A stretch of 64,000 bases of DNA from a virus: the IMG/VR virus record IMGVR_UViG_3300044630_004371, positions 1 to 64,000 of that record; one strand, written 5' to 3'. This document shows positions 1 through 64,000 of this stretch, one piece after another. The notes beneath the pieces were generated by a model. That model ran no database searches. It saw only the letters and a program-made list of their open reading frames with translations, and was not told the DNA's origin. The translations under genes were made by a program, and so were the position numbers. Within the stretch, counting starts at the first letter, position 1. Each line of letters begins with the position of its first letter.

Positions 1-1881
1 AAACAAGCTACAAACGATATAGTAGTTTTTTGTCATGATGATATATCCATAGAAACCAAACAATGGGGTAACAAACTTTTAAAAATGTTTGAAAAACATC
101 CACAATATGGTATTTTAGGTGTTGCTGGTTCCAAACAAATGCCAGTTAGTGGAAGATGGTGGGAAACACCTAGAAAAATGTATGGTCGTGTCGCACATAC
201 ACACGAAGGCAAGACTTGGTTATCAACATATTCTGATGATTTAAACCAAGAAGTTGAAGAAACGGTTTCGGTTGATGGAGTTTTCTTTGCAATTGATAAA
301 ACAAAAATAAAAAAACCTTTCAACGAAGAGGTGAACGGGTTCCATTTTTACGATGTGACTTTTTGTTTTGAAAATTATTTAGAAGGTGTTAAGATTGGTG
401 TTACAACCGTTGTCCGTATCAATCATAAATCTATAGGTATGACCAATGATGAATGGGAAAATAACAGACAACAATTTGCCGAAAAATTTAAAAATAACTT
501 ACCTGTAGATATTAAAAAAATTTTTAGAAAAGGAGAATCACCTAAAGTTTTAATTGGTACTGTTAATCTTAACTTTGGTATGGTTGAACAAGAATATATT
601 TTTGATTTAATCAAAAAATTAAAAAACGAAAATTGTGATATTACTTTAGCCAGTGCTGTTGACAAAAAAACAGAAACTTTTTTAAAACAAATGGGTGTAA
701 AAATATTTACCCCTCAAGAACCACCAGGTTTTAAAGTTGGTGATGGCAAATGGTTATTAAAAACACAACAAGGTAATGTGGTTTCTCAACCAAACAATTT
801 ATATAAAGTCAAAGATGTTTATTTTGACATGTTGTATATTGATAAAAAACCAATGGTTGAATATTTGTTAAGACTTTATCCAAATACTGAAACTGTTTGT
901 ACAATTTATTCTGTAGATAATCCTTTGGAAGAACCTGTGGTTGACGAAATGATTATAAAATACATAGCTCTTGATGAAAAAGTTAAACAAAAACTTGTCA
1001 ATTTAAATTCAATTGATGCTAATAATGTTGAGTTGTATGAGCCAAATAAAGAAAAAGCTAAACCAATTAATAAACCCAAGCTTAAAAATGGCCCTATCAA
1101 AATTATGACTGGTTGGTCAGATAGAGGTGGTTCTACAAATGCTTTTATTTCTTTGACAAACGCTTTAAATAAACTTGGTTATGATGCAACATTATATGGT
1201 CCGCATACTTGGCATTTAGATAAATGTAAATCAGCGTTGTTGGATAATAACAATTTAAATGTTGGGTCTAACGATAGATTAATAGTACACTTCCTTCAAT
1301 TACCTAACAGACCAAATGCTGGTAAGGTTATTCTTTCTTGTCATGAAAAAAATTTATATGAGGTTGGTAAAATCAAACAATTTTGGGATGAAGCTGTATT
1401 TTTGAATCAAAGACATAAAGATTACCATAGTGAATATAACGGTGAATTCAAGATTATACCAAATTTAAAAACACCTTTTATTTTAAAAGATAAAACAGGT
1501 TTGGAAAAAATAGCTGGTGTTATTGGTTCATTTGATGAAAACAAACAAACTCATGTTTCAATTCAAAGAGCTTTAGCTGATGGTTGTGAAAAAGTTTATT
1601 TGTTTAGTGAGCCATATGGCCCTTATTATGAAAACTATGTAAAACCATTGCTTAGTGATAAAGTAATTTTAAAAGGTTTTGTTGAAGATAAACAAGTCAT
1701 GTACGATATGCTTGGGTGTGTATACCATTCTTCTAAAAGCGAAGTTGCTTGTTTGGTTAAAGATGAGTGTGAATCAACTGGTGTTGTTTTCCACGGTAAT
1801 GAAGCGACTGACAATCCACCTGTATTATTAACAAACGATGAGATAATAAATAAATGGTTAAAAATATTGGAATTAAAATAA
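1..1881 (+). CDS. Two-domain glycosyltransferase, 5' end outside window
   Basis: The reading frame is open from the first base, so the N-terminus lies outside the window; 626 residues are visible. The start of the visible part has a GT-A-like segment with a VVFCHDDI motif (about residues 8-15), followed by GRWWE. From about residue 364 a second domain begins with KIMTGWSDRGGST and reads like a GT-B (GT4-type) glycosyltransferase, ending with a donor-site-like stretch SKSEVACLVKDECESTG near residues 577-593. The protein probably transfers two sugars or extends one glycan twice. It heads the visible part of a packed plus-strand glycan operon, and its stop codon overlaps the next start (TAATG). 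The fold assignment is from motif reading; donor and acceptor are unknown. Confidence 0.75.
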   Translation, partial: KQATNDIVVFCHDDISIETKQWGNKLLKMFEKHPQYGILGVAGSKQMPVSGRWWETPRKMYGRVAHTHEGKTWLSTYSDDLNQEVEETVSVDGVFFAIDKTKIKKPFNEEVNGFHFYDVTFCFENYLEGVKIGVTTVVRINHKSIGMTNDEWENNRQQFAEKFKNNLPVDIKKIFRKGESPKVLIGTVNLNFGMVEQEYIFDLIKKLKNENCDITLASAVDKKTETFLKQMGVKIFTPQEPPGFKVGDGKWLLKTQQGNVVSQPNNLYKVKDVYFDMLYIDKKPMVEYLLRLYPNTETVCTIYSVDNPLEEPVVDEMIIKYIALDEKVKQKLVNLNSIDANNVELYEPNKEKAKPINKPKLKNGPIKIMTGWSDRGGSTNAFISLTNALNKLGYDATLYGPHTWHLDKCKSALLDNNNLNVGSNDRLIVHFLQLPNRPNAGKVILSCHEKNLYEVGKIKQFWDEAVFLNQRHKDYHSEYNGEFKIIPNLKTPFILKDKTGLEKIAGVIGSFDENKQTHVSIQRALADGCEKVYLFSEPYGPYYENYVKPLLSDKVILKGFVEDKQVMYDMLGCVYHSSKSEVACLVKDECESTGVVFHGNEATDNPPVLLTNDEIINKWLKILELK

Positions 1882-2861
1882 TGGAAAGGGTTAAAAATTG
1901 GGTTAAAGAAAAAGCTGTTATTTTATCAATAGCACTTTCAAATGTTGAAAAAAATGCGTTTGGTCAGAATAATGAAATGTTAAATACTGATATTAATCAC
2001 GATACAAGACATTCTCAAGGTAAATTAGCTGATTCGTTGATTAATGGTGAAATAACGCAAGAAGTGATTGATTTAAGATGGAGGACATACAAAATCTTAA
2101 AAGCTACTGAAGGTATCATTTCAGAGATAACAGGTTATGATGATAATGATTTACCTATTGTAAAAACTAAAAAATCCGATAAAAAAAGAGGGTTAGAGAA
2201 CATAAAAATAGATACATATGATTCTTATCCTTTGGAAATGGTTGTTGAAAACGATGATATAACTATAGGTGTCAAAGAATCATTAGAAAATGTTTTTATA
2301 AACGTCCAAAATGAAGCAACTATTAAAAGTGAAACATTTATAGACACGTCTAATTTTGAAGAAAAAGAAGAAAAAATTGCAATTCATGGTAATATTACAG
2401 CTGATGATTTTTTTGCTAGTCGTAAACCACAAAGACCAATTATTGTCGGTAGAACATTTTTTACTAAATTCAATATTGAAAATTTTACCAAAAAACTCAA
2501 CGTAAGAACAATTGATAATAAAAATAAATTAATTGAGTTTTATGTTAGTGTGTACCCAGATGATTATAATAAAACCTCCAAATTATTTTTAAATGAGATA
2601 AAAAAAGCGGTTAAAAATCCTATAGCCTCAAACATGTTGGAAATAAAGGAGGTTGGTTTTATAACACACAAAACAACTGGTGCTGATGATTTTTTAGAAT
2701 ACAAATATGAAATAACATCATTTGATAAAATAATTGAGTTTAATAGTTTTTATGTTATAAAATTTTTAGCTAATGTTGTCATTGATGGTAATGATATATT
2801 AGAACAACATAGAGTTGTTGAATTAGATGAAAATTATAAAAATAAAAAAAGAAAAAAATGA
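1881..2861 (+). CDS. Hypothetical protein in glycan operon
   Basis: This 326-residue protein starts at an ATG overlapping the previous stop by one base. An in-frame upstream ATG at 1854 is possible but would overlap the previous gene further. The N-terminal 60 residues (MERVKNWVKEKAVILSIALSNVEKNAFGQ) look like a helical conserved block seen in phage structural proteins, and the region around DTRHSQGKLADSLINGEITQEV is charged and helical. I cannot assign a family. It does not resemble a glycosyltransferase, so its place between sugar genes is unexplained; it could be a virion protein that is the glycosylation target or scaffold. It overlaps the next gene by 4 nt (ATGA). Confidence 0.7.
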   Translation: MERVKNWVKEKAVILSIALSNVEKNAFGQNNEMLNTDINHDTRHSQGKLADSLINGEITQEVIDLRWRTYKILKATEGIISEITGYDDNDLPIVKTKKSDKKRGLENIKIDTYDSYPLEMVVENDDITIGVKESLENVFINVQNEATIKSETFIDTSNFEEKEEKIAIHGNITADDFFASRKPQRPIIVGRTFFTKFNIENFTKKLNVRTIDNKNKLIEFYVSVYPDDYNKTSKLFLNEIKKAVKNPIASNMLEIKEVGFITHKTTGADDFLEYKYEITSFDKIIEFNSFYVIKFLANVVIDGNDILEQHRVVELDENYKNKKRKK

Positions 2862-3604
2862 AACAAAAGCCAATAGTACATGCTTTTTTCGTTTGTTATA
2901 ACGAAGAAAATATATTACCTCATTTATTAAATTATTATTCCAGTTTTTGTGAAAAAATAACAATCCTTGATAACAACTCAACTGATAAAAGTTGTGAAAT
3001 AATTGAATCGTTTCCAAACACTGAAATAATCCCATTTGATTCAAATGGTGAATTTCATGATGGGGTTCATGTTAAATTAAAAGACCATGTTTGGAAATCA
3101 AGTGTTGGTTATGCTGATTTTGTTATTTTAGGGGATGCTGATGAATTTTTATATCATGAAAATATGATTGATTTTTTAATAGATTCAAAAGAAAAAGGTA
3201 TCACGTTTTTTAAACCAGAGGGGTATCATATGATTGGTGATGAAGAATTAGAATTATCAGTTGAGGATAATATTTTTGAAAAAGTTAAATACGGTGTTAA
3301 AACACCTGTGTTGGACAAACCGATGATGTTTGATTGTAATAAAATCATAAACATAAATTATGGTTTTGGGTGTCACTCCGCAAATCCTGTGGGTACCGTA
3401 GTTCCATCAATCTATAATGGTTTGAAATTGATACATTATAAATTTTTAGGTTTGAAAGATTATTTGTATAAAAATAAAATTAGGGCTGAAAGGTTAAGCA
3501 AGTTTAACAAAGATAATGGTTTTGGTTTGTATTATATGTTTAGTGAAGAAGAACATATTATTGATTATAAATCTTATATTGATAGGAGGGTTAAAGTGTT
3601 ATAA
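2858..3604 (+). CDS. GT2-like glycosyltransferase
   Basis: A 248-residue protein with a GT-A nucleotide-sugar fold near the N-terminus (VHAFFVCYNEENILPHLL, then DNNSTDKS) and a metal-binding GDADEF motif at about residues 92-97. The arrangement matches the small GT2/GT92-like group (Glyco_tranf_2_4 type). The C-terminal HYKFLGLKDYLYKNKIRAERL segment is also typical of that group. The start overlaps the previous stop as ATGA, suggesting translational coupling. The sugar donor is unknown. Confidence 0.8.
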   Translation: MKQKPIVHAFFVCYNEENILPHLLNYYSSFCEKITILDNNSTDKSCEIIESFPNTEIIPFDSNGEFHDGVHVKLKDHVWKSSVGYADFVILGDADEFLYHENMIDFLIDSKEKGITFFKPEGYHMIGDEELELSVEDNIFEKVKYGVKTPVLDKPMMFDCNKIININYGFGCHSANPVGTVVPSIYNGLKLIHYKFLGLKDYLYKNKIRAERLSKFNKDNGFGLYYMFSEEEHIIDYKSYIDRRVKVL

Positions 3605-3605
3605 A

Positions 3606-4286
3606 ATGATTATAGGTAATGGATTGATAGCCGAAGCGTTTAGAAAAGACGAGGAACAATATGAAGATTATATCATATTCGCTTCTGGTGTTTCAAATTC
3701 TGGTGAAAATAGTTTAGATAACTTTAAACGTGAAAAAGATTTGATTGTTAAAACTATAAGCGAAAACCATAAACTAAAATTTATTTATTTTAGTAGTGTT
3801 TTGGTTGGTATAATTGATAATGATTATTATAATCATAAAATAGACATTGAGAACACCATTAAAGAAAAAGCAAAAAAATACATTATATTCAGAATCCCAC
3901 AAGTTGTTGGTCAAACTGGTAACAAAAATAACTTAATTAATTTCATTACCAATTTGGTTAAAAATAATAAACCCGTTACTTGTTACAGAAACGTATATAG
4001 GTCGTTATTAGATATTGAAGATTTAACAAATATGGTAAGTTATTGTTGTGATGTTAACAATGAAACAATATTTATATCTGGTGTGGAGAAAGTACTTGTG
4101 TTGAATATAATTAATGAAATTGGTGTGTTATTGAATAAAAAACCAATCATCAACGACATTGACCCACCTTTTCAAAATAATTGGTTTGTTGAAAATACTG
4201 ATATTGTTAAACAAGCAATTAAAACTTTTAAAATTGATACATTTACATATACTAATAACGTTATAAAAAAATACATAAATAATTAA
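3606..4286 (+). CDS. NAD(P)-binding SDR-type epimerase/reductase
   Basis: This 226-residue protein starts at the ATG two bases after the previous stop; a longer reading from 3516 would run through the previous gene and is rejected. The N-terminus has a shortened Rossmann glycine motif (IIGNGLIAEAF, residues 2-12). Later come YFSSVLVG and the catalytic-type Y-x-x-x-K (YYNHK, about residues 73-77), then FRIPQVVGQ. These mark an extended short-chain dehydrogenase such as a nucleotide-sugar epimerase or 4-keto-reductase. It is shorter than full-size epimerases (about 300 residues), so it may be a compact RfbD-like reductase. The substrate is unknown. Confidence 0.75.
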   Translation: MIIGNGLIAEAFRKDEEQYEDYIIFASGVSNSGENSLDNFKREKDLIVKTISENHKLKFIYFSSVLVGIIDNDYYNHKIDIENTIKEKAKKYIIFRIPQVVGQTGNKNNLINFITNLVKNNKPVTCYRNVYRSLLDIEDLTNMVSYCCDVNNETIFISGVEKVLVLNIINEIGVLLNKKPIINDIDPPFQNNWFVENTDIVKQAIKTFKIDTFTYTNNVIKKYINN

Positions 4287-4287
4287 A

Positions 4288-5010
4288 ATGGTAATATTAA
4301 CTGGTTTTTACAATGCTGAACAATATATTGAAAGATGTATATCATCTATAATGGGACAATCATTTACCGATTTCAAGTGTTATATCACACATGATTTGTC
4401 AACTGATAACTCAGTTAAATTGGTTAAAGAAATGATTGAAGGTGATGATAGATTTATACTTATTGATGATAACGAAAAAAAATTATACCAAGCTGGTAAT
4501 TTTGATAAAGTAATCAGAAACAACCCAAACATATCTGATGATGAAGTTTTAGTAGAAGTTGATGGAGATGATTATTTACCAGATGGTAATGTTTTAAAAA
4601 GAATAGATGAGCTATACAAAGACCAAAATATTTGGATTGCCAATGGTAGCTTTAGGTATCATAACGGACCTGTTGGTTTTTCATCAAAACAAACTAATTT
4701 TAATAATTTAAGAACAACTAATTTTACCGCATCACATATTCGTACTTGGAGAGCTTTCTTATGGCGAAACATCAAAGAAGAAGACTTAAGAGATGAAAAT
4801 GGTGATTATTGGCAATGGAGCGGTGATTTGTGTTTTATGTTTCCTATGCTTGAGATGGCTGGTGAAGAACACTATACATTTATGTCTGATGTAAATTATG
4901 TTTACAATGCTGAAAACCCTATAAACGAACACAAAGTAGATATGTCTATGGTTACCGACCACGCTATTAGGATTAGAAATAAACAACCTTACCAAAAATT
5001 AATAAAATAA
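4288..5010 (+). CDS. GT2 family glycosyltransferase
   Basis: A 240-residue protein with the classic GT2 start (MVILTGFYNAEQYIERCISSIMGQ, then THDLSTDNS) and the metal-binding VDGDDYL motif near residue 91. It begins one base after the previous stop, and its last base overlaps the ATG of the next gene (TAATG). The C-terminal domain is short, as in single-domain GT2 enzymes. The donor and acceptor cannot be told from sequence. Confidence 0.85.
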   Translation: MVILTGFYNAEQYIERCISSIMGQSFTDFKCYITHDLSTDNSVKLVKEMIEGDDRFILIDDNEKKLYQAGNFDKVIRNNPNISDDEVLVEVDGDDYLPDGNVLKRIDELYKDQNIWIANGSFRYHNGPVGFSSKQTNFNNLRTTNFTASHIRTWRAFLWRNIKEEDLRDENGDYWQWSGDLCFMFPMLEMAGEEHYTFMSDVNYVYNAENPINEHKVDMSMVTDHAIRIRNKQPYQKLIK

Positions 5011-5777
5011 TGATAACTTGTAAATTACAAGGTGGTTTAGGTAATCAAATGTTTCAAATAGCGGCTACCCATGCTTTAGCTTTAAGAAACAACGATGTTT
5101 GTGGTTTTAATTTCAATCAATGTTATACACCATTACAAGGCAATCCTTCAAGAAAATACAAAGATAATATTTTTGCTAAAATAACTGAAACAAATGATTA
5201 TAAATTTAGAGTTGGGTTTACCGAACCTAGATTTGGTTATGAAGAATTACCATATGCGCCAGGATTAATATTAACTGGTTTCTTTCAAAGTGAAAAATAT
5301 TTTTACGATTACAAAGATGAGATTAAAGATTTGTTTTCAATAGATAAATCAAATGTTGAGGGTTTTATTAATTCTGTAAGAAAACCTAACTTATCAGTTA
5401 CCTCAATTCACATTAGACGTGGAGATTATGTAGGTTTGTCTGATATGCATTGTTTATGTACCTTAGATTATTATAATGACGCTATGTCATGCATTGGTGA
5501 TTCTATTTTTGTTATCATATCAGATGACATAGAATGGGTCAAAGAAAACTTACAAGGGAATAACGTATATTATTCACCATTTGAAAACGAAATAGATGAT
5601 TTTACAATGATGACATGTTGTGATAACAATATAATATCAAATAGTAGTTTTGGTTGGTGGGGTGCTTATTTAAACAAAAATGATAATAAAAAAATAATAG
5701 CACCAAAAACATGGTTTGGTCCAAGAGGTCCAAAAGATACCGAAGATATAATTCCAATAAATTGGAATAAAAGGTAA
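5010..5777 (+). CDS. Alpha-1,2-fucosyltransferase-like GT11
   Basis: This 255-residue protein matches family GT11 throughout. It has an N-terminal GGLGNQMFQIAATHALA, the donor-binding motif HIRRGDY at about residues 134-140, and the C-terminal motif SNSSFGWWGAYL near residues 210-221 followed by KIIAPKTWFGP. GT11 enzymes transfer fucose from GDP-fucose to galactose in alpha-1,2 linkage. No GDP-fucose synthesis genes are in the window, so the donor would come from the host or from elsewhere in the phage genome. A second GT11 is encoded at 15233. Confidence 0.9.
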   Translation: MITCKLQGGLGNQMFQIAATHALALRNNDVCGFNFNQCYTPLQGNPSRKYKDNIFAKITETNDYKFRVGFTEPRFGYEELPYAPGLILTGFFQSEKYFYDYKDEIKDLFSIDKSNVEGFINSVRKPNLSVTSIHIRRGDYVGLSDMHCLCTLDYYNDAMSCIGDSIFVIISDDIEWVKENLQGNNVYYSPFENEIDDFTMMTCCDNNIISNSSFGWWGAYLNKNDNKKIIAPKTWFGPRGPKDTEDIIPINWNKR

Positions 5778-5784
5778 TAAACCA

Positions 5785-5815
5785 TTGACATTATCATATT
5801 TTTTTACTATAATTA
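5785..5815 (+). promoter_or_regulatory. Internal promoter, TTG-N20-TATAATTA
   Basis: TTGACA at 5785 and TATAATTA at 5808-5815 are separated by the same 20-base spacing (TTG to TA) found at the other host-type promoters in this window. The site lies in the only gap of more than 30 bases within the glycan operon, just before the dehydrase gene at 5830. It may give extra transcription of the sugar-nucleotide genes. Confidence 0.55.
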
Positions 5816-5829
5816 AAAAAACAAACTTA

Positions 5830-7131
5830 ATGGAAAATATTGACGAAATTTTACTAGCTTTAACTTCTTATCTTAAAGAAAATAAACCTAAATACCTCTA
5901 CAATCAAACTTTTATACCAAACAAAAGCCAAGTATTATATTCTGGACCTTATTGGGATGAAGAAGAAATTATGGCCGCTATTACAACTTTTATAACTGGT
6001 AAATGGGTGGTAGCTGGTGAGAACGTACACAAATTTGAAAAAGAATTTGCTAAAACATTTGGTGTTAAATATGGTCAGATGGTTAACTCTGGTAGTTCTG
6101 CTAATTTGGTGTTAATTGCTGCACTTAAGAAATATTTTGGTTGGAATGATGGTGATGAAATAATTGTTTCACCAGTAGGTTTCCCAACAACTATCTCAAC
6201 TCTGGTTCAGAATAATCTAGTACCAGTATTTGTAGATATTGAATATGATACACTTAATTTTGATATCAATAAAATTGAAGAAAAAATAACCAGTAAAACC
6301 AAGGGTATATTTGTATCACCAGTATTAGGTAACCCTCCAGATATGGATTTTTTAACCATGTTATGTGAGAAACACAACCTTAAACTGATTGGTGATAGTT
6401 GTGATAGTATTGGTTCTAAATGGAACGGAAAACATCTATCAGATTATTATGTTGCGTGGTCGTCTTCTTTTTATCCAGCTCACCACATTTCAACTGGTGA
6501 AGGTGGTATCGTTTGCACCAATATTGCCGATTTGAAAAAATTGTTTACAAGTTTTTCATGGTGGGGTAGAGATTGTCATTGTGTTGGTTCAGCCAATTTA
6601 CTTTCTTGTGGTACATGTGGAAATAGATTTGATAAATGGCTTGAGTCTTATGATGGAATAATTGACCATAAGTATGTGTTTACAAATATGGGTTATAACC
6701 TTAAACCTATGGATTTACAAGGCTCAATTGGGCTTGTTCAGTTAACTAAATTTAACGAGATTGATAAAAGAAGAAAAGAAAGTAAATCTAGAATTGAAAA
6801 AATTATATTAAAACACGTAAAGGGTATTAAAAATGTTGAAATGTTGGACAAATCTGACACATGTTGGTTTGGAACACCTTTTATCTGTGAAAATAAAATT
6901 ATTAAGGATAAACTTGTTGCTTTTTTGGAAGCAAATAAAATACAAACTAGAAACTATTTTGCTGGTAATATTTTGATGCACCCAGCGTATAAACATTTGG
7001 ATGATTTAACCAAATATCCAAACGCTAATCAAGTACTGGATAAAGTATTCTTTTTAGGTGCGGCACCACATTATAATGATGATGTCTTCAATTATATTGA
7101 TGATGTCTTTACTGAAAAATGGGAAAATTAA
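5830..7131 (+). CDS. E1/RfbH-type PMP-dependent 3-dehydrase
   Basis: A 433-residue member of the DegT/DnrJ/EryC1/StrS fold. Where aminotransferases have the PLP-binding lysine, this protein has histidines in SFYPAHHISTGEGG (His218/His219). That substitution is the mark of the E1 branch (CDP-6-deoxy-4-hexulose 3-dehydrase, RfbH/AscC), which uses PMP to remove the C3 hydroxyl. A cysteine cluster follows (C249, C251, C260, C263 in DCHC...SCGTC), as expected for the [2Fe-2S] ligands of E1. The GSSANL and GDSCDSIGSKW motifs are also typical. The start is taken at 5830 because the upstream TTG at 5785 is part of a promoter. No E3-type reductase partner is visible, so electrons would come from a host protein. 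The product is probably a 3-deoxygenated hexose. Confidence 0.85.
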   Translation: MENIDEILLALTSYLKENKPKYLYNQTFIPNKSQVLYSGPYWDEEEIMAAITTFITGKWVVAGENVHKFEKEFAKTFGVKYGQMVNSGSSANLVLIAALKKYFGWNDGDEIIVSPVGFPTTISTLVQNNLVPVFVDIEYDTLNFDINKIEEKITSKTKGIFVSPVLGNPPDMDFLTMLCEKHNLKLIGDSCDSIGSKWNGKHLSDYYVAWSSSFYPAHHISTGEGGIVCTNIADLKKLFTSFSWWGRDCHCVGSANLLSCGTCGNRFDKWLESYDGIIDHKYVFTNMGYNLKPMDLQGSIGLVQLTKFNEIDKRRKESKSRIEKIILKHVKGIKNVEMLDKSDTCWFGTPFICENKIIKDKLVAFLEANKIQTRNYFAGNILMHPAYKHLDDLTKYPNANQVLDKVFFLGAAPHYNDDVFNYIDDVFTEKWEN

Positions 7132-7137
7132 TAAGTT

Positions 7138-7683
7138 ATGAATAAATTAGAAACAAAATTACATGGTTTATATCTTTTAGAACCAAAAGTTTTTGAAGAT
7201 GTTCGTGGATATTTTTTAGAATCCTATAACCAAGAAACTTTTAAAAAAATAGGTATTGATGTTGGTTTTGTCCAAGACAATCAATCGCTTTCATCTAAAG
7301 GAACGTTAAGAGGTTTACACTTTCAAAAACCACCATACGCACAAGCTAAATTAATTAGAGTAATAACAGGTTCAATTCTTGATGTGGCTGTTGATATACG
7401 AACAGATTCAAAAACATATGGTAAGTATTTTTCAGCTATTCTGGATGGTGAAAATAAACGCATGTTATACATACCAGAAGGTTTTGCACATGGTTTTTTA
7501 TCTTTGGAAGACAATACATTAATCCAGTACAAATGTTCAGATTTATATAACAAAGAATCTGAAGGTGGTATTGTTTGGAACGACCCAGATATTAATATTA
7601 ATTGGGGAATTGATTACGAACCAATTATTTCAGACAAAGATAAAAATAATATTTTTTTGAAAAACTTTAAGTCACCTTTTTAA
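7138..7683 (+). CDS. rfbC: dTDP-4-dehydrorhamnose 3,5-epimerase
   Basis: A 181-residue cupin epimerase of normal length. Diagnostic parts are FEDVRGYFLESYN near residue 20, VQDNQSLSSKGTLRGLHFQ with the catalytic His61, RVITGSILDVAVDIR, and GFAHGFLSLEDNTLIQYKCSDLYN carrying the conserved tyrosine region. It converts a 4-keto-6-deoxy nucleotide sugar to the L-configuration. It sits between the E1-type dehydrase and a reductase-GT fusion, so these three probably act on the same deoxysugar. RfbA and RfbB are not in the window. Confidence 0.92.
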   Translation: MNKLETKLHGLYLLEPKVFEDVRGYFLESYNQETFKKIGIDVGFVQDNQSLSSKGTLRGLHFQKPPYAQAKLIRVITGSILDVAVDIRTDSKTYGKYFSAILDGENKRMLYIPEGFAHGFLSLEDNTLIQYKCSDLYNKESEGGIVWNDPDININWGIDYEPIISDKDKNNIFLKNFKSPF

Positions 7684-7684
7684 G

Positions 7685-9079
7685 ATGAAATTTAGGAAAA
7701 AAGTTGTAATATTAGGTGATGGGTTATTGGGTAATGAAATCCATAATCAAACCAATTGGGAAGTTTTATCTAGAAAACAAACCAATTTTGACATAGCTGA
7801 TTTGGTAAAATCTTTCCCAAAAGATGTTAAGATAGATGTTATAATTAACTGTATAGCAAACACAGACACGTATTCAAAAGATAAAAAATCTCATTGGGAT
7901 GTTAATTTTGCGTTTGTTAGTGACTTGATAAAATATTGCAATTCCAATCTGATAAAATTGGTGCACATATCTACTGATTATGTGTACGCACAATCGATAG
8001 AAAATGCTTCAGAAAATGATGTTCCTGTTCATTGTAATAATTGGTATGGATACACCAAATTACTTGCAGATGGACTTGTACAGTTAGAGGCGAATCAACA
8101 TCTTTTGATTAGATGCACACACAAACCTAAACCATTCCCTTACGAAAAAGCTTGGGAAGACCAAGTTGGTAATTTTGATTATGTTAATATTATTGCGTCA
8201 AAAATAATCAGATTAATTAAAAAAAATGCCATTGGTATATATAATGTTGGTACTGAAACAAAAACAATGTTTGACTTGGCTTCTAAAACAAGTAAAGTAG
8301 AACCAATTAAAGCACCATTACATGTACCTCATAATACCAGTATGGATATTTCAAAAATGCAAACATTTTTTAATGAAAGTGTTAAAAAACCGTTTTTTTC
8401 GATTGCTATACCAACCTATGGTTATAATGGGAAAGGTGTTGAATTTATAGACCATAGTTTAGAAATTCTTAGTAAACAAACATTTAAAGATTTTGAAGTT
8501 GTTATTTCAGACCATAGCATTGATGATACTATAAAAACTATTTGTAATAAATGGAATGATAAGTTGGTGATAAAATACTTTAGAAACAAAAATGGTCGTG
8601 GAGTCATCTCACCAAATATTAATAATGCTATGGTTAATTGTACTGGTAAATGGATTAAAATCTTATTTCAAGATGATTATTTATTTGGTGAGGAATCATT
8701 GGCGAAACACTATAGTTTTATTGAAAATAATGAAGATGTCATTTGGTTTGCGGTCAACACGCATGTAACCAGTGATGGTAAAACTATTGATTGGTCATTC
8801 AGACCAAAGTGGGTTGATAATATATGGACTGGTAATAATCAATTAGGATGCCCAACTAATATAACAATAAAAAATGAAAATTTACTTTATTTTGATGAAG
8901 ACTTAAATTGGTTAATGGACGTGGATTATTATATGAAAATGTATAGAAATTTTGGTCCTGTTAAAATATTAGATGAATTTTTATTAGTTAATAGAGTTTC
9001 ACCAGAAAGACTAACAAATAATTTATCAGAAAGTGAAAAACTATCTGATTTAGAAAAATTAACAAAACGATATGCTTAA
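7685..9079 (+). CDS. Fusion: RfbD-like reductase plus GT2 glycosyltransferase
   Basis: This 464-residue protein has two enzymes in one chain. The first 230 residues are an SDR of the dTDP-4-dehydrorhamnose reductase type, with a Rossmann motif (ILGDGLLGNEI), VHISTDYVYA and the catalytic WYGYTK (YxxxK, about residues 120-124). From about residue 237 a GT2 domain starts (FSIAIPTYGYNG, then FEVVISDHSIDDT) with an FQDDYLF metal-site motif near residue 327. The fusion joins making a reduced deoxysugar to transferring it. The 3' end overlaps the next gene by 8 nt. Confidence 0.85.
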   Translation: MKFRKKVVILGDGLLGNEIHNQTNWEVLSRKQTNFDIADLVKSFPKDVKIDVIINCIANTDTYSKDKKSHWDVNFAFVSDLIKYCNSNLIKLVHISTDYVYAQSIENASENDVPVHCNNWYGYTKLLADGLVQLEANQHLLIRCTHKPKPFPYEKAWEDQVGNFDYVNIIASKIIRLIKKNAIGIYNVGTETKTMFDLASKTSKVEPIKAPLHVPHNTSMDISKMQTFFNESVKKPFFSIAIPTYGYNGKGVEFIDHSLEILSKQTFKDFEVVISDHSIDDTIKTICNKWNDKLVIKYFRNKNGRGVISPNINNAMVNCTGKWIKILFQDDYLFGEESLAKHYSFIENNEDVIWFAVNTHVTSDGKTIDWSFRPKWVDNIWTGNNQLGCPTNITIKNENLLYFDEDLNWLMDVDYYMKMYRNFGPVKILDEFLLVNRVSPERLTNNLSESEKLSDLEKLTKRYA

Positions 9080-9773
9080 ATTAGAAAATATTACTTTAGT
9101 GGCTGTGACATCAGTAAATATTGATGCACATGTAAAGGCTTTAGAATATAGTTGTAAAGATATAGAATTTGGTGCTGTAAAACTACTATCAGATGTTTGT
9201 CCAGATAACCTACCAAGTTATATTAAACATGAAAAAATAGACAAACTAACTCATCCAATTGGTGAAAATCTTGGTGGTGGTAAAGACCAATGGAATTATT
9301 TTATGGTTTATAAACTTGGCAGTTTTATTGAAACTGAATATGCTATAATAATCCATCATGATGGATTTGTTGTAAACGCTTCTTCATGGAACCCAGATTT
9401 CTTAAATTATGATTATATTGGGTCACCATGGTTTTTACCTCACGATAATTTTTCTTACAGAGACGTTAACGGAGAAATAATTAGAGTTGGAAATAGTGTT
9501 GGCCTTAGAAGTAAAAGGTTGATGGATTTGCCTAGTAAAATAGATATGGAATGGAAACCATTTCATGGTTATTGGAATGAAGACGGATTTATAAGTGTGA
9601 ATAATAGACATATATTTATGCAACATGGTATGCGTTTTCCAGATTTGAATGTCGGTAAATCGTTTTCACATGGATGCATGATTCCAGAAGTACTTGAAGA
9701 TGCTATGAATGGCATTAAACCTTTTATGTTTCATCGATATGATGGGACAAACGCTCATTACCCTAAATTTTAA
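9072..9773 (+). CDS. DUF5672 family glycosyltransferase-like protein
   Basis: A 233-residue protein with the DUF5672 pattern: NITLVAVTSVNIDAHVKALEYSCKDIEFGAVKLLS at the start, then YAIIIHHDGFVVNASSW, DYIGSPW and VGNSVGLRSKRLM, ending in KPFMFHRYDG. The HHDGF motif takes the place of a DxD metal site. DUF5672 proteins occur in surface-glycan clusters and are thought to be glycosyltransferases. The start overlaps the previous gene by 8 nt. Confidence 0.8.
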   Translation: MLKLENITLVAVTSVNIDAHVKALEYSCKDIEFGAVKLLSDVCPDNLPSYIKHEKIDKLTHPIGENLGGGKDQWNYFMVYKLGSFIETEYAIIIHHDGFVVNASSWNPDFLNYDYIGSPWFLPHDNFSYRDVNGEIIRVGNSVGLRSKRLMDLPSKIDMEWKPFHGYWNEDGFISVNNRHIFMQHGMRFPDLNVGKSFSHGCMIPEVLEDAMNGIKPFMFHRYDGTNAHYPKF

Positions 9774-9783
9774 AAAAAAACAT

Positions 9784-10455
9784 ATGAACATATTAAAAAC
9801 AATACTTAAAGATGGTTATTTGGTTTTTGATGTTGGATGCAACATCGGAGAAAAAGCAAATTATTATTTACAACTAAACACAAAAGTTGTGGGTTTTGAA
9901 CCACAACCAAAATGCGTAAATGCGTTACTTAAACGTTTTAAAGACAATGATAACATAGTAATCGAACCGATTGGGCTAGATAAAGAAAAAGGTGTTTCGG
10001 TTATATACGAAGCTTCACATGATACTATTTCATCAATGTCTTTAGATTTCATAAACACAGTTAAAAAAGAAAGATTTTCTGGTTATAATTGGGGTGAAAA
10101 AATTGATATTAATATCGACACCTTAGATAATATGATTTTAAAACATGGTAAACCTAACTATATTAAAATAGATGTGGAAGGATATGAATTAAATGTTTTA
10201 CAAGGTTTAACAACACCTATCGATATCATTTCTGTTGAATTCACTCCAGAATTATGTCAATCATCAGTTGATTGTGTTAATTACATTGAAAGTATAAATG
10301 GAGAATGTGTTTACAATTATGGTTATAGAGAAGATTTGGATTTTAAATTTGATACTTGGTTAAATAAACAAGATTTGGTTTCTTATATAGAATCTGTAAA
10401 AGATTTTAGCTTTGAATTCGGAGACATATATGTAAAGATAAAAGATAAAAAATAA
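9784..10455 (+). CDS. FkbM family methyltransferase
   Basis: A 223-residue SAM-dependent methyltransferase. The SAM motif I is VFDVGCNIGEKANYY (about residues 14-28), followed by VVGFEPQPKCVNAL, and the FkbM signature IKIDVEGYELNVLQGL is near residues 127-142. FkbM enzymes O-methylate sugar hydroxyls. The ATG at 9784, after an A-run, is the natural start; the frame also opens upstream inside the previous gene, which is rejected. It probably methylates a sugar of the glycan built by this operon. Confidence 0.88.
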   Translation: MNILKTILKDGYLVFDVGCNIGEKANYYLQLNTKVVGFEPQPKCVNALLKRFKDNDNIVIEPIGLDKEKGVSVIYEASHDTISSMSLDFINTVKKERFSGYNWGEKIDINIDTLDNMILKHGKPNYIKIDVEGYELNVLQGLTTPIDIISVEFTPELCQSSVDCVNYIESINGECVYNYGYREDLDFKFDTWLNKQDLVSYIESVKDFSFEFGDIYVKIKDKK

Positions 10456-10461
10456 TTAATT

Positions 10462-11106
10462 ATGGGACTAATAAACGACCTCTGTATAAAATATGGTACA
10501 GACAAAAGCGACAACTTGCACAATTACGCTGAAAAATATGAAAAATACTTTTCAGCTTACAAAGATAAAGAATTGAAAATTTTAGAAATCGGTATTTTTA
10601 ATGGGTTTTCGCTAAAAACTTGGGAAGAATATTTTGTAAAATCAAAAATATACGGTATAGATATTATTGACTGTTCAAGAATGAATACTGATAGAATTAA
10701 AACGTTTGTTTGTGACCAAACAAATTTAGAAGAGCTAAAAAAAATTAATGATATGTATGGTCCATTTGATATTATTATTGATGATGGTTCACATAAAAGC
10801 AAAGACATGAAAAAAACGTTTGATTTTCTATTTCCATTACTAAACAACAATGGTTTATATGTAGTTGAAGATTTGCATTGTTGTTATTGGGATATCTTCA
10901 GCCCAAATGAAACTGATTTTATGGATAGGCTTAAAGAACTATTAGATATCGTTAATTCTAACGGTAAATGTGGTTTAGCTGAATTAAAAAACATATCCAA
11001 GGACCATTTCTATCAAGATAAAGTTTTAGGTGAAATGACTTGGTTTGAAATGAATGTAGCATTTATTAACTTATATAAAAGCATTGTTTTTATTGGTAAA
11101 AACTAA
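10462..11106 (+). CDS. Class I methyltransferase, MycE/TylF-like (copy 1)
   Basis: This 214-residue protein begins with a KYGTDKSDNLHNYAEKYEKYF segment, then SAM motif I (ILEIGIFNGFSLKTWEEYF, about residues 40-58) and a metal-binding IIIDDGSH near residues 104-111, followed by LYVVEDLHCCYW. This layout matches Mg-dependent sugar O-methyltransferases of the MycE/demethylmacrocin methyltransferase type. The next gene is a diverged tandem paralogue with the same motifs. Confidence 0.82.
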   Translation: MGLINDLCIKYGTDKSDNLHNYAEKYEKYFSAYKDKELKILEIGIFNGFSLKTWEEYFVKSKIYGIDIIDCSRMNTDRIKTFVCDQTNLEELKKINDMYGPFDIIIDDGSHKSKDMKKTFDFLFPLLNNNGLYVVEDLHCCYWDIFSPNETDFMDRLKELLDIVNSNGKCGLAELKNISKDHFYQDKVLGEMTWFEMNVAFINLYKSIVFIGKN

Positions 11107-11140
11107 ATAACATAATAACAAAAATAAAAAGAAAAAACAG

Positions 11141-11758
11141 ATGAAAATAGCTGAAATTTTATTAAAGTACAAGACAGACAAAAATTATGGAACAATTAAA
11201 AATATCTATGATGATTTATATAGATGGAATATTGTTGATAACCCAGAACCTTGTATCGGTCATTCATATGGTTTATCGTATGATGAAATATTCGAAAAAT
11301 TTGATAGAAACGCCCCAATTAATTTTTTAGAAATTGGTATACAAAAGGGTGGTAGTTTATGTGCGTGGAAAGACTACTTCCAAAATGGAAATATATATGG
11401 TATTGATATTATAGATTGTATATTAGATGAATATAGAAGACCAGATTTTAATTATATAATTTCTGACATCAAAAACCCTTCACTTAAAGAAACACTTAAA
11501 GATGTAATGTTTGATATTATTATTGACGATGGAAGTCATCATCTAAATGATGTTATGTTTGTAGTTAACAATTATTTAGATAAACTTAATAAAGGAGGTT
11601 TTTTAATAATAGAAGATTGTCAACAACCAGAACATTGGCTTAGTTATGTAAAACCTTTGATACCTAATGGGTATGAGCTTACAACTAGAGATTTAAGACA
11701 TGATACGCAGTATTCTTCTTACGATAACTTTTTAATAGTAATTGAAAGAAAGGCATGA
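11141..11758 (+). CDS. Class I methyltransferase, MycE/TylF-like (copy 2)
   Basis: A 205-residue paralogue of the preceding gene. It shares ILLKYKTDKNYGTI at the start, FLEIGIQKGGSLCAWKDYF (about residues 61-79), IYGIDIIDC and IIIDDGSHH (about residues 126-134), then FLIIEDCQQPEHW. The two probably methylate different hydroxyls of the same sugar or different sugars. Its stop overlaps the next start (ATGA). Confidence 0.82.
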   Translation: MKIAEILLKYKTDKNYGTIKNIYDDLYRWNIVDNPEPCIGHSYGLSYDEIFEKFDRNAPINFLEIGIQKGGSLCAWKDYFQNGNIYGIDIIDCILDEYRRPDFNYIISDIKNPSLKETLKDVMFDIIIDDGSHHLNDVMFVVNNYLDKLNKGGFLIIEDCQQPEHWLSYVKPLIPNGYELTTRDLRHDTQYSSYDNFLIVIERKA

Positions 11759-12351
11759 AAAAATATGATGTTATCATATCTAGATATAATGAAGATGTTT
11801 CATGGGTTAAAGAATTAGATTCAAATAAATTCAACATTAAACTTTACAACAAAGGTGAACAAAACATTGAAATTGAATCAATATCTTTGGAAAATTTTGG
11901 AAGAGATGGTCATACTTTCATAAATTATATTGTAGAAAATTATAACAATTTACCAGATTATGTTATTTTTCTACAAGGCAAACCGTTTGACCATTGTAAA
12001 AATGTGTTTGAAATGATTAAAAATCATACCGATGAACCCTACGTATGTTTATCAGACCATGTTATTGATGAGAATATTAATGGTTGGTATGAGCATTTGG
12101 TTGAAAAAGACTCATCAATGCCATTTCCAAACATGAAAAGATTTAGATTAAAAGAAACAGCCAACGCAATTTTAGGTTCAGAAACACCAGAAAAATGTAC
12201 GTTTGCTGCTGGTCAACAATACATTATTAATAAAAATTACATTTTAAATCGTTCCCATGATTTCTATAAAGTAATTCTAGAACGATTTAAAATTGATTTC
12301 GTTTTGCCATGGCACGTTGAAAGGTTATGGTTTAACATTCTTAAATTTTAA
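11755..12351 (+). CDS. DUF3431 domain protein, probable glycosyltransferase
   Basis: A 198-residue protein reading YDVIISRYNEDVSWVKEL at the start, then LENFGRDGHTFINYIVENYNNLPDYVIFLQGKPFDHC, which is the DUF3431 signature (RYxED and FLQGxPFDH). DUF3431 proteins are found in fungal and bacterial glycan loci and are likely glycosyltransferases. The ATGA overlap with the previous gene suggests coupling. Confidence 0.75.
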   Translation: MKKYDVIISRYNEDVSWVKELDSNKFNIKLYNKGEQNIEIESISLENFGRDGHTFINYIVENYNNLPDYVIFLQGKPFDHCKNVFEMIKNHTDEPYVCLSDHVIDENINGWYEHLVEKDSSMPFPNMKRFRLKETANAILGSETPEKCTFAAGQQYIINKNYILNRSHDFYKVILERFKIDFVLPWHVERLWFNILKF

Positions 12352-12358
12352 AATATAG

Positions 12359-13297
12359 GTGAAAAATAATTACAAAATAGTTGCAATAACGCCATCTGGA
12401 CGTAGAAATTATCTAGAAATTTTATATAAATATATGTGTAAAAACAAACACATATTAGATAGATGGGATTTATGGGTTAATACTGAAAACTCTGAGGATT
12501 TAGAGTATATGAAAAACTTATCTAATAACGATTCATTTGTTAATTTGGTTTACCCGACTTGGCCATATTATAGAGATTGTCCTAATTTATCGCTAGCACC
12601 GTTCTGGTCTAAAGCAACAGATGAAGATACAATTTATGTTAGGTTTGATGACGATGTTGTCTTTGTTGCTGATAATACAATAGAAAATTTGGTTAACTTT
12701 AGACTTGAACATGAAGAATATTTTTTTATATACCCATTTATTATAAATAACCCTTTTCATTCAAAAATTTTACAAGACAGGGGGTTGATTGATAATAGAC
12801 ATGGTATTATTAGAACACATAAAGAACTAGCAATGTTAGGTCCTAGTGACCCTGTAGCGTTAACTAACCCATCTTTTGCTAGATATTTACACGAAACCTT
12901 CATAGATAGTTATCAAAAAGGTGACTATAACAAATTTATGTGTGATGAAAAAATAGTTTTTGAAATAGGTGACACATCATATAAATACGGCACCAACAAA
13001 ACAAGCGAATTAGTCACAGATGGCGGCCCACAAGTATCAATAAATTGTGTTTGTTGGTTTGGTCATACATTCAAAAAAATATGCCCAATAAATGATTGTT
13101 ACTTTGAAGGTAACTCTGACCAGTCTGAACTGACTGATGAAGAAGCGTATTTAACCATAGTTAAAACTAAAGATTTAGGTATGCCATCATGTACCGCACC
13201 AAATACATTGGTATCTCATTTTTTATTTGGCCCTCAAAGAAGACATGATGGGATGATTGATATATTACAAAAATACAAAGACATTTCAAATGTATGA
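12359..13297 (+). CDS. Putative glycosyltransferase, GTG start
   Basis: A 312-residue protein starting at GTG (KNNYKIVAITPSGRRNYLEIL). The TPSGR motif, DLWVNTENSEDLEYM and the acidic RFDDDVVFV stretch (about residues 94-102, a DxD-like metal site) suggest a GT-A type sugar transferase. I do not recognise a named family. No better ATG is available without losing the conserved N-terminal strand. Its end overlaps the start of the Glf gene by 8 nt. Confidence 0.65.
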   Translation: MKNNYKIVAITPSGRRNYLEILYKYMCKNKHILDRWDLWVNTENSEDLEYMKNLSNNDSFVNLVYPTWPYYRDCPNLSLAPFWSKATDEDTIYVRFDDDVVFVADNTIENLVNFRLEHEEYFFIYPFIINNPFHSKILQDRGLIDNRHGIIRTHKELAMLGPSDPVALTNPSFARYLHETFIDSYQKGDYNKFMCDEKIVFEIGDTSYKYGTNKTSELVTDGGPQVSINCVCWFGHTFKKICPINDCYFEGNSDQSELTDEEAYLTIVKTKDLGMPSCTAPNTLVSHFLFGPQRRHDGMIDILQKYKDISNV

Positions 13298-14384
13298 TTT
13301 TGTAATTGTTGGTTCTGGATTTTTTGGTGCTATTTGTGCTAGAGAATTAACAGATTTGGGTCACAAATGTTTGGTACTGGAAAATAGAAACCATATTGGT
13401 GGTAATTGCTATACCGAGAATAGAGATGGTATAAACATACACAAATATGGTCCGCACATATTCCACACTTCAAACGAAGAAGTTTGGGGATGGATTAACA
13501 AATATGCTGAATTTAATGATTTTACTTTTAGGCCAGTAGCAAATTATAAAGGTGAAATCTATTCACTACCATTTAATATGTGGACGTTTTCAAAATTATT
13601 TAATGTGGTGTCACCAAACGATGCTAAAAAAATAATAGAAACGCAAACAACTACAATTACTGACCCTAAAAATTTAGAAGAACAAGCCATAAAATTAGTT
13701 GGATATGACGTTTATGAAAAATTAATAAAGGGATACACAACTAAACAATGGAAAAAAGACCCGAAATTACTACCGAAAGAAATCATTAAACGATTACCAG
13801 TAAGGTTTACTTATGATAACAATTATTTTAATGATAAATATCAAGGTATTCCTATTGGTGGTTACACTGAAATATTTAAAAAGTTGTTGGATGGTATTGA
13901 CGTTAAATTAGAAAATGATTACCTTTGTAATAAAGAATATTGGGATAATTTAGGTAAAAAAATAATCTACACAGGTCCTATTGATAAATTTTATAATTAT
14001 CAATTTGGTTATTTAGAATATAAGACAACTAATTTTGAACATAAATTTTTTAATGTTGAAAATTATCAAGGTACTTCCGTTATGAATTATACTGATTTAG
14101 ATACAAAATTTACTAGAATTATTGAACATAAACATTTTGAAAAAAATGATGTTGAAAACACTTGGGTTACATGGGAATATCCTGTGGATTATGAACCAGA
14201 AAAAACAGAACCTATGTATCCAGTTAATGATTTTGAAAACAATCTTAAATATTCAAAATATAAAGAATTAGCAAACACTGAAAAAAAAATAATTTTTGGA
14301 GGTAGATTGGCAGAATACAAATATTATGATATGCATCAAGTAATTGAATCTGCGTTGTCTACTGTTAAAAAACTAACAAAATAA
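13290..14384 (+). CDS. glf: UDP-galactopyranose mutase
   Basis: This 364-residue protein is a full-length Glf. The FAD-binding N-terminus is FVIVGSGFFGAICARELTDLGHKCLVLE with IGGNCYTE, followed by KYGPHIFHTSNEEVWGWI and a YTTKQWKKDPKLLP region. The C-terminus has VTWEYPVDYEPEKTEPMYPV and FGGRLAEYKYYDMHQVI, all conserved in the family. It converts UDP-galactopyranose to UDP-galactofuranose. The start at 13290 overlaps the previous gene. A galE gene at 29298 could supply UDP-galactose. Confidence 0.95.
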   Translation: MYDFVIVGSGFFGAICARELTDLGHKCLVLENRNHIGGNCYTENRDGINIHKYGPHIFHTSNEEVWGWINKYAEFNDFTFRPVANYKGEIYSLPFNMWTFSKLFNVVSPNDAKKIIETQTTTITDPKNLEEQAIKLVGYDVYEKLIKGYTTKQWKKDPKLLPKEIIKRLPVRFTYDNNYFNDKYQGIPIGGYTEIFKKLLDGIDVKLENDYLCNKEYWDNLGKKIIYTGPIDKFYNYQFGYLEYKTTNFEHKFFNVENYQGTSVMNYTDLDTKFTRIIEHKHFEKNDVENTWVTWEYPVDYEPEKTEPMYPVNDFENNLKYSKYKELANTEKKIIFGGRLAEYKYYDMHQVIESALSTVKKLTK

Positions 14385-15232
14385 TGGAAAAAGTTTACAT
14401 CATATCTGTCTTCAACAAACACGAAGATTTTATTAAATTACAATATGATAGCATATTAAAACATGTTAAAGGTGAGTATGAATATATTATCTTTAATAAT
14501 GCTTCTGATGAAATACAAGCTAACAAAATAAAAGACATTTGTGATGACTTAAACATCCAATCTTATAGAATAAAAGTTGATTATAATATGGGTCCATCTG
14601 ATATAGCTGGTGAAGCACTTAATCAGTCATTTAATCATCTCTCAGATAAATTAGTTTTTAAAATTGATTCAGATATGTTTTTTATTTCTGACATTGAATT
14701 AACTAAAATATGTAACAATTATGATTTATTTTATATTGAAACTCAAAATAAATTTATGTGGTCAGCAGTTTTTTCAATTAATATGAAAAAAGTTAAAAAC
14801 ATAAAATTAAATTTCAGACCACATGTTATACCAAATACAGATACATTTGGTCAATCGTGTTTATTAACTGAAAATTCAGAATACACTAGAAAAAAAATGT
14901 TTTTATATTGTATTTTAACAGATGTAAACAATGAAATTAATGGGTTGATTAATAATGACTGTAGAATAACATTAAATAATTATAATTTAACATTTAACGA
15001 AAATTTTTTGTATGAAGATTTGTTTGAAAAATTACCAAACAAATATTCTAAAATATCTAAAACTATGGTTGATTATAATTTCCCACATCCATATCATATT
15101 GATTTTATTACTTTAGATGATGTTGATGTTATAATACATTTTAAATCATCAAATCATGATAACATATATCGTAACTTAGAATACACTGAAAATAAAAAAA
15201 TAGCATTAACAAAATTTTTAAATGATAATTAA
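14384..15232 (+). CDS. Putative glycosyltransferase
   Basis: A 282-residue protein with MEKVYIISVFNKHEDFIKLQYDSILKHV at the start, FNNASDE, and a metal-site-like KIDSDMFF motif at about residues 93-100, consistent with a GT-A fold. Later parts (FRPHVIPNTDTFGQ) have no familiar signature. It overlaps the Glf stop (TAATGG) and lies one base before the next gene, so it is part of the operon. The glycosyltransferase role is inferred from motif and context. Confidence 0.65.
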   Translation: MEKVYIISVFNKHEDFIKLQYDSILKHVKGEYEYIIFNNASDEIQANKIKDICDDLNIQSYRIKVDYNMGPSDIAGEALNQSFNHLSDKLVFKIDSDMFFISDIELTKICNNYDLFYIETQNKFMWSAVFSINMKKVKNIKLNFRPHVIPNTDTFGQSCLLTENSEYTRKKMFLYCILTDVNNEINGLINNDCRITLNNYNLTFNENFLYEDLFEKLPNKYSKISKTMVDYNFPHPYHIDFITLDDVDVIIHFKSSNHDNIYRNLEYTENKKIALTKFLNDN

Positions 15233-16144
15233 ATGATAACAACAAATCTAACAGGTAATTTGGGTAACCACATGTGGCAATATGCTGTATGTAGAACCAT
15301 AGCTGAAAAACTTGGATATGAATGGGGTATAAACCCAAGCCCAAGTCATGATTATTTTAATGGTAAAAACCAAATGACGTTTATGAACGTTGATTTTGGT
15401 AAACCAGTTGAAGGTATAACAAAAGAATTCCATGAAACATGGAAAGTTTTTTCGCATGTTGACGATGTTAATATCACAATGCTAGACCCTAAACTATACG
15501 AAATAGAAGATAATTCAATTATGCTAGGTCATAATGGGGCCAAAGGAGGTATATACCAATCTGAAGATTACATCATAGATAGAAAAGAAGATATTAAAAA
15601 ATGGTTTGAAATTAAATCTGAATCCAAACAAACTTATGATAAAATATTAAGTGATATGGGGATTAGTTTGGATGAGAATTTATGTGTTATTAATTTTAGA
15701 GGTGGTGAGTACAGAAGCATACCTAATGTTTTACTAAGAAAAGAATATTGGAAAAACGCCATCAATCATATGTTAAATATTAACCCTAGTATGAAATTTT
15801 TATTGATTACCGATGATGTACAATGTGCAAATAGCTTCATGCCTTTTCAAATTCAAGCAATACATGTAGATGTTGGTTTTGATTATTACGTTGTTAATCA
15901 AGCAAAATGGTTAATAATATCAAATTCAACATTTGGTTGGTGGGCAGCTTGGTTAAATGAAAAAGTTGAAAAAATAATTGCTCCTAAACATTGGTCTAGA
16001 CATAACGTTAGTGATGGTTATTGGGCGACTGGTGACGCTTACACCAGATGTTTCACATATATGGATAGAGAAGGTAATTTATCTGATTATGAAACGTGTA
16101 AAACTGAAGCAATAAATTATTATAAAAACAAAAACTTGATATGA
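15233..16144 (+). CDS. GT11 fucosyltransferase-like protein (second copy)
   Basis: A 303-residue protein with NLTGNLGNHMWQYAVCRTIAEKLGY at the start, VINFRGGEYRS at about residues 151-161 where classic GT11 has HxRRGDY, and SNSTFGWWAAWL near residue 230 followed by KIIAPKHW. The changed motif (FRGGEY, no HxRR) suggests a divergent branch with a different donor or acceptor. It is clearly distinct from the canonical GT11 at 5010. The last four bases overlap the next gene. Confidence 0.82.
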   Translation: MITTNLTGNLGNHMWQYAVCRTIAEKLGYEWGINPSPSHDYFNGKNQMTFMNVDFGKPVEGITKEFHETWKVFSHVDDVNITMLDPKLYEIEDNSIMLGHNGAKGGIYQSEDYIIDRKEDIKKWFEIKSESKQTYDKILSDMGISLDENLCVINFRGGEYRSIPNVLLRKEYWKNAINHMLNINPSMKFLLITDDVQCANSFMPFQIQAIHVDVGFDYYVVNQAKWLIISNSTFGWWAAWLNEKVEKIIAPKHWSRHNVSDGYWATGDAYTRCFTYMDREGNLSDYETCKTEAINYYKNKNLI

Positions 16145-17001
16145 AAATATACGATGCTTTTCTATTCTTTAATGAATTAGAATTACTAGAGATGAGAATG
16201 AATATTTTAAACGATGTTGTTGATTATTTTGTTGTTGTCGAATCAACAATAACATTTAGCTCTAAACCTAAACAATTATTATTTCATGAAAACAGACACT
16301 TATTTGATAAGTTTAATGATAAGATAATCCATGTGATTATTGATGATTCACCAAATAGTTTTTTGAAAATAAATTATATTGATAACCCTAAAACTGATAG
16401 TGAAATATTAAAAAATAAAATTTTAAAACATGTTGATGAATCACCAAATTGGCCAAGACATGAAACACAATGGGGTGTTGAAACATATCAACGTGAATCA
16501 ATAATTAAAGGGTTGGTTAATTGTAATGATGATGATATGGTTATAATATCTGATATTGATGAAATCCCTAATCCAATTGAAATACAAAAAATTAAAAATG
16601 TTAATGACGATGTTTTTAATTTTAACCAAAACATGTATTATTATTACGTAAACATGTTAAAGGAACAAAATTGGTCTGGTCCTAAAGCTTGTACTTGGGG
16701 AAAACTAAAAACAATATCTTTGAATAGTTTAAGACAAAATAAACACACAACAAAAACAATATCTGATGGTGGTTGGCATTTTAGCTTTATGGGTGGTGAA
16801 GCCAAAATAATTGAAAAAATAGAAGCTTATGCTCATCAAGAATTTAATAAACCATATTATAAAGATAATGTTAAAAATAATATAATGTCAAACAATGACC
16901 CATTTTTTAGAGGTGGGTTAACACATGTAAAAATAGATGAATCATATCCGAAATATTTGCTAGAAAATCTAGAAAAATATGAACATATGGTTAAAAAATA
17001 A
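16141..17001 (+). CDS. GT17 family glycosyltransferase
   Basis: A 286-residue protein with the GT17 pattern: MKIYDAFLFFNELELLEMRMNIL, VDYFVVVESTITFSSKPK, then WGVETYQRESIIKGL and the acidic ISDIDEIPNP motif near residues 135-144. The WHFSFMGG segment is also typical. GT17 includes the beta-1,4-N-acetylglucosaminyltransferase MGAT3 and bacterial homologues. It is the last gene of the glycan operon. No clear terminator follows. Confidence 0.88.
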   Translation: MKIYDAFLFFNELELLEMRMNILNDVVDYFVVVESTITFSSKPKQLLFHENRHLFDKFNDKIIHVIIDDSPNSFLKINYIDNPKTDSEILKNKILKHVDESPNWPRHETQWGVETYQRESIIKGLVNCNDDDMVIISDIDEIPNPIEIQKIKNVNDDVFNFNQNMYYYYVNMLKEQNWSGPKACTWGKLKTISLNSLRQNKHTTKTISDGGWHFSFMGGEAKIIEKIEAYAHQEFNKPYYKDNVKNNIMSNNDPFFRGGLTHVKIDESYPKYLLENLEKYEHMVKK

Positions 17002-17146
17002 ACCTTGGTTATAATGGTAAAGTAAAAAACCACTTTTATAGCTATAAATTCGCCACTTTTGAAAAGACATAGTGGAAAATAACAAAATGGTTTTAAAATA
17101 ATCATCCAAATGTGAAACGTTAAGATATTTATTATAAAACACATGC
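17002..17146. other. Intergenic gap after glycan operon
   Basis: This gap of 145 bases separates the glycan operon from phoH. I see no ORF of note and only weak inverted repeats (CCAC at about 17029 and GTGG at about 17071), not a convincing terminator. A late-type promoter core is at its right end. Confidence 0.5.
17124..17133 (+). promoter_or_regulatory. Late-type promoter core, phoH
   Basis: GATATTTATT followed by ATAAAAC lies 13 bases before the phoH start. It matches the ATATTTAT core found before many genes here and has no -33 TTG. Confidence 0.55.
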
Positions 17147-17965
17147 ATGAGTAAAAAACCGTCTACTACTAGCAGAGCTAAAAAAAACGAAGATGTTTCA
17201 GATATTGTTACGGGTTTTAACAATAATCTACTTTCCACTTTAAAATTTGACATCAAGCATAAAAACGAAACTCAAAAGAAACTCACTCAATCCATCAAGA
17301 AAAACGATGTCACTATTTGTACTGGCCCAGCTGGTACTGGTAAAACTCTTTTGAGCGTATTTGAAGCACTCGAACTCCTTAAAACACAACCAAATAAATA
17401 CAAACAAATCAAATTGGTTAAATCAATTACCCAACTTAGAAATGAAGATATGGGTATTTTACCAGGTGACGAAAAAGAAAAGCTTAAGTTCCATATGATG
17501 TCTTTTATGGATGCTTTTTATAAACTAATAGGTGAACCCAACACCAACAAGTTAATTGAAGCAAATTTAATAAATTTTGAGGTTTTTGGTTCCATCCGTG
17601 GTAGGTCTTTTGAGAATGTTATAATAATTGTTGACGAGTTCCAAAACATCAGCCACGACAACGCCAAGACGTTTCTTACAAGGTTTTCAGAAAACACCAA
17701 AACTATAATCTTAGGTGATTGTGAACAAATCGACATCAAAAACAAAAAAGATAGTTCACTTGAACGTTTGGTTAATAGAGTTAAAAAATCACCAGTTGAT
17801 GGGGTAGGTGTTGTAGAGTTTAACGAAACCGATATTGTAAGACACAGATTAACCAGTTATTTTATCAATATATTCAAAGAACCAATTGAAGAACCAAAAG
17901 AAATAAGGGTTGTTACACCTAAAAAATTAAACTGGAAAGAAAAATTTTTAAAATTTTTTAATTAA
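17147..17965 (+). CDS. phoH: PhoH-like P-loop ATPase
   Basis: A 272-residue protein with Walker A GPAGTGKT (about residues 58-66), Walker B VIIIVDEFQNIS (about 157-168), and the PhoH-typical QLRNEDMGILPGDEKEK and ILGDCEQID segments. PhoH-like ATPases are common in phages of marine and environmental bacteria; their role is probably in RNA metabolism but is not settled. The ATG at 17147 is chosen because the ATG at 17143 hits a stop after three codons. Confidence 0.92.
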   Translation: MSKKPSTTSRAKKNEDVSDIVTGFNNNLLSTLKFDIKHKNETQKKLTQSIKKNDVTICTGPAGTGKTLLSVFEALELLKTQPNKYKQIKLVKSITQLRNEDMGILPGDEKEKLKFHMMSFMDAFYKLIGEPNTNKLIEANLINFEVFGSIRGRSFENVIIIVDEFQNISHDNAKTFLTRFSENTKTIILGDCEQIDIKNKKDSSLERLVNRVKKSPVDGVGVVEFNETDIVRHRLTSYFINIFKEPIEEPKEIRVVTPKKLNWKEKFLKFFN

Positions 17966-18014
17966 TCGTTTATTTTTGCTTTACTTATTAACATTTAACC
18001 ATTAAATTGGTTAT

Positions 18015-18623
18015 ATGAAAATAGGAATTAGTATAAATGAGGTATTACGAGACTTTATCGGTCAGTTTGCTTACACCTATGACAAGTATGTTGCCGAAAC
18101 AAAACTTACTGTTAAAGATGTAACCAGCTTTGATTTGATAGAGTTTTTTAAATTTGAAAACATTGATAAATTTAATAGTTTCCTTTATTTGGAGGCACCT
18201 CTAGAAATATTTGGTCATGCAGACCAATTACACGATGGTTTAATCAACCATTTAAACGAATTTTTAATGGATATTGAAGACGAAGGTGAACACGAAATTG
18301 AAATTGTTAGCCGAGAAGTAAATAAAGCCATACCATCAACCCTTTTCTTTTTATCAAAAACAGGGGCTAGACCCACTAATATTAGATTTGTCAAAACCTA
18401 TGAAAAAAAATGGGATGATTTGGATGTTTTAATTACGGCAAATCCTAAAGCTCTAGAATGTAAACCATCTGATAAAATAAGTGTAAAGGTAAAAACAAAT
18501 TACAACACAGATGTTAAAGCTGATTATGAAATAGATTCAATACTTGACTTCATAAAAGATGAAGAACTTAGAAAAAATATATTGAAAAAAACAATAACAA
18601 CAACTTACGAAGAAATCCAATAA
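18015..18623 (+). CDS. Hypothetical protein, possibly HAD-like
   Basis: A 202-residue protein starting MKIGISINEVLRDFIGQF. The segment FFLSKTGARPTNIRFVKTYEKKWDDLDVLITANP faintly resembles the end of HAD-type phage nucleotidases, but the catalytic DxD is not present (ISINEVLRD), so it would be inactive if related. It ends two bases before the next start. Function unknown. Confidence 0.7.
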   Translation: MKIGISINEVLRDFIGQFAYTYDKYVAETKLTVKDVTSFDLIEFFKFENIDKFNSFLYLEAPLEIFGHADQLHDGLINHLNEFLMDIEDEGEHEIEIVSREVNKAIPSTLFFLSKTGARPTNIRFVKTYEKKWDDLDVLITANPKALECKPSDKISVKVKTNYNTDVKADYEIDSILDFIKDEELRKNILKKTITTTYEEIQ

Positions 18624-18624
18624 T

Positions 18625-18981
18625 ATGATAGAATTCGGTGGAACTGTTTATTATATTGATTTGGGGGTTTTAGACAAAATTCTAACCCCAACTGGTGTCA
18701 AGCCAAATGATATAATAAAAACAAATGAAAAGAAAATAATTAAAGATGGTGAGGGTAGTATTATAAGTATTGAAGAATACGAAACATCCGCATTAAGAGG
18801 TAAAGAAATTGATGCTGCAAAATTTGAAGTAATTAGAACAATGTTTGAAATTATCTTGGATTACGAAGATGAATCAGATACTTCTTTAGGTGCTGAAAGA
18901 GCTTTAGATAAAACACCGTTTTCATATAAATTAGCCTTCAACACCTTATACAATTACGGAATAATAAAAGAAAAAGAATAA
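18625..18981 (+). CDS. Hypothetical protein
   Basis: A 118-residue acidic protein (pattern VYYIDLGVLDKILTPTGVKPND, later ILDYEDESDTSLG). No family was recognised. It is spaced one base from the preceding gene and is probably co-transcribed with it and with the glycosyltransferases that follow. Confidence 0.65.
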   Translation: MIEFGGTVYYIDLGVLDKILTPTGVKPNDIIKTNEKKIIKDGEGSIISIEEYETSALRGKEIDAAKFEVIRTMFEIILDYEDESDTSLGAERALDKTPFSYKLAFNTLYNYGIIKEKE

Positions 18982-19002
18982 CAAAACCAAAAAAAACAAA
19001 AA

Positions 19003-20160
19003 ATGGCAGAAAATTTAAAACAATTCGAAGACCAAATCAACCAAGCCAAAGGGGTTATAAAAAAATTAGAAGATAAAGATTTTAGTTTATACTTTTTTAC
19101 CTTGGACACCAAAGGCAACCCAACAGCTGGTATTGCTAACATTTACGAACACGTAAAATTGTTAAATGAATTAGGATATAAAGCAAGTATTCTTCATGAA
19201 AAAAATGATTACAAATTAAAAGGGGATGCAAATGGACAAGGTATTTCAGATTGGTTAGGTGAAGAATACGCTTCATTACCTCACGCATCAATTGAAGGTC
19301 AACAATTGAACATTAGCCCAGCTGATTTCATTGTCATCCCAGAAATCTTTTCTAACATAATGGACCAAGTTAAAAATTTCCCATGTAAAAAAATCGTGTT
19401 TTCACAAAGTTATGATTATTTATTGGAACTTTTACCTATCGGCAAGAGATGGAATACTGATTATGGTTTTTTTGACGTTATCACAACAAGTTTAAAACAA
19501 GCTAGATATGTTAATAATCTATTCCCATCAATTAGAACACATGTTATTCCAGTATCTATCCCTAGTTATTTTACCAATAGCGATAAACCTAAAATTCCAG
19601 TAGTTACTATGGTTACAAGAAATCAAGGTGATGCCGCTAAGATTGCTAAGTCTTTTTATTTGCAATTTCCAGTATACAAGTGGATTACGTTCAAAGAGTT
19701 AAGAGGATTACCTAGAAAACAATTTGCTGCTGAATTAGCTAAATCGTGTTTGGCTGTTTGGGTTGATGAACAATCTGGATTTGGTACTTTCCCATTAGAA
19801 GCTATTGAATGTGGTACACCCGTTATCGGTAAGATGCCAAATCTTATCCCAGAATGGATGGAAAACAAAGATGTTGAAGGAAACTATTCAATAAAAAACA
19901 ATGGTGTGTGGACCAACACAACAATCAATATCCCAGAACTTATTGCAACATATATCAAAGTTTGGTTAGAGGATTCAGTTCCTAGTGATATGATTGATAG
20001 CATTAATGAAAGCAAAGGTCAATACACTAGCGAAAAACAAAAAGAAACCTTATCAACTGTTTATGATAATTTGTTACAATCAAGAATAAGTGAATTTAAT
20101 AACATGATTTCTAACTTAGAAGCACAAGCTAAAGAAGCTTCAGAAAAAACTAACGCCTAA
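19003..20160 (+). CDS. GT4-like glycosyltransferase
   Basis: A 385-residue GT-B protein. The N-terminal domain has PTAGIANIYEHVKLLNELGYKASILHE, as in GT4 acceptor domains. The C-terminal donor site is VDEQSGFGTFPLEAIECGTPVIG (about residues 253-275), the usual ExxxxG region of GT4. A 35-residue charged helix ends the protein. It lies downstream of phoH and upstream of the late sigma factor, away from the main glycan operon, so it may glycosylate a virion protein. Confidence 0.82.
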   Translation: MAENLKQFEDQINQAKGVIKKLEDKDFSLYFFTLDTKGNPTAGIANIYEHVKLLNELGYKASILHEKNDYKLKGDANGQGISDWLGEEYASLPHASIEGQQLNISPADFIVIPEIFSNIMDQVKNFPCKKIVFSQSYDYLLELLPIGKRWNTDYGFFDVITTSLKQARYVNNLFPSIRTHVIPVSIPSYFTNSDKPKIPVVTMVTRNQGDAAKIAKSFYLQFPVYKWITFKELRGLPRKQFAAELAKSCLAVWVDEQSGFGTFPLEAIECGTPVIGKMPNLIPEWMENKDVEGNYSIKNNGVWTNTTINIPELIATYIKVWLEDSVPSDMIDSINESKGQYTSEKQKETLSTVYDNLLQSRISEFNNMISNLEAQAKEASEKTNA

Positions 20161-20175
20161 TTAAACAAAAATACA

Positions 20176-20982
20176 ATGGAAAATAAAACAAAAACTGACA
20201 TTAGCGTAATACTACCAGTGCACGAATTGAACGATGAAACTAAAACGCTTTTTAATAACGCAGTAGAAAGCGTTAAGCTACAAATAGTAAGACCAGACGA
20301 ATTGGTTATTGTGGTACCTAAAGATAGCGAAGTAGCCACTTATGTCAAATCACTAGATTTTGGTGATTTTACTTCAAACATAACAATTGCTGAAAACGAT
20401 GGCGAAACTGACTTTCCTAGTCAAGTTGATTTTGGTGTGAAAACTTCTAAATCGGATTGGTTTAGCATCTTAGAATTTGATGATGAATATGCAAACATTT
20501 GGTTTAAAAATGTTATTAAATACAGAGCGGCTCATACCGATGTTGAAATCTTTATGCCTATCGTTGTAGATGTTGATGCTACAGGTCAATTTATTGGTCT
20601 TACCAATGAAGCCGTTTGGGCTCAAAGTTTTTCAGATGAATTAGGTATTTTGGATAACAACGCTTTATTGGCTTACCAAAACTTTAATATTGATGGTATG
20701 GTAATGAAAAAATCAGTGTATGAAACATTCGGAGGGTTTAAATCAAGCATCAAATTAACTTTTATTTATGAGTTTTTATTACGTATGACTTTTAAAGCTG
20801 TTAAAACAATGGTTATTCCAAGATTTGGATATAAACATGTTAACCAAAGACCAAATTCATTGTTTTCTTCTTATAACCAAACACTTAACCCTACAGAAGC
20901 TAGATGGTGGTTAGCACAGGCTAAAAAAGAATACTACTTTGCTAAAGATAGAAAAATAACGTATATTGAACAAACAGCTTAA
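20176..20982 (+). CDS. GT2-like glycosyltransferase
   Basis: A 268-residue protein with SVILPVHELNDETKTLFNNAVESVKLQ at the start, DELVIVVPKDSEV, and FSILEFDDEYANIWF as the metal-site region (EFDDE), followed by NFNIDGMVMKKSVYETFGGF, a common GT2 pattern. It pairs with the GT4 gene upstream and is followed directly, with no gap, by the sigma factor gene. The substrate is unknown. Confidence 0.78.
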   Translation: MENKTKTDISVILPVHELNDETKTLFNNAVESVKLQIVRPDELVIVVPKDSEVATYVKSLDFGDFTSNITIAENDGETDFPSQVDFGVKTSKSDWFSILEFDDEYANIWFKNVIKYRAAHTDVEIFMPIVVDVDATGQFIGLTNEAVWAQSFSDELGILDNNALLAYQNFNIDGMVMKKSVYETFGGFKSSIKLTFIYEFLLRMTFKAVKTMVIPRFGYKHVNQRPNSLFSSYNQTLNPTEARWWLAQAKKEYYFAKDRKITYIEQTA

Positions 20983-21708
20983 ATGATTAAACGAGGACGC
21001 AAAAGAACTAACGAAATGTATTTTGGTCCAGACGAAGAAGAAGCCGTTGTTAAATTTTTAGAGTCAACAGACGAAATAGAAAGGAATCAAATTTTTAACG
21101 AGTGGTTAAAAGCACCACTTGATAAAATGATTGAATCGATTATTAGAAGGTATAAATTATATAGAAAGGGCGAAACGTTTGATGGACTTCATAGTGACAC
21201 CGTATCTTTCTTAATGACAAAAGTACATAAGTTTGAGATAGGACGAGGAAAAAAAGCTTATTCTTATTTTGGTACCATAAGTAAAAACTATATTTTAGGG
21301 TTACTTATTAAAGATGAGAAATACATGAGGCAAACATCTTCTTATGAGGATGTTTCAGAAGATTTAGAAGAAAGAAGTGATTTAACTTATATAATGGATG
21401 AGGATTCTTTTTCAATGGATAGTTTCATTAAAAAAGTTACTGATGGTATCAAAGAAGAATTAAACGATGAAAACCAACTACCGAAAAAAAAATTAAGTGA
21501 TAATGAGAAGAAAGTAGGGTACGCCTTAATAGAAATTCTTGAAAACTGGGAGACAGCCTTTGAATCAATGAATGGTGGTTCCAAGTATAATAAAAATTCC
21601 GTGTTAGAAACCATGAGAAACTATACCAATTTGTCAACCAAAGATATTCGATTGGCTATGAAACGATACAAGGGACTTTATGACCTATTAAAAAATCATG
21701 GTTTATAG
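20983..21708 (+). CDS. Late sigma factor, T4 gp55-like
   Basis: A 241-residue protein. The central part (LHSDTVSFLMTKVHKFEIGRGKKAYSYFGTISKNYILGLL, about residues 67-106) reads like sigma region 2 of T4 gp55-type factors, with the phage-typical GRGKKAYSYF followed by KNY. The rest is charged, with a helical C-terminus (TNLSTKDIRLAMKRYKGLYDLL) where gp55 binds the sliding clamp, though I see no clear clamp motif. It would direct host RNA polymerase to late promoters. The ATATTTAT(A/T) motif before many virion genes is the obvious candidate target. Identity rests on pattern recognition and should be tested by profile search. Confidence 0.72.
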   Translation: MIKRGRKRTNEMYFGPDEEEAVVKFLESTDEIERNQIFNEWLKAPLDKMIESIIRRYKLYRKGETFDGLHSDTVSFLMTKVHKFEIGRGKKAYSYFGTISKNYILGLLIKDEKYMRQTSSYEDVSEDLEERSDLTYIMDEDSFSMDSFIKKVTDGIKEELNDENQLPKKKLSDNEKKVGYALIEILENWETAFESMNGGSKYNKNSVLETMRNYTNLSTKDIRLAMKRYKGLYDLLKNHGL

Positions 21709-21735
21709 AAAACCGCAATAAAACTAGTTTTCAAG

Positions 21736-21745
21736 GTATTTATAG
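21736..21745 (+). promoter_or_regulatory. Late-type promoter core
   Basis: GTATTTATAG followed by TAAAACAAAT, 12 bases before the ATG at 21758. No TTG is found 20 bases upstream. The downstream bases are identical to those after the core at 25190. Confidence 0.65.
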
Positions 21746-21757
21746 TAAAACAAATTT

Positions 21758-22144
21758 ATGCCAAGAAAGAAAAAACAAGACGTAAAAGTAAACGATACAG
21801 AGTCATTAGAGGGTCTTATGCAAGAAACCTATAACGATGCTTGTTTACAAATTAATGATGCTCAAAAGACCATAAATGAATTATCTGCAAGTGCCACCCC
21901 AACCGATGTGGATGACTTAACAAAGATTGTCAAAGAAAAAGCTGGTCTTTTGAAAGTTAAGGATTCTGCTATTAGGGTTAAATTAGAATTGGCCAAACTA
22001 CAAAGTGATATCATTAAAAGTCGTGGTGATGTTGATACAGCTATTTCTAATAGGAGTAACGGAACAGCATCACTTAGTGATTTTAAATCAATTAGAGAAA
22101 TGCTTAGAAAGGATAAAACTGATAACGAAACCAACACCGATTAA
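21758..22144 (+). CDS. Hypothetical coiled-coil protein, possible small terminase
   Basis: A 128-residue charged, helical protein (INDAQKTINELSASATPTDVDDLTKIVKEKAGLLKVKDSAIRVKLELAKLQ). Size, helical content and a place at the head of a late virion operon fit a gp16-like small terminase subunit, but no diagnostic motif is visible and the large subunit is 18 kb away on the other strand. It is preceded by a clear late-type promoter core. Confidence 0.65.
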   Translation: MPRKKKQDVKVNDTESLEGLMQETYNDACLQINDAQKTINELSASATPTDVDDLTKIVKEKAGLLKVKDSAIRVKLELAKLQSDIIKSRGDVDTAISNRSNGTASLSDFKSIREMLRKDKTDNETNTD

Positions 22145-22146
22145 TC

Positions 22147-23568
22147 ATGGCTATAATTGATAAGAAAAAAAAGGTATTTGGAAAAATAGCGGCTGCTAAA
22201 ACTTTAACACAAGGGTTACCAAAATTAAAGCTTAGCTCATCATTACCATCAATTAATAATGGTGGTGATTCTATCACTTTTCTTACCGACCTTATTAAAT
22301 CTTTAGTTGGTTATCAAGCCTTGGTTAGTGCCGTTGTTGATACGTTGACTAAATCAATACCAAAAATTGAACGTCAAATAAAAAAAGTCTTAAAAGTAGA
22401 GCTTAAAACAATCGTAAGTTGTGGTGTTGACCCACACTTACCAACATGGATACAATCTACTGGTAGCGGTATAGTAATTGAAGTTCATAAGATTGATTTT
22501 ATGGATGTTTTAAGAACAGACCCAAATTCTGTTGGTGGTAAATTACTTTATAATGATGTTACAACCCCACTAACAAACAGCTCAGATTTTAACACTTTCT
22601 TATACGGCGTGATTCAAGATGATGGTAGCACATATACATGGCGTAACATATTTGATATCACATTTAATTCTTTGGGTACTGGTGGCAACCCAAATAATAC
22701 ACTTACAATCAAGGCACACTCAACTTACAACAGTAAAACCCTTACTGACCTTAACAATGATTTTATAGATAGTTTAACATTATTAAACACCGAAAATATT
22801 GTTAACAAAATAATGGATATTATTTACGGTTCTGTTTCTTCAATAATTGGTAAATCTTTAAAACAATTGGAGAGTGAAGCCAAGATAAATAACATTGTTG
22901 ATAAAATGGTTAATAACGTAAATAAAAACCCTATTGGTGATTCTGCGTTTTCATTTACCAAAGAAGAAACTTATGCAAATCAAATAGAAGCTTTGAATAG
23001 AAAAAAAGGTTCTATTACGGTTGACGTTGCTAATAAAGTTCCATCAAGTGTGCCAATTGATAGCCTAACCAATTTTAATACTGATATGTCGTTTGCAACT
23101 ACATTGCTAGAAAAGAAAGATGCCTTAACCAGTAACTTGAATAAAATGGCTAATTTAAGTGCTTTAAATATACCTAGCAAAATTGATATACCCACTGTAA
23201 AATTGGGTTTTATACAACAGATTATTAGCAGTATGATAAAATCTATTGTAAATATTTTTTTATCACCAAAGATTATTTTTTCTTTTGTTATAAACTATAA
23301 AATAGTTTATGGTCCAACATCTACATTTACTGATGCAATAGATTTTATCAAAAAAAATAAAAATCTAATGAATTCAATTATGAAAGCTATCGCTGAAGAA
23401 TTGATTAAAATTTTATTGACAATAGCTTTAAAAGAAATATCTTCTTTGGTATCCGAAGCAATTGCAAAAAGACAAAAAGAAAAAGCCGTCAACAAATTGG
23501 CACAATTACAAAGTCTTGCTGGTATACCAATAGACACAATAAAGAAAATTTTAGAAAATTTAATATAA
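22147..23568 (+). CDS. Hypothetical virion protein
   Basis: A 473-residue protein rich in Ile, Lys, Ser and Asn. The N-terminal region (residues 1-100) includes a hydrophobic helical stretch (ITFLTDLIKSLVGYQALVSAVV). Two later segments near residues 355-385 and 415-440 are also hydrophobic (FIQQIISSMIKSIVNIFLSP, AEELIKILLTIALKEISSL). It lies between a small late gene and a gp5-like baseplate protein, so a baseplate or tail role is likely. No family was recognised. Confidence 0.7.
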   Translation: MAIIDKKKKVFGKIAAAKTLTQGLPKLKLSSSLPSINNGGDSITFLTDLIKSLVGYQALVSAVVDTLTKSIPKIERQIKKVLKVELKTIVSCGVDPHLPTWIQSTGSGIVIEVHKIDFMDVLRTDPNSVGGKLLYNDVTTPLTNSSDFNTFLYGVIQDDGSTYTWRNIFDITFNSLGTGGNPNNTLTIKAHSTYNSKTLTDLNNDFIDSLTLLNTENIVNKIMDIIYGSVSSIIGKSLKQLESEAKINNIVDKMVNNVNKNPIGDSAFSFTKEETYANQIEALNRKKGSITVDVANKVPSSVPIDSLTNFNTDMSFATTLLEKKDALTSNLNKMANLSALNIPSKIDIPTVKLGFIQQIISSMIKSIVNIFLSPKIIFSFVINYKIVYGPTSTFTDAIDFIKKNKNLMNSIMKAIAEELIKILLTIALKEISSLVSEAIAKRQKEKAVNKLAQLQSLAGIPIDTIKKILENLI

Positions 23569-23999
23569 TGTCAGATTCAAAACCAATCCCAATTTCTGGG
23601 TTTAATTTATCGTCAATAAATGGTGTTTTAAATATAATTTTAAGTGCCTTTTCAATACCACAAATACCAGTTGAACCATTGCCACCACCGTTGATTATGA
23701 TTGGTGCTAAATTACGTCCTGGTATTTCAGCACAAAGCATCGCTGCTGAAATTATTAGCAAACAATCCAATTCTGGTAGAGTTGTTGGTGATGTTTTCGC
23801 CGATGGTCCAAACTCGGAAGAGGCTATGGAAGTGATAAGAATTCAAGGAATTATTGATGCAATATTAAACGAAGCCAGAGTTGATGTTGTTATTCAACCT
23901 GGTATTGCTGTATCAACCGTTGGTGCTTCACCACTTGGACCAGTTGTATCACAAGGTGCTACAACGGCTATGGGTATTGGTGATGGTATAATAAGATAA
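23568..23999 (+). CDS. Hypothetical virion protein
   Basis: A 143-residue protein rich in Pro, Ile, Ala and Gly (IPQIPVEPLPPPLIMIGAKL) with a glycine-rich end (VSTVGASPLGPVVSQGATTAMGIGDGIIR). The start overlaps the previous stop (TAATG). The end faintly recalls PAAR-like tips, but the repeat pattern is not clear enough to call. It is next to the spike-like gene at 24183. Confidence 0.65.
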   Translation: MSDSKPIPISGFNLSSINGVLNIILSAFSIPQIPVEPLPPPLIMIGAKLRPGISAQSIAAEIISKQSNSGRVVGDVFADGPNSEEAMEVIRIQGIIDAILNEARVDVVIQPGIAVSTVGASPLGPVVSQGATTAMGIGDGIIR

Positions 24000-24013
24000 T
24001 AAAAACACAAATC

Positions 24014-24193
24014 ATGGAAGATTTAGAAAACAAATCAAATAATGAAATTCTTTTTGAGATTAAACAAATGGAAGCCGATTATGAAGCATTGAAATTAAAA
24101 ATGCTTAAAGATTATGATAAGATGGAAGAATTACAAATAAAATATGAAAGAGCACATAAAATAATATTTAAAAGGGTAAACAGTGGGCACTAA
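24014..24193 (+). CDS. Small coiled-coil protein
   Basis: A 59-residue protein (MEDLENKSNNEILFEIKQ, ending KIIFKRVNSGH) that is almost wholly helical and charged, with a heptad-like pattern. Its last 11 bases overlap the GTG start of the next gene, which suggests translational coupling. Function unknown; it may be a small baseplate component or chaperone. Confidence 0.65.
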   Translation: MEDLENKSNNEILFEIKQMEADYEALKLKMLKDYDKMEELQIKYERAHKIIFKRVNSGH

Positions 24194-25178
24194 TAAAGCA
24201 GAAAGAAACGAAGAAAGTTTATATGACAAAATAAACATAACACCAAAAATAAGAATAGGTATTGTTAAAGAAATTGAACATAATTCTGGTCCTAAAAAAG
24301 ATATGGGTCTTGGTAGAATAAAAGTTCATATCAAAGGTCCAAAGTCTCAAGGTGCTGATGATGGCAAATTAGACATAGATTTACCATGGTGTTTTCCATT
24401 ATTACCTAAACATTTGTCAGTAACACCTAAAATTGGTGAGGCCGTGCTTATTTTTGTGTTTAGTGATTATCAACAACATGTAGATAGACTTTACATAGGC
24501 CCAATTATTTCACAACTACCATTACTAGATAGAGACCCATTCGAATTTTCAGCTTTGGCTGGTTTTACTTTTGCTCCAGCCTACCCAGCTAAAAATCCAA
24601 AACTAATACCAGAACTAAACGGTGTTTTTCCAGAACCACACGACATATCTATTCAAGGTAGGTACAATACTGATATAACTCAAAAAAATAATGAGATTGT
24701 TATTAGAGCTGGTAAATTTGAAACATCTAAACCTAACGATAACAATCCTTATTCTTTTAAATTCAATACCAGAACACAAAGCTATATTCAAATTAAAAAT
24801 GATGTGATTGTTGTACCCAAAACCAATAATCAAGATGAACTAAGAGGTTCAGTTACCAACATTGTGGCCAGTAAAATAAATCTTATAACACATGCTGATG
24901 GTAGCCCTAGGTTCAATATAACAAATCAAGATAATTTGATTAGTGATGATGAATTGGCGAATATCCTAGACCAAGCTCATCAATTGCCATTTGGTGATGT
25001 TTTATTGCAGTATTTGATTCTTATGAAAGAAGCTTTGTTTAACCACGTACATAATGGAAGTGGAAACTTTCCAACTGATTTGACCTCAGATGGAAACAAA
25101 CAATCTATAGCAATATTCAAAACCAAAGCTGACGATTTGGAAAAATCTATGCTTTCAAAAAACATTCGTATCAATTAG
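24183..25178 (+). CDS. Baseplate spike protein, gp5-like OB-fold
   Basis: A 331-residue protein with a GTG start that overlaps the previous gene. Residues 18-110 read like the OB-fold of T4 gp5/VgrG proteins: RIGIVKEIEHNSGPKKDMGLGRIKVHIKG, then LPWCFPLLPKHLSVTPKIGEAVLIFVFSDYQQHVDRLYIGP. A lysozyme domain is absent. Middle segments (IVIRAGKFETS, YIQIKNDVIVV, KINLITHADGSPRF) resemble beta-helix strands. It should sit at the membrane-piercing end of the tail. Length and domain content fit a lysozyme-less gp5 homologue. Confidence 0.75.
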   Translation: MGTNKAERNEESLYDKINITPKIRIGIVKEIEHNSGPKKDMGLGRIKVHIKGPKSQGADDGKLDIDLPWCFPLLPKHLSVTPKIGEAVLIFVFSDYQQHVDRLYIGPIISQLPLLDRDPFEFSALAGFTFAPAYPAKNPKLIPELNGVFPEPHDISIQGRYNTDITQKNNEIVIRAGKFETSKPNDNNPYSFKFNTRTQSYIQIKNDVIVVPKTNNQDELRGSVTNIVASKINLITHADGSPRFNITNQDNLISDDELANILDQAHQLPFGDVLLQYLILMKEALFNHVHNGSGNFPTDLTSDGNKQSIAIFKTKADDLEKSMLSKNIRIN

Positions 25179-25189
25179 TAGGCTGCTAT

Positions 25190-25199
25190 ATATTTATAG
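25190..25199 (+). promoter_or_regulatory. Late-type promoter core
   Basis: ATATTTATAG followed by TAAAACAAAT, 14 bases before the ATG at 25214. The core and its downstream flank are the same as at 21736. Confidence 0.65.
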
Positions 25200-25213
25200 T
25201 AAAACAAATAACC

Positions 25214-26620
25214 ATGGTAATTAGAACCTTTTTTGATAAAAATAATACAATCGTTAGTAACCTAGACGTAAATACTGGTTTAAACCCAGTATCTGAACTA
25301 TTTTATGGTGGTGCTATTGGTGAACAAAAATATAGTCGTTTATTATTTCATTTTGATGAAACAAGACTTAAAGACTTATATACAGGCGGTACTTTTACCG
25401 ATTTAACCAAATTAAAACATACTCTTAGACTTACAAATACAGCTTCTTTTGATACAGCTTATTTGAATGGTACCATGGGTGGAAAAGATAGAGCAAGTTC
25501 TTTTGATTTGATAGCCTTTAAAATAAACCAATCGTGGGATAATGGTGTTGGTTATGATTATGAAATACCAATTTTAATGTTTGGTGAAGGAGCTTTTTCC
25601 AATGGTGCGTCAAATTGGGTTGAAGCTCAAACAGGTGTTGCATGGGCCAACGGCACTGGCGTTTATTCTGGAAGTCCTTCTGGTATAACGGTTAGTACGC
25701 AACACTTTGACAAGGGTAATGAAAACCTAGAAATGGATATTACTAATTATGTAAATGGTTTACTAACTGGTAATACAAATTATGGGTTAGGTATTGCGTA
25801 TAATAGACCTTTTGAATTAATGAATACAACAACATTACAATATGTTGGTTTCTTTACAAACAATACACAAACCTTTTATGAACCTTACATTGAAACAATC
25901 TATGATAATCATATAAGTGACGATAGAAACAATTTCTTCTTGGATAAACCTAACGAACTATACCTATATGTAAACCTAGCTGGTAACCCAACCAATTTAG
26001 ATACCCTCCCAAGTGTTTATATATATGATAATAACGGAACAGTAGTTCAAACATTCATACCTTCACAAGTTAATCATGTAACGCTAGGTGTTTACTCAAT
26101 TGATATAACGGTAGCAACTACATCATCAAACATTGAAACAATGTACAACGATATGTGGGCTGGTATTGTTGTAAATGGTGTATCTAGAGATGATATTAGT
26201 TTAGATTTTGTACTTAAAGATTCAATGGGTTACTACAACATAGGTAACAACGATATGCTACCTAAAAAAATTGCTGTGTCTATTGGTGGTATTCAAAATA
26301 AAGAAAGAATCAAACGTGGTGATATTCGTAAGGTTATGGTTTCTGCTAGAATACCTTATACTGTTGAACAAACTCAAGCAATTGATGGGATAAAATACAG
26401 ATTGTATGTCTCTGAAGGTGTGCGTGAGCTTACAGTTATTGATTTTCAACCAATAGAAATGGCCAACAATTATTACTATTTCTTATTGGATACAGCTAGT
26501 CTAATACCTAATACTTATTATTTGGATGTAATAGTCACTTCAAATTTAGAAGTAACAACAATAAAGAACGCTGTTCAATTTGATATTATCAGCCAAGTAG
26601 AATTAAGAAAAGGTCAATAA
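25214..26620 (+). CDS. Probable tail or fibre protein
   Basis: A 468-residue protein rich in Asn, Thr, Tyr and Gly, typical of beta-rich virion proteins. The first 220 residues (YSRLLFHFDETRLKDL, HTLRLTNTASFDTAYL, FDLIAFKINQSWDNGVGYD, LEMDITNYVNGLL, YGLGIAYNRPFEL, then YVGFFTNNTQTFYEPYIET) match the general pattern of DNRLRE-type jelly-roll domains, in which a paired strand series ends in a phrase like this. It is preceded by its own late-type promoter. Receptor or polysaccharide binding is possible but not shown. Confidence 0.7.
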   Translation: MVIRTFFDKNNTIVSNLDVNTGLNPVSELFYGGAIGEQKYSRLLFHFDETRLKDLYTGGTFTDLTKLKHTLRLTNTASFDTAYLNGTMGGKDRASSFDLIAFKINQSWDNGVGYDYEIPILMFGEGAFSNGASNWVEAQTGVAWANGTGVYSGSPSGITVSTQHFDKGNENLEMDITNYVNGLLTGNTNYGLGIAYNRPFELMNTTTLQYVGFFTNNTQTFYEPYIETIYDNHISDDRNNFFLDKPNELYLYVNLAGNPTNLDTLPSVYIYDNNGTVVQTFIPSQVNHVTLGVYSIDITVATTSSNIETMYNDMWAGIVVNGVSRDDISLDFVLKDSMGYYNIGNNDMLPKKIAVSIGGIQNKERIKRGDIRKVMVSARIPYTVEQTQAIDGIKYRLYVSEGVRELTVIDFQPIEMANNYYYFLLDTASLIPNTYYLDVIVTSNLEVTTIKNAVQFDIISQVELRKGQ

Positions 26621-26621
26621 T

Positions 26622-27323
26622 ATGAAAAACTTTATAAAAAAATTACTACGTGAAGTAATAAACGCCAGCGAAGCACAACGAGATGAAGATGCTTTAAAAA
26701 CTGTTATAGACGGAAAGAGAGATTTGGGGTTCATAACCTTAAAAGCCGCAACAATCCCAGAAAAAACATTTTGGGATGAAATTAAAAAACATGGTTTAGG
26801 AACTATAAGTCTTCCATTGAATCGTTATAACGCTTTCATTTATTTTAGAAAAGGTGCTGAATTAAAAGCCCTTGAATTATCTAATATTGCAAATAAATAT
26901 GGTGGTTATCTATCATATGAAGCAACCAGAGATGAGACAATAAGAATTGGGCAATTGCTAGGTTATAAAGAATCAGATATATCTGATTATATAAATAAAA
27001 AATACCCAGTAAATGAACAAATGATTGATGGTCAAGACATGAATCAAGGGACCCAAACCCTGTGTAATAAAATGACCATAAACAGCTATCAAGAAGCCGC
27101 ATTCTACGTCAAGAAGGCTCTAGAAGGTATGGATAAAACAACCAAAAATAGAATCATGCAAAAGATTCATGTGCCTTTGGAGAACCTTAGACAAGAACAA
27201 AATACAATCAATTCAGAAATCAAAAATAATGGTATGTCTGGAGATTCAATACCAGACGAAGCTGATACATATTGGCATCAAATTCAATCAACCATTTGTG
27301 AAATGGGTTCAGATTTTGAATAA
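26622..27323 (+). CDS. Protein with N-terminal capsid-targeting-like peptide
   Basis: A 233-residue protein starting MKNFIKKLLREVINASE. The first 12 residues match the K-x-(L/I)-I-K-K-L-L-R-E peptide found at the start of several other proteins here and end in an (L/I)-x-E prohead protease signature. The rest is a soluble alpha/beta domain (LGFITLKAATIPEKTFWDEIKKHG, later ENLRQEQNTINSEIKNN) of no recognised family. I infer that it is an internal virion protein trimmed by the gp21-like protease. Confidence 0.7.
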   Translation: MKNFIKKLLREVINASEAQRDEDALKTVIDGKRDLGFITLKAATIPEKTFWDEIKKHGLGTISLPLNRYNAFIYFRKGAELKALELSNIANKYGGYLSYEATRDETIRIGQLLGYKESDISDYINKKYPVNEQMIDGQDMNQGTQTLCNKMTINSYQEAAFYVKKALEGMDKTTKNRIMQKIHVPLENLRQEQNTINSEIKNNGMSGDSIPDEADTYWHQIQSTICEMGSDFE

Positions 27324-27329
27324 AATCAC

Positions 27330-27359
27330 TTGACAATTTTATAAGTTTTAGTATATTTA
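27330..27359 (+). promoter_or_regulatory. Host-type promoter, TTG-N19-TATATTTA
   Basis: TTGACA begins at 27330 and TATATTTA is at 27352-27359, with 19 bases between TTG and TA. The -7 box also contains the late core ATATTTAT, so the site may be read by both polymerase forms. It drives the zinc-ribbon gene through a leader of about 95 bases. Confidence 0.65.
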
Positions 27360-27385
27360 TTATTGCGTTGACTAATGTATTGGTC

Positions 27386-27434
27386 CCGACTGGTAAAACA
27401 GTTTAGAGTTGTTTCGGCAACAAAGGTATCGGTA
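27386..27434 (+). promoter_or_regulatory. Structured 5' leader with UUCG hairpin
   Basis: The leader holds three small hairpins in a row: ACTG/CAGT at 27389-27402, GTTGT/GCAAC with a TTCG loop at 27408-27421, and GTA/TAC around 27426-27434. A UUCG-capped hairpin is unusually stable. Such a leader is otherwise absent in this window, where most genes have leaders under 60 bases. Confidence 0.5.
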
Positions 27435-27463
27435 CAAATAACAAAAATTAAAAGTTAATAAAA

Positions 27464-28372
27464 ATGAAACAAAACATCTGTGCACCAAGTGTGCCCACAG
27501 CAAACCTTGCTGTCAACAAATCTAGAGTAAAGCTCTATTCAAAGGGTCTGGATATGCCGACCTATTATCTCCAAAAAGGACAAGAGTTCCAATTTGAATT
27601 ATTTAACCCAACATCAGACGTAGTACTGGCCAAGATTCAGTTAAATAGAAAGGTTATTTCCCAAGGAGGGTTAATAATAAATCCAGGTCAACGTTTATTC
27701 CTTGACCGTTATTTGGATGTTGCTCAAAAATTCTTATTTGATACCTATGAAGTGGGTGAAACCGATGAGGTTAAAAAAGCCATTGAAAACAATGGTGATA
27801 TCAAAGTTGAATTTTATAAAGAACGTCAAGAAAACCCACCGATTAGAATAACACCAAATTGGACTTATAGAACTAATATTTATTACAGCAATACAAGTAT
27901 TGGTGGTTCTAATTTTACAGGTACTGACCCTCAGTTTTTACGTAATGGTACAATGTCCACAAATAGTTTGACCAATGGTTCCGTAACAACTACAAACGTA
28001 TCTACTGGTAATGCTAGTTTTACACCATCAGTGTCTTCTAATCTATTCAACCTTTCTAATTCTAAGACAACGTTTGATTCTTTTATTGATGATTTTAATG
28101 CTATTAAGGACGTTAAAAGAACTCTAGCCAGAAACAAAAAATCAATAGAAACAGGAAGAGTTGAAAAAGGTTCACATTCTGAGCAAGAGTTCACCTATGT
28201 AAACAAATCATTTGAATATTCACCATTCCATATAGTAGAGTATAAACTCTTACCAGTTTCTCAAAAGGTTAATACCGTAGATGATATCAATGTAAAAAGA
28301 TACTGTACCAACTGTGGTTCAAAATTTGGCAAGACCGATAAATTCTGTGCGAATTGTGGTCAAAAAGCCTAA
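27464..28372 (+). CDS. Virion-type protein with C-terminal zinc ribbon
   Basis: A 302-residue protein. The N-terminal domain (residues 20-130: SRVKLYSKGLDMPTYYLQKGQEFQFELFNPTSDVVLAKI, then GLIINPGQRLFLDRYLD and VEFYKE) is a beta-rich module seen in phage and large-virus proteins. A Ser/Thr/Asn linker follows (about 150-205). The last 25 residues form a zinc ribbon (CTNCGSKFGKTDKFCANCG). Strong promoter, stable leader and own terminator suggest high expression, as for a head decoration or abundant accessory protein. The name is inferred from domains and context. Confidence 0.75.
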   Translation: MKQNICAPSVPTANLAVNKSRVKLYSKGLDMPTYYLQKGQEFQFELFNPTSDVVLAKIQLNRKVISQGGLIINPGQRLFLDRYLDVAQKFLFDTYEVGETDEVKKAIENNGDIKVEFYKERQENPPIRITPNWTYRTNIYYSNTSIGGSNFTGTDPQFLRNGTMSTNSLTNGSVTTTNVSTGNASFTPSVSSNLFNLSNSKTTFDSFIDDFNAIKDVKRTLARNKKSIETGRVEKGSHSEQEFTYVNKSFEYSPFHIVEYKLLPVSQKVNTVDDINVKRYCTNCGSKFGKTDKFCANCGQKA

Positions 28373-28394
28373 TCAAAAATAATAGTTAACGCAA

Positions 28395-28427
28395 TAAAAA
28401 AGGGGTTTTTAACCCCCTTTTTTTTTA
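28395..28427. terminator. Bidirectional terminator
   Basis: AAAAAGGGG and CCCCTTTTT arms flank a short loop, with T-runs on both sides. It ends the plus-strand zinc-ribbon gene and the minus-strand gene at 28425. Confidence 0.8.
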
Positions 28428-29183
28428 TCTCATATTTTTACCTAATAACCCTTCTCTATTCATTCTAATTTTTAAATCTCTTATCCATCTTTCTTTAAAA
28501 TTACTTGGTAAACTATTATTTACAGTGTTTAAGGCTGGTGATATATTTAATATATCGTCAAATGTCAAGACATTCCAATTATTTTTATATTTATTGTATA
28601 ATTGTTTAATATTATGAATTTGTCCTTGTATTTCCATTTTTGTTGCGTTAACTGGAATTCCACCTATATCTCTTGTTTGTAATTCCACCTGTTTATTGAT
28701 TCTTTTTTCTATGTGTCTATTATGAAACACATCATCAATCCAATGTGTTAATTCATGATGAATAGAACCTTTAATTTTTTCTTCGGTAAATTCTATTTTA
28801 AATATCTTTTTTTGTTTGTAATCACTTAAATCATTAACAGCTTTAACAAAATCACCACCATTCGATAACACATGAGCTAAAGCATTTTTATGTATACCAA
28901 TACTTATTAATGATTTTTTTGGGTCGTAAAAATTACTACCCATATTAACCAAAATAGTACATGGTTTTAATTGATTAGCAATGATACATTCCCCATCTTT
29001 AAAAATCCTCGTTGTTGTTTGATTTTCTTTAAACATATTTCTAGTTACAATATTGGTTCTTTCAATCTCATCAATATCATTTTTAAAATAAAGATTGTAT
29101 AATAAATTAACATCTGATTCTATATTTGTTAATCTCTCAATTAACAAATTTTCTCTTAAAAGTTTTTTAATTAAATTTTTCAT
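28425..29183 (-). CDS. HExxH zinc metallopeptidase with targeting-like peptide
   Basis: A 252-residue protein starting MKNLIKKLLRENLLIERL, the clearest copy of the shared K-x-L-I-K-K-L-L-R-E peptide. The active-site-like motif is IKGSIHHELTHWID (about residues 137-150), a HExxH zinc site, with a downstream METQ-like acidic stretch (KMEIQGQI) that could supply the third ligand. No transmembrane segment or signal peptide is present. Together with the targeting-like peptide this suggests a peptidase packaged in the head and injected into the host. A late-type promoter core sits 6 bases upstream. Confidence 0.75.
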   Translation of the reverse strand: MKNLIKKLLRENLLIERLTNIESDVNLLYNLYFKNDIDEIERTNIVTRNMFKENQTTTRIFKDGECIIANQLKPCTILVNMGSNFYDPKKSLISIGIHKNALAHVLSNGGDFVKAVNDLSDYKQKKIFKIEFTEEKIKGSIHHELTHWIDDVFHNRHIEKRINKQVELQTRDIGGIPVNATKMEIQGQIHNIKQLYNKYKNNWNVLTFDDILNISPALNTVNNSLPSNFKERWIRDLKIRMNREGLLGKNMR

Positions 29184-29188
29184 ATCAA

Positions 29189-29198
29189 CTATAAATAT
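29189..29198 (-). promoter_or_regulatory. Late-type promoter core
   Basis: Read on the minus strand, ATATTTATAG lies 5 bases before the ATG at 29183. Confidence 0.65.
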
Positions 29199-29229
29199 TT
29201 GTAATTTACAATAAGTTTTGGTATCTTTA
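29199..29229 (+). promoter_or_regulatory. Orphan host-type promoter, TTG-N20-TATCTTTA
   Basis: TTG at 29199-29201 and TATCTTTA at 29222-29229 with exact 20-base spacing. It points right, but no plus-strand gene follows; both neighbouring genes are on the minus strand. It would make a short RNA or an antisense transcript into galE. Confidence 0.4.
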
Positions 29230-29297
29230 TAAAAATTAACCTATTATGACAACAAGAGAATGAATCAGCTGAATAGCTTAAAGACTTTGAGTGATTG
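29230..29297 (+). ncRNA. Possible small RNA
   Basis: This stretch follows the orphan promoter and has no convincing ORF (only a five-codon MTTRE peptide). Its ends can pair (AACC and ACAA near 29238-29255 with TTGT and GGTT near 29297-29306), and it contains the small hairpins AGCT-GAAT-AGCT and AAAG-AC-TTTG. The call is tentative. Confidence 0.25.
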
Positions 29298-30275
29298 TTA
29301 AGGTTGATGCAATGTTTTTATGATAGATTTTACACTATCGTCAATTGTTTTGATGGGTTCCCAACCCATTATATTTTTTGCTTTTGAACTATCTGAATAT
29401 ATTTTTTCAATATCACCATCCCTACGTGGACATATTTCATATGGTATTTCATAACCATGTCTTTTAAAAGCTTCAAGTACATCCATAACGCTATACCCAT
29501 TTCCAGAACCAATATTGATAACAGAAAATGTTTCTTTTTCAGTAACTGAAATTGATTTTACATGTGCATCGGCCAAATCATTGACATCAATATAATCCCT
29601 AATTGCCGTTCCATCATGTGTATTATAATCGTTGCCAAATATTTTTAAATTAAGATATTTACCTTCTATCACACCCGTAATGTATGGTATAAGATTCTCT
29701 GGCACACCTTTAGGTTTTTCTGATATCAATCCAGATGGATGAGCTCCAATAGGATTAAAATAACGCAATATAACCACATTTAAACCACTTTTACTAACTT
29801 CTTGTAGGATTTCCTCACAAATCTGTTTTGTGAGCCCATATGGGCTTTTAGCTGGCTTTATTGGTGTATCTTCATTTACTGGAAACTTATCTGGTTCACC
29901 ATATACAGTACATGATGATGAAAAGATAAACTTCTTTACACCCATGCTTTTTGCTGCTTGTAAAAGCTTGATTGTACTGGTAATATTATTATCAAAGTAT
30001 TTTATTGGTTCCCTAACTGATTCAGAAACTGATTTATATGCCGCAAAGTGTATGATACAATCAACATCTGTAAGCACATTCTCTATAGAAAAAACACTCA
30101 AGTCAATAAAATGACATTCTACTTCTTTACCTGTCAAGGTTTTTATGTTTTCAAGCACATCAATTGATGAGTTGGACAAATTGTCGACAATGATTGGGTT
30201 ATGACCTTCTTCGATAAGTTTTACTACGGTATGGCTACCAATATAACCAAGACCACCTGTTACTAAAATATTCAT
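29298..30275 (-). CDS. galE: UDP-glucose 4-epimerase
   Basis: A 325-residue protein with all GalE hallmarks: ILVTGGLGYIGSHTVVKLIEEGH with VDNLSNS at the N-terminus, HFAAYKSVSESV, FSSSCTVYGEP, the catalytic SPYGLTK (YxxxK), RYFNPIGAHPSG, and the C-terminal RRDGDIEKIYSDSSKAKNIMGW. The ATG at 30275 gives the natural start; the frame extends eight codons further up without support. It makes UDP-galactose, the substrate of the Glf enzyme at 13290. It lies in the capsid region, far from the glycan operon and on the other strand. Confidence 0.95.
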   Translation of the reverse strand: MNILVTGGLGYIGSHTVVKLIEEGHNPIIVDNLSNSSIDVLENIKTLTGKEVECHFIDLSVFSIENVLTDVDCIIHFAAYKSVSESVREPIKYFDNNITSTIKLLQAAKSMGVKKFIFSSSCTVYGEPDKFPVNEDTPIKPAKSPYGLTKQICEEILQEVSKSGLNVVILRYFNPIGAHPSGLISEKPKGVPENLIPYITGVIEGKYLNLKIFGNDYNTHDGTAIRDYIDVNDLADAHVKSISVTEKETFSVINIGSGNGYSVMDVLEAFKRHGYEIPYEICPRRDGDIEKIYSDSSKAKNIMGWEPIKTIDDSVKSIIKTLHQP

Positions 30276-30299
30276 AAGTATAATATACGTATAAAACAA

Positions 30300-30333
30300 A
30301 AAAAGGCTAGAATAAATTCTAACCTTTTTAAGT
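30300..30333 (-). terminator. Terminator after capsid-gene remnant
   Basis: On the minus strand, AAAGGTTAGAAT and its partner ATTCTAGCCTTT form a hairpin followed by a T-run. It aligns with the terminator after the intact capsid gene at 31554 and belongs to the same duplicated segment. Confidence 0.7.
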
Positions 30334-30350
30334 TTATATAAGAATATTAA

Positions 30351-30419
30351 TTATCTTAATTCTGCTACGTTGAATGTAGGTACACCATCTACTCTTACAT
30401 GCCCGTAAAACCTGTTATT
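30351..30419 (-). pseudogene. Duplicated 3' end of the major capsid gene
   Basis: Sixty-nine bases encode the last 22 residues of the capsid protein (NNRFYGHVRVDGVPTFNVAE, then LR and a stop). The peptide is identical to the end of the intact gene, while 12 codons differ by 13 silent base changes and none changes an amino acid. A stop two codons upstream prevents any longer reading. The terminator and 3' flank are duplicated too. It is a remnant left by insertion of the HNH cassette, and its divergence shows that it comes from a different capsid allele. Confidence 0.88.
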
Positions 30420-30816
30420 TGGTTAGAATAATTTGATATGTTAAATCAGCAACGTACTCCAACATGGTCTTTCCGTGTTGTTTTATGAATTTAATTCTAT
30501 GTTTATTTACATTAAATGATTCTAATTTTGGTATTTCATTTACTTCACCCATAACATATTTATGAGCCATTGGATAATTTATAGCAAAAACCTTAAAACC
30601 CACCGAATTCACCAGCTCAACATCTCTTTTATTACCACCCCATAATTCAAGCTCATTAATATATTTATCTAAATCTTCTCGTAGGATACACCAACATTGA
30701 ATGCCATCATAAGGTAATTTTCTAATGGTACCACGATTATCAAAATTCTTTGTTCGTACAAAAATGATGTCATTATTAAGGTTTTCTCTTAATATTTTTT
30801 TTATCAACAACTTCAT
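30415..30816 (-). CDS. Hypothetical protein with targeting-like peptide
   Basis: A 133-residue protein starting MKLLIKKILRENLNND, another copy of the shared N-terminal peptide. The body (IFVRTKNFDNRGTIRKLPYDGIQCWCILREDLDKY, VGFKVFAINYPMAHKYVMGE) has no recognised family. Its stop codon lies within the first codons of the capsid-gene remnant, and it travels with the HNH gene in the inserted segment. A late-type promoter core is 3 bases upstream of its start and overlaps the end of the HNH gene. Confidence 0.7.
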   Translation of the reverse strand: MKLLIKKILRENLNNDIIFVRTKNFDNRGTIRKLPYDGIQCWCILREDLDKYINELELWGGNKRDVELVNSVGFKVFAINYPMAHKYVMGEVNEIPKLESFNVNKHRIKFIKQHGKTMLEYVADLTYQIILTK

Positions 30817-30818
30817 AT

Positions 30819-30828
30819 CTATAAATAT
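30819..30828 (-). promoter_or_regulatory. Late-type promoter core
   Basis: On the minus strand, ATATTTATAG ends 2 bases before the ATG at 30816 and lies over the last codons of the HNH gene. Confidence 0.6.
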
Positions 30829-31508
30829 CTTGGTCCTTTAGAAAGATTATCTGGCCACCATAATGGTTGAAGATTTTCCAATCGCCAACACTCTTTAAAC
30901 TCTGGGTCTTCTGGTGATGTAAAATTAAAACTTGACATTGGTCTTATATGGTCAACATGCCACTCACCATAATTATCCCACGTCATACCGTTTACAAATT
31001 GTTTTTCCAAATGATTCATCAATTCCTCAATCGTATACCCAAGCAATTCAAATGTTTTATTTGTTTTTTTAATACCACGCTCTTTAAGCAATTGCCAAAC
31101 AGCGGTACGGGTTCTAACACCTAAACGATACTTTGGGTCCTCAGAACGTCTTTTACGTTCATAATCACGCTTATATTTATTTACACGTTCTTTATTATCT
31201 TCCCTCCATTCAGTATGTTTTTCACGTAAATATTCTCTATTTTCTTTAGACCATTCTTTATAAAATTTGCTTCTTTTTAATTTTATATCTGGTTTAGATT
31301 CATATTTCTTTTGTGCAACTTGTCTACCTCCAATATTTCGTCTTCCAGATGACCCTAATACAATTCCATTTTCTTTAAGTGTTCTAATAATGATTGTTTT
31401 ATGTATACCCATTTTTTTGCTAATTGTTGTTGAACCTAATAGTTCTTCATTATACATACGTAAACATTCATATGTTTGTTCTGGCGTTAATTCTATTTTT
31501 TTACTCAT
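30819..31508 (-). CDS. HNH homing endonuclease
   Basis: A 229-residue protein. The N-terminus is a DNA-binding HTH (LTPEQTYECLRMYNEELLGSTTISKKMGIHKTIIIRTLKENGI). A long basic linker follows, and the C-terminal 70 residues carry the HNH motif (EWHVDHIRPMSSF, CWRLENLQPLWWPDNLSKG). The start is set at the ATG at 31508, since the TTG at 31523 is the edge of the promoter box. It is a free-standing mobile endonuclease and lies between the intact capsid gene and a duplicate of that gene's 3' end. Confidence 0.88.
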   Translation of the reverse strand: MSKKIELTPEQTYECLRMYNEELLGSTTISKKMGIHKTIIIRTLKENGIVLGSSGRRNIGGRQVAQKKYESKPDIKLKRSKFYKEWSKENREYLREKHTEWREDNKERVNKYKRDYERKRRSEDPKYRLGVRTRTAVWQLLKERGIKKTNKTFELLGYTIEELMNHLEKQFVNGMTWDNYGEWHVDHIRPMSSFNFTSPEDPEFKECWRLENLQPLWWPDNLSKGPRYL

Positions 31509-31512
31509 AATA

Positions 31513-31543
31513 TAAATATACAAACAATCTATTTAAAAGTCAA
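31513..31543 (-). promoter_or_regulatory. Host-type promoter for HNH gene
   Basis: On the minus strand, TTGAC is followed after 20 bases by TATATTTA (plus-strand CAA at 31541-31543, TAAATATA at 31513-31520). The upstream AGTACTTGAC matches the promoter at 36171. The ATG is only four bases past the -7 box, so the transcript would be nearly leaderless. Confidence 0.6.
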
Positions 31544-31553
31544 GTACTAAAAA

Positions 31554-31583
31554 CAAAAAAGGTGAGAAAAATCTCACCTTTTA
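31554..31583 (-). terminator. Terminator of the major capsid gene
   Basis: On the minus strand, AGGTGAGA and TCTCACCT form a hairpin followed by seven T. It ends the capsid transcript. Confidence 0.8.
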
Positions 31584-31603
31584 AGTTTTTATTTTAGAAT
31601 TAA

Positions 31604-33493
31604 TTATCTTAATTCAGCTACATTGAAGGTTGGAACACCGTCTACACGCACGTGGCCGTAGAACCTATTATTCACAACTTTTTTAGCGTAACGAGTCATG
31701 ATACCTTTAACTGGAGCAAAGTTAAAAGGATTGTACATTGTTGGAGTCAATTGCAATGGCACGTATGGTGCGTAAATGTAACCTGTATCCAATAATGATT
31801 TACCTTTGTGACCAACGACTACTGAGTAAGCTGGAGCATAAGGGTCACGGTACACTTGGTAACGTCCACTTAAAGTTCCGATTCTTTCAATACCCATGTT
31901 GTATTGGTCTTGCTCTGGGTTAGCATCTGATACGTGGAAATATTCCAAATCATCGAAAATTGCAGAGATTTCAGAAGAAACCACGATGAAGTTAGCACCA
32001 CCACGAAGAGTTGATTTATGAATTTGAGCACTCAATTGGTTAACTCTAGTAAGAAGAGTTTGGTTCCAGTCTTTTTGAGTGTATGGGCTAGCAGCAGAAG
32101 AAGCTTTTCTCCAACCGTTGTAGTCCCAACGTAATTGCCATGCAGCAGCTTTACGTAAATCTCTAAGGATTTCACGGTCAATTTCCGCAGCAACTTGTTC
32201 TGACAACATAGCTGTCAATTCAGCTTCAGCATCAATGTTGTGGAATGCACTAACATCTTGAGCCAATTCTGGTGACCATGTTGCACGTAATTTTCTTTCT
32301 TCAACAGCAACTACAACTTCAGAAAGTGTGAAAGAAACCTCTCCCAATTCTGTTTCAAGTTCTAATGAAGAATATTCAGCCCATGCAAAACTTAAACTGT
32401 TAGTAACAGCTGAAGTTGAATAAGCAATACCACCAGTAGCACCAGTTGTACCTACATAACCATCATAAGTTGAAGTACCAGCAAGGGCAGTACCACTAGC
32501 AGTTGTACCAACTGGATGACGGAAATCTAATTCAAGATAGATAAGACCAGTATCAGTTACCAAGTTAGATGTTGGATTTTGAACGATAGCCTTGCCATAT
32601 TGTTGAGTTACTACACGGAAAGGAATTTCTTTGTTAGTAGCAATAACTGTGTTACCATCAGAATCTTTATAGTTACCACCAGCAACAACGTGCAATGAAG
32701 CCAAGAATGATTCAGTATCCATGTTGTTACCATCTGGACCAGTTAATACTTCACGTCCATTAGAACCAGCACCACCAGAGAAACCAGAAAGACCTACGAT
32801 TGCACTTCTAACTGAACCATCAGTAGATGTTGGCAATAAAGTAGCACCATAAGTAGGGGTTAATGAACCATCTGAATTAAATGTGAAGGTTGTGTAAGTT
32901 GTTTGTGTTTTGATAGTAAGAGTACCTTTTGAATTGTCGAATAAACCGTCATTGTAGAAGATATCATACATGTTTTTAGCTTGGAACTGAGTCAATGGAG
33001 TTGAAGCTTTAGTAGCAGCAACTGGCAACGCAGCAGCAGTAGCAACACCGTTGTGTTCACCATTCAAACCAGTGTGAGCTGAGAATGTTGTACCATAAAC
33101 GTCTGAACTTGGACTTAATGAATAATCATCACCAGCAACACCAGCAGAGTTTACACGGCTAGATGTTTGAGGGACAAAGAAGAACAATTTACCAATAGGC
33201 ATGTTCATAGCTTGTACAGACACGATGTCGTTAGCTAATAATTTAGAGAAAACTCTACGTACAATTGGGAATACAACTGTTTCGAAAGAACCAGAAGATT
33301 GTGCAGTTGTAGACTCAGTAAGTAATGTAGAAGCTTGGTTCTCATATAACTGAGCGATATTTTCTTTTACGTGGCCTTTAAGACCGTCAAGGAAGCCTAA
33401 GCTATCCCATTTTGATTGGGTTTCTTTACGGATAGCCTTCATGTGGTTCAATCCGATATTACCCACTTGTCCAGATGTTAATAAATGTGACAT
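31604..33493 (-). CDS. Major capsid protein, T4 gp23-like
   Basis: A 629-residue protein, longer than T4 gp23 (about 520), with the gp23 core: FPIVRRVFSKLLANDIVSVQAMNMPIGKLFFFV (about residues 75-107), and later EISAIFDDLEYF, YQVYRDPYAPAYSVVVGHKGKSLLDTGYIYAPYVPLQLTP near the C-terminus. A prohead protease site is visible at ENQASTLLTE (residue 60) before a Ser/Thr stretch, matching T4 gp23 maturation. The extra length lies in a Gly/Thr-rich central insertion (about residues 110-350). Its 3' end is duplicated at 30351. Confidence 0.93.
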   Translation of the reverse strand: MSHLLTSGQVGNIGLNHMKAIRKETQSKWDSLGFLDGLKGHVKENIAQLYENQASTLLTESTTAQSSGSFETVVFPIVRRVFSKLLANDIVSVQAMNMPIGKLFFFVPQTSSRVNSAGVAGDDYSLSPSSDVYGTTFSAHTGLNGEHNGVATAAALPVAATKASTPLTQFQAKNMYDIFYNDGLFDNSKGTLTIKTQTTYTTFTFNSDGSLTPTYGATLLPTSTDGSVRSAIVGLSGFSGGAGSNGREVLTGPDGNNMDTESFLASLHVVAGGNYKDSDGNTVIATNKEIPFRVVTQQYGKAIVQNPTSNLVTDTGLIYLELDFRHPVGTTASGTALAGTSTYDGYVGTTGATGGIAYSTSAVTNSLSFAWAEYSSLELETELGEVSFTLSEVVVAVEERKLRATWSPELAQDVSAFHNIDAEAELTAMLSEQVAAEIDREILRDLRKAAAWQLRWDYNGWRKASSAASPYTQKDWNQTLLTRVNQLSAQIHKSTLRGGANFIVVSSEISAIFDDLEYFHVSDANPEQDQYNMGIERIGTLSGRYQVYRDPYAPAYSVVVGHKGKSLLDTGYIYAPYVPLQLTPTMYNPFNFAPVKGIMTRYAKKVVNNRFYGHVRVDGVPTFNVAELR

Positions 33494-33527
33494 GTTTTTA
33501 TTTGTTTTAGTTTTTTGTTATTTGTTA

Positions 33528-34793
33528 TTATTTTCTTTCAACTCTATTAATCAAATCTAAGATTCGTTTAGTTGAAGGGTCTACATACGCAGTACTTTCG
33601 TTCAATTGTCTTGAAGAACTTGTTGTAGCTTCTTTAATGATTTTGTTTTCTACTGATTCAGAAATTGGTTTTCTAGTTTCCAATTCGTTGACAATAGTTT
33701 TGTACAACTTTTTAGATTCTTTAAGACTTAAAACATCTTCATCAAATCTTTTAATGATGTTTTGTTTTTCAACCTTAGTAGTAGCGTGTTCGGTAAACAA
33801 TTTAGTTACATAAGTAAGATTGCTATTAAACACTACAGTTTCTACCAATTTTGTTCTAAACTCTTTCAAAGCTGTTCTGAACTCTTGGTTCTCAGCTCTC
33901 AATTTGCTAGCTTCAGTCAATAAAAGGTTATATTTTTTGGTTGTTTCAGAAACAAGTTTCTTAGTGGCTTCAGTGATAGATTTAGGGTTTTCTGGAGCTC
34001 CAATTGATTTTGGTCCTTTACCACGATGTGTTCCCACGCTCATATTAGTACCAATACTAATTTTTTCTTCAATAGGTTCTTCTTCAGACTCTTCCTCTTC
34101 TTCTTCCTCTTCACCTTCTTCATCATCCACAGACATCAAATCAGTTGGTTCTTCACCATCTTCTTCGTCACCCATTTCGATTTCATAATCTACGTCACCT
34201 TCTTCATCACCCATTTCTGGTTCCATTTCTGGTTCCATTTCTGGTTCCATTTCTGGTTCCATTTCTGTAGAACCTTTAAGGTCAGATGTTTTGATAACGT
34301 ATTCTCCTGGTTCAGAGACACTAAGGTGAATTTCGTCACCCACGATTTCGATTTCATCATCACCACTCAATTTCTTGTAGATTGCGATAACGTCATCATC
34401 TGATGCAGATGTCATGTCCAATTCTTCTGATGCACCTAAGTCATCCATTCCTTCTTCGTATGTCATGCCTTCAGCTTCCATACCTTCTGTGTCCATACCT
34501 TCTGTCATTTTTTTAGATTTAGCTTTTTCTTTCTTTTCAGAACCACCTTTGCCATGTTCAGCTTTTTCTTCTTTTTCAGATTCACCAGCTTCATGTTCTT
34601 CATGTGATTCTTCATTTACAGAACCAACTTCCTCTTCTTCATAAACCTCTCTAGTTAGAGATTCTTTCACAACACCATCAATTTCTTCTCTAGCTACGCT
34701 ACGAAGTATTTCTTTTGTGTTGGCATTGAGAGCACTTTGAATATTTTTAATATCCAATAAAGCTTCTTCAAGTATTGATTTTTTGTCTGCCAT
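33528..34793 (-). CDS. Prohead scaffold protein, gp22-like
   Basis: A 421-residue, highly acidic protein between the capsid and protease genes, the place of T4 gp22. It has long Glu-rich stretches (about residues 50-95 and 210-245), a (EPEM) tandem repeat near residues 180-200, and a coiled-coil C-terminal half (KYNLLLTEASKLRAENQEFRTALKEFRTKLVETV). LNE/KEA-type (L/I)-x-E sites occur near the C-terminus (KIIKEATTS, RQLNESTA), as expected for a core cleaved on maturation. No enzyme domain is present. Confidence 0.78.
   Translation of the reverse strand: MADKKSILEEALLDIKNIQSALNANTKEILRSVAREEIDGVVKESLTREVYEEEEVGSVNEESHEEHEAGESEKEEKAEHGKGGSEKKEKAKSKKMTEGMDTEGMEAEGMTYEEGMDDLGASEELDMTSASDDDVIAIYKKLSGDDEIEIVGDEIHLSVSEPGEYVIKTSDLKGSTEMEPEMEPEMEPEMEPEMGDEEGDVDYEIEMGDEEDGEEPTDLMSVDDEEGEEEEEEEESEEEPIEEKISIGTNMSVGTHRGKGPKSIGAPENPKSITEATKKLVSETTKKYNLLLTEASKLRAENQEFRTALKEFRTKLVETVVFNSNLTYVTKLFTEHATTKVEKQNIIKRFDEDVLSLKESKKLYKTIVNELETRKPISESVENKIIKEATTSSSRQLNESTAYVDPSTKRILDLINRVERK
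34212..34265. repeat. 12-bp tandem repeat in scaffold gene
   Basis: About 4.5 copies of TGGTTCCATTTC, giving the repeated EPEM protein pattern. The near-perfect repetition suggests recent slippage. Confidence 0.85.
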
Positions 34794-34851
34794 TTTAGTG
34801 TTTGTTTATTTTTAATTTTTAGATAAATAAAATTATATTTACCTTATTTGA

Positions 34852-34861
34852 TAATAAATAT
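34852..34861 (-). promoter_or_regulatory. Late-type promoter core, scaffold-capsid operon
   Basis: On the minus strand, ATATTTATTA lies 58 bases before the ATG at 34793, giving one of the longest leaders of this promoter class here. Confidence 0.55.
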
Positions 34862-34914
34862 ATGTCTTTTGATGAAAAGACGAATACAAGTTAAAAAAAA
34901 TGATTTTTTTTACT

Positions 34915-35637
34915 TTAATCGGTCAAAAAATTATCAAGTTTATCAGTTAGGTTCTCTTTGATGATAGATTTTTTAATTTCTACGTTCTCTACATAGGGTT
35001 TAGACTCTTCAACATTCCTAAAAATCCATGCGTCTGGTGTTGATGGAGCTGTTACTACGTCCCAGCAGATAATCTCAAAATCATCTTGAACAATTTGTTC
35101 ACCATTTCTACCTTCTTTCAATGAACCAACACCTCTAGATGATACACCAATCTTTATTCTATTTCTCAATAGATTAGCTACTTCATCACCTTTGGTTGAA
35201 ACAATACCGTAATTGATAAAACCAGGTGTCATAAGGATTTCCATTTTACCCATAAGAGTATGAGCTTCCCACCATGTTTCGATAATATTATGTGAAATTC
35301 TATCACCAGCGATAATACTAGATTCTGGGTGGTCTAATTCACCAACAGCACTACGCTCTCTAATTGCTTTTTGATATAGTTCGTTTTGTCTTACAAGGAT
35401 TTCTTTCGGATATATACGTCCATTACGGTTTAGGATACCGTATTTTTGGAGAATAACGTAAACTACTAGTGGTTCGGCAATAACCAATTTACCAGTTTCT
35501 AATTTTCTTAACTCATTGATAAAAGGCTGGTTTCTTGGTTCGTCTGGGCTTATATAGCCAGCATCGTGCTCAATCAATCCACCCCACCCACTTTCACCAC
35601 GTTTTAGTACTTTAAAATCTTTATAATTTATATCCAT
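34915..35637 (-). CDS. Prohead core protease, T4 gp21-like
   Basis: A 240-residue serine protease of the gp21 family. The catalytic His is in VGELDHPESSII (His103), and the catalytic Ser in IKIGVSSRGVGSL (Ser166 or Ser167), with the late VTAPSTPDAWIF typical of this clan. It cleaves scaffold, capsid protein and internal proteins after (L/I)-x-E. Candidate substrates in this window are the capsid protein (LLTE at residue 60) and the proteins that carry the LLRE/ILRE peptides. Confidence 0.92.
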   Translation of the reverse strand: MDINYKDFKVLKRGESGWGGLIEHDAGYISPDEPRNQPFINELRKLETGKLVIAEPLVVYVILQKYGILNRNGRIYPKEILVRQNELYQKAIRERSAVGELDHPESSIIAGDRISHNIIETWWEAHTLMGKMEILMTPGFINYGIVSTKGDEVANLLRNRIKIGVSSRGVGSLKEGRNGEQIVQDDFEIICWDVVTAPSTPDAWIFRNVEESKPYVENVEIKKSIIKENLTDKLDNFLTD

Positions 35638-35653
35638 GTTTGCTAGTTTATAG

Positions 35654-35663
35654 ATATAAATAT
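35654..35663 (-). promoter_or_regulatory. Late-type promoter core
   Basis: On the minus strand, ATATTTATAT lies about 16 bases before the protease start at 35637. Confidence 0.6.
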
Positions 35664-35678
35664 ATAAAATAAATAAAA

Positions 35679-35712
35679 AAAGCCCTACTTCAATAGTAGG
35701 GCTTTGTTTTTA
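35679..35712 (-). terminator. Terminator
   Basis: AGCCCTACT and AGTAGGGCT form a strong hairpin with T-runs on both sides. It ends the minus-strand gene at 35710. Confidence 0.82.
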
Positions 35713-36153
35713 TTTTTTTTTCTTGTGGAAAATAAATGTGTCGTTGTTATCAAAAACATTTTTAATCAAATAATTTGATACGTCAGTTAGTACGTTTGTC
35801 ATATATTCTGAGTTTACTGGTGTTTCAATTTCAGAAAATAATGTAATGTCACAACTCATAAAACTACGTTTTCCATATCTTATACCAGATTCTCTAATAT
35901 CAAAATCTACAATTGTTTTTTCTTTTATAAAGTTTGAACTCTTGTCATCATTAAAAAAATAATAAAGTTGTTGTTTTACTTTTTTATTGATGTTTCTGAT
36001 AACCCTAGAATAATTTATATCTGTTTCGTGTTTGGGTTCGACCCATGCTGAAAGGTTGATATAAACGGCTTTAGCTTTTTTGTTGTTTACACTTCCAAAG
36101 ATTATATTATAATCTTTTGAAATATTAGTTTTTACTTCTTTTCCTGTTTTCAT
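35710..36153 (-). CDS. Hypothetical protein under host-type promoter
   Basis: A 147-residue protein with a strand-rich start (VKTNISKDYNIIFGSVNNKKAKAVYINLSAWVE). No family was recognised. It has its own consensus host-type promoter and its own terminator, so it is a single-gene unit placed between the late head genes and probably expressed early. Confidence 0.68.
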   Translation of the reverse strand: MKTGKEVKTNISKDYNIIFGSVNNKKAKAVYINLSAWVEPKHETDINYSRVIRNINKKVKQQLYYFFNDDKSSNFIKEKTIVDFDIRESGIRYGKRSFMSCDITLFSEIETPVNSEYMTNVLTDVSNYLIKNVFDNNDTFIFHKKKK

Positions 36154-36170
36154 TTTACCTGGTTTTTATA

Positions 36171-36201
36171 CAAATATAATGAAAATATTTCATAGTGTCA
36201 A
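36171..36201 (-). promoter_or_regulatory. Host-type promoter, perfect TTG-N20-TATATTTG
   Basis: On the minus strand, AAGTACTTGACA is followed after 20 bases by TATATTTG (plus-strand CAAATATA at 36171-36178 and CAA at 36199-36201). This is a full match to the Bacteroidetes -33/-7 consensus. Confidence 0.78.
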
Positions 36202-36206
36202 GTACT

Positions 36207-36545
36207 TTATTTTAACTTAACCCAAACAGCTACCACAATACCAATAGTTATTTGTACAAAGGTAATGATAGCTATTGCCGCTGCCCATCTATTCTTTTGA
36301 TGATATAATTCATCTTTGGCTTCTTTCATTTGTGATGGCGACCATACATCATTAACCTTTTCAATCCATTTGGCTTGATTTTCAACTTTACCTTCAGTAT
36401 TCTTAAATTCAGTAAGTTTTAAGTTAAGTTCTGAGAAACGACTATCCATATCGGTTCTCATTTTATCATAGTTATCGTTAAGGCGTTCTAATTCTTTGAG
36501 AACCAATTTACTGTAGTCCCCCCAAGTTCCTGTTTCTTCTGACAT
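36207..36545 (-). CDS. Single-TM protein, holin-like
   Basis: A 112-residue protein with a long charged helical N-terminus (LVLKELERLNDNYDKMRTDMDSRFSELNLKL) and one C-terminal membrane segment (WAAAIAIITFVQITIGIVVAVWV, about residues 87-109). The layout is that of small phage membrane proteins often noted as holin-like or DUF7201-like. A lysis role is possible; no endolysin is adjacent. Confidence 0.68.
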   Translation of the reverse strand: MSEETGTWGDYSKLVLKELERLNDNYDKMRTDMDSRFSELNLKLTEFKNTEGKVENQAKWIEKVNDVWSPSQMKEAKDELYHQKNRWAAAIAIITFVQITIGIVVAVWVKLK

Positions 36546-36547
36546 GG

Positions 36548-36769
36548 TTAAAATTTAATATTGATTAAAATGTTATTTATTTTTAGGCACATTTTCTCAT
36601 AACACTTAATTTTGTTCTGTGATGTCAATTGTAAAGCTTCTTCTTCACATTCCTCAACCACAGATTTTACATTTTTTAAAACTTTTTCGTAATCACCATC
36701 AGGATATTTACATATTTTATTGGTTAATTCTCTTAACTTTAAAATATTTTCGCTTGTAACACTTGCCAT
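36548..36769 (-). CDS. Hypothetical small protein
   Basis: A 73-residue helical protein (ILKLRELTNKICKYPDGDYEKVLKNVKSVVEECEEEAL). It lies two bases from the membrane protein gene and is likely translated with it. Function unknown. Confidence 0.6.
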   Translation of the reverse strand: MASVTSENILKLRELTNKICKYPDGDYEKVLKNVKSVVEECEEEALQLTSQNKIKCYEKMCLKINNILINIKF

Positions 36770-36781
36770 TGTTTATAACTT

Positions 36782-37579
36782 TTAGTTTTCTTTTAAATTA
36801 CTTCTTAGTTCTACAATCTTTGAAATATTTTTTATGAAATCTTCATTGATATCTTGTTTATCGTTTAAAAGCTTATCTTTGACTCTTAAAAGTTTATCTT
36901 TAGCGTTTAAATCAGTTGTGTCAAGTTTCTCATCAATAAATGCGATACACTCTCTAATTGTGTTTGAATAAACTTCTTTCTTTTCCTCATCTGTTGAATC
37001 AATCAAAGTTTTTAAAATTTTCCTTTCTGATTCATCCAATGAAGCATATTTTTCGTTGTATTTATCAACCATCATTGTACTTAACATACTGTTAGGTAAT
37101 TCAATCGCCTCAGTTAAAGTTTTAGCTTTGTTGTTCACAATCCAATCAACAACCTTGCTTGTAGCTTCTACAATAGTATCAACTGTTTCTGGATTTTTGT
37201 TTGTGAAGATAAGGATTGAAACATTTTCATATAACTCTGTTTTACCGTCATAAAGTTCTGCTTCAAAAAGCTTTTTCTCTAAATTTATCAATTTTGTATT
37301 GGCTTCTAAAATATCTTTTTTGTTGAACTTAGAAAACAATTTAATGTTTTCCTTTACGAACATAGTGGCTTTGGTCACATCTGACTCTACCTTTTGTTCA
37401 ATATTGGTATAAACCAAAAATTGAGTCTTAAGAATTTTGTTTTCTGCTATACATTTAACGTAACTCTTAAATAACTCTTTTTTTGATTTATCATCTGACA
37501 TAACGCTTTCAGCTAAAATTGTGTTATAAACACTCTTAATATGGCCGAAGTTTTTTGTTATTAATGTTAAATCTGTCAT
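36782..37579 (-). CDS. Hypothetical head-region protein
   Basis: A 265-residue, Lys/Glu-rich, almost all-helical protein (VKENIKLFSKFNKKDILEANTKLINLEKKLFEAELYDG, later LLRVKDKLLNDKQDINEDFIKNISKIVELRSNLKEN). It lies just downstream of the portal gene, where T4 has the small core proteins gp67 and gp68, so a prohead core role is possible. A late-type promoter core precedes it. Confidence 0.65.
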   Translation of the reverse strand: MTDLTLITKNFGHIKSVYNTILAESVMSDDKSKKELFKSYVKCIAENKILKTQFLVYTNIEQKVESDVTKATMFVKENIKLFSKFNKKDILEANTKLINLEKKLFEAELYDGKTELYENVSILIFTNKNPETVDTIVEATSKVVDWIVNNKAKTLTEAIELPNSMLSTMMVDKYNEKYASLDESERKILKTLIDSTDEEKKEVYSNTIRECIAFIDEKLDTTDLNAKDKLLRVKDKLLNDKQDINEDFIKNISKIVELRSNLKEN

Positions 37580-37593
37580 TATTACTGTTTAAT

Positions 37594-37603
37594 TAATAAA
37601 TAT
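37594..37603 (-). promoter_or_regulatory. Late-type promoter core
   Basis: On the minus strand, ATATTTATTA lies 14 bases before the ATG at 37579. Confidence 0.55.
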
Positions 37604-37625
37604 CATTATTTACCACAAAAATTGA

Positions 37626-39689
37626 TTACTCATCCAACATTTTATCAATGTCGTTAATCATTTCGTCAATTTCTTTATTTACCTTGACGTTTTTATCGTA
37701 AATTTTTATTTTTTCTACGTGTTCTTTTGGTGTTGATTTTACTGATTCGATAAGTCTTTCTACAAATCTACCTTGATATTTCTTGGTTCTTTCATTTAAC
37801 TTCTTAGCCAAAACAACCTTTTGTTCTTTAAGTAATTTTTGTATTTTCTTTACTGATTCAGTTACTTCAGTTGGGGTTTCTTCAGCACCAGCTTCTTCAG
37901 CACCAGCTTCTGTTTCGGCAGCACCTTCTTCACCACCAGCTTCTGTAGCTGCTTCGCTTTCACCTTCATCACCAAAATCTAAATCTTCACCGCCAGTTCC
38001 ACCTCCACCAAATGAACCGCCTAGGCCACCACCGCCACCGCCACCGCCGCCGCCACTGCTGCTTTCTCCACCACCTTCTTCACCACCACCATCTCCACCA
38101 CCTTTAAGGGCAAGTTTAAAATCACCATAAACTCTATCTACAATATCAAACATACCAGTGTGTTTTATTACACTAGAAGAGTTGGCCAATTCAGCAGCTG
38201 CTGCTTTTTCCATACGTTGTTCAAGCAAGTCTTGTTTGATTTCATCATCAGACATACCCAAGATATCTCTCTTACCACGAGTCATTGACATAGCACCAAA
38301 TCCGTTTCCAGAATCAGATACCGCATCTTTGTAAAGTGTAACCTTGGTTTGCATGTGTTCAATCTTAAGCATTTCAGCTTGAGTTGATGGATTGTTAAGG
38401 GTAAGTGTAAAATTATCAAAATCTTCTTCAAATCCTAACAAATACAGATGAATGATGGCAATCTTGTTAAATTCTTGTAACATAGCTTGTTGTATTCTGT
38501 TTATAGTTCTAGAAAAACGTATGTCTTGCAATGCAAGGTTTTTACCTTCACCAGTTGTATCATCAAAACCCAAGAATGGCTTAGGAACTCTAAGAGCTGT
38601 AAATAAATTGCTTCTCAAATACTCAATATCCGCAATTTGGTCTAGGTTTGTAGCACCTGGCAAGGTATCAATTGGGTTGGGTGCGTCTTCAGAACGAACT
38701 GGGATAAAATAATCTTGGTCGTTTGAAAGTTGATTATAACGCAAGTCCATTTGACCAGTTTGTGAGTCAATAATAGGCATACGCTTGAATCTATCTGCAA
38801 TTTGGTTTACATATGCTTCAACATCGGCATCATCAATATTACCAACATAGATTTTATATACACGTCTTTCTGGTGCACGAGTTACACGATAAACCAACAT
38901 TGAATCCTCAGAAAGGATAAGTTGTTTCCATATACGTCTAGCCTTTTCCAATACTGAAGTACCATAAGGTAAACGTCTGTCGTCTCCCAACAATCTGAAG
39001 TGAGCTATTTGCCATGAGTTGAACTCAACGTCACGTCCTCTCCAAAAAAATTTGGTTTTATCAGCTGTTGCTACTTGGCTGTTGACTGTCTCACGACCAG
39101 TAATCATATCAAACAAACCACTTTCTCTACGTTCCATTTCGTAGTTAGGCATTTGCTTGGCACCCAAGATACCATGTTTTTCATCAATATTTAAGTAAAC
39201 GAAATTATCACCATACTTGCATGTGTTTCTTGTCCACATAGGCAAAGACACATGTAAATCTAGTCTATTAAAAAATAAATCTTCAAGAATACCCTTTACA
39301 CGTTTGCTATCTGAATATATGTTCATGATTCTACCCTTGTCATTTAGAGTAGAAGATTCTTCCATCATTACATCTAAAGCAGCTGCGATGGTTGGATAAA
39401 ACTCCATGGCCTCAAAATCTGAATAAGAACCAATACGTGTTGTTTCATAGTTGATGGATTGTTGAAATAATCCATTTTCAACCTTCTTCCACATTTGCCC
39501 TAGATACTTGTTTTGTTGTGCTTGTAACTTGGTTCTTTCAAATTCAGCCTTGTTGTCTGTTTTAAGCAGTACATCATTGCCAATATTGTATCTTTGTGGT
39601 TGCGGTTGGTTTTGTTTTACTTTAGGTCCATCTGGTCCGATAATTTGACCAAGCTTCTGGAAGACCGTTAACTTTTGTTTTTCTGCCAT
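37626..39689 (-). CDS. Portal vertex protein, T4 gp20-like
   Basis: A 687-residue protein with gp20 features: FEAMEFYPTIAAALDVMMEESSTLNDKGR (about residues 92-120), VSLPMWTRNTCKYGDNFVYL, FNSWQIAHFRLLGDDRRLPYGTSVLEKARRIWKQLILSEDSMLVYRVTRAPERRVYKIYVGN, and NLALQDIRFSRTINRIQQAMLQEFNKIA. The C-terminal 130 residues are an unusual low-complexity Gly/Glu/Ser/Ala tail with a run of ten glycines, then a Lys/Glu-rich helical end. It forms the dodecameric DNA gate. The Gly tail is not part of gp20 elsewhere. Confidence 0.92.
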   Translation of the reverse strand: MAEKQKLTVFQKLGQIIGPDGPKVKQNQPQPQRYNIGNDVLLKTDNKAEFERTKLQAQQNKYLGQMWKKVENGLFQQSINYETTRIGSYSDFEAMEFYPTIAAALDVMMEESSTLNDKGRIMNIYSDSKRVKGILEDLFFNRLDLHVSLPMWTRNTCKYGDNFVYLNIDEKHGILGAKQMPNYEMERRESGLFDMITGRETVNSQVATADKTKFFWRGRDVEFNSWQIAHFRLLGDDRRLPYGTSVLEKARRIWKQLILSEDSMLVYRVTRAPERRVYKIYVGNIDDADVEAYVNQIADRFKRMPIIDSQTGQMDLRYNQLSNDQDYFIPVRSEDAPNPIDTLPGATNLDQIADIEYLRSNLFTALRVPKPFLGFDDTTGEGKNLALQDIRFSRTINRIQQAMLQEFNKIAIIHLYLLGFEEDFDNFTLTLNNPSTQAEMLKIEHMQTKVTLYKDAVSDSGNGFGAMSMTRGKRDILGMSDDEIKQDLLEQRMEKAAAAELANSSSVIKHTGMFDIVDRVYGDFKLALKGGGDGGGEEGGGESSSGGGGGGGGGGLGGSFGGGGTGGEDLDFGDEGESEAATEAGGEEGAAETEAGAEEAGAEETPTEVTESVKKIQKLLKEQKVVLAKKLNERTKKYQGRFVERLIESVKSTPKEHVEKIKIYDKNVKVNKEIDEMINDIDKMLDE
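38022..38060. repeat. GC-rich trinucleotide tract in portal gene
   Basis: A run of ACC/GCC triplets on the plus strand (minus GGT/GGC) encodes the polyglycine stretch. It is a sharp GC-rich island in an AT-rich genome. Confidence 0.8.
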
Positions 39690-39745
39690 GTTGTATTTTT
39701 TATTAAATTATACTATTTTTTTATCAAAAATAAAGACTTTACACT

Positions 39746-41539
39746 TTATTTGCTTCCGCTAAATAACCACATATATTGACCAGTTGGGTCTTGCATGTTT
39801 TTAGAAACTATTGGGTTAAATTTAGGTTTTTGTGTTGGTAGTTTATTTCTATTTTCTTTGCTAACAAACCCAGTTCCTTTTTCAAGGTCTGTTTGTGTAG
39901 GGTTGGTATTGGCCCCAATCAACCAACTATTTAAAATAGCTTTGGTTTGTTTTTCTAATTTCTCTAGATTTTTAAATGAATGTTCAACCACCCACAAAGC
40001 CATACCCAAAGCCATAAGCAAATCATCATGATAACCTTCCATATGGTCTGGTCTTCCGTTCTTATAGATAAAGGTTTTCATTTCTGAAGTCATTCTAGCT
40101 GAACGAATTTTGATACCATCAGTCCTAATCTTAAACTCAAGATTTGAAATCATTGGTAAACGAACAGAAGTTGCGTGAAAACCTGGAATTTTATTCTCCT
40201 TGTTGTAAGTCGCCAATTCTCTTTGTCTAGCTGATAAAATTTTACCGTTTTGATTATCATAATGAAGCCTCTTGTAATCAAATTCGAGCAATTTCAATAC
40301 GGTAGAAACACCCATACCACCAGTAACATCGACTACCGTATATGCTTTGTACATTTCACCATATTCTTCTACCAATTGAGCCAACAAATCTGGTTGAATC
40401 TTACCTTGATATTCCATTACTTGTTCCATGGTAGTAAAGTCTACCACAACAATAGTAGAAGAATCCTCCCCATCACCTCTGGATACGTCAACGCCCATAA
40501 CATATTGGTGTCCCTCTTGAGGAAGTTCCCATATCCATGTTTCGTTTTCACCTCCCTTGGTAATCACAGGGTCTTTTACGTTGTTTTTATTTTGTAAATC
40601 AATATACTGTTCGTCAATAACGTTACCACCAGAACCAATAAATGATACATCCAATTCTTGTGCAATCATCTTGGCATCGTTGTTCATACCACGACACATT
40701 TCTTCATACCATGATGAAGTAGGTTTCCACCCATCTTCTAGTCTGTTTTTATAAGATTGAAATGTAAATTCTACCTCTTCTTCAATTAACTCATCTTTCA
40801 ACCACTTTAAATCTTTATTGTAACGCAAATCTTCATACCATTTCATTTCAATGATGTTGAAGTTGTTTTCTTTTTTCTTGGCTTGGTCGTATGTTTTGTA
40901 ATACAAAGCATCCATACCACGTGGTGTAGAAATAAGAGTTGCTTTGCCACCAGTACCCAATGCAGTCAAAGCGGCACCGAATACTTCAGCACCATTATCA
41001 ATATACGCAGCCTCATCCATTACAAGATATGTAGGTGTAAAACCACGCAACGCATCTTTTGATGTAGCAACCGCTTTTACACGACTACCGTTAGGGAGTT
41101 TAATCTCTTTTTTGGAATCTGTAAGGAAAATACTCTTGGATTCATTTTTAGCATTACCATAATATTCATCACCCCAAACCCATCTTGGTAATTGAGATAG
41201 AAAATCTTTAATCTTGGCAAGGAATTCAAACGCCAATTCTTGTTTGTTGGCGATGATAAGAACCGCTTCTGGGTTTTCGGAATCAGCAAAACCAACCTTT
41301 ATTGACATATATGCAGCTGTTGTAGTAGATACACCAGCCTGTCTAGGTTTTGTGATAAGGTTAAATCTATGTTTATCGTAAGCGTATATTATTTCTTTTT
41401 GTCTAGGAAATAGTCTGAAGGGAACAAAACCCTCTTGAGTTTTATCAAATGTTTCCAAATAAGTTTCAATCGCATAGATTGGACTCGTCAAAGATTTGGC
41501 GTATTCTTTAAAAATCTCTTCTTTAGTTAAATTACTCAT
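39746..41539 (-). CDS. Terminase large subunit, T4 gp17-like
   Basis: A 597-residue packaging motor. The ATPase domain has Walker A LITKPRQAGVSTT (about residues 61-73), Walker B YLVMDEAAYID (171-181) and the coupling motif LISTPRGMD near 203. The nuclease domain starts at VMGVDVSRGDGEDSST with Asp351, and DVTGGMGVSTVLKLL and HDDLLMALGMAL supply the other acidic positions. Length matches gp17 (610). It cuts and packages concatemeric DNA into the prohead at the portal. Confidence 0.95.
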   Translation of the reverse strand: MSNLTKEEIFKEYAKSLTSPIYAIETYLETFDKTQEGFVPFRLFPRQKEIIYAYDKHRFNLITKPRQAGVSTTTAAYMSIKVGFADSENPEAVLIIANKQELAFEFLAKIKDFLSQLPRWVWGDEYYGNAKNESKSIFLTDSKKEIKLPNGSRVKAVATSKDALRGFTPTYLVMDEAAYIDNGAEVFGAALTALGTGGKATLISTPRGMDALYYKTYDQAKKKENNFNIIEMKWYEDLRYNKDLKWLKDELIEEEVEFTFQSYKNRLEDGWKPTSSWYEEMCRGMNNDAKMIAQELDVSFIGSGGNVIDEQYIDLQNKNNVKDPVITKGGENETWIWELPQEGHQYVMGVDVSRGDGEDSSTIVVVDFTTMEQVMEYQGKIQPDLLAQLVEEYGEMYKAYTVVDVTGGMGVSTVLKLLEFDYKRLHYDNQNGKILSARQRELATYNKENKIPGFHATSVRLPMISNLEFKIRTDGIKIRSARMTSEMKTFIYKNGRPDHMEGYHDDLLMALGMALWVVEHSFKNLEKLEKQTKAILNSWLIGANTNPTQTDLEKGTGFVSKENRNKLPTQKPKFNPIVSKNMQDPTGQYMWLFSGSK

Positions 41540-41542
41540 ATC

Positions 41543-41552
41543 CTATAAATAT
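41543..41552 (-). promoter_or_regulatory. Late-type promoter core, terminase
   Basis: On the minus strand, ATATTTATAG lies 3 bases before the ATG at 41539. It is the highest-similarity form of this core. Confidence 0.68.
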
Positions 41553-41588
41553 GTTAATATACTATAAAGTGCCCTATTTTAAATAAAT

Positions 41589-41612
41589 AAGACCCCAATT
41601 TGGGGCCTTATT
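41589..41612 (-). terminator. Terminator
   Basis: AAGGCCCC and GGGGTCTT pair across AAATT on the minus strand, followed by ATTTATTT. It ends the gene at 41633. Confidence 0.65.
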
Positions 41613-41632
41613 GTGTCTATGTAAGTTCTATT

Positions 41633-42931
41633 TTAAAATAACTCATCAAACTTGAAACCATCGGAATCACCATCGGAATCTTCATCCTTATCATTACCAA
41701 AAAGGTCTTTAAAATCAAACCCTCCATCGCTTTTAATACCATCGGAATTTGTTTCCATCGAACCCTCACTATTTTTATTTACCTCATTCATTGCGTCATT
41801 AAATTCATCTTCTTGTAAACCAGTTTTAACTTCGCTAACAATTCCTTGGATTATCTTTTTACCTTCTTTGGTACCAGCCATAATCTCTCTCATTTTAACG
41901 TTGAATTCTCTAACTGGAAGTAAAGCCAATTCACTATAAATGTGATGTTTCAAATGAAAATCATCTGGTTCAATCATATTTGTAAATCTACTCCATAGAC
42001 CTGGTCCTAGGCGCATATCCCATGGTTCAGCGGCCAAGAAATCAGCTTTGTTGATTACATATTCACCTAGTTTTTTATTTTTAGGTAAAGCATGTGCTGA
42101 TAACAACTCCATTACACCCTTGACCAATTCATGGATAAGAACTGGGAATACCATCGCTTGTGCGTAGATAATGGCTTTTGGGTTTGATGTTGTTGGAAAT
42201 TGAACCCTTACAACACCTCCATTTACACCATTTTCCATCTCTGGAATAATGTAATACATATAATCAGCAGCTGCCATCATCTTAGAATATTTGTTTGGAA
42301 GTCTTGGGTCCAAATCTGTCAACTCATCATCAACCATGTGAAACATGTGGTTGCATTTTTTAGCAGCACCTTGTATCATGGCGTTCATAAACCTTCTTCT
42401 GTAAACCTCGTCCTTTGCGTTTACCATTTCATCATGGTTTTTAAACTGCATTTCACTTGTCATAGGTTTAGGATTCTTTTTGGTTGCAACCATATTTATT
42501 TCGGTAGTCAATTCAGCGTGAATTTCAACAACGTCTTTGCTCATATTAAATTCCTCACGTATCATTTCTTCAGCCAATTTACAAAGAGCTTTTCTGTGTT
42601 TTGTCTCCAACCCTATGGTTTCATAAACCATGGGCATCATTTCACGCATAACATCTCTATTTTCAATTGAATCAACATCAAACGTTCTTTTATAACGTTT
42701 GGCAACTTCGCTAAAACGTTCACCCATTATTTTTTCTTCAAACATAGCTTCATCCCCTTCTGGAAATACTGGATGTTTACCCAATGAATGGTTTCCATTA
42801 AGCAAATCCTCCTCAAGTTTCTTGTGCATTCTTTCAGACATACCTTCTGGATACACAACACCCTCGTTCAAAGTTTTTGGGTTGTTGGCTTTTTTCAAAG
42901 CATTTTCAACTATTTTTTTGTAATCACTCAT
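41633..42931 (-). CDS. Hypothetical virion-associated protein
   Basis: A 432-residue protein with an acidic Asp/Ser-rich tail (FDFKDLFGNDKDEDSDGDSDGFKFDELF) and a core including NKYSKMMAAADYMYYIIPEMENGVNGGVVRVQFPTTSNPKAIIYAQAMVFPVLIHELVKGVMELLSAHALP. I do not recognise a named family. It lies directly upstream of the terminase gene and overlaps the previous gene as TAATG. A structural or packaging-related role is likely. Confidence 0.7.
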   Translation of the reverse strand: MSDYKKIVENALKKANNPKTLNEGVVYPEGMSERMHKKLEEDLLNGNHSLGKHPVFPEGDEAMFEEKIMGERFSEVAKRYKRTFDVDSIENRDVMREMMPMVYETIGLETKHRKALCKLAEEMIREEFNMSKDVVEIHAELTTEINMVATKKNPKPMTSEMQFKNHDEMVNAKDEVYRRRFMNAMIQGAAKKCNHMFHMVDDELTDLDPRLPNKYSKMMAAADYMYYIIPEMENGVNGGVVRVQFPTTSNPKAIIYAQAMVFPVLIHELVKGVMELLSAHALPKNKKLGEYVINKADFLAAEPWDMRLGPGLWSRFTNMIEPDDFHLKHHIYSELALLPVREFNVKMREIMAGTKEGKKIIQGIVSEVKTGLQEDEFNDAMNEVNKNSEGSMETNSDGIKSDGGFDFKDLFGNDKDEDSDGDSDGFKFDELF

Positions 42932-43959
42932 TATTTTATATCTTTTACTTTTACTACTTTTATTACTTTTGGTTTTGATAAACTTTCAGTTAATTCAGCT
43001 TTTGTTATAACTTTTTTTTCAGTTATTGGAGCTGCTGGTTCAACATCTTTAGTTTTAGATAAAACTTTTAAACCGTTTATTAAATTAGGTAACCCTTGTC
43101 TCGGAACACCAATTAATTCAGCGAAAGCTGCTATTACTTCTCTTTTAGCAACAGGGGTTTTAATAGTTTGAATTATGTTTGTTGGGATTCTTTTAGATAT
43201 CAATACCATAAGTTTTTTAGCTTTAGCATTCATTTCTTCATCGTTTTCTTCACCAGTAGGTGTCACCTCCACTAAACTTATTTTTGATTCTTTTTTCCCA
43301 CCAAACACTCTATTTTCAAAGAATTTTCTAAATTCTTTGATTGTCATGTATTTTTCATCTTCACTCATTACAGCAACAGCCAATTCAACAATGTTTTTAA
43401 ATTTTCTGAATTTACCAGTTTTTTCATTAACTAAATAATGTTTAAATTCAGAAAGATTTAAAGAATCCATACCTTTAGATTCAAGTTTAATTTTTTCTTC
43501 AATATTACCACCAAACATATCTTCATGTTGTATCATTGTTTCTTTTTCCATCATAGGTTTGGCAATGTTTTCTTCAAAATAATCCATAGGGTAAATAATG
43601 TTTTCACCAGCTTCATCTGTTTCATCGTGACAAAATACAGCCAAACCAACCTCTCCGCTAGGGTGAATACCTCTAATCATTTGATATTTATTATTACCTA
43701 TATCGAATGGGGCTGAAACCTCACCAGTATTTTCGTCTTTCACGTTGGAAAGATACTTGATAGTTGCTTTGTCTTGTGGTTCGATAAAAGCTTCTGGTGA
43801 CACCATTTCATTTTCTTCCATCTTACTAGACATTGATGAAGATGATGCTCCTTTATCAACTATTCTAACTGTATCTGTTGGTTTAAGATGTCCTCTTTGT
43901 TTATTCAATTCGTCACCTGTCAATTCTACTGTAATTTCGTTAACTTTTTTATTGTTCAT
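42931..43959 (-). CDS. Hypothetical virion-associated protein
   Basis: A 342-residue protein with the N-terminal VNEITVELTGDELNKQRGHLKPTDTVRIVDKG, a central IHPSGEVGLAVFCHDETDEAGENIIYPMDYFEENI, and a basic C-terminus. No family was recognised. It overlaps its neighbours on both sides (one base downstream, 11 bases upstream), so it is part of the same transcription unit. Confidence 0.68.
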   Translation of the reverse strand: MNNKKVNEITVELTGDELNKQRGHLKPTDTVRIVDKGASSSSMSSKMEENEMVSPEAFIEPQDKATIKYLSNVKDENTGEVSAPFDIGNNKYQMIRGIHPSGEVGLAVFCHDETDEAGENIIYPMDYFEENIAKPMMEKETMIQHEDMFGGNIEEKIKLESKGMDSLNLSEFKHYLVNEKTGKFRKFKNIVELAVAVMSEDEKYMTIKEFRKFFENRVFGGKKESKISLVEVTPTGEENDEEMNAKAKKLMVLISKRIPTNIIQTIKTPVAKREVIAAFAELIGVPRQGLPNLINGLKVLSKTKDVEPAAPITEKKVITKAELTESLSKPKVIKVVKVKDIK

Positions 43960-44356
43960 GATTTTGTTTGTTATAATTTAGTATTAGGTCTTTTTCATAT
44001 AGTTTACCTTCAACACTCTTCAAAGGCTCACCAAATTTAAAACAAAGTCTTTTATCTGGGTAAGAATCATAAACGTTTATGTTCTCCCACGCCAAAGCTA
44101 TAACATCATCTACCGCATCCCAAACAGCGAACGTGTCACTATTTTGTATTACGTCCAATTTTAATTCTGATTCCAAACGACCAACTTTTTTAATAAAGTG
44201 TTCGTGTGGTGCTTCTGGTCGGCCAGAGGCTGGGAAAGTATCCCATTCATTTCCATCAATATTTTTGGTCGTATCAGAAAAGATAAATTCATAAAGATAA
44301 TCACCTTTATAATCTTTACCAACCATGTTTACATATATTAAAAATAGGTCTTTCAT
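43949..44356 (-). CDS. Hypothetical protein
   Basis: A 135-residue protein (MKDLFLIYVNMVGKDYKGDYLYEFIFSDTTKNIDGNEWDTFPASG, later FAVWDAVDDVIALAWEN). It is a compact acidic alpha/beta protein conserved in layout in this operon; function unknown. It overlaps both neighbours. Confidence 0.68.
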   Translation of the reverse strand: MKDLFLIYVNMVGKDYKGDYLYEFIFSDTTKNIDGNEWDTFPASGRPEAPHEHFIKKVGRLESELKLDVIQNSDTFAVWDAVDDVIALAWENINVYDSYPDKRLCFKFGEPLKSVEGKLYEKDLILNYNKQNHEQ

Positions 44357-46962
44357 TAACCGATATACATGTTTAATTCATAGTTACCACCATCCATTCT
44401 ATAAATTTGAATATTTAAAGACTTTCTTTGTGGCATACCATCCTTTGTTAGTTCTTTGTGTAATCTTTCTGTATGACCATAAGGTACGTGTTGAACATCG
44501 TTCATATCAAACTCAACCCCATCGTAACCTCTATTGATAGCATAACCTCTAACTGCATCCAAAGCACTAGAAAGAGTCTTGTGGTATGTCTCATAATCAA
44601 ATTTACCCTCTTTAACAGCTTTTGGGTCTGGTTGAGTGCTGGGCATTGGTAGGAAAGGTTTATCCTTTCTACTTGGTTGTCTTACAGGTTGTTCTGCTGG
44701 TTTAGTTGTTGGTTTTACAACTGGTTCTGTTACTGGTTGATTCATAGTGTCTTCTTGATTAAAAGATTCATACATCTTCATTTTAATATAATTTTTATCA
44801 AATATACTACTTTTTTTTGATTCTGACAAGTCTTTTTCAACAATTTTAGACACTGGTTTTTTAGACCACATTCTACATGACCAATATTTAGGTGTTGTTC
44901 TATCTTTGGCTTGAGAACACTTGTGTCTTGCTCTAAAAGATTTTCTTCTTTTTGGATTGTCTCTTTTTATTTCCATATTGGGGTCACCAAAATTGACTTT
45001 TACAACCTTACCAGAACTATTTTTAACAAATACCTTGAATTTCTTAACATCACCTCTCATTGGTTTACCCAATTTTACAGTTCTGCCTTTATATTCAGCT
45101 TCATTCATGGTTGTATTTTGAACACTACCGTATTCATCACTATAACCACCTTGAGTTTCACCATCATAAGAATCAACCTCGGTTTCAATAAAGTGATAAA
45201 CTTCTTCAACATCATCAGCTGAAGTAGCCACATGGTCTAGTGCCCAACCATGACCATCAGATAGAATTGAATCAACTCTAGATGGGTCCATTTCTAACAT
45301 TTCTTTGGCACCATGATGCATGGTTTTTAGGTTTTGCCAAAACATGTAATTATTTGATTCATGTTCGTGTTCCATCATAGGTTCACCATCAGCACCTTCA
45401 TAGTTTATTTGACCTTCCAAGAAATGATAAACTTCTTCAATGTCATCATTTGCAGTAGCCATATGGTCTAGTGCCCAACCATGACCATCAGATAGAATTG
45501 AATCCACTCTATTGCAATCCATTTTCATCAACTCACCAGTTGCATGAACAATTGTTTTAAGGTTAGACCAAAACATGTAATTATTTGTTTCACCCATATT
45601 TTCATTAAGTTCATCTGAAGTATCATAATGTTTTAAGTTTCCTATAGGATATCTTTCACCAGTTTCAGCGTTATATAAAACAATCACCTCTTCACCATCT
45701 TTATTACCAATAAAATAGTGTATGTTATCATTGGTTAAACTCCAATATAAAGTTCTTCCATAATCATCTTCTTCTCTTTTTTGTACTTTATCACCAGAAG
45801 CAGACTCAATAGCTGATTTAACAAAATCAAAACTAATATTTTCATAAACGTTATATTTGGATTCATTTGTTGATTTTTTACCCCATGAATCACCTTTTCC
45901 TTTGGTTTTACAAGCACTAGGTGTTGGTCTGCATGAAGGATACTTGGCTCTGCTTTCACCATCTTCTCTACCACATGGTTTACATTTTCCATCCCTACAT
46001 GTATTGCAATCTACCCAACCCTTGCTACCTTCACCACCTCTTCTAGAAAACCAACCATGCAATCCGCTTTCTTTTTCTTTAGAAAAATCAGTTTTTTTAG
46101 CGGCTTCTTCTATTGATTCATTATGTTTTTTTCTTCCTTGGCAATGTGCTTTTTGACTAAAACCCTTAGGGTTGTCACAATCAATACTTCTTTTATATTT
46201 TTGTGACCATTTTTCATCTAATTGTTCGTCAGTCATGGACTTATAATCACCCATTTCTTTTAAATCTTCCTCCTTAAGCCCTTTCCAAATCTTACCTTTT
46301 CTGCATCTAACAACAGCACCAGAAGCATAAGCAGATGGCCAAACATCATATTTGCTTTTAGCTATTCTTGTGCATCTGTCTGATTCATCTAAAATATCAT
46401 TTGAACCATCTTGAAACATATTGTTTTTCTTAGGGTTAACAAATAAATTATCCATGTTTTCGTAAACATGCAATTCATCCAAACCTTCTTCGTCAGATGG
46501 TTCAGATTCTGGTTCTGGTTCTTCGCTAGGTGTTTCATCAGATGTTTCATCGCTTTCTGGGGCAACATCTTTATCTTTTTGACCAGCAGTTTTAACTTTG
46601 TTTATGATGTCTTTTTGGTCATCAACATCCATTTCAGAAGTGTGAGTTGCTGACAATAACGAATTTATTGAGAACTTTTCTAGTTCAAAATCTGGTTGAC
46701 CTTGTTCTTCAGTATATTTTCTTAGGGATTGTCCTAACTTTCCAGTTAGTTGCTCAATAAATTTCTTTGGGTCTGTTTCTTCATTAGCATCAACACCAGC
46801 ATCAAATGGTTCATCATCAAATGGTTTTTCATTTGAACTTGGTGTTTCACTATCAAATGAAATATCTGCTGGTTCTGCTGGTTCTGCTGGTTCAGTTGTA
46901 GCTGCTGGTTCTGGGGTAGAACCAGCAACTTTTAACTTATATTTTGTTTCTTCAGTTAGACT
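44356..46962 (-). CDS. Large virion protein part 2, DUF5872 and repeat domains (-1 frame)
   Basis: The frame is open from the A10 run down to 44356 (868 residues) but has no ATG until 46632. It reads on directly from the upstream gene after a -1 shift. An acidic Pro/Ala linker comes first (PAEPAEPAEPADISFD), then SINSLLSATHTSEMDVDDQ. Next are SKYDVWPSAYASGAVVRCRKGKIWKG and the cysteine-rich HGWFSRRGGEGSKGWVDCNTC...CKPCGREDGE block of the DUF5872 type, two 57-residue repeats (NYMFWxNLKT...HGWALDH), and RRKSFRARHKCSQAKDRTTPKYWSCRMWSK. The C-terminal part is alpha/beta. It is probably a virion protein made as one product with its upstream part. Confidence 0.75.
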   Translation of the reverse strand, partial: SLTEETKYKLKVAGSTPEPAATTEPAEPAEPADISFDSETPSSNEKPFDDEPFDAGVDANEETDPKKFIEQLTGKLGQSLRKYTEEQGQPDFELEKFSINSLLSATHTSEMDVDDQKDIINKVKTAGQKDKDVAPESDETSDETPSEEPEPESEPSDEEGLDELHVYENMDNLFVNPKKNNMFQDGSNDILDESDRCTRIAKSKYDVWPSAYASGAVVRCRKGKIWKGLKEEDLKEMGDYKSMTDEQLDEKWSQKYKRSIDCDNPKGFSQKAHCQGRKKHNESIEEAAKKTDFSKEKESGLHGWFSRRGGEGSKGWVDCNTCRDGKCKPCGREDGESRAKYPSCRPTPSACKTKGKGDSWGKKSTNESKYNVYENISFDFVKSAIESASGDKVQKREEDDYGRTLYWSLTNDNIHYFIGNKDGEEVIVLYNAETGERYPIGNLKHYDTSDELNENMGETNNYMFWSNLKTIVHATGELMKMDCNRVDSILSDGHGWALDHMATANDDIEEVYHFLEGQINYEGADGEPMMEHEHESNNYMFWQNLKTMHHGAKEMLEMDPSRVDSILSDGHGWALDHVATSADDVEEVYHFIETEVDSYDGETQGGYSDEYGSVQNTTMNEAEYKGRTVKLGKPMRGDVKKFKVFVKNSSGKVVKVNFGDPNMEIKRDNPKRRKSFRARHKCSQAKDRTTPKYWSCRMWSKKPVSKIVEKDLSESKKSSIFDKNYIKMKMYESFNQEDTMNQPVTEPVVKPTTKPAEQPVRQPSRKDKPFLPMPSTQPDPKAVKEGKFDYETYHKTLSSALDAVRGYAINRGYDGVEFDMNDVQHVPYGHTERLHKELTKDGMPQRKSLNIQIYRMDGGNYELNMYIG
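45189..45588 (-). repeat. Two-copy internal repeat in the DUF5872 protein
   Basis: Copies at about 45189-45357 and 45418-45588 encode near-identical 57-residue units. A central stretch of about 40 bases, around TGGTCTAGTGCCCAACC, is identical in both copies, while the flanks differ, so the centre is either recent or conserved. Confidence 0.85.
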
Positions 46963-47681
46963 TTTTTTTTTAACCCTTCAGTTAGGTTATTGATAAGTCT
47001 ATCCATGTTTTTAATTGATGTTGAAATGCTAAGTTTTGATTCTTCCATACCTTTCTTTTCACCTCTTAACTTTTTGAAATCATCACTATCCAACTTGCCA
47101 TTTTTATTCATGTCAAGTTTTGATTGATTTCCTTTAAGTTCTTCTCTAGTCATCATTTCATCTATGGCTTTTTCAGCTTCAGAAAGCTCATCTTCTTCTT
47201 CTTCTTCTTCTTCCCACATTGATTGTTGTCCTTCATTGTTTCCTTTACCAGAAAAACCATTGGTTTTCATTTCAGAAAAACCACCAGCACTAGGCATGTT
47301 TTCTGAAATAAGGTTGTCGTTTTCAAATATGTTGATTTCACCTTCAAAGTTATAAGCTTCAGCTAGACTTTTGAATTTAAAACTTAAATGTTTGATGGCC
47401 TTGGCATATGAAGTGTAAACTTCATCTTTTTTGTTCATCAAACCTCCGATATATTTGAAATCTTCAGCAACCAAGTTAGAAGTTTTGGTGGTTTTTTTAA
47501 TAAACCATTCGTGGTTTTCTCTTATGATAGCATAAGCGTTACCGTCTGGACCCATCTTGGTCAATTCAACAACAACATTAGATTGGTTTTCATTAATAGA
47601 TTTGATACCCATTAATTCTTTCATACGTTCATTTATTTGTTGTCCCTTAAGACCAACTGGTGTGATTCTATTATTTTTCAT
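46956..47681 (-). CDS. Large virion protein part 1, EF-hand-like (0 frame)
   Basis: A 241-residue protein that stops two codons after an A10 run (LTEGLKKKV). It contains an EF-hand-like loop, KLDMNKNGKLDSDDFKKLRG (about residues 195-214), a GGFSEMKTNGFSGKGNNEGQQSMW segment and a Glu-rich patch. The N-terminus begins MKNNRITPVGLKGQQINERMKELMG. The stop is 24 bases past the end of a stop in the -1 frame, leaving a short window in which a shift on the A-run joins it to the large downstream frame, for a product of about 1108 residues. Confidence 0.78.
   Translation of the reverse strand: MKNNRITPVGLKGQQINERMKELMGIKSINENQSNVVVELTKMGPDGNAYAIIRENHEWFIKKTTKTSNLVAEDFKYIGGLMNKKDEVYTSYAKAIKHLSFKFKSLAEAYNFEGEINIFENDNLISENMPSAGGFSEMKTNGFSGKGNNEGQQSMWEEEEEEEDELSEAEKAIDEMMTREELKGNQSKLDMNKNGKLDSDDFKKLRGEKKGMEESKLSISTSIKNMDRLINNLTEGLKKKV
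46962..46971 (-). other. A10 slippery run at frame junction
   Basis: On the minus strand GGGTT is followed by ten A then GTCTAA. A -1 slip, or one more A in the run, changes the frame to AGT CTA ACT GAA and joins the two parts. A TGA in the -1 frame at 46978 limits the window from the other side. Confidence 0.75.
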
Positions 47682-47711
47682 GTTATATCCTTTTGTTTTT
47701 TGTTTATTTTA

Positions 47712-47721
47712 ATATAAATAT
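47712..47721 (-). promoter_or_regulatory. Late-type promoter core
   Basis: On the minus strand, ATATTTATAT lies about 30 bases before the ATG at 47681. Confidence 0.55.
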
Positions 47722-47722
47722 G

Positions 47723-47980
47723 TTACTGCCCCAAATAGTAACCATTTGGTAAACCTTGAAATACATTTTGTTTTTCACCTAATAGATAACAACCAGTACC
47801 ACCACTTACACTATTAACCCAAACCCTTAAATTTGATTGAGCCCCTACACTAACGGTTACACCATTAAGTACTATTGTACAACCAGCAGAACCACCATAT
47901 ATTTCATTATATGTGTGTGCTGTCAAATTAGGTGACTGAGCTGGAACGATTATGCTATGTACATCATTAATATTTGTCAT
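47723..47980 (-). CDS. Hypothetical small virion protein
   Basis: An 85-residue protein rich in Gly, Ser, Val and Asn (IYGGSAGCTIVLNGVTVSVGAQSNLRVWVNSVSGGTGCYLLG), suggesting a small beta-sandwich such as a decoration or accessory protein. It has its own late-type promoter core. No family was recognised. Confidence 0.65.
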   Translation of the reverse strand: MTNINDVHSIIVPAQSPNLTAHTYNEIYGGSAGCTIVLNGVTVSVGAQSNLRVWVNSVSGGTGCYLLGEKQNVFQGLPNGYYLGQ

Positions 47981-47995
47981 TTTTATATTGTTTTC

Positions 47996-48005
47996 TTATA
48001 AATAT
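47996..48005 (-). promoter_or_regulatory. Late-type promoter core
   Basis: On the minus strand, ATATTTATAA lies about 15 bases before the ATG at 47980. Confidence 0.6.
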
Positions 48006-48018
48006 CACTTAAAACAAA

Positions 48019-48041
48019 AAAAGCACCTCTAGGTGCTTTTA
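48019..48041 (-). terminator. Terminator of the thymidylate synthase genes
   Basis: AAAAGCACCT and AGGTGCTTTT form a hairpin with T-runs on both strands. It ends the thyA-b gene. Confidence 0.82.
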
Positions 48042-48062
48042 TATTATTATTTTAATTGGTAG

Positions 48063-49058
48063 CTAGTTGCTTAAAGGTGCTTTTATTGTTGGGTGTGATT
48101 GATAATCACCTAATTGTATATCTTCTTCTAATAAGCATCTACAAAATTCATCATTTTTAAATGAATCAAAAATAGCCGCTGCATCTAAAGGTCCTTCACC
48201 ACACTCACCACCTTCATAAGGCCAAAACTCAGTGTTGATGTTTAGGGTTGGTAGTGGATATGGTTCTCTTGCTCTGGTTGGAACCCCCCATGTATCTAAA
48301 CAATATAATATTTTATCATCATCATTTTGTGTATGACCAAAATCTAATAATCCATCATATCCTAGTATATCAATACCATAATTAGTTCTTTCTTCCAAAC
48401 TCAATTCTCTACCAATTTGTTCTTTGGCTTGTTCAACATGATTTGAATATAAATGCACATCACCTAAATTACCAATAAGCTCATCTGGAACCATATTAAC
48501 TGCCTTGGCGATTATTTCAAGTAGCAATCCATAAGAAGCAATATTGAATGGTAAACCTAAGAATGTATCTACTGAACGTTGATTCCACATCAGTGAGATT
48601 GCTCTGGTTGGTATTGTATCTTTGTACTTTTCATAATCCATTCCAATATCTCCGTACTTTTTAATATATAAATCAACTCTTTCTCCTCTATTCAACTCTC
48701 TTGTATAAACTTGAAATCCATAATGACAAGGTGGAAGAACCATTTGGTCGAGCTCGGCTGGGTTCCAAGCTGACACAAGTAGGCGTCTTGAATCTGGGTT
48801 TGTTTTAAGGTCTTGGATTAGGTTTGCGATTTGGTCTGTGTGTGTGAACTCTGTTGAATGTATTTTATAGATACCTTCCGTTTTATCTAATTCATCAACG
48901 TGAATAGTCTTAAATTGTTTCCAACTTCTCCATTGCTTACCATACACTGGCCCGAGGTTACCAAACCTATCAGCAAATTTTTTATCAGTTTTTATTTTTT
49001 CTACAAATTCTTCTTTTGTATAGGGTCTACCCTCTGGATGTAAATGTTCTTTATTCAT
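48063..49058 (-). CDS. thyA: Thymidylate synthase, C-terminal part (thyA-b)
   Basis: A 331-residue protein holding the catalytic part of ThyA: the catalytic cysteine in VLPPCHYGFQVY, the dUMP-binding NQRSVDTFLGLPFNIASYG, GNLGDVHLYSNHVEQ, and the end DYQSHPTIKAPLSN. The N-terminal fold (FADRFGNLGPVYGKQWRSW) is present, but the start of ThyA is missing and is encoded separately at 49863. The ATG at 49058 comes four bases after the stop of the endonuclease gene. A 60-residue insertion (SLEERTNYGIDILGYDGLL onward) precedes the C-terminal region. The two parts probably assemble into one enzyme. Confidence 0.9.
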   Translation of the reverse strand: MNKEHLHPEGRPYTKEEFVEKIKTDKKFADRFGNLGPVYGKQWRSWKQFKTIHVDELDKTEGIYKIHSTEFTHTDQIANLIQDLKTNPDSRRLLVSAWNPAELDQMVLPPCHYGFQVYTRELNRGERVDLYIKKYGDIGMDYEKYKDTIPTRAISLMWNQRSVDTFLGLPFNIASYGLLLEIIAKAVNMVPDELIGNLGDVHLYSNHVEQAKEQIGRELSLEERTNYGIDILGYDGLLDFGHTQNDDDKILYCLDTWGVPTRAREPYPLPTLNINTEFWPYEGGECGEGPLDAAAIFDSFKNDEFCRCLLEEDIQLGDYQSHPTIKAPLSN

Positions 49059-49062
49059 AACT

Positions 49063-49806
49063 TTATTTTTTTTTACAATTATCAAAATGATACCTGACCA
49101 TATTTGCCGATTTTTTAGCGGATAAATTACAATGAGGACAAGTAATTATTTCACGATTTTTAATTGATTCTTTTTGTTTTCTAATGCTATCATCACTTCT
49201 TTTACTACCTAATTTTAATTCTGATAATATTTTTTTTGTTTTGTCCGTGTGGTGTTTTCCAAACATAGAGTTTTTTTCTCCTTTTGATGTACCATTAATT
49301 CTTTTAGTTTCCTTTTGTTTATTTATCTGTTCAATCGGTTTTGGAACCCCTTTTTGAGATTCACTAATTTTTTTATTTCTTTCAAGTATGAAAGTGGGAT
49401 TATTTAATCTTGTTTCATTCCACTTGTTTTTCATTGATTCGGAAATTTTTTTTATTCTATTTTCTTTCTCATCTGTCGGTTTGTCACTTTCAGTTTTTCT
49501 TTTCCTTTCATAAATTTCTTTTTTTTGTGGATTATTAGAAATTGTATCTCCCCCATTTCCTCCTAATGCAATATTATAACCTTCTTTTATAGAATTAAAA
49601 TAATTAATCCAATAAACTTCTCTTTCTAACCAAGTTTTTTCATTTTCACATTCTTCAATCACTTCTTTAACAAAGTTATCTTTACCATATTTCACTATAG
49701 CTTGTTTCAATATTTTACCAGAACCAAGATACTTATCGTTGTTGTGTTTATCCTTACCTATATAAATTTTCCCGTTAATCAAATTTGTTGTTTTGTATAT
49801 AATCAT
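49063..49806 (-). CDS. GIY-YIG homing endonuclease
   Basis: A 247-residue protein with an N-terminal GIY-YIG nuclease (IIYKTTNLINGKIYIGKDKHN, YLGSGKILKQAIVKYGKDNF, then EREVYWINYFNSIKEGYN with the catalytic-type Glu, and NIALGGNGGD). NUMOD3-type repeats follow (KKISESQKGVPKP and GEKNSMFGKHHTDKTKKILSE), ending in a zinc-finger-like CPHCNLSAKKSANMVRYHFDNC. It interrupts thyA at the join between the two exon-like parts. It has its own late-type promoter core. Confidence 0.92.
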   Translation of the reverse strand: MIIYKTTNLINGKIYIGKDKHNNDKYLGSGKILKQAIVKYGKDNFVKEVIEECENEKTWLEREVYWINYFNSIKEGYNIALGGNGGDTISNNPQKKEIYERKRKTESDKPTDEKENRIKKISESMKNKWNETRLNNPTFILERNKKISESQKGVPKPIEQINKQKETKRINGTSKGEKNSMFGKHHTDKTKKILSELKLGSKRSDDSIRKQKESIKNREIITCPHCNLSAKKSANMVRYHFDNCKKK

Positions 49807-49820
49807 AATAATATCTTTAT

Positions 49821-49830
49821 TAATAAATAT
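49821..49830 (-). promoter_or_regulatory. Late-type promoter core, GIY-YIG gene
   Basis: On the minus strand, ATATTTATTA lies 14 bases before the ATG at 49806, within the 56-base gap after thyA-a. Confidence 0.58.
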
Positions 49831-49862
49831 ACAAAAAAACCAAAAAAACTCAATAAGAATAG

Positions 49863-50180
49863 TTATTTATTTGAATTTTTTTCTAACTTTTCACACTCTT
49901 CCAAATAAGAACGGTAAGCGTCTCCTGTCCAGATATTACAGTCGTTTTCTAATAGATACTCTATTGATGTATCACCGCGTAAAAACCAAATAAGTTCAGT
50001 AACCATTGTTTTAAACGCCATCTTCTTGGTAGTCAACAATGGAAAACCATCACTCATTTTATGACGAATTTGTCTACCAAATACCGATAGCACTTCTCCA
50101 TTTCTGGTTTGTTTCTTTACTCCATTATCTAAGATGTCTTGGAGTAGGTCTGTGTAACTTTTATCTAATGTGTTACTCAT
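49863..50180 (-). CDS. thyA: Thymidylate synthase, N-terminal part (thyA-a)
   Basis: A 105-residue protein with the start of Thy[64 protein letters not shown], then [17 protein letters not shown]. It ends with a short tail ([10 protein letters not shown]) not found in whole ThyA and just where thyA-b picks up (YTKEEFVEKIKTDKKFADRFG). Dimer-forming and dUMP-binding parts are thus split over two chains. It overlaps the upstream gene by 8 bases. Confidence 0.9.
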
Positions 50181-50823
50181 AACTTTCTATTGTTTTATCG
50201 TTGTATGTTATTGTGATTAGTTTGGTTGGGATATTAAAATCATCTAAAAAGCGATGTGATGGTAATGCCATTCTATCCCATGGAAATTGTTTATCTTTTG
50301 GATAATAATCAAAACGGATACGCCATCTTTCTTCTTCACTTAACTCTCTTTCCGCAATCTTTAATCCCCACTTTTCACTGAACTCTGGATTGGTTTTACA
50401 TTCAAAAACAAAAAGTTCTTTTGTGGGGATGTCATCACAACCTAAAAAATAATTGTGGTAATTATCGTAAGCCTTATCCAATAAATCACTTTCCTCAAGT
50501 GTATTTTTCTGAATAGTTTGTTTTTCTATAGCTTTAAAGATTGAAAATTTTTTATTGGTATGTTTTAAATTATTTAAAACACCGCTCTCTTCCCATTTTT
50601 TTAAAATTTCTTCTTTTTCCCTTATAATTTTATTTTGAATATTAATACCAGCACTCCAATTTAACCACTTTATTACAAATAAATAAGTTATTTTATCATC
50701 TTCGGTTATCTTTCTCCAATCCAATTTTCGAAACCCAATAGTTGGGATTAAATAGCATAATTCTTCTTCTCCGAAATGTAAGCTAATTTTATCTGTTAAT
50801 GTAATATCGTAATTTTTTAACAT
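50173..50823 (-). CDS. Hypothetical protein
   Basis: A 216-residue protein, starting at ATG 50823 ([39 protein letters not shown]). The later part ([56 protein letters not shown]) is acidic and aromatic. No family was recognised. It overlaps thyA-a and follows the KTSC-domain gene closely. Confidence 0.65.
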
Positions 50824-50827
50824 GGTT

Positions 50828-51307
50828 TTAAGCTTCACTTGTTTCTGGTTGAGGGTTAGTTACTTTATAGTAAGCGGCCATTTTGCTTTCCAATTTACGA
50901 AGGATATCATTATCAACTTTTCCAGTGCTTATGTAGTTGGCAACCATAGCAGCCATAATTTCCATCATATTTTTAGAAACACCTTCAGTTGAAGCCTTTT
51001 CTTCAGCTACTTTCAGTTCATCAACTTCTTTTAAGATAGATTTAATAGTGTTTTCATCAAGCTTGTCCAATTTTTCAAAGTTGGTATATTTTTTCTTTAT
51101 GTAAGTGCTAAATGTTATCCCATTACTATCAGATGTTTCAAATCTTGTGTAGTCAGTTAATTCAACATTAGGATATTTGTATTGCCCTCCATTGTTAAAG
51201 ATTACTGTTAAGTCTTTGGTTAGTGTGTCAAATATTGAAGCGCAAATTGTTGAAGACGAATACATTGCCTTTATTTTTCCATTTTTTTCTTGTTTTTTAA
51301 TAATCAT
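50828..51307 (-). CDS. KTSC domain protein
   Basis: A 159-residue protein. The first 75 residues match the KTSC domain (MYSSSTICASIFDTLTKDLTVIFNNGGQYKYPNVELTDYTRFETSDSNGITFSTYIKKKY), a small beta module found in phage and bacterial proteins and thought to bind RNA or protein partners. The rest is helical with a putative amphipathic helix (MMEIMAAMVANYIS). Its role here is unknown. Confidence 0.75.
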   Translation of the reverse strand: MIIKKQEKNGKIKAMYSSSTICASIFDTLTKDLTVIFNNGGQYKYPNVELTDYTRFETSDSNGITFSTYIKKKYTNFEKLDKLDENTIKSILKEVDELKVAEEKASTEGVSKNMMEIMAAMVANYISTGKVDNDILRKLESKMAAYYKVTNPQPETSEA

Positions 51308-51330
51308 TTAATCATTTATTTATTTATTTG

Positions 51331-51567
51331 TTATTTTGAATGAGTTTTATAAGCAGCGATATCCTTTAATGGGAAAATCTTACCAGTACTGGTCAAGGCA
51401 TCTTTTATTTCATCTCTTTCATCTATTATTACTATAATATAATCACCAGTTATCATAAGTCCACAGTCTTCAAAACTTATATTTATTGTAGATGGAAGAC
51501 TAGAATCGTCTGTTTTAAGTAATAATTCTACTTTTCCAAATTTGGGAGCCATGTTTGATGTCATCAT
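51331..51567 (-). CDS. Hypothetical protein under divergent host-type promoter
   Basis: A 78-residue beta-rich protein (MAPKFGKVELLLKTDDSSLPSTINISFEDCGLMITGDYIIVIIDERDEIKDAL). The start may be either of two adjacent ATGs (51567 or 51564). Function unknown. It is transcribed from a promoter back to back with that of the ClpC-like gene, so it is probably expressed early. Confidence 0.62.
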   Translation of the reverse strand: MMTSNMAPKFGKVELLLKTDDSSLPSTINISFEDCGLMITGDYIIVIIDERDEIKDALTSTGKIFPLKDIAAYKTHSK

Positions 51568-51579
51568 TTACTTTTTATA

Positions 51580-51610
51580 CAAAGATACTAATATTTATTT
51601 AAAGAATCAA
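51580..51610 (-). promoter_or_regulatory. Host-type promoter, left arm of divergent pair
   Basis: On the minus strand, TTG is followed after 20 bases by TATCTTTG (plus-strand CAAAGATA at 51580-51587, CAA at 51608-51610). Confidence 0.72.
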
Positions 51611-51614
51611 GCAC

Positions 51615-51645
51615 TTGTTAGATTAAAAATAATGTAGTATATTTG
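51615..51645 (+). promoter_or_regulatory. Host-type promoter, right arm of divergent pair
   Basis: TTG at 51615-51617 is followed after 20 bases by TATATTTG at 51638-51645. Its -33 box and that of the opposite promoter lie in the imperfect palindrome CAAG-CA-CTTG, so the two promoters fire outward from one spot. Confidence 0.78.
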
Positions 51646-51659
51646 CATAAATTAAACCT

Positions 51660-54173
51660 ATGAATAGAGAGATTTACCCAAAGGTAAAATTGATAATTAC
51701 CCAATCAATGAAGGAGGCCAAGTCTTTTGATGATGTTAAAGTTAGACCAGAACACATAGTTATGTCTATTTTATTAGACGATGACAATGAATGTGTTAAA
51801 ATACTTAAAAAGTTGAATGTAAATACAATAGATTTGTATGATAAAATAAGTGAATATCTTAGGTTAAATGATTTAACACCTAGGGTTATTAATTCGACCA
51901 AAACCAAACTTCCTTTTTCTGATGAAACCAAATCGGTTATAAAAGACTTGGATAAAGAATGTGAAAAAATGAATGATAATATGATAGACACAACACATAT
52001 ATTGTTATCTATCTTATCAAAAAAATTACCATCGACCAAAATATTGAATGAGGTTTATGATATAAATTATAACAGTTTTATGAAAGAAATGAAAAAAATT
52101 AAAGATGGTTTTAAGGGCAACGTATACGGTGCGGCTTACGAAGGGGATGAAGGGGATGAACAAGAATCGTTAAAAAGAAAATCCAAACAAGTTGATGGAA
52201 AAAGCAAAACACCTGTATTAGATAATTTTTGTAGAGATATATCCAAGGCTGTGGATAAAGATGAAATAGACCCAGTTGTTGGTCGTAAAATAGAAATCAA
52301 ACGTGTTTCACAAATTCTATCTAGAAGAAAGAAAAACAATCCAATATTGATTGGTGAACCAGGGGTTGGTAAGAGTTCTATTGTAGAAGGTCTTGCTCAA
52401 CTCATCAAAGATGGCAACGCACCCAGAACACTTATTGGTAAGAAAATATTCATGTTGGACCTAGCATCACTGGTAGCTGGTACCAAATATCGTGGCCAAT
52501 TTGAAGAAAGAATGAAAGCTGTTTTGGAAGAATGTAAAGCCAACCCAGACATCATTTTATTTATTGATGAATTACACACAATCATTGGTGCTGGTAATGC
52601 GTCTGGTTCGCTAGATGCTTCAAACATATTTAAACCAGCGTTGGCACGTGGTGAAATACAAATAATTGGTGCTACTACTCTTGATGAATATCGTGAGAAT
52701 ATTGAAAAAGACGGTGCTTTGACAAGACGTTTCCAACAAGTATTAGTTGAAGAACCTACACTTGAAGAAACCAAAATTATCCTTATGAACATCAAGGATA
52801 AATACGAAAAACATCACAAGGTAAAATATACTGAAGAAGCTATTGATGAGTGTGTTAAATTAGCAGACCGTTATATCACGGAAAGAAGTATGCCAGATAA
52901 AGCTATTGATATCATGGATGAAGCTGGTGCGTCAACCAATGTAACGCTTGAAAAACCAGAAGAAATGAAACAACTTGAAGCTAAAAAGCTTGAAATAAAC
53001 GAAAGAAAGAAAGAAGTTGTTATAAAACAAAAATATGAAGAAGCTGCCAAGCTTAGAGATGAAGAAAAAAAAGTAATTGAAGAGCTTCAAAATGTTATGA
53101 ATAAATGGAACGAAAGACTTGAAAAGAAAACTACCGAAGTTGGTGTTGAATTGATTTCGGAGGTTGTGTCTATGATGACTGGTATTCCTTTGACCAAAAT
53201 TTCTTCTCAAGAAAGCAAACGTCTGATGAATATGGACAAAGAACTCATGGGCAAAATTATTGGCCAAGATGCCGCTGTTAGCAAAGTGGTTAAAGCGATA
53301 AAAAGAAGTAGATTGGGTCTTAAAGATAAAAACAAACCAACAAGCTTTATCTTTATGGGTGGTAGCGGTACTGGAAAAACCCTATTAGCTAAAAAAATAG
53401 CTGAAAAATTATATGGAGATGTTGATTCTTTAGTTAGATTTGATATGAGTGAATACATGGAGAAACATTCCGTTTCAAAATTAATAGGTTCCCCAAATGG
53501 TTATGTTGGTTATGAACAGGGTGGTCAATTAACTGAAAAAATAAGAAGAAAACCGTACTCAATCATTCTATTAGATGAAATTGAAAAAGCACACGAAGAT
53601 GTTTTTAATATATTCTTACAAGTTTTTGATGAAGGTCATTTAACTGATGGATTAGGTAGGAAAGTTAATTTTAAAAATACCATTTTTATTATGACCTCTA
53701 ATATTGGTGTTAAAGAATTAAATTCTTTCGGTTCATCTCTAGGTTTTCAAACTACAGATACTATCTTAAACCAAGAAAATAGAAATAAAAATATACTAGA
53801 AAAAGCTTTAAAAAATAAATTTAAACCAGAATTTTTAAATAGAATTGATGAAATCATTATATTTAAAGGTCTTTCATCAGAAGACATACATAAAATAATT
53901 TATCTTGAGATTGAAAACCTTGAAAAACGTTTATTAGAAATGAATTTTAAGTTAAAAATTTCAAAAGAAGCTGTAGAATATTTAGCAAAACAAGGTTATG
54001 ATGAAGCTTATGGTGCTAGACCAATAGCTAGGGCCATCCAACATTATGTTGAAGATGCAGTGGCCGATGAAATCCTTAACGGAAACATCAAAGAAGGTGA
54101 AACCATAACCATAGGATTTGAAGTTGAAAAAGAACAAATAACCATTAAATCAAACAAAACAAAAACAAAATAA
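51660..54173 (+). CDS. ClpC-like AAA+ unfoldase
   Basis: An 837-residue two-ring Clp ATPase. The N-terminal domain (residues 1-150) has the double Clp_N repeat pattern. The first AAA+ has Walker A GEPGVGKS (232-239) and Walker [15 protein letters not shown] (about 298-311). A UVR motif ([16 protein letters not shown], about 456-471) marks the ClpC class and is not found in ClpA or ClpB. The second AAA+ has GGSGTGKT (566-573) and [10 protein letters not shown] (about 635). An LGF tripeptide in GSSLGFQT (about 694-696) sits where ClpA and ClpC bind ClpP. It may recruit host ClpP to degrade host proteins, or process phage proteins. Confidence 0.9.
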
Positions 54174-54175
54174 CA

Positions 54176-54201
54176 AAAGGCCCAATTTTTTGGGCCTTTT
54201 T
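54176..54201 (+). terminator. Terminator of the ClpC-like gene
   Basis: AAAAGGCCCA and TGGGCCTTTTT form a strong hairpin with a T-run, directly followed by the next promoter core. Confidence 0.82.
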
Positions 54202-54202
54202 G

Positions 54203-54212
54203 ATATTTATAG
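54203..54212 (+). promoter_or_regulatory. Late-type promoter core
   Basis: ATATTTATAG lies 2 bases before the ATG at 54215, which would make an almost leaderless transcript. It starts right after the Clp terminator and so opens a new transcription unit. Confidence 0.65.
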
Positions 54213-54214
54213 TT

Positions 54215-54616
54215 ATGAAACCAATAATTAAACAACTTTTAAGAGAAAGATTGATGGGAAAAGAAGAGGCTGATTTAAGAGCAGTTGCTGATTTTGTCAA
54301 CTTTGCCAAAGAATTTTTAGGTATTACAGATGATATAAAAATTAAATTGGCGTTTGAAAGAACATCAGACCTTAAAACAACAGCTTATTACAGCATGTTG
54401 GGTGAGTTGGTTGTCTACGCCAAAGATAGGGCTATTATCGATATCTGTCGTTCAATTGCACATGAATTGGTTCACCATAAACAAAACCTTGAAGAGCGAT
54501 TGGTCAACGCTGTTAAAGACGGTGAAGACGGAAGTCCTATTGAAAACGAGGCCAACGCTGTAGCTGGTGTCATTATCAGAAAGTATGGCAAAATAAAACC
54601 AGAAATTTATATATAA
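54215..54616 (+). CDS. Small HExxH metallopeptidase with targeting-like peptide
   Basis: A 133-residue protein starting MKPIIKQLLRERLMG, a copy of the shared K-x-I-I-K-Q-L-L-R-E peptide. The zinc motif is SIAHELVHHKQNLEER (about residues 85-100), with a following IENEANAVAGVI acidic segment that could give the third ligand. The start at 54215 is chosen because it is downstream of the promoter core. It is the first of four linked genes for probable internal virion proteins. Confidence 0.75.
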   Translation: MKPIIKQLLRERLMGKEEADLRAVADFVNFAKEFLGITDDIKIKLAFERTSDLKTTAYYSMLGELVVYAKDRAIIDICRSIAHELVHHKQNLEERLVNAVKDGEDGSPIENEANAVAGVIIRKYGKIKPEIYI

Positions 54617-54667
54617 AAAATGTGGTACATATTAAAAACATAATATAAAAGTTAAAACCAAAAATTT

Positions 54668-55543
54668 ATGTATAATACAAAGTTATTATTAAAAGAAGAA
54701 TTGATGCTCAATGATAGAAAAAATCTATTATCCGAGCATTCTATTTCTTTAATTAATAATCAAGCGTATGTAAACCATGTCTTGGGTATTGACTGTGTCT
54801 TAAATGAACACAATTCATTGAGCTTAAGACGAGCAATCATCAATGAACAATTGATTGCTGAGGCGATGCTGGATTCAATAAACAAATACATAGGTATTGC
54901 TTATGAAAAAGGCAAAGAAAAAACCCTAGAAGTTGTTGATAGCATAAAGAATTTAAAAGACATAGCAAAATTGGTGAAGGATTTAATGTTGGACCCAGAC
55001 TTGATGCGGACAGCTCTTAATCACCTTCAAATAAGTTTGGTCGATACCATGAAACGCATAACGGATAGTGTAACCAAGATATTAACCACTATAAAGTTTA
55101 ATATAGAGGGGTTTACTGATAAATTTAGCAAGTTGATTGAACATATAAGCAATGTAAGTGAAAAACTACTTAGTGAATCAGGGTGGACAGGTTTTCTAAT
55201 CATCCTATCCTTTACGACCTTATTGGCTTATTTAGAGAAAACTTATATTGATGGAATGTTAACAAAAGGATTGGACTTTATTACTAAAAATGCTGGTATG
55301 GTTTCTATGATAGCAAATATTTTTGATAAATTCAAAGAACTTAAAGGGTTGGTTTTAAGTGCAGTAGACATCAAACCAATTCTTTCTTGGTTTGCCAGTG
55401 TAGGTGTCGGAGCAGCAGCTGGGGCTACAGTCGGAGCAGCATTCGCAGCCGTAGATATAATAAATTTAATGGGTAAAATATTAGCACCAGTTATCAAATC
55501 AATCGATTGGGGTAAAAAATTACAAAAAAAACCACAAGTTTAA
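54668..55543 (+). CDS. Membrane-active or internal virion protein
   Basis: A 291-residue protein with an N-terminal region full of possible (L/I)-x-E sites (MYNTKLLLKEELMLNDRKNLLSEHS, IINEQLIAEAML). It has two hydrophobic segments, GFLIILSFTTLLAYLE (about residues 177-192) and the Ala/Gly-rich FASVGVGAAAGATVGAAFAAVDIINLMG (about 240-268), plus amphipathic helices. This looks like a protein that could insert into membranes, such as an ejected pore component. The next gene follows at 4 bases. Confidence 0.65.
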   Translation: MYNTKLLLKEELMLNDRKNLLSEHSISLINNQAYVNHVLGIDCVLNEHNSLSLRRAIINEQLIAEAMLDSINKYIGIAYEKGKEKTLEVVDSIKNLKDIAKLVKDLMLDPDLMRTALNHLQISLVDTMKRITDSVTKILTTIKFNIEGFTDKFSKLIEHISNVSEKLLSESGWTGFLIILSFTTLLAYLEKTYIDGMLTKGLDFITKNAGMVSMIANIFDKFKELKGLVLSAVDIKPILSWFASVGVGAAAGATVGAAFAAVDIINLMGKILAPVIKSIDWGKKLQKKPQV

Positions 55544-55547
55544 AAAT

Positions 55548-56762
55548 ATGCCATATACTCATAGAAAAGTAGGAGACAAACAATGCGTCTATAAAAAATA
55601 CACAGGTTCCAAGGTTGGTTGTACAAAAGGTGATGTGAATAAATATCTAGCCGCATTACACGCCAATGCCAATGAATCAGTAACAGAATCCAACACTTTA
55701 AAAGGTGGCAGTGATACAAAATATCCATACCCTATTTATAAAGGTGATGTATCAACATTAAAAACAGATGGTGAAGGGGTATCTTTTTTCACAAGAGATA
55801 AAGAAGCTGCCGATTACTATACTTCTTCAAGACAACAACAAGGAATAAGTCCTAAAACAAATAGCACATTTAAGGGATATTTACATACAAAAAACCCTTT
55901 GATTGTAGATGCTTTAAAACCAAGTCCTATAGAATTAAAAGACGCAAATGGAAATGTATTAGGTATTTTTGGACAGGGTGATTATATCCAAGCAGTAAAA
56001 GATGCTGGGTATGACGCAATCATAATAAATAAAAAATTCGGCACCCATTTAGATGGATGGGAAATCATCTCGTTCGATAGGAAACAAATAATACCAAAAA
56101 CAATGGATTCAATTACGGAAATTAACAAACTTAAAGGTGGCAAGTCTGATAAAATGTCTGTTGAAAATATAGCAAAAAAGTTTAAGGTATCAGTTGGTAA
56201 AATACAAGCTCAAATACAAAAGGGTATCAAGATTGAAATGGAACATACTTCCGATAAAGAAAAAGCGACAGAAATAGCCATGGACCACGTATCTGAATTC
56301 CCAGATTACTATGATAGACTTATTAAAATGGAAAAGAAAGCCGATAAAAAATGGGCTCTAGATGAAAATAAAAGTCTAATTAAACGTTTATTAAATGAAA
56401 ATTTAAATAAGAGAGAATCTTTAAATAATTTATTATTAAATTTTGGAATGTTAACAACGCTGGGTTTTTCACAAATAACTAAAATGGGTAAAGATGAAGA
56501 AGCAACCAAGGAATTAACTTTAATGATGCAAAACATTAGAAAACCAATAATAAATGGAATGCCATATGTTAAATTAATAGAAAATATAAATGTATTGGTA
56601 AATAATCCAAAATTACTTTCAGCTGTTGTTAATAAAGTTAGAGAATTTTTAATCTACATAAAACCAAGGATAATTAAATATGTTCAAGATAGTGATGTTA
56701 AAACTAATTGGTTGGGGAAAATTGAGAATTTAGAAAAACTATATTTGGAAGTAATAAAATAA
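55548..56762 (+). CDS. Polyvalent protein: ART-like fold, DUF5661, targeting-like peptide
   Basis: A 404-residue multi-domain protein. The N-terminal module (THRKVGDKQCVYKKYTGSKVGCTKG, then KYLAALHANANE) precedes an ADP-ribosyltransferase-like barrel (about residues 60-185: YPIYKGDVSTLKTDGEGVSFFTRDKEAADYYTSS, LHTKNPLIVDAL, DAGYDAIIINKKFGTHLDGWEIISFDRKQI), the ART-PolyVal type. A DUF5661 domain follows (about 200-265: VENIAKKFKVSVGKIQAQIQKG, EHTSDKEKATEIAMDH). At about residues 277-286 comes SLIKRLLNENL, like the shared targeting peptide, and then a helical tail. Injected polyvalent proteins have this domain style. A catalytic Arg or Glu of the ART fold could not be assigned. Confidence 0.75.
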   Translation: MPYTHRKVGDKQCVYKKYTGSKVGCTKGDVNKYLAALHANANESVTESNTLKGGSDTKYPYPIYKGDVSTLKTDGEGVSFFTRDKEAADYYTSSRQQQGISPKTNSTFKGYLHTKNPLIVDALKPSPIELKDANGNVLGIFGQGDYIQAVKDAGYDAIIINKKFGTHLDGWEIISFDRKQIIPKTMDSITEINKLKGGKSDKMSVENIAKKFKVSVGKIQAQIQKGIKIEMEHTSDKEKATEIAMDHVSEFPDYYDRLIKMEKKADKKWALDENKSLIKRLLNENLNKRESLNNLLLNFGMLTTLGFSQITKMGKDEEATKELTLMMQNIRKPIINGMPYVKLIENINVLVNNPKLLSAVVNKVREFLIYIKPRIIKYVQDSDVKTNWLGKIENLEKLYLEVIK

Positions 56763-56797
56763 AAGCTCAAATTAAAAAGGGTTGAAAAAAATGGGTA

Positions 56798-58528
56798 ATG
56801 AAAAAAAAAATAAATGAACGTGAAATTGATGGGGATATGGTTATTCATTTCATCAAAATTTTGGAAAAATCAAATATAGTCCCACGTGATTCATATAAAA
56901 ACACAAAATTAATAGAAACGATAACAGCAATCATATCAATGTCTGAAAACGATTTTTATAATTATATAAAGGAAAACCCTAATCGTAATGTTCAAATGAT
57001 TCGAACTGAATTCAATGATTGGAAACAAGTATATGGTAAGATTAGTGAAGGTGTGAAAAATTATCTTGCAACAGCAGCGTTAGGTTTAGGTTTAATGGGA
57101 ACCCCTAACATCACAAAGGGTTCAAATTTAACACAAATAGTTCAAAATCAATCACATAAAATTTTAAACACGGTAAGTTTCGATGCTTATCAACCAACAT
57201 CAAACCCAGATTTAGATTTGGTTCATGGTGCTTTAGGTTCAAATAGGTTACAAGATGATTTTGAAAAAAGAGTTGAACAAGAATTGTCAAGGCAAGTAAA
57301 AAATGGCAATACACCTAGTGTGTCTAATATACAAGTAAAAACATATGTACAAGGTGATAGAATAATAACCAAAGCATCTTGTGATATCATTCAATCTGAG
57401 GATGGAATTGCCTATACACATTTCACAACTAGGGGTTCAATAGGTTCCAATTATGATAAAAGACATGATATCCAAATAAATGGACTAATTAACAGATTAG
57501 AAAACTACTACGGGGGAGTTGCTAAACAAATTGGTAACCCTATTGATATTTCTTTTACATTAAACGGTAGTATTATAACCTATAGACAAAGTTTCTTTGT
57601 TGCATCCGATACCAAAAGTCTAATAAAAATAAATTTTGAAAGTAAAGAAATTATTGGTTCCGATATTAATGATTTGAGAAATAAATTAAATTCGGAAACG
57701 CAAAACATTTATATAGACGTTAACTCTATTAATGTTGATATGAATAATTATAAAATATCCTACAAAATTGGTAATGTTAAAATATATAAAATTTCTTTAT
57801 TATTTGACGATTCTGGTAATTTACAAAATAGATTGAAAAATGTAAAGATACAAAACCAAACCTTTAAAGAAATTAAAGTGGGCAAGGTAGGTAATTTAGA
57901 ATGGGTTGTTGGTTTAATACCTTATGAAGAAAAAGTAAATGAAGGTACCAAATCTTTGATTAAACGTATTATTCGTGAGAAATTTGAAATAGTTAAAAAT
58001 GTCCTTGATATTCAAGAACCATTTGATTCTATGAAAATTATTAAAATTAACGGTAGAAATGTTTATGTGTTATTTGGAAATGTTGATTATTATGAAAATA
58101 AAGAATCGATTCTAGCATTAAAAAGAAAATCTAATGATATCTCCATTAATCACGATAATTATCATAAATTTTTAATAGAAGCAAAAAATAGATTTTTTAG
58201 TATTCCAGAATTAAAAAATGTTGGAACTGTTATCTCAATTGAAACGACAGCCCCGATTACTGATGAATTATCTGATGCGCTTAACCTTCCTTATAAAAAA
58301 CATGGGTTTTTAAAACAAAATTCAAATTTCAAAATGAAAGACGTACCCTTAGATAAACGTTCAGAAGTTAAAAATTTATTTAACCTAAACTTTGATATCA
58401 AAAATAATGAATCAATATGTATTCTAGATGATTTTATAACGACTGGAACATCATTTAAAAATGCGTTTAGTCTATTACCAAACAATGTTGATTCTGTTGG
58501 TGTGTGTTTATTTATTTTAAAAAGCTAA
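56798..58528 (+). CDS. Large protein with C-terminal phosphoribosyltransferase-like domain
   Basis: A 576-residue protein. Residues 1-375 are a mostly beta-rich region of unknown family with one hydrophobic helix (YLATAALGLGLMGTP near 90-105). At about residues 385-395 comes SLIKRIIREKF, the shared peptide, and then a domain of about 180 residues ending in ESICILDDFITTGTSFKNAF (540-551 for the core), the PRPP-binding loop of type I phosphoribosyltransferases. If the peptide is cut, the PRTase-like domain would be released alone. The substrate is unknown. Confidence 0.72.
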   Translation: MKKKINEREIDGDMVIHFIKILEKSNIVPRDSYKNTKLIETITAIISMSENDFYNYIKENPNRNVQMIRTEFNDWKQVYGKISEGVKNYLATAALGLGLMGTPNITKGSNLTQIVQNQSHKILNTVSFDAYQPTSNPDLDLVHGALGSNRLQDDFEKRVEQELSRQVKNGNTPSVSNIQVKTYVQGDRIITKASCDIIQSEDGIAYTHFTTRGSIGSNYDKRHDIQINGLINRLENYYGGVAKQIGNPIDISFTLNGSIITYRQSFFVASDTKSLIKINFESKEIIGSDINDLRNKLNSETQNIYIDVNSINVDMNNYKISYKIGNVKIYKISLLFDDSGNLQNRLKNVKIQNQTFKEIKVGKVGNLEWVVGLIPYEEKVNEGTKSLIKRIIREKFEIVKNVLDIQEPFDSMKIIKINGRNVYVLFGNVDYYENKESILALKRKSNDISINHDNYHKFLIEAKNRFFSIPELKNVGTVISIETTAPITDELSDALNLPYKKHGFLKQNSNFKMKDVPLDKRSEVKNLFNLNFDIKNNESICILDDFITTGTSFKNAFSLLPNNVDSVGVCLFILKS

Positions 58529-58568
58529 ATCAATTGTATAAACATATTCAAATGATTTTTATAAGTGT

Positions 58569-58841
58569 TTAAGCCAATTTAAATTCAAAATCATTTGCGT
58601 AAAATCTTTTCGAACCAAATTCAACAACATATTCACCACTAGTTTCCCTACCAATGTATTCACCTTTCATACTTGGGGTAATCGTTTTATCACCAATTTG
58701 CTTTTCTTCACCAACCCAAACAATTTCATCACCTCTTTTTAATTCTACACTTTCTTTTATTATCATTTTAGTTTTCAAGTATCTTTTTTCAACCAAAATA
58801 TTGGTTTTACTTATGTTTAATTTTTTATCTGATTTTCTCAT
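58569..58841 (-). CDS. Hypothetical protein
   Basis: A 90-residue basic protein (MRKSDKKLNISKTNILVEKRYLKTKMIIKES, then RGDEIVWVGEEKQIGDKTITPSMKGEYIGRETSGEYVVEFGSKRFYANDFEFKL). The second half looks like a small beta-barrel (SH3- or KOW-like). Function unknown. A late-type promoter core precedes it. Confidence 0.62.
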   Translation of the reverse strand: MRKSDKKLNISKTNILVEKRYLKTKMIIKESVELKRGDEIVWVGEEKQIGDKTITPSMKGEYIGRETSGEYVVEFGSKRFYANDFEFKLA

Positions 58842-58853
58842 AGTATCTTTTTA

Positions 58854-58863
58854 ATATAAATAT
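58854..58863 (-). promoter_or_regulatory. Late-type promoter core
   Basis: On the minus strand, ATATTTATAT lies about 12 bases before the ATG at 58841. Confidence 0.58.
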
Positions 58864-58880
58864 CTTATGGTTGTTAAAAA

Positions 58881-59294
58881 TTACCCCCCAATATACTCAT
58901 GACTACCACATAGTCTTTTATTATCAGCGTAATGACCCTTGAATATATTATTATGTGTTATGTCTAATCTAAGTTTTTTATTCTTACTTGTAGGTTTCCA
59001 CAAAGGAGAATTCTCTCGATACCAAACCATTCGTGGATGTGCAGTACGACTAAAATATCTATGACCTTGGTCTATGTGTATCTGACCTATTGCATCTGAA
59101 AATCTAACACCAATCCCCATACCTTGATAATCTGGAAGAATACAAGTTCGATGACCACGCCATGCTTTTTTTAGTGCACCGTTGGGTAAGGTTAGTGTGG
59201 CCCCAAAAGCAACCACTTGGTCTCCCCAAACACCTATATAACATCTGGAAGCTTTGTTTATGTTGCCATCTAAATAGTGATGGTCTTTAAACAT
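58881..59294 (-). CDS. GNAT acetyltransferase-like domain, second part of a broken gene
   Basis: A 137-residue piece of a GNAT fold: MFKDHHYLDGNINKASRCYIGVWGDQVVAFGATLTLP, then WRGHRTCILPDYQGMGIGVRFSDAIGQIHIDQGHRYFSRTAHPRMVWYRE. QGMGIG is the acetyl-CoA-binding loop. The frame is open upstream to the T9 run and reads RPEITIKIYRTNYDSWRMFK, an expected linker in ABC-GNAT fusion proteins, so the gene is really one with the ABC ATPase at 59270. HHYL-starting GNAT domains occur in Mom-like modification enzymes, but the exact reaction cannot be told. Confidence 0.75.
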   Translation of the reverse strand: MFKDHHYLDGNINKASRCYIGVWGDQVVAFGATLTLPNGALKKAWRGHRTCILPDYQGMGIGVRFSDAIGQIHIDQGHRYFSRTAHPRMVWYRENSPLWKPTSKNKKLRLDITHNNIFKGHYADNKRLCGSHEYIGG

Positions 59295-59959
59295 TCGCCA
59301 ACTATCATAGTTTGTCCGATATATTTTGATAGTGATTTCTGGTCGGACAAAAAAAAACCGTGAAGTAATTCACCAGTATCCGTATTAAGAACCCAATCTG
59401 GTTCCAACCACTCTACAATATCATGATGACATGTTGATATAACAACATTATGTATATCATTGCTTTTGATATACCTAGATAAAGATACACTGGCTGCTTT
59501 GGCCACCGTTCTATCAACAACACTGGTATACTCGTCAATAACAGTCCCTGTCTTAATTTTTCTAGCTAAATCAGCTCTAAATTTTTCACCGTTGGATAAA
59601 ACATTGTAAGGTTTGTACCATGAAGGTATTGTGTTAAAACCAACAGAACCCAATCTATTGATTCCTTCGTCTGGGGTGTCAAAATGTGAAATGATTGATT
59701 TGTTGGTATCCCAAATAGGATATTCTTCTTTTCCAAATTTTTTAAGTATGGTTGATTTACCAGAACCACTAGAACCCACTATTACACCTATTTTAAACGT
59801 GTTTGGAAGACTAGTTGGCATCTTCCATGGGTAGAATCTTGATGTGCCATCAAAGGTACAATCAAATGCTTTTTCACTAGCAGTTATAAATTCATCTCTA
59901 ACAACACTTGAAATCAATGGTTCTGACTCTCTGACTAATTTTTCGATTATATTGTCCAT
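59270..59959 (-). CDS. ABC ATPase domain, first part of a broken gene
   Basis: A 229-residue ABC-type ATPase: Walker A GSSGSGKST (about residues 63-71), signature-like VLSNGEKFRADLARKI (about 120-135), Walker B TVIDEYTSVVDR, and an H-loop STCHHDIVEWL. No transmembrane part is present. After a T9 run (LLHGFFLSDQ) the frame leaves the family pattern and ends in an unrelated peptide (KSLSKYIGQTMIVGECLK). A -1 shift at the T-run continues into the GNAT frame. A repaired protein would be about 350 residues. Confidence 0.8.
   Translation of the reverse strand: MDNIIEKLVRESEPLISSVVRDEFITASEKAFDCTFDGTSRFYPWKMPTSLPNTFKIGVIVGSSGSGKSTILKKFGKEEYPIWDTNKSIISHFDTPDEGINRLGSVGFNTIPSWYKPYNVLSNGEKFRADLARKIKTGTVIDEYTSVVDRTVAKAASVSLSRYIKSNDIHNVVISTCHHDIVEWLEPDWVLNTDTGELLHGFFLSDQKSLSKYIGQTMIVGECLKTITI
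59349..59357 (-). other. T9 homopolymer at ABC-GNAT frame break
   Basis: On the minus strand GG is followed by nine T then GTCCGACC. One more T (or a -1 slip) restores the frame FFFVRPEITIKIYRTNYDSW into the GNAT part. Confidence 0.78.
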
Positions 59960-59999
59960 TGGATAAAGATACTGGGGAATAACCTTAAAGTAAATAAAA

Positions 60000-60030
60000 T
60001 AGCTAGGTTACCCTAAAAGATAACCTAGCC
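60000..60030 (-). terminator. Terminator
   Basis: On the minus strand, GGCTAGGTTA and TAACCTAGC form a strong hairpin, followed by a T-rich stretch. It ends the small gene at 60050. Confidence 0.72.
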
Positions 60031-60049
60031 ATTGTATTTTTTGTTAAAA

Positions 60050-60259
60050 TTACTTCCTTTTTCCTTCAGTTAAAGCTTTGTATTGAGCTTCTAACTTAGC
60101 GATTTTACCTTCCAAAACAGTTGTTTTGTTAGTTTGTTTTTTTGCTTGTTCGTTAACCCACTGTTGTTTTTTTACTGCAACTGCTTCATTTACGATATTA
60201 TCAATCAAGTCCACAAGGTCGTTTTCTTTAATTTTAACTGTTTTTTTTGTATTTGACAT
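60050..60259 (-). CDS. Small basic coiled-coil protein
   Basis: A 69-residue charged helical protein (TVKIKENDLVDLIDNIVNEAVAVKKQQWVNEQAKKQ, ending LEGKIAKLEAQYKALTEGKRK). No family was recognised. It has its own late-type promoter core and terminator. Confidence 0.65.
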   Translation of the reverse strand: MSNTKKTVKIKENDLVDLIDNIVNEAVAVKKQQWVNEQAKKQTNKTTVLEGKIAKLEAQYKALTEGKRK

Positions 60260-60293
60260 GTCTTTAAGGTTTTAATAAAATCTTATTTATTAC

Positions 60294-60303
60294 ATATAAA
60301 TAT
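60294..60303 (-). promoter_or_regulatory. Late-type promoter core
   Basis: On the minus strand, ATATTTATAT lies about 34 bases before the ATG at 60259. Confidence 0.55.
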
Positions 60304-60346
60304 GTTGGTATTCCCAAAAAGAATACAATAACTAAAAATAATTTGG

Positions 60347-60496
60347 TTATTCTTCTTCAACAATAAATATCATTAATAATGACTCAACGTCAAGTTTTTT
60401 TATGTTAGCGAAAAAATCTCTAGCCTCAAAAAGACTTTCAGCTTTGATTCTATAAATTATCTCACCAGTTCTATTTTTTAATACGTATTTATCCAT
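60347..60496 (-). CDS. Small hypothetical protein, 49 residues
   Basis: A 49-residue protein beginning MDKYVLKNRTGEIIYRIKA and ending LLMIFIVEEE. It has a promoter-like core at the usual distance, an A-rich leader and normal codon use, which support it as real in spite of its size. The layout (short beta hairpin, helix SLFEARDFFANIKK, hydrophobic strand) suggests a small folded protein. Function unknown. Confidence 0.68.
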   Translation of the reverse strand: MDKYVLKNRTGEIIYRIKAESLFEARDFFANIKKLDVESLLMIFIVEEE

Positions 60497-60508
60497 ATTT
60501 ATGCTTTT

Positions 60509-60518
60509 ATATAAATAT
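60509..60518 (-). promoter_or_regulatory. Late-type promoter core
   Basis: On the minus strand, ATATTTATAT lies 12 bases before the ATG at 60496. Confidence 0.58.
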
Positions 60519-60606
60519 ACAAAAACATCAGCAACAAATAAAGATTAACACTTATAGTTGATAACGTTTAATATCACATAAGCTTTTTAAAACTTGATAT
60601 AAATAA

Positions 60607-60634
60607 AAAAGGCCCCAAATATATTGGAACCTTT
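60607..60634 (-). terminator. Terminator of the LRR gene
   Basis: On the minus strand, AAAGGTTCC and GGGGCCTTT pair (with one or two mismatches), followed by a T-run. Confidence 0.65.
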
Positions 60635-60637
60635 ATC

Positions 60638-62062
60638 TTAATTTATTTCAGTTTTTGGTAACAAAAGTTTTAATTTTTGATAGTTCTCTTCACCTATATC
60701 ACCTTCTTTTATACCCAATCTATGTAGTGACCCACCGTTGCTTTTATCTAAATAGGTAATTTCAAATGGAATATCTTTAATCGGGTTACCTGTAAGATTC
60801 AAAAACACAAGGTTTTTTAACGCACCTATTTCTTTAGGTAACGTTTTGATACGGTTATCAGTCAAGACCAACATCTCCAAATTCTTCAAATCACCAATAG
60901 ATGGATGTAGCTCAACCAATTTTGCCTTGGTGATAATAAACTGGTCAATGTTCTTAAATCGACTTAAACTTGGTAATTTAGGTACGTCTCTATTCATAAT
61001 TCTTATTGTTGGTGTGTCTTCTGGAAACATTTCGAATAAACTCTCTGCAAACCCAAATTGAATCAAAAAATCCAAATATTTGTTGTTTTCTATTCCTTTT
61101 TTAAACTCTTTAGCCATTCCCATCAATTCCTCGTAAAAGTAATTGCTTAACCCTTCACTCTCAGCAATTACATCCTCAAAAATACTAACGTTTTGGCTGT
61201 TTTTTCTATCTTTTAATTGGTTGGTTTCAAAGTGTATTTGATACATCTCTTCAGATTCACCACTAAAAAATTTATTGTTTATTATAATATAGATATTTGA
61301 GTTTTTACCATTTGGCTTTTTATGGTTTTGAGTATAGTTTTTAAACATCCCATTACCATCTTTTGCTGTACACCAGTTAGCAAACTTATCAAACACAACA
61401 TTCGCTGCGGTTGTTTTAGGAATAAACAGTGTAAACTTTCTATCCTTGACTGGAATCTCAGCTTGTCCAGATTCCATAAATTTATTCATTGTCCTCTCAA
61501 CCGCACTTGGTTCCCTCTCAATAAAAGGGTCAACAGCATCAAATAATTGTGATAACGATTTGTATTGGTTGATATTGGTAGGGTCTTCCACATGTTTAAG
61601 ACTATAACTGTTTTGACACAATTCCTTAAATTTACGCTTTCTTTTATTATCCTCAAACAATAAAAGATAAACATTGGCTTGTGGCAAGTCCTCACTAACA
61701 AATCGTATAGCAGATAAAATGTCGTTTTCACCACCATTTTTTAATAGTCTAGTAAACACGTTAAGCATCCATTGTAAATACATTTTATGTTCAGTTGGGT
61801 CAGCTACTATCATTTCTGAAAATACTTGAGAACAAACACTAACTTTTTTTAATATACGATTTTTGTCATTGTTTTTCATGGAAAGAATACCAATTAAATT
61901 ACCATTGGTGGTTGTAATCTTTTTGCTCTCATATCCATCAATTTTTAATTGTCCTAGTTTGGTATCAAGAGGGTCGCTATCTAAATTATCACTAACACAC
62001 TCAAAAACATCAAATTGTTCAGCCAAGAATGATAATCTATCTGTAATATTTATTTCTTTCAT
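60638..62062 (-). CDS. Leucine-rich repeat protein
   Basis: A 474-residue protein starting MKEINITDRLSFLAEQFDVFE; an upstream TTG in frame belongs to the promoter. The first 370 residues include ANVVFDKFANWCTAKDGNGMFKNYTQ and YIIINNKFFSGESEEMYQIHFETNQLKD, a block that recurs in phage hypothetical proteins. The C-terminal 95 residues hold about three leucine-rich repeats (IGDLKNLEMLVLTDNRIKTLPKEIGALKNLVFLNLTGNPIKDIP). LRR proteins bind other proteins, so a host target is possible. It has a perfect host-type promoter and so may be early. Confidence 0.78.
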   Translation of the reverse strand: MKEINITDRLSFLAEQFDVFECVSDNLDSDPLDTKLGQLKIDGYESKKITTTNGNLIGILSMKNNDKNRILKKVSVCSQVFSEMIVADPTEHKMYLQWMLNVFTRLLKNGGENDILSAIRFVSEDLPQANVYLLLFEDNKRKRKFKELCQNSYSLKHVEDPTNINQYKSLSQLFDAVDPFIEREPSAVERTMNKFMESGQAEIPVKDRKFTLFIPKTTAANVVFDKFANWCTAKDGNGMFKNYTQNHKKPNGKNSNIYIIINNKFFSGESEEMYQIHFETNQLKDRKNSQNVSIFEDVIAESEGLSNYFYEELMGMAKEFKKGIENNKYLDFLIQFGFAESLFEMFPEDTPTIRIMNRDVPKLPSLSRFKNIDQFIITKAKLVELHPSIGDLKNLEMLVLTDNRIKTLPKEIGALKNLVFLNLTGNPIKDIPFEITYLDKSNGGSLHRLGIKEGDIGEENYQKLKLLLPKTEIN

Positions 62063-62073
62063 ATTATATTTAG

Positions 62074-62104
62074 CAAATATACTAAAAAATTTTGAACAAG
62101 ACAA
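62074..62104 (-). promoter_or_regulatory. Host-type promoter, perfect TTG-N20-TATATTTG
   Basis: On the minus strand, TACTTGTC is followed after 20 bases by TATATTTG (plus-strand CAAATATA at 62074-62081, CAA at 62102-62104). It drives the LRR gene with a leader of about 10 bases. Confidence 0.76.
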
Positions 62105-62107
62105 GTA

Positions 62108-62452
62108 TTATAAGTAGAATCGTCTAAAATAATCATCTTCTAAATACTCCTCAACTCTTCTTTTAAAAAACCAAGTCGAACAATCAACATTTTCTGACTC
62201 TCTTTCAATAATATTTAAAATTACTTCATTTGGATTTTCACCATCTGATAACCTATATTTTATCTCTTTTAAATAATTTCCTTTGCCCTGTCTAACCAAC
62301 TGTTCTATTATTATACTATACGTTTCCCATCTAGTCTCTCCCTCTTCATCAATAGTGTTTAAAATGTTAAATAAGTGATTGTTATAAGCCTCGTCAAGTC
62401 TAGATTTTTTACTATGACTAGGGTTTAATAAAAAAATATTAGTTCCCATCAT
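62108..62452 (-). CDS. Hypothetical protein, paralogue of the gene at 63528
   Basis: A 114-residue helical acidic protein. The segment IKYRLSDGENPNEVILNIIERE (about residues 65-86) is matched by LQYKLTDDGNPNEIIIEAIEEV in the product at 63528, and both have a preceding W-x-TY...(V/I)xE(Q/L) helix. They are small paralogues flanking a glycosyltransferase. Function unknown. A late-type promoter core precedes this gene. Confidence 0.65.
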   Translation of the reverse strand: MMGTNIFLLNPSHSKKSRLDEAYNNHLFNILNTIDEEGETRWETYSIIIEQLVRQGKGNYLKEIKYRLSDGENPNEVILNIIERESENVDCSTWFFKRRVEEYLEDDYFRRFYL

Positions 62453-62477
62453 TGTAGTTTAAGTTAAATGTTATTTA

Positions 62478-62487
62478 CTATAAATAT
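62478..62487 (-). promoter_or_regulatory. Late-type promoter core
   Basis: On the minus strand, ATATTTATAG followed by TAAATAAC lies 25 bases before the ATG at 62452, between the two genes. Confidence 0.65.
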
Positions 62488-62489
62488 CT

Positions 62490-63527
62490 TTAAACTACCA
62501 ATAGGTCTAGTTTTAGGATGACATCTTCTACTTTTGTTTGACCCTCAGCATCATAATTTACACTGGTTAAATCATTGGCGCAAAACCTAGTAACATTGTT
62601 TTGAAATTCATGCCATTTTGGGCTAATATCGCTTATCATCACCACATGTTTACCCAACGACCATGCCAGCCAACTCAACCCAGAACTAACACCCAAGTGA
62701 AATTCTGCGTTCAAAATATCAAAAATTCTATTGCTTAAATTGCTATCACCAGTCATATCTATAACATTTTTTAATTGAGTTGGTTCTTTTGATATCACAA
62801 CAACATCATAACCCTTGCCAACCAAAAAATCAACAATCTCTTGCCAGCCGTTTTCAACTTTCCATGATTTGTTATCAGAACTACCAAATTCAGCCATTGT
62901 AACATATTTTTTGGTTATATTTGTTTTAATGCTTTGATAACCAATGGATAAATCTGGACATAGTTCTTGCCAAGGTAAACCAAGGGTTGCGGACGCTACC
63001 ATCTGCAATGGGACCTCAAAAGCTTTTACTGGTGTATAATATGGGTTCTCTTCTTCACAGGCACCAATATAATATTGGGTGTAAACATTTTCAATGACTG
63101 TATTGGGGTTTACAAAAAGAATATTTGGATAAGCATTAACAAATAAATTGTTTTTAAAGGTTGAACAGATTACAGTACAATCATGTTTTTTTCTAAACTC
63201 TTCAACATAAGGAATCCACGCTATAGTATCACCCAAAGCATATGAGTCCATTTTAATAAACACAACTTTTTTACTTGGGTTGAAGTCATCAACAAAAACG
63301 ATTATTCCATCGCTGTTCTCAACAATAACCCTCCATTCTGTATACCATTGTTTTGTCTTGGCAATTATGGTTTGATTGGTTTCACAATAACCAGAACTAA
63401 TCAAACCTATATTCTTATCGTAAAATTTAACAAAATATTTATGCTGTATATCACCACTAATTATTACCCTAGGCGCATTGCCTTCTCTTGGCAATGTGGT
63501 AACATAATTTACCTTAAAACTATTCAT
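62490..63527 (-). CDS. GT9-like heptosyltransferase
   Basis: A 345-residue protein of the autotransporter O-heptosyltransferase type (GT9-like). Features are VVFIKMDSYALGDTIAWIPYVEEFRKKH (about residues 87-114), the mid-protein FGSSDNKSWKVENGWQEIVDFLVGKGYDVVVISKE, and the donor-site EFHLGVSSGLSWLAWSLGKHVVMISDIS. Such enzymes O-glycosylate proteins. Its start overlaps the stop region of the next gene upstream. It is set among small virion-type genes, so it may glycosylate a virion or host surface protein. Confidence 0.82.
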   Translation of the reverse strand: MNSFKVNYVTTLPREGNAPRVIISGDIQHKYFVKFYDKNIGLISSGYCETNQTIIAKTKQWYTEWRVIVENSDGIIVFVDDFNPSKKVVFIKMDSYALGDTIAWIPYVEEFRKKHDCTVICSTFKNNLFVNAYPNILFVNPNTVIENVYTQYYIGACEEENPYYTPVKAFEVPLQMVASATLGLPWQELCPDLSIGYQSIKTNITKKYVTMAEFGSSDNKSWKVENGWQEIVDFLVGKGYDVVVISKEPTQLKNVIDMTGDSNLSNRIFDILNAEFHLGVSSGLSWLAWSLGKHVVMISDISPKWHEFQNNVTRFCANDLTSVNYDAEGQTKVEDVILKLDLLVV

Positions 63528-63848
63528 TTAAAAAGATTTAATCTTATAATATAACCTCTCAAGCTCTGGGGTAAAAGTTTTAACTTCCTCAATAGCCTCA
63601 ATGATTATTTCATTTGGGTTACCATCATCAGTTAACTTATACTGTAACTCTTTAACTCTGAGCATGTCTTTTAAACTATGCTTTAACTCTAAAACAACTT
63701 GGTTATACGTTGCCCATTCTTCCCTTTTGGATGAGGGTCCTTCAATAAGGTTTTCAGTAAGTTTATGTTCATACTGGTGTTCTAATATGGTTTCAAAATT
63801 ACCATATTCTTTGTTAAGAGCACACCTTATTTTTGCTTTCAAGTTCAT
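63528..63848 (-). CDS. Hypothetical protein, paralogue of the gene at 62108
   Basis: A 106-residue helical acidic protein (MNLKAKIRCALNKEYGNFETILEHQYEHKLTENL) sharing the (K/R)-L-(S/T)-D-x-x-N-P-N-E motif with the product of 62108. It lies directly upstream of the heptosyltransferase gene. Function unknown. Confidence 0.65.
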   Translation of the reverse strand: MNLKAKIRCALNKEYGNFETILEHQYEHKLTENLIEGPSSKREEWATYNQVVLELKHSLKDMLRVKELQYKLTDDGNPNEIIIEAIEEVKTFTPELERLYYKIKSF

Positions 63849-63852
63849 CTCA

Positions 63853-64000
63853 TTAATTCATGGGTGTGTTCTTTGATAGGCGATAATCATCGGTAATCTT
63901 GTCATACATCCAATCTCTGATTACTTGTTTGGTAAACTCTTCACCCATTTTATACTTGTATTTTAAATATTCGTATAACGATTTAGGTGTGATAACCTCT
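63853..64000 (-). CDS. Partial protein, 5' end outside window
   Basis: The last 48 residues of a minus-strand gene (ITPKSLYEYLKYKYKMGEEF, later MYDKITDDYRLSKNTPMN) that begins beyond the window edge. Codon use and the tight spacing to the next gene support it as real. The family cannot be told from this fragment. Confidence 0.6.
   Translation of the reverse strand, partial: EVITPKSLYEYLKYKYKMGEEFTKQVIRDWMYDKITDDYRLSKNTPMN

What the first reader, a model, noticed from the sequence alone, without database searches (positions are those of the whole stretch)
26622..58528. Shared peptide K-x-(L/I)-I-K-K-L-L-R-E on unrelated proteins: a candidate capsid-targeting and processing signal for injected effectors
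Four proteins start with near-identical peptides: MKNFIKKLLRE (26622), MKNLIKKLLRE (28425), MKLLIKKILRE (30415) and MKPIIKQLLRE (54215). A looser form starts the product of 54668 (MYNTKLLLKEE). The same kind of peptide is internal in two multi-domain proteins, between an ADP-ribosyltransferase/DUF5661 part and a tail (SLIKRLLNE, 55548) and before a phosphoribosyltransferase-like domain (SLIKRIIRE, 56798). The bodies are unrelated, including two HExxH peptidases. All end in (L/I)-x-E, the known cut signature of T4 gp21-type proteases. A gp21 homologue is encoded here, and the capsid protein has LLTE at residue 60. T4 packages internal proteins by an N-terminal peptide that gp21 removes. I infer a packaged set of effectors, possibly modular by position.
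Basis: partly seen in the sequence, partly recalled or inferred. Interest (0 to 1): 0.88.

Follow-up and report, generated by a model that had tools for sequence, protein, structure and literature searches.

The report
Phage packing labels on unrelated proteins
A group of T4-like viruses of bacteria seems to put a short, removable address label on the front of many unrelated proteins, probably so that they are packed into the virus head, trimmed there and injected into the next bacterium, which would let injected proteins be predicted from sequence alone.

Summary
A looser search gives 219 type A and 42 type B tagged proteins in 120 body clusters, a few of them regex errors. A second tag (MNLQENIxRIKxMMG..xE) is N-terminal in 31 of 31 distinct genes and replaces the first on one homologous body. 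Both end in [LI]xE, the T4 gp21 motif. LLRE|S is the T4 gp24 cut; L[LI]xE is invariant in 76 of 76 capsid proteins here. All 24 tag-bearing records with full-length gp23 have an S77 protease. Units fuse at [LI]xE joints: 28 of 42, expected 8.1. Codons vary, so the peptide is conserved, not the DNA. Best reading: a T4-type capsid-targeting propeptide on a large, shuffled cargo set, some in multi-unit chains. Packaging, cleavage and injection are inferred. The S77 link is confounded with phylogeny. New variant of a known kind.

The parts
26622..27323 (+). Tagged protein 1 (233 aa): tag MKNFIKKLLRE (26622-26654), an inserted module, then a conserved 'IDGQ' domain after the joint PVNE|QMIDGQ
   Evidence: alignment of 29 sequences (window plus 28), junction Glu invariant in 29 of 29; 22 of 29 have a tag or tag-like start directly before the domain, 7 have an extra module
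28425..29183 (-). Tagged protein 2 (252 aa): tag MKNLIKKLLRE (29151-29183); body with HHELTHW (HExxH)
   Evidence: same body alone after the tag in L144 and L097, second unit of about 650-aa proteins in L155 and L086; model confidence below 50 at residues 1-18 and 156-175, mostly 72-95 elsewhere
30415..30816 (-). Tagged protein 3 (133 aa): tag MKLLIKKILRE (30784-30816); body without relatives in the loci then held
54215..54616 (+). Tagged protein 4 (133 aa): tag MKPIIKQLLRE (54215-54247); body with AHELVHH (HExxH)
   Evidence: alone after the tag (L103, L142, L143), after an upstream module with internal tag (L185, L345), or behind another tagged module (L092, L152, L154)
54668..55543 (+). Weaker tag-like start MYNTKLLLKE|E, then DRKNLLSE|H; 291 aa
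   Evidence: relative L103 keeps RQLLKE|EL
55548..56762 (+). Multi-unit protein (404 aa): ART-like part, DUF5661, internal tag KSLIKRLLNE (56370-56399), C-terminal unit
   Evidence: a DUF5661-like module followed by an internal tag and then other units in L143 (by BLAST) and in L432, L433, L439 (by eye; GNAT-like unit in L432 by eye)
56798..58528 (+). Multi-unit protein (576 aa): N-terminal domain, internal tag KSLIKRIIRE (57950-57979), C-terminal part with a phosphoribosyltransferase-like motif seen by eye
   Evidence: L418 strings a DUF5661-like module, a like N-terminal domain, a tag and another unit (by eye)
46956..47681 (-). Protein with second-type tag near its N-terminus: RMKELMGIKSINE|N (47589-47627)
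60050..60259 (-). Protein with third-type tag-like start KIKENDLVDLIDNIVNE|A (60185-60235)
   Evidence: 8 cases in the loci held, 7 near a start
34915..35637 (-). Prohead protease, gp21 / Peptidase S77 homologue
   Evidence: PF03420 E 5.5e-24; phrog_207 head maturation protease E 1.6e-39
31604..33493 (-). Major capsid protein gp23 homologue; candidate cut LLTE|S at residue 60 (33314-33325)
   Evidence: PF07068 E 1.5e-72; L[LI]xE at this place in 76 of 76 sequences, the window's included, not thinned for near-identical viruses
33528..34793 (-). Acidic protein in the gp22 (scaffold) place of the T4 gene order
   Evidence: T4 order. Assignment by position; no Pfam match
36782..37579 (-). Core protein candidate in the gp67/gp68 place; highest [LI]xE density of the window's listed genes (13 in 265 aa), start YNTILAE|S
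   Evidence: assignment by position
29190..29198 (-). ATATTTATA motif before tagged gene 2 (promoter candidate)
30820..30828 (-). ATATTTATA motif before tagged gene 3
54203..54211 (+). ATATTTATA motif before tagged gene 4
35655..35663 (-). ATATTTATA motif before the protease gene

Best explanation
The peptide is a capsid-targeting propeptide of the T4 kind. An 11-residue amphipathic helix (M-K-x-hydrophobic-I-K-K-L-L-R-E) on the front of a protein binds the scaffold core of the prohead, so the protein is built into the head. The S77 (gp21-type) protease then cuts after the Glu at the same L-[LI]-x-E signature that it uses on the capsid protein. The freed body stays in the head with the DNA and is injected at the next infection. 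The signal is an exchangeable cassette: different tags can serve the same body and one tag serves many bodies. Units can also be strung together, each with its own tag or an [LI]xE joint, so the protease may also release separate units from one chain. Shown: distribution, exchangeability, joints, the shared cut signature, co-occurrence with S77 and the shared upstream motif. Inferred: scaffold binding, cleavage, presence in virions and injection.
For: Tag far above chance. N-terminal tags on 81 body clusters among 178 proteins; 120 clusters with both tag types. Peptide rather than DNA conserved: synonymous codons vary at L9 and R10 in 120 genes. [LI]xE is the documented gp21 motif (PMC9026906, section 9 read). 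T4 gp24 starts MAKINELLRE|S and loses its first 10 residues to the prohead protease (PMC9958956, passages). Capsid site L[LI]xE in 76 of 76. S77 in 25 of 49 tag-bearing records of 30 kb or more, against 6 of 32 controls of that size (Fisher p 0.005); 24 of 24 with full-length gp23. Junction Glu of the IDGQ family invariant in 29 of 29 while what precedes it differs. [LI]xE within 6 residues of 28 of 42 fusion joints, expected 8.1. Same body with tag A or tag B, 49% identity over 167 aa. Aligned on the cut Glu, the T4 IPIII positions that matter for targeting (4, 7) and processing (8, 10) (PMC9026906, passages) fall on I5, L8, L9 and E11 of the tag (my alignment). ATATTTAT or TATTTATA within 60 nt upstream of 73 of 160 tagged genes against 386 of 1534 others.
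Against: No proteomic, biochemical or genetic data for these phages. The S77 association is partly phylogeny: 21 proteases compared share a median 51% identity. 24 of 49 tag-bearing records lack S77; none of the 24 has a strong terminase match (two have weak 27% matches), so they look like fragments, but absence was not proven. Records were not thinned: G021 and G035 give matches at identical coordinates and look like one virus. The S80 search had no positive control. 14 of 42 joints lack [LI]xE, and in two clusters (N109: 1 of 5; N156: 1 of 4) most do; the window's own joint in 26622 is VNE. Core and scaffold proteins are also rich in [LI]xE, so the motif alone is weak. Some tagged bodies (peptidoglycan-binding and endolysin-like hits) are unexpected inside a head. 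In S77-centred loci alone the upstream motif differs less: 16 of 35 tagged against 187 of 623 others.
Confidence: 0.76

Rival explanations
1. The tag is a capsid-targeting or scaffold-docking helix but is not cleaved; the [LI]xE ending is a helix-capping habit.
For: Targeting and processing are separable in T4 IPIII: an Asp at position 10 blocks processing but not targeting (PMC9026906, passages). No cleavage data here.
Against: The tag ends like the capsid site and like T4 gp24; [LI]xE recurs exactly at fusion joints (12 of 42 at offset 0, expected 0.65); Glu invariant in 29 of 29.
Confidence: 0.11
2. The tag addresses proteins elsewhere, for example to the membrane, a tail or baseplate compartment, or a phage nucleus, and the S77 link only reflects shared ancestry of these phages.
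For: Cationic amphipathic helices bind membranes (general knowledge); many bodies have no known function; the S77 association is confounded with clade and record length.
Against: Does not explain why the end of the tag copies the capsid maturation site, nor the [LI]xE joints inside chains, nor the second and third tags with other sequences but a like ending.
Confidence: 0.09
3. The conserved start is a DNA or RNA feature (promoter, leader or recombination seed) that happens to be translated.
For: An upstream ATATTTATA-like motif lies 11-15 nt before the start in 58 of the 73 tagged genes that have it.
Against: Codons vary synonymously; internal copies lie inside longer frames; the motif is also in front of untagged genes and missing before 87 of 160 tagged ones.
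Confidence: 0.02
4. Chance: lysine- and leucine-rich starts are common in AT-rich phages.
For: The window is 31% GC.
Against: Scrambled pattern 2 stretches against at least 118; shuffled N-termini 0.02 against 25.
Confidence: 0.005

Closest known systems
T4 internal proteins IPI-III and Alt with capsid targeting sequence (CTS) and gp21
   Same: Short N-terminal propeptide on unrelated, fast-changing bodies; ends in (L/I)-x-E; gp21-type protease encoded; hydrophobic residues at P7, P4 and P3; an ADP-ribosyltransferase domain among the tagged bodies
   Different: Different peptide sequence; several exchangeable tag types; many body families; internal tags and chains of units; uncultured, AT-rich phages
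T4 vertex protein gp24 propeptide
   Same: MAKINELLRE|S ends in the same LLRE as the tag; its 10 residues are removed by the prohead protease
   Different: gp24 is a shell protein, not cargo; the first residues differ
Polyvalent proteins of phages and conjugative elements (Iyer et al. 2017, PMC5512222, passages seen)
   Same: Multi-domain chains with disparate activities proposed to be packaged and injected; ART-PolyVal domains occur behind the tag
   Different: In the passages I saw no shared N-terminal tag is described; here the units are separated by tags and protease-type joints
Phage P1 DarB capsid targeting signal (PMC9024508, passages seen)
   Same: The first 30 residues suffice to bring a foreign protein into the head
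   Different: Other phage, other protease, one protein

Membership tests
T4-type capsid targeting sequence | Short N-terminal propeptide (10-19 residues in T4) | tested here: met
   11 residues at the start of four window proteins. In an unanchored, row-capped search, of 30 proteins in loci not already brought by the ATG-anchored search 8 have an ATG within 8 residues, 8 a GTG or TTG directly before, 6 other short upstream frames and 8 are internal; the 45 from earlier loci all have an ATG near, as expected from how they were found
T4-type capsid targeting sequence | Ends in (L/I)-x-E | tested here: met
   Position 9 is L in 114, I in 4 and V in 2 of 120 genes (a hydrophobic residue there and the final Glu were fixed by the search pattern)
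T4-type capsid targeting sequence | Genome encodes a gp21/S77 protease, and the capsid protein carries the same signature at its maturation site | tested here: met
T4-type capsid targeting sequence | Shared by otherwise unrelated proteins | tested here: met
   81 body clusters among 178 tag A proteins
T4-type capsid targeting sequence | Sequence similarity to MKTYQEFIAE | tested here: inconclusive
   Only the MK start and the register of hydrophobic residues and Glu agree
T4-type capsid targeting sequence | Protein present in the virion core and tag removed in vivo | not testable with these tools
   needs virion proteomics
T4-type capsid targeting sequence | Tag sufficient to package a foreign protein | not testable with these tools
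   needs a cultured phage-host pair
Polyvalent proteins | Several domains of disparate activity in one chain | tested here: inconclusive
   g55548: DUF5661 plus a sub-threshold ART match; related chains of units by eye; activities not known
Polyvalent proteins | Domains from the catalogue of that class | tested here: met
   ART-PolyVal in 3 of 120 tagged representatives, over cut-off in L150 and L054
Polyvalent proteins | Injected with the DNA | not testable with these tools
   none

The most novel reading that the evidence does not exclude
A general packing-and-processing code: T4-like phages of uncultured bacteria carry operons of effectors (ten successive tag-like starts in L091), each with one of several interchangeable tags, and also string units into chains that the S77 protease dismantles inside the head. 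One protease would thus mature the shell, release the cargo from the scaffold and split multi-effector chains, and injected proteins could be listed from sequence alone across many viral genomes.
Probability: 0.45. Interest if true: 0.88.

Novelty: new variant of a known kind. Interest (0 to 1): 0.75.

Why it matters
Which proteins a phage injects is usually unknown without virion proteomics. A readable tag would turn it into a sequence search and point to many candidate counter-defence and takeover proteins in phages without cultured hosts. It would also show that the T4 scheme of internal proteins is one case of a wider, modular cargo system, and it offers short tags for loading proteins into such capsids.

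Tried and rejected
Chance was rejected by the scrambled pattern, control loci and shuffles. A DNA- or RNA-level signal was rejected mainly by codon variation. HK97-type protease: S78 in 0 of 49 tag-bearing records; only 2 of 50 in controls, so this comparison says little. S80 gave nothing in the 24 S77-negative records, but nothing rang in the control genomes either.

Fold prediction of 26622 gave a low-confidence model apart from its C-terminal helices and no Foldseek match at E 0.001. The model of 28425 is confident over most of its body, but Foldseek found nothing at E 0.001, so 'peptidase' rests on the HExxH motif alone. A T4 late-promoter octamer (TATAAATA, recalled) was not found exactly in the 120 bases upstream of any of the window genes I listed.

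Searches for related print (and for the isolate immuto) found T4, P1 and giant-phage literature and no description of these tags; they cover only open-licence PubMed Central text and the terms used.

The loose tag regex makes some false hits: a UvsX recombinase start (L447) and capsid-neighbour proteins such as L005:2275 and L075 are among the 120 cluster representatives, so 120 is an upper figure. The first joint count (43 of 58) included tags read through from upstream starts; remove such cases. Control locus L259 was left out of the S77 control because it lies in the same record as tag-bearing L111 (no S77 there). The script stopped with an error after printing the capsid and protease figures used here; its per-sequence list was not made.
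Full report
Observation. The window is 64 kb of an 86,858-bp uncultured viral record, 31% GC, with a T4-like head module on the minus strand: terminase, portal, an [LI]xE-rich core candidate, three small genes, S77 protease, an acidic scaffold candidate and gp23. The T4 record has 17, 18, 19, 20, 67, 68, 21, 22, 23. Core and scaffold assignments rest on position.

Is it more than chance? In the bacterial and archaeal genome set it gives 39, scattered over many phyla. In 80 loci centred on relatives of the window's protease, 25 of 1824 ORFs start with the tag; shuffled N-termini give a mean of 0.02 and control loci 1 of 2820. Without the ATG in the pattern (row-capped), of 30 distinct proteins in loci new to that search 8 have an ATG within 8 residues, 8 a GTG or TTG directly before the tag, 6 other short upstream frames and 8 are internal; the 45 from loci already held all have an ATG near, which follows from how those were found.

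The peptide is what is conserved. In 120 distinct tagged genes the free positions keep residue type while codons vary (L9: TTA, CTT, CTA; R10: AGA, AGG, CGA, CGT), and single-base preferences in the 40 bases upstream are weak. K2, I5, K6 and E11 were fixed by the pattern and prove nothing; positions 4, 8 and 9 were limited to hydrophobic residues.

Bodies. 178 N-terminally tagged proteins fall into 81 body clusters, 47 of them single. With the second tag the count is 219 plus 42 proteins in 120 clusters, a few of which are regex errors. Pfam at E 0.001 on the 120 representatives lists ADP-ribosyltransferase (ART-PolyVal, 3), AAA_33 (3), GNAT (2), NUDIX, superoxide dismutase, zeta toxin, SprT-like, peptidoglycan-binding and others, mostly one each; 25 of 30 families were shown. 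ART-PolyVal is over its cut-off directly behind the tag in L150 and L054.

More than one tag. MNLQENIxRIKxMMG[IL][IL]xE gives 35 stretches in IMG/VR, and 31 of 31 distinct copies lie within 20 residues of an ATG, on varied bodies. Three clusters hold both tag types. In one, the same body (49% identity over 167 aa) follows MKDLIKKILKE in L374 and MNLQENIHRIKEMMGIISE in L382; the other two share only part of their length. A third type is suggested by 8 cases, one in the window. The isolate Flavobacterium phage immuto has two proteins sharing MKKQILSEQF[KR]RMQxLAGIITE|S. L091 has ten successive minus-strand genes (2615-11881) with tag-like starts, some hybrid between types, with one opposite-strand ORF among them. 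Tags are not dense everywhere: the 368-kb record G047 has about three tagged genes.

Link to the protease. Of the 80 stretches listed I tested the 49 distinct records of 30 kb or more; the unlisted stretches were not tested. S77 was found in 25 of 49, all over cut-off. Controls: 9 of 50 records, or 6 of 32 of at least 30 kb (p 0.005). At 100 kb or more the figures are 11 of 16 and 4 of 8, so record length explains part of the contrast. gp23 is found in 27 of 49; 24 are full-length by my reading and all 24 also have S77. The other three are one gp23 cut by the record's end (G045) and two partial domains (G016, G031). Records were not thinned for near-identical viruses (G021 and G035 look like one). 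S78: 0 of 49, and 2 of 50 in controls. The 24 S77-negative records show no strong terminase match (two weak ones), so they are probably fragments. Tag B records: S77 in 8 of 27, fragments included. The 21 proteases compared share 44-100% identity, median 51%, so phylogeny confounds the link.

The cut signature. gp21 cuts after L/I-x-E (PMC9026906, section 9 read). In 76 of 76 capsid sequences, the window's included, the aligned residues are L[LI]xE. In the T4 record gp23 reads FLTE|A at residue 65 and gp24 starts MAKINELLRE|S; gp24 loses its first 10 residues and gp23 its first 65 to the prohead protease (PMC9958956, passages). So the last four residues of the tag equal a documented T4 site. 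In T4 IPIII, residues 4 and 7 matter for targeting and 8 and 10 for processing (PMC9026906, passages). Aligned on the Glu of MKTYQEFIAE, these are I5, L8, L9 and E11 of the tag, and hydrophobic residues plus Glu in the second tag. That alignment is my inference.

Modularity. In the 26622 family, 22 of 29 sequences have a tag or tag-like start directly before the IDGQ domain; the window and six others have an extra module between, of what look like three kinds. The Glu before the domain is invariant in 29 of 29, with L, I or V at P3. The 28425 body is alone behind the tag in L144 and L097, but is the second unit of about 650-aa proteins in L155 and L086, behind NTLRE|G and KNILTE|S. The 54215 body behaves likewise. 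DUF5661-like modules are followed by an internal tag and then different units (by eye), as in the window's 55548. Over 42 embedded placements in 12 clusters, with tag-preceded ones removed, [LI]xE lies within 6 residues of the joint in 28 (expected 8.1) and exactly at it in 12 (expected 0.65); none of 10,000 cluster-level draws reached either value. Two clusters go against the trend (N109 1 of 5, N156 1 of 4).

Expression. ATATTTAT or TATTTATA lies within 60 nt upstream of 73 of 160 tagged genes against 386 of 1534 other ORFs (p 1.2e-7), in 58 of the 73 at 11-15 nt; in antisense 9 of 160 and 78 of 1534. In S77-centred loci alone it is 16 of 35 against 187 of 623. Starts of the other ORFs are less certain, which may inflate the contrast. 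In the window it also precedes the protease, core candidate, terminase and a tail-region gene, and none of the 19 genes listed at 85-17001. I read it as a late-promoter candidate.

Verdict. Best explanation: a T4-type capsid-targeting propeptide, cut by S77, on a large exchangeable set of virion-carried proteins (0.76; lowered by 0.02 when the length-matched S77 comparison was written out). Shown: distribution, exchangeability, joints, shared signature, co-occurrence. Inferred: scaffold binding, packaging, cleavage, injection. It works like the T4 system; membership is met on four sequence-level features, inconclusive on sequence similarity, untestable on virion presence and sufficiency. Seven literature searches of open-licence PMC text show no description of these tags, which does not exclude one elsewhere.

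Noticed in passing
window 48063-50180 (-): Thymidylate synthase appears split into two ORFs (N-terminal part 49863-50180, rest 48063-49085) with a GIY-YIG-like endonuclease ORF between (49063-49806), as in an intron or homing insertion; by eye.
   Followed up: no
window 85-17001 (+): About 19 consecutive genes, many of which look by eye like sugar synthesis, glycosyltransferase, fucosyltransferase-like and methyltransferase genes; possibly a surface-glycan set carried by the phage.
   Followed up: no
window, upstream of many genes: ATATTTATA-like motif before starts of head, tail and tagged genes, strongly oriented; late-promoter candidate for this clade.
   Followed up: partly
records G021, G035, G060, G104: The S77 protease match is in two parts separated by about 1 kb inside one open frame of 615-632 aa: an intein-like insertion in the prohead protease.
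   Followed up: no
record G101: Two S77 matches about 200 kb apart in one 269-kb record.
   Followed up: no
window 44356-46656 (-): 766-aa protein near the terminase has repeated units (SDGHGWALDH) that also occur as a small tagged protein (L094), and a YDVWPSAYAS unit tagged in L099.
   Followed up: partly
L461 (QCKH01000009.1): A tag-bearing contig of 63,985 bp deposited in a Prochlorococcus single-cell genome has the same length as IMG/VR record G044, which carries S77; possible host hint or co-sorted virus.
   Followed up: no
G016, G024, G028, G031, G045: Short partial gp23-like domains in small proteins apart from the main capsid gene.
   Followed up: no

Follow-up and report, generated by a model that had tools for sequence, protein, structure and literature searches.

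A free-standing HNH endonuclease gene next to the major capsid gene of a phage probably encodes a homing endonuclease that cleaves the capsid 3′ end, brings along a recoded and putatively immune version of that end, and sometimes enters its recipient by one-sided repair. The locus lies in a window of 64,000 nt (the whole stretch of DNA that was analysed) taken from an 86.9-kb virus record. In minus-strand order, the capsid gene is followed by a terminator, the HNH gene, a 133-aa gene, a 22-codon copy of the capsid end, a second terminator and an epimerase gene, with the following coordinates.

31604–33493, minus strand: intact major capsid gene, T4 gp23 family (Pfam Gp23, 1.5e-72)
31643–31714, minus strand: predicted nuclease target at capsid codons -36 to -13 (synonymous divergence and rare codons peak here in HNH carriers only)
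31652–31681, minus strand: putative target core, codons -25 to -16 (same carrier-only peak)
31548–31591, minus strand: first terminator (inverted repeat I8)
30819–31508, minus strand: HNH endonuclease, 229 aa (phrog_1035, 9e-16; homologue alignment; AlphaFold model)
30415–30816, minus strand: small cargo gene, 133 aa, start MKLLIKKILREN, a few bases past the HNH stop
30351–30419, minus strand: displaced resident capsid 3′ end, 22 codons plus stop (sequence comparison; protein search of the phage's own record)
about 30303–30329, minus strand: second terminator, in the resident trailer (sequence; matches the trailers of HNH-less relatives L193 and L194)
29298–30272, minus strand: epimerase (Pfam Epimerase, 8e-51)

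The HNH protein most likely starts at ATG 31508 rather than at the listed TTG 31523.

The original observation that the last 22 capsid codons, their stop and their terminator are repeated past the HNH gene and the small gene is confirmed. Segment 30351–30419 (minus strand) encodes NNRFYGHVRVDGVPTFNVAELR and a stop, and is protein-identical to the capsid 3′ end at 31604–31672 (minus strand). The duplicate had been placed at 30300–30419; it is present there, its coding part covering only 30351–30419, and a hairpin terminator follows each of the two copies. Codon comparison of the two 69-nt ends bears out the 13 nucleotide differences noted originally: each is synonymous, and a single Arg codon holds two. 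The repeat spans 94 nt at 80% identity and is far beyond chance, a protein search of the phage's own record independently finding the remnant (E 6e-9). Recent tandem duplication is ruled out, in agreement with the earlier claim that the duplicate is no recent copy, because none of the 13 differences alters the protein and the flank downstream is that of the resident. The remnant was also said to begin at the stop codon of the small gene. The overlap is real; more precisely, the TAA (30417–30415) falls inside the first codons of the remnant, AATAAC.

The origin of the duplicate is apparent from two HNH-less relatives, L193 and L194, retrieved by searching with the epimerase. Capsid gene, terminator and this same epimerase are directly adjacent in both, with identities to the window of 91% and 90% for the epimerase and 84% and 82% for the capsid, respectively. 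Aligned to either of them, the window falls into two blocks, with the capsid 3′ end as their overlap. In this alignment, run as originally proposed, the remnant resembles the relatives more closely than the intact copy does, both in the coding part (60/69 and 60/69 versus 55/69 and 57/69) and in the trailer (75/95 and 78/91 versus 50/99 and 53/96). The trailer of the intact copy resembles instead those of HNH carriers. Since capsid gene, terminator and epimerase are adjacent in L193 and L194, the duplicate and its downstream flank correspond to the resident 3′ end, and the HNH and small genes to the insert. Comparison of 3′ ends and trailers thus indicates that the 3′ end of the intact capsid gene is the copy brought by the cassette, to which the first terminator would also belong. 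The layout largely supports the prediction of an HNH cassette that displaced the resident end with a donor one. In L110, the closest HNH relative, the cassette is joined at the capsid stop codon, without a coding remnant and with a different cargo gene.

A second pair of occupied and empty sites is nearly isogenic: L134 (with cassette) and L023 (without) are 99.9% identical over 4881 bp on the left and 99.85% over 4664 bp on the right, with an overlap of 69 bp. L023 could be the ancestor of L134 or its deletion product. The latter, by recombination between intact end and remnant, the remnant acting as a direct repeat that lets the cassette be lost cleanly, is possible, if on the doubtful side. 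It accords with the mosaic capsid end of L023, the left part of which is as in the main copy of L134 and the right part as in the remnant. An earlier insertion would still be needed to create the repeat, and L193 and L194, as diverged empty sites, cannot be recent deletions. This alternative concerns the L134/L023 pair only and is compatible with homing.

Displaced ends recur elsewhere, and they begin at one place. A search of 175 capsid loci for any suffix of the capsid C-terminus recovered remnants in the window, L119, L019 (on the same contig as L081) and L134, as well as in L089. As L089 and a further case, L095, came via a codon pattern that favours this breakpoint, the unbiased set is confined to the first four, each of which begins at codon -22 or -21 (counted back from the gene end); L089 and L095 begin there too. 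The breakpoint corresponds to 31672/31673 on the intact capsid gene of the window. A second pattern, with a preceding codon starting with G, gave a false hit only. The five remnants outside the window are independent and in other phages, making six unrelated backgrounds in all. The preceding gene also differs: it encodes 133 aa in the window and 63 aa in L134, L019 has an acetyltransferase-like gene of 257 aa, and in L119 the place is taken by a broken DUF723-like gene on the opposite strand. The TAA stop of the preceding gene coincides with the opening bases of the remnant, in whole or in part, in three cases (the window, L089 and L095), which is the pattern expected from microhomology joining. 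It had been proposed that an HNH-less phage with the duplicate would speak against homing; none was found among the loci checked except L019 and L089, where another gene lies between the copies, at the same breakpoint. Downstream of the remnant, L019 has a GIY-YIG-like open reading frame (L019:9141-10238) with a weak PHROG match. Downstream of the L095 remnant, at least 14 tRNA genes occur on the minus strand (L095:4100-8100), with no full capsid gene close by.

The HNH protein consists of an N-terminal helix-turn-helix, a helical linker and a C-terminal HNH part (WHVDH...NLQPLW...N), the catalytic residues D186-H187, N212 and N221 of which are invariant in 33 homologues. No Pfam HNH family was matched in a Pfam search, and a PDB sequence search found nothing relevant. 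The AlphaFold model has a mean pLDDT of 83.6 and a pTM of 0.50, with good local confidence for the helix-turn-helix and linker, which on this model could set the target; in Foldseek, it yielded weak helix-turn-helix-like matches only and no HNH enzyme. The catalytic part is common to HNH proteins of many unrelated phages. Yet the address is fixed: among the best 80 homologues in IMG/VR, 80 have the same capsid gene immediately upstream. The HNH gene stands outside any intron or intein and is variably present among relatives (empty sites in L193, L194 and L023), being found in 93 capsid loci and absent from 72. Distances between HNH proteins correlate moderately with those between capsids (r 0.60), so that much of the inheritance is vertical. 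Two HNH copies with in-frame stops, apparently degenerate, still lie beside the capsid gene (L130:5001-5696 and L139:5001-5708). In HNH-less relatives, a second putative homing endonuclease of about 500–570 aa, PD-(D/E)XK/EDxHD-like or of DUF723 type, is located directly downstream of the capsid gene (L004:8043-9635, L061:7968-9671, L059:8100-9611 and others). In 21 loci, an EDxHD-like or DUF723-type gene follows the capsid gene within 3.5 kb.

Carriers of the HNH gene also differ from non-carriers within the capsid gene itself. Among 116 non-redundant capsid genes, 56 with the HNH gene and 60 without, codon choice at conserved residues differs most at codons -28 to -13. Kinship was controlled by comparing nearest carrier/non-carrier pairs with nearest non-carrier pairs. 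The ratio of synonymous differences at codons -36 to -13 to those in the gene body is 1.86 (95% interval 1.56–2.28) in matched carrier/non-carrier pairs and 1.88 in carrier pairs, versus 0.99 (0.69–1.38) in non-carrier pairs. Carriers have rarer codons at -36 to -13 (p 1e-10) and normal codons at -12 to -1 (p 0.43); in these last 12 codons, nearest the HNH gene, divergence is no higher than in non-carrier pairs. None of the 144 codon windows along the capsid gene is more extreme than this rare-codon stretch, which has its core at -25 to -16 and weaker effects out to about -55. No such peak at codons -36 to -13 exists in non-carriers. In 20 matched pairs it is the carrier that has lost GTT at codon -23, and in 0 the non-carrier (p 2e-6). 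Rare codons and an internal peak are not predicted by co-conversion alone but are predicted by selection for an altered target under a fixed protein; mutagenic repair at the break could add to the recoding. The recoding is imperfect: of 56 carriers, 4 keep GTTAAC, and sequence of the recoded type also occurs in some phages that lack the HNH gene (L194 and L023).

The remnants do not all derive from naive alleles. Those of the window and L119 are themselves of the carrier type, and that of the window has rare codons, by which the prediction that every remnant would be of the naive type is rejected. Hence, the displacement of a resident end stands, with the qualification that the allele displaced in the window was already of the rare-codon, HNH-associated type. 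The nuclease that made these two remnants must have cut a recoded allele. The plain reading would be a cycle of invasion, recoding, nuclease loss and re-invasion by a nuclease of changed specificity.

It is improbable that ordinary recombination merely inserted genes past the capsid gene, duplicate and codon divergence reflecting co-conversion from a distant donor without any capsid-specific nuclease. The region downstream of the capsid gene is indeed variable and contains many different genes, and exon co-conversion is one candidate for the raised diversity beside mobile introns (PMC5378118). However, co-conversion should raise divergence beside the HNH gene and bring ordinary codons, whereas the last 12 codons are not elevated and the peak sits at the breakpoint and is made of rare codons. 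A simple co-conversion gradient is rejected on these grounds. Moreover, remnants start at the same or an adjacent codon in six unrelated backgrounds. There is likewise little likelihood that the cutter is, or was, another nuclease (EDxHD/PD-(D/E)XK-like) at the same address, with the HNH gene as a passenger or as one competing drive. Such a nuclease might be sought in the EDxHD-like or DUF723-type genes of the 21 loci, including L119 beside its remnant, and would account for the remnants of L019 and L089 without an HNH gene between the copies; yet the codon signature tracks HNH presence, and the few EDxHD carriers (11) have no rare-codon excess at -25 to -21. A degenerate group I intron, the old 3′ exon of which would be the remnant and would explain the shared upstream boundary, is rejected as having a negligible chance, since Rfam intron models give no match in 29200–33600, even with the cut-off relaxed to E 1, nor in five remnant loci at the gathering score, and the sequences preceding the remnants have no intron-like end in common and contain coding stop codons.

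The original idea of an intronless-homing footprint beside the capsid gene is thus supported by what the sequences directly display, namely empty and occupied sites, a shared breakpoint, a fixed address and recoding in carriers. Cleavage, the exact cut position, immunity of the recoded sequence and the route of repair are what we infer from this pattern. Several findings weigh against this reading: the imperfect recoding, recoded-type sequence in some HNH-less phages, carrier-type remnants in the window and L119, the remnants of L019 and L089 that have no HNH gene between the copies, the remnant-free junction of L110 and the large share of vertical inheritance. The HNH nuclease would cut the capsid gene of a competing phage near codons -23/-22. 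The broken left end would be repaired from the donor via capsid homology, copying in the silently recoded, probably uncuttable 3′ end, the terminator, the HNH gene and the following gene. Without downstream homology, the right end would be joined illegitimately at the break, often at TAA-stop microhomology, leaving the old 3′ end and terminator of the recipient as the remnant. Home-and-rescue drive designs include a recoded rescue copy. Because the capsid gene is essential, the HNH gene and the recoded 3′ end may work like a natural drive of this kind. It is tempting to extend this, with a chance that we put just short of even, to competing nuclease families at one address, serial rare-codon recoding and shuttling of accessory genes that enter by illegitimate repair. 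The phage group involved is large and probably one of Bacteroidetes.

The cargo varies between cassettes. No relatives of the 133-aa protein were found in IMG/VR, and carriers have differing genes after the HNH gene; a fixed cargo is thereby ruled out. Of the targeting-peptide gene that had been predicted as cargo, what stands is the possible peptide. The MKLLIKKILREN start is shared by further genes of the window and by many that follow a capsid or HNH gene. Starts of the form MKxxIKxLLRE occur in the window at 26622–27323 (plus strand), 28425–29183 (minus strand) and 54215–54616 (plus strand). This type of start is a possible prohead-targeting peptide: LRE in MKLLIKKILREN fits the L-x-E type of the T4 prohead-protease site, and a Peptidase_S77, which is a prohead protease of the L-x-E-cutting class, is encoded near the capsid locus. 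Judging from these motifs, it is plausible that proteins with such a start are packaged in the head; on the extended drive reading, the accessory genes brought to the capsid address would possibly be virion-packaged.

T-even phages are known to have free-standing homing endonucleases, intronless homing and one-sided repair, and one-sided illegitimate repair with microhomology junctions is known for T4 intron homing (PMC2988022). The locus resembles SegF, SegG and MobE in that the endonuclease gene is intergenic, its probable target lies in an adjoining essential gene and the flank is inherited with it (PMC2988022); it differs in nuclease family and probable target, and in its visible population-wide silent recoding and displaced gene ends. 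T4 SegD, between genes 23 and 24, is also a homing endonuclease beside the major capsid gene (PMC2988022), but is of the GIY-YIG family, in opposite orientation, with its target listed as unknown. One-sided double-strand-break repair in T4 similarly combines homology on one side with a microhomology junction on the other (PMC2988022), in a laboratory assay; here, a natural footprint is repeated at one breakpoint. Raised diversity near homing-endonuclease targets was described for mobile introns (Repar and Warnecke 2017; PMC5378118) as a gradient at the intron boundary, whereas here the peak is at the predicted target, >100 bp from the HNH gene, and involves rare codons. F-CphI of cyanophage S-PM2 is a free-standing homing endonuclease adjoining its target gene (PMC6083498), with a DHHRN catalytic motif, zinc cysteines and intron-based self-protection instead of recoding. 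The CX2-4C and CX2C zinc cysteines that flank DHDH in the DHHRN type (F-CphI/Endo VII; PMC6083498) have no counterpart in the homologue alignment of the HNH family, with one conserved cysteine and no CX2C. Engineered home-and-rescue drives also aim a homing nuclease at an essential gene (PMC7968924); they are Cas9-based and in insects, in contrast to a natural phage locus.

No description of this HNH family, its capsid address or carrier-specific silent recoding was found in searches of open-access papers. Homing endonucleases are expected to force target change, for which natural evidence usually consists of a few isolated alleles. Here, >50 distinct carriers and about as many non-carriers delimit, within an essential gene, a sharply bounded zone of silent unfavourable codons exactly where the displaced ends begin. 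This allows the target of an uncharacterised nuclease family to be predicted to the codon, and suggests a natural parallel to engineered recoded-rescue drives as well as a route for accessory genes into phage genomes next to the capsid gene.

Finally, capsid terminators are followed by a conserved GATATTTATA motif, placed immediately ahead of the next ATG (window about 30810–30830, minus strand; L110:5690-5708; many trailers). The HNH 3′ end (..RYL stop) encodes this motif, as if the nuclease preserved a promoter.
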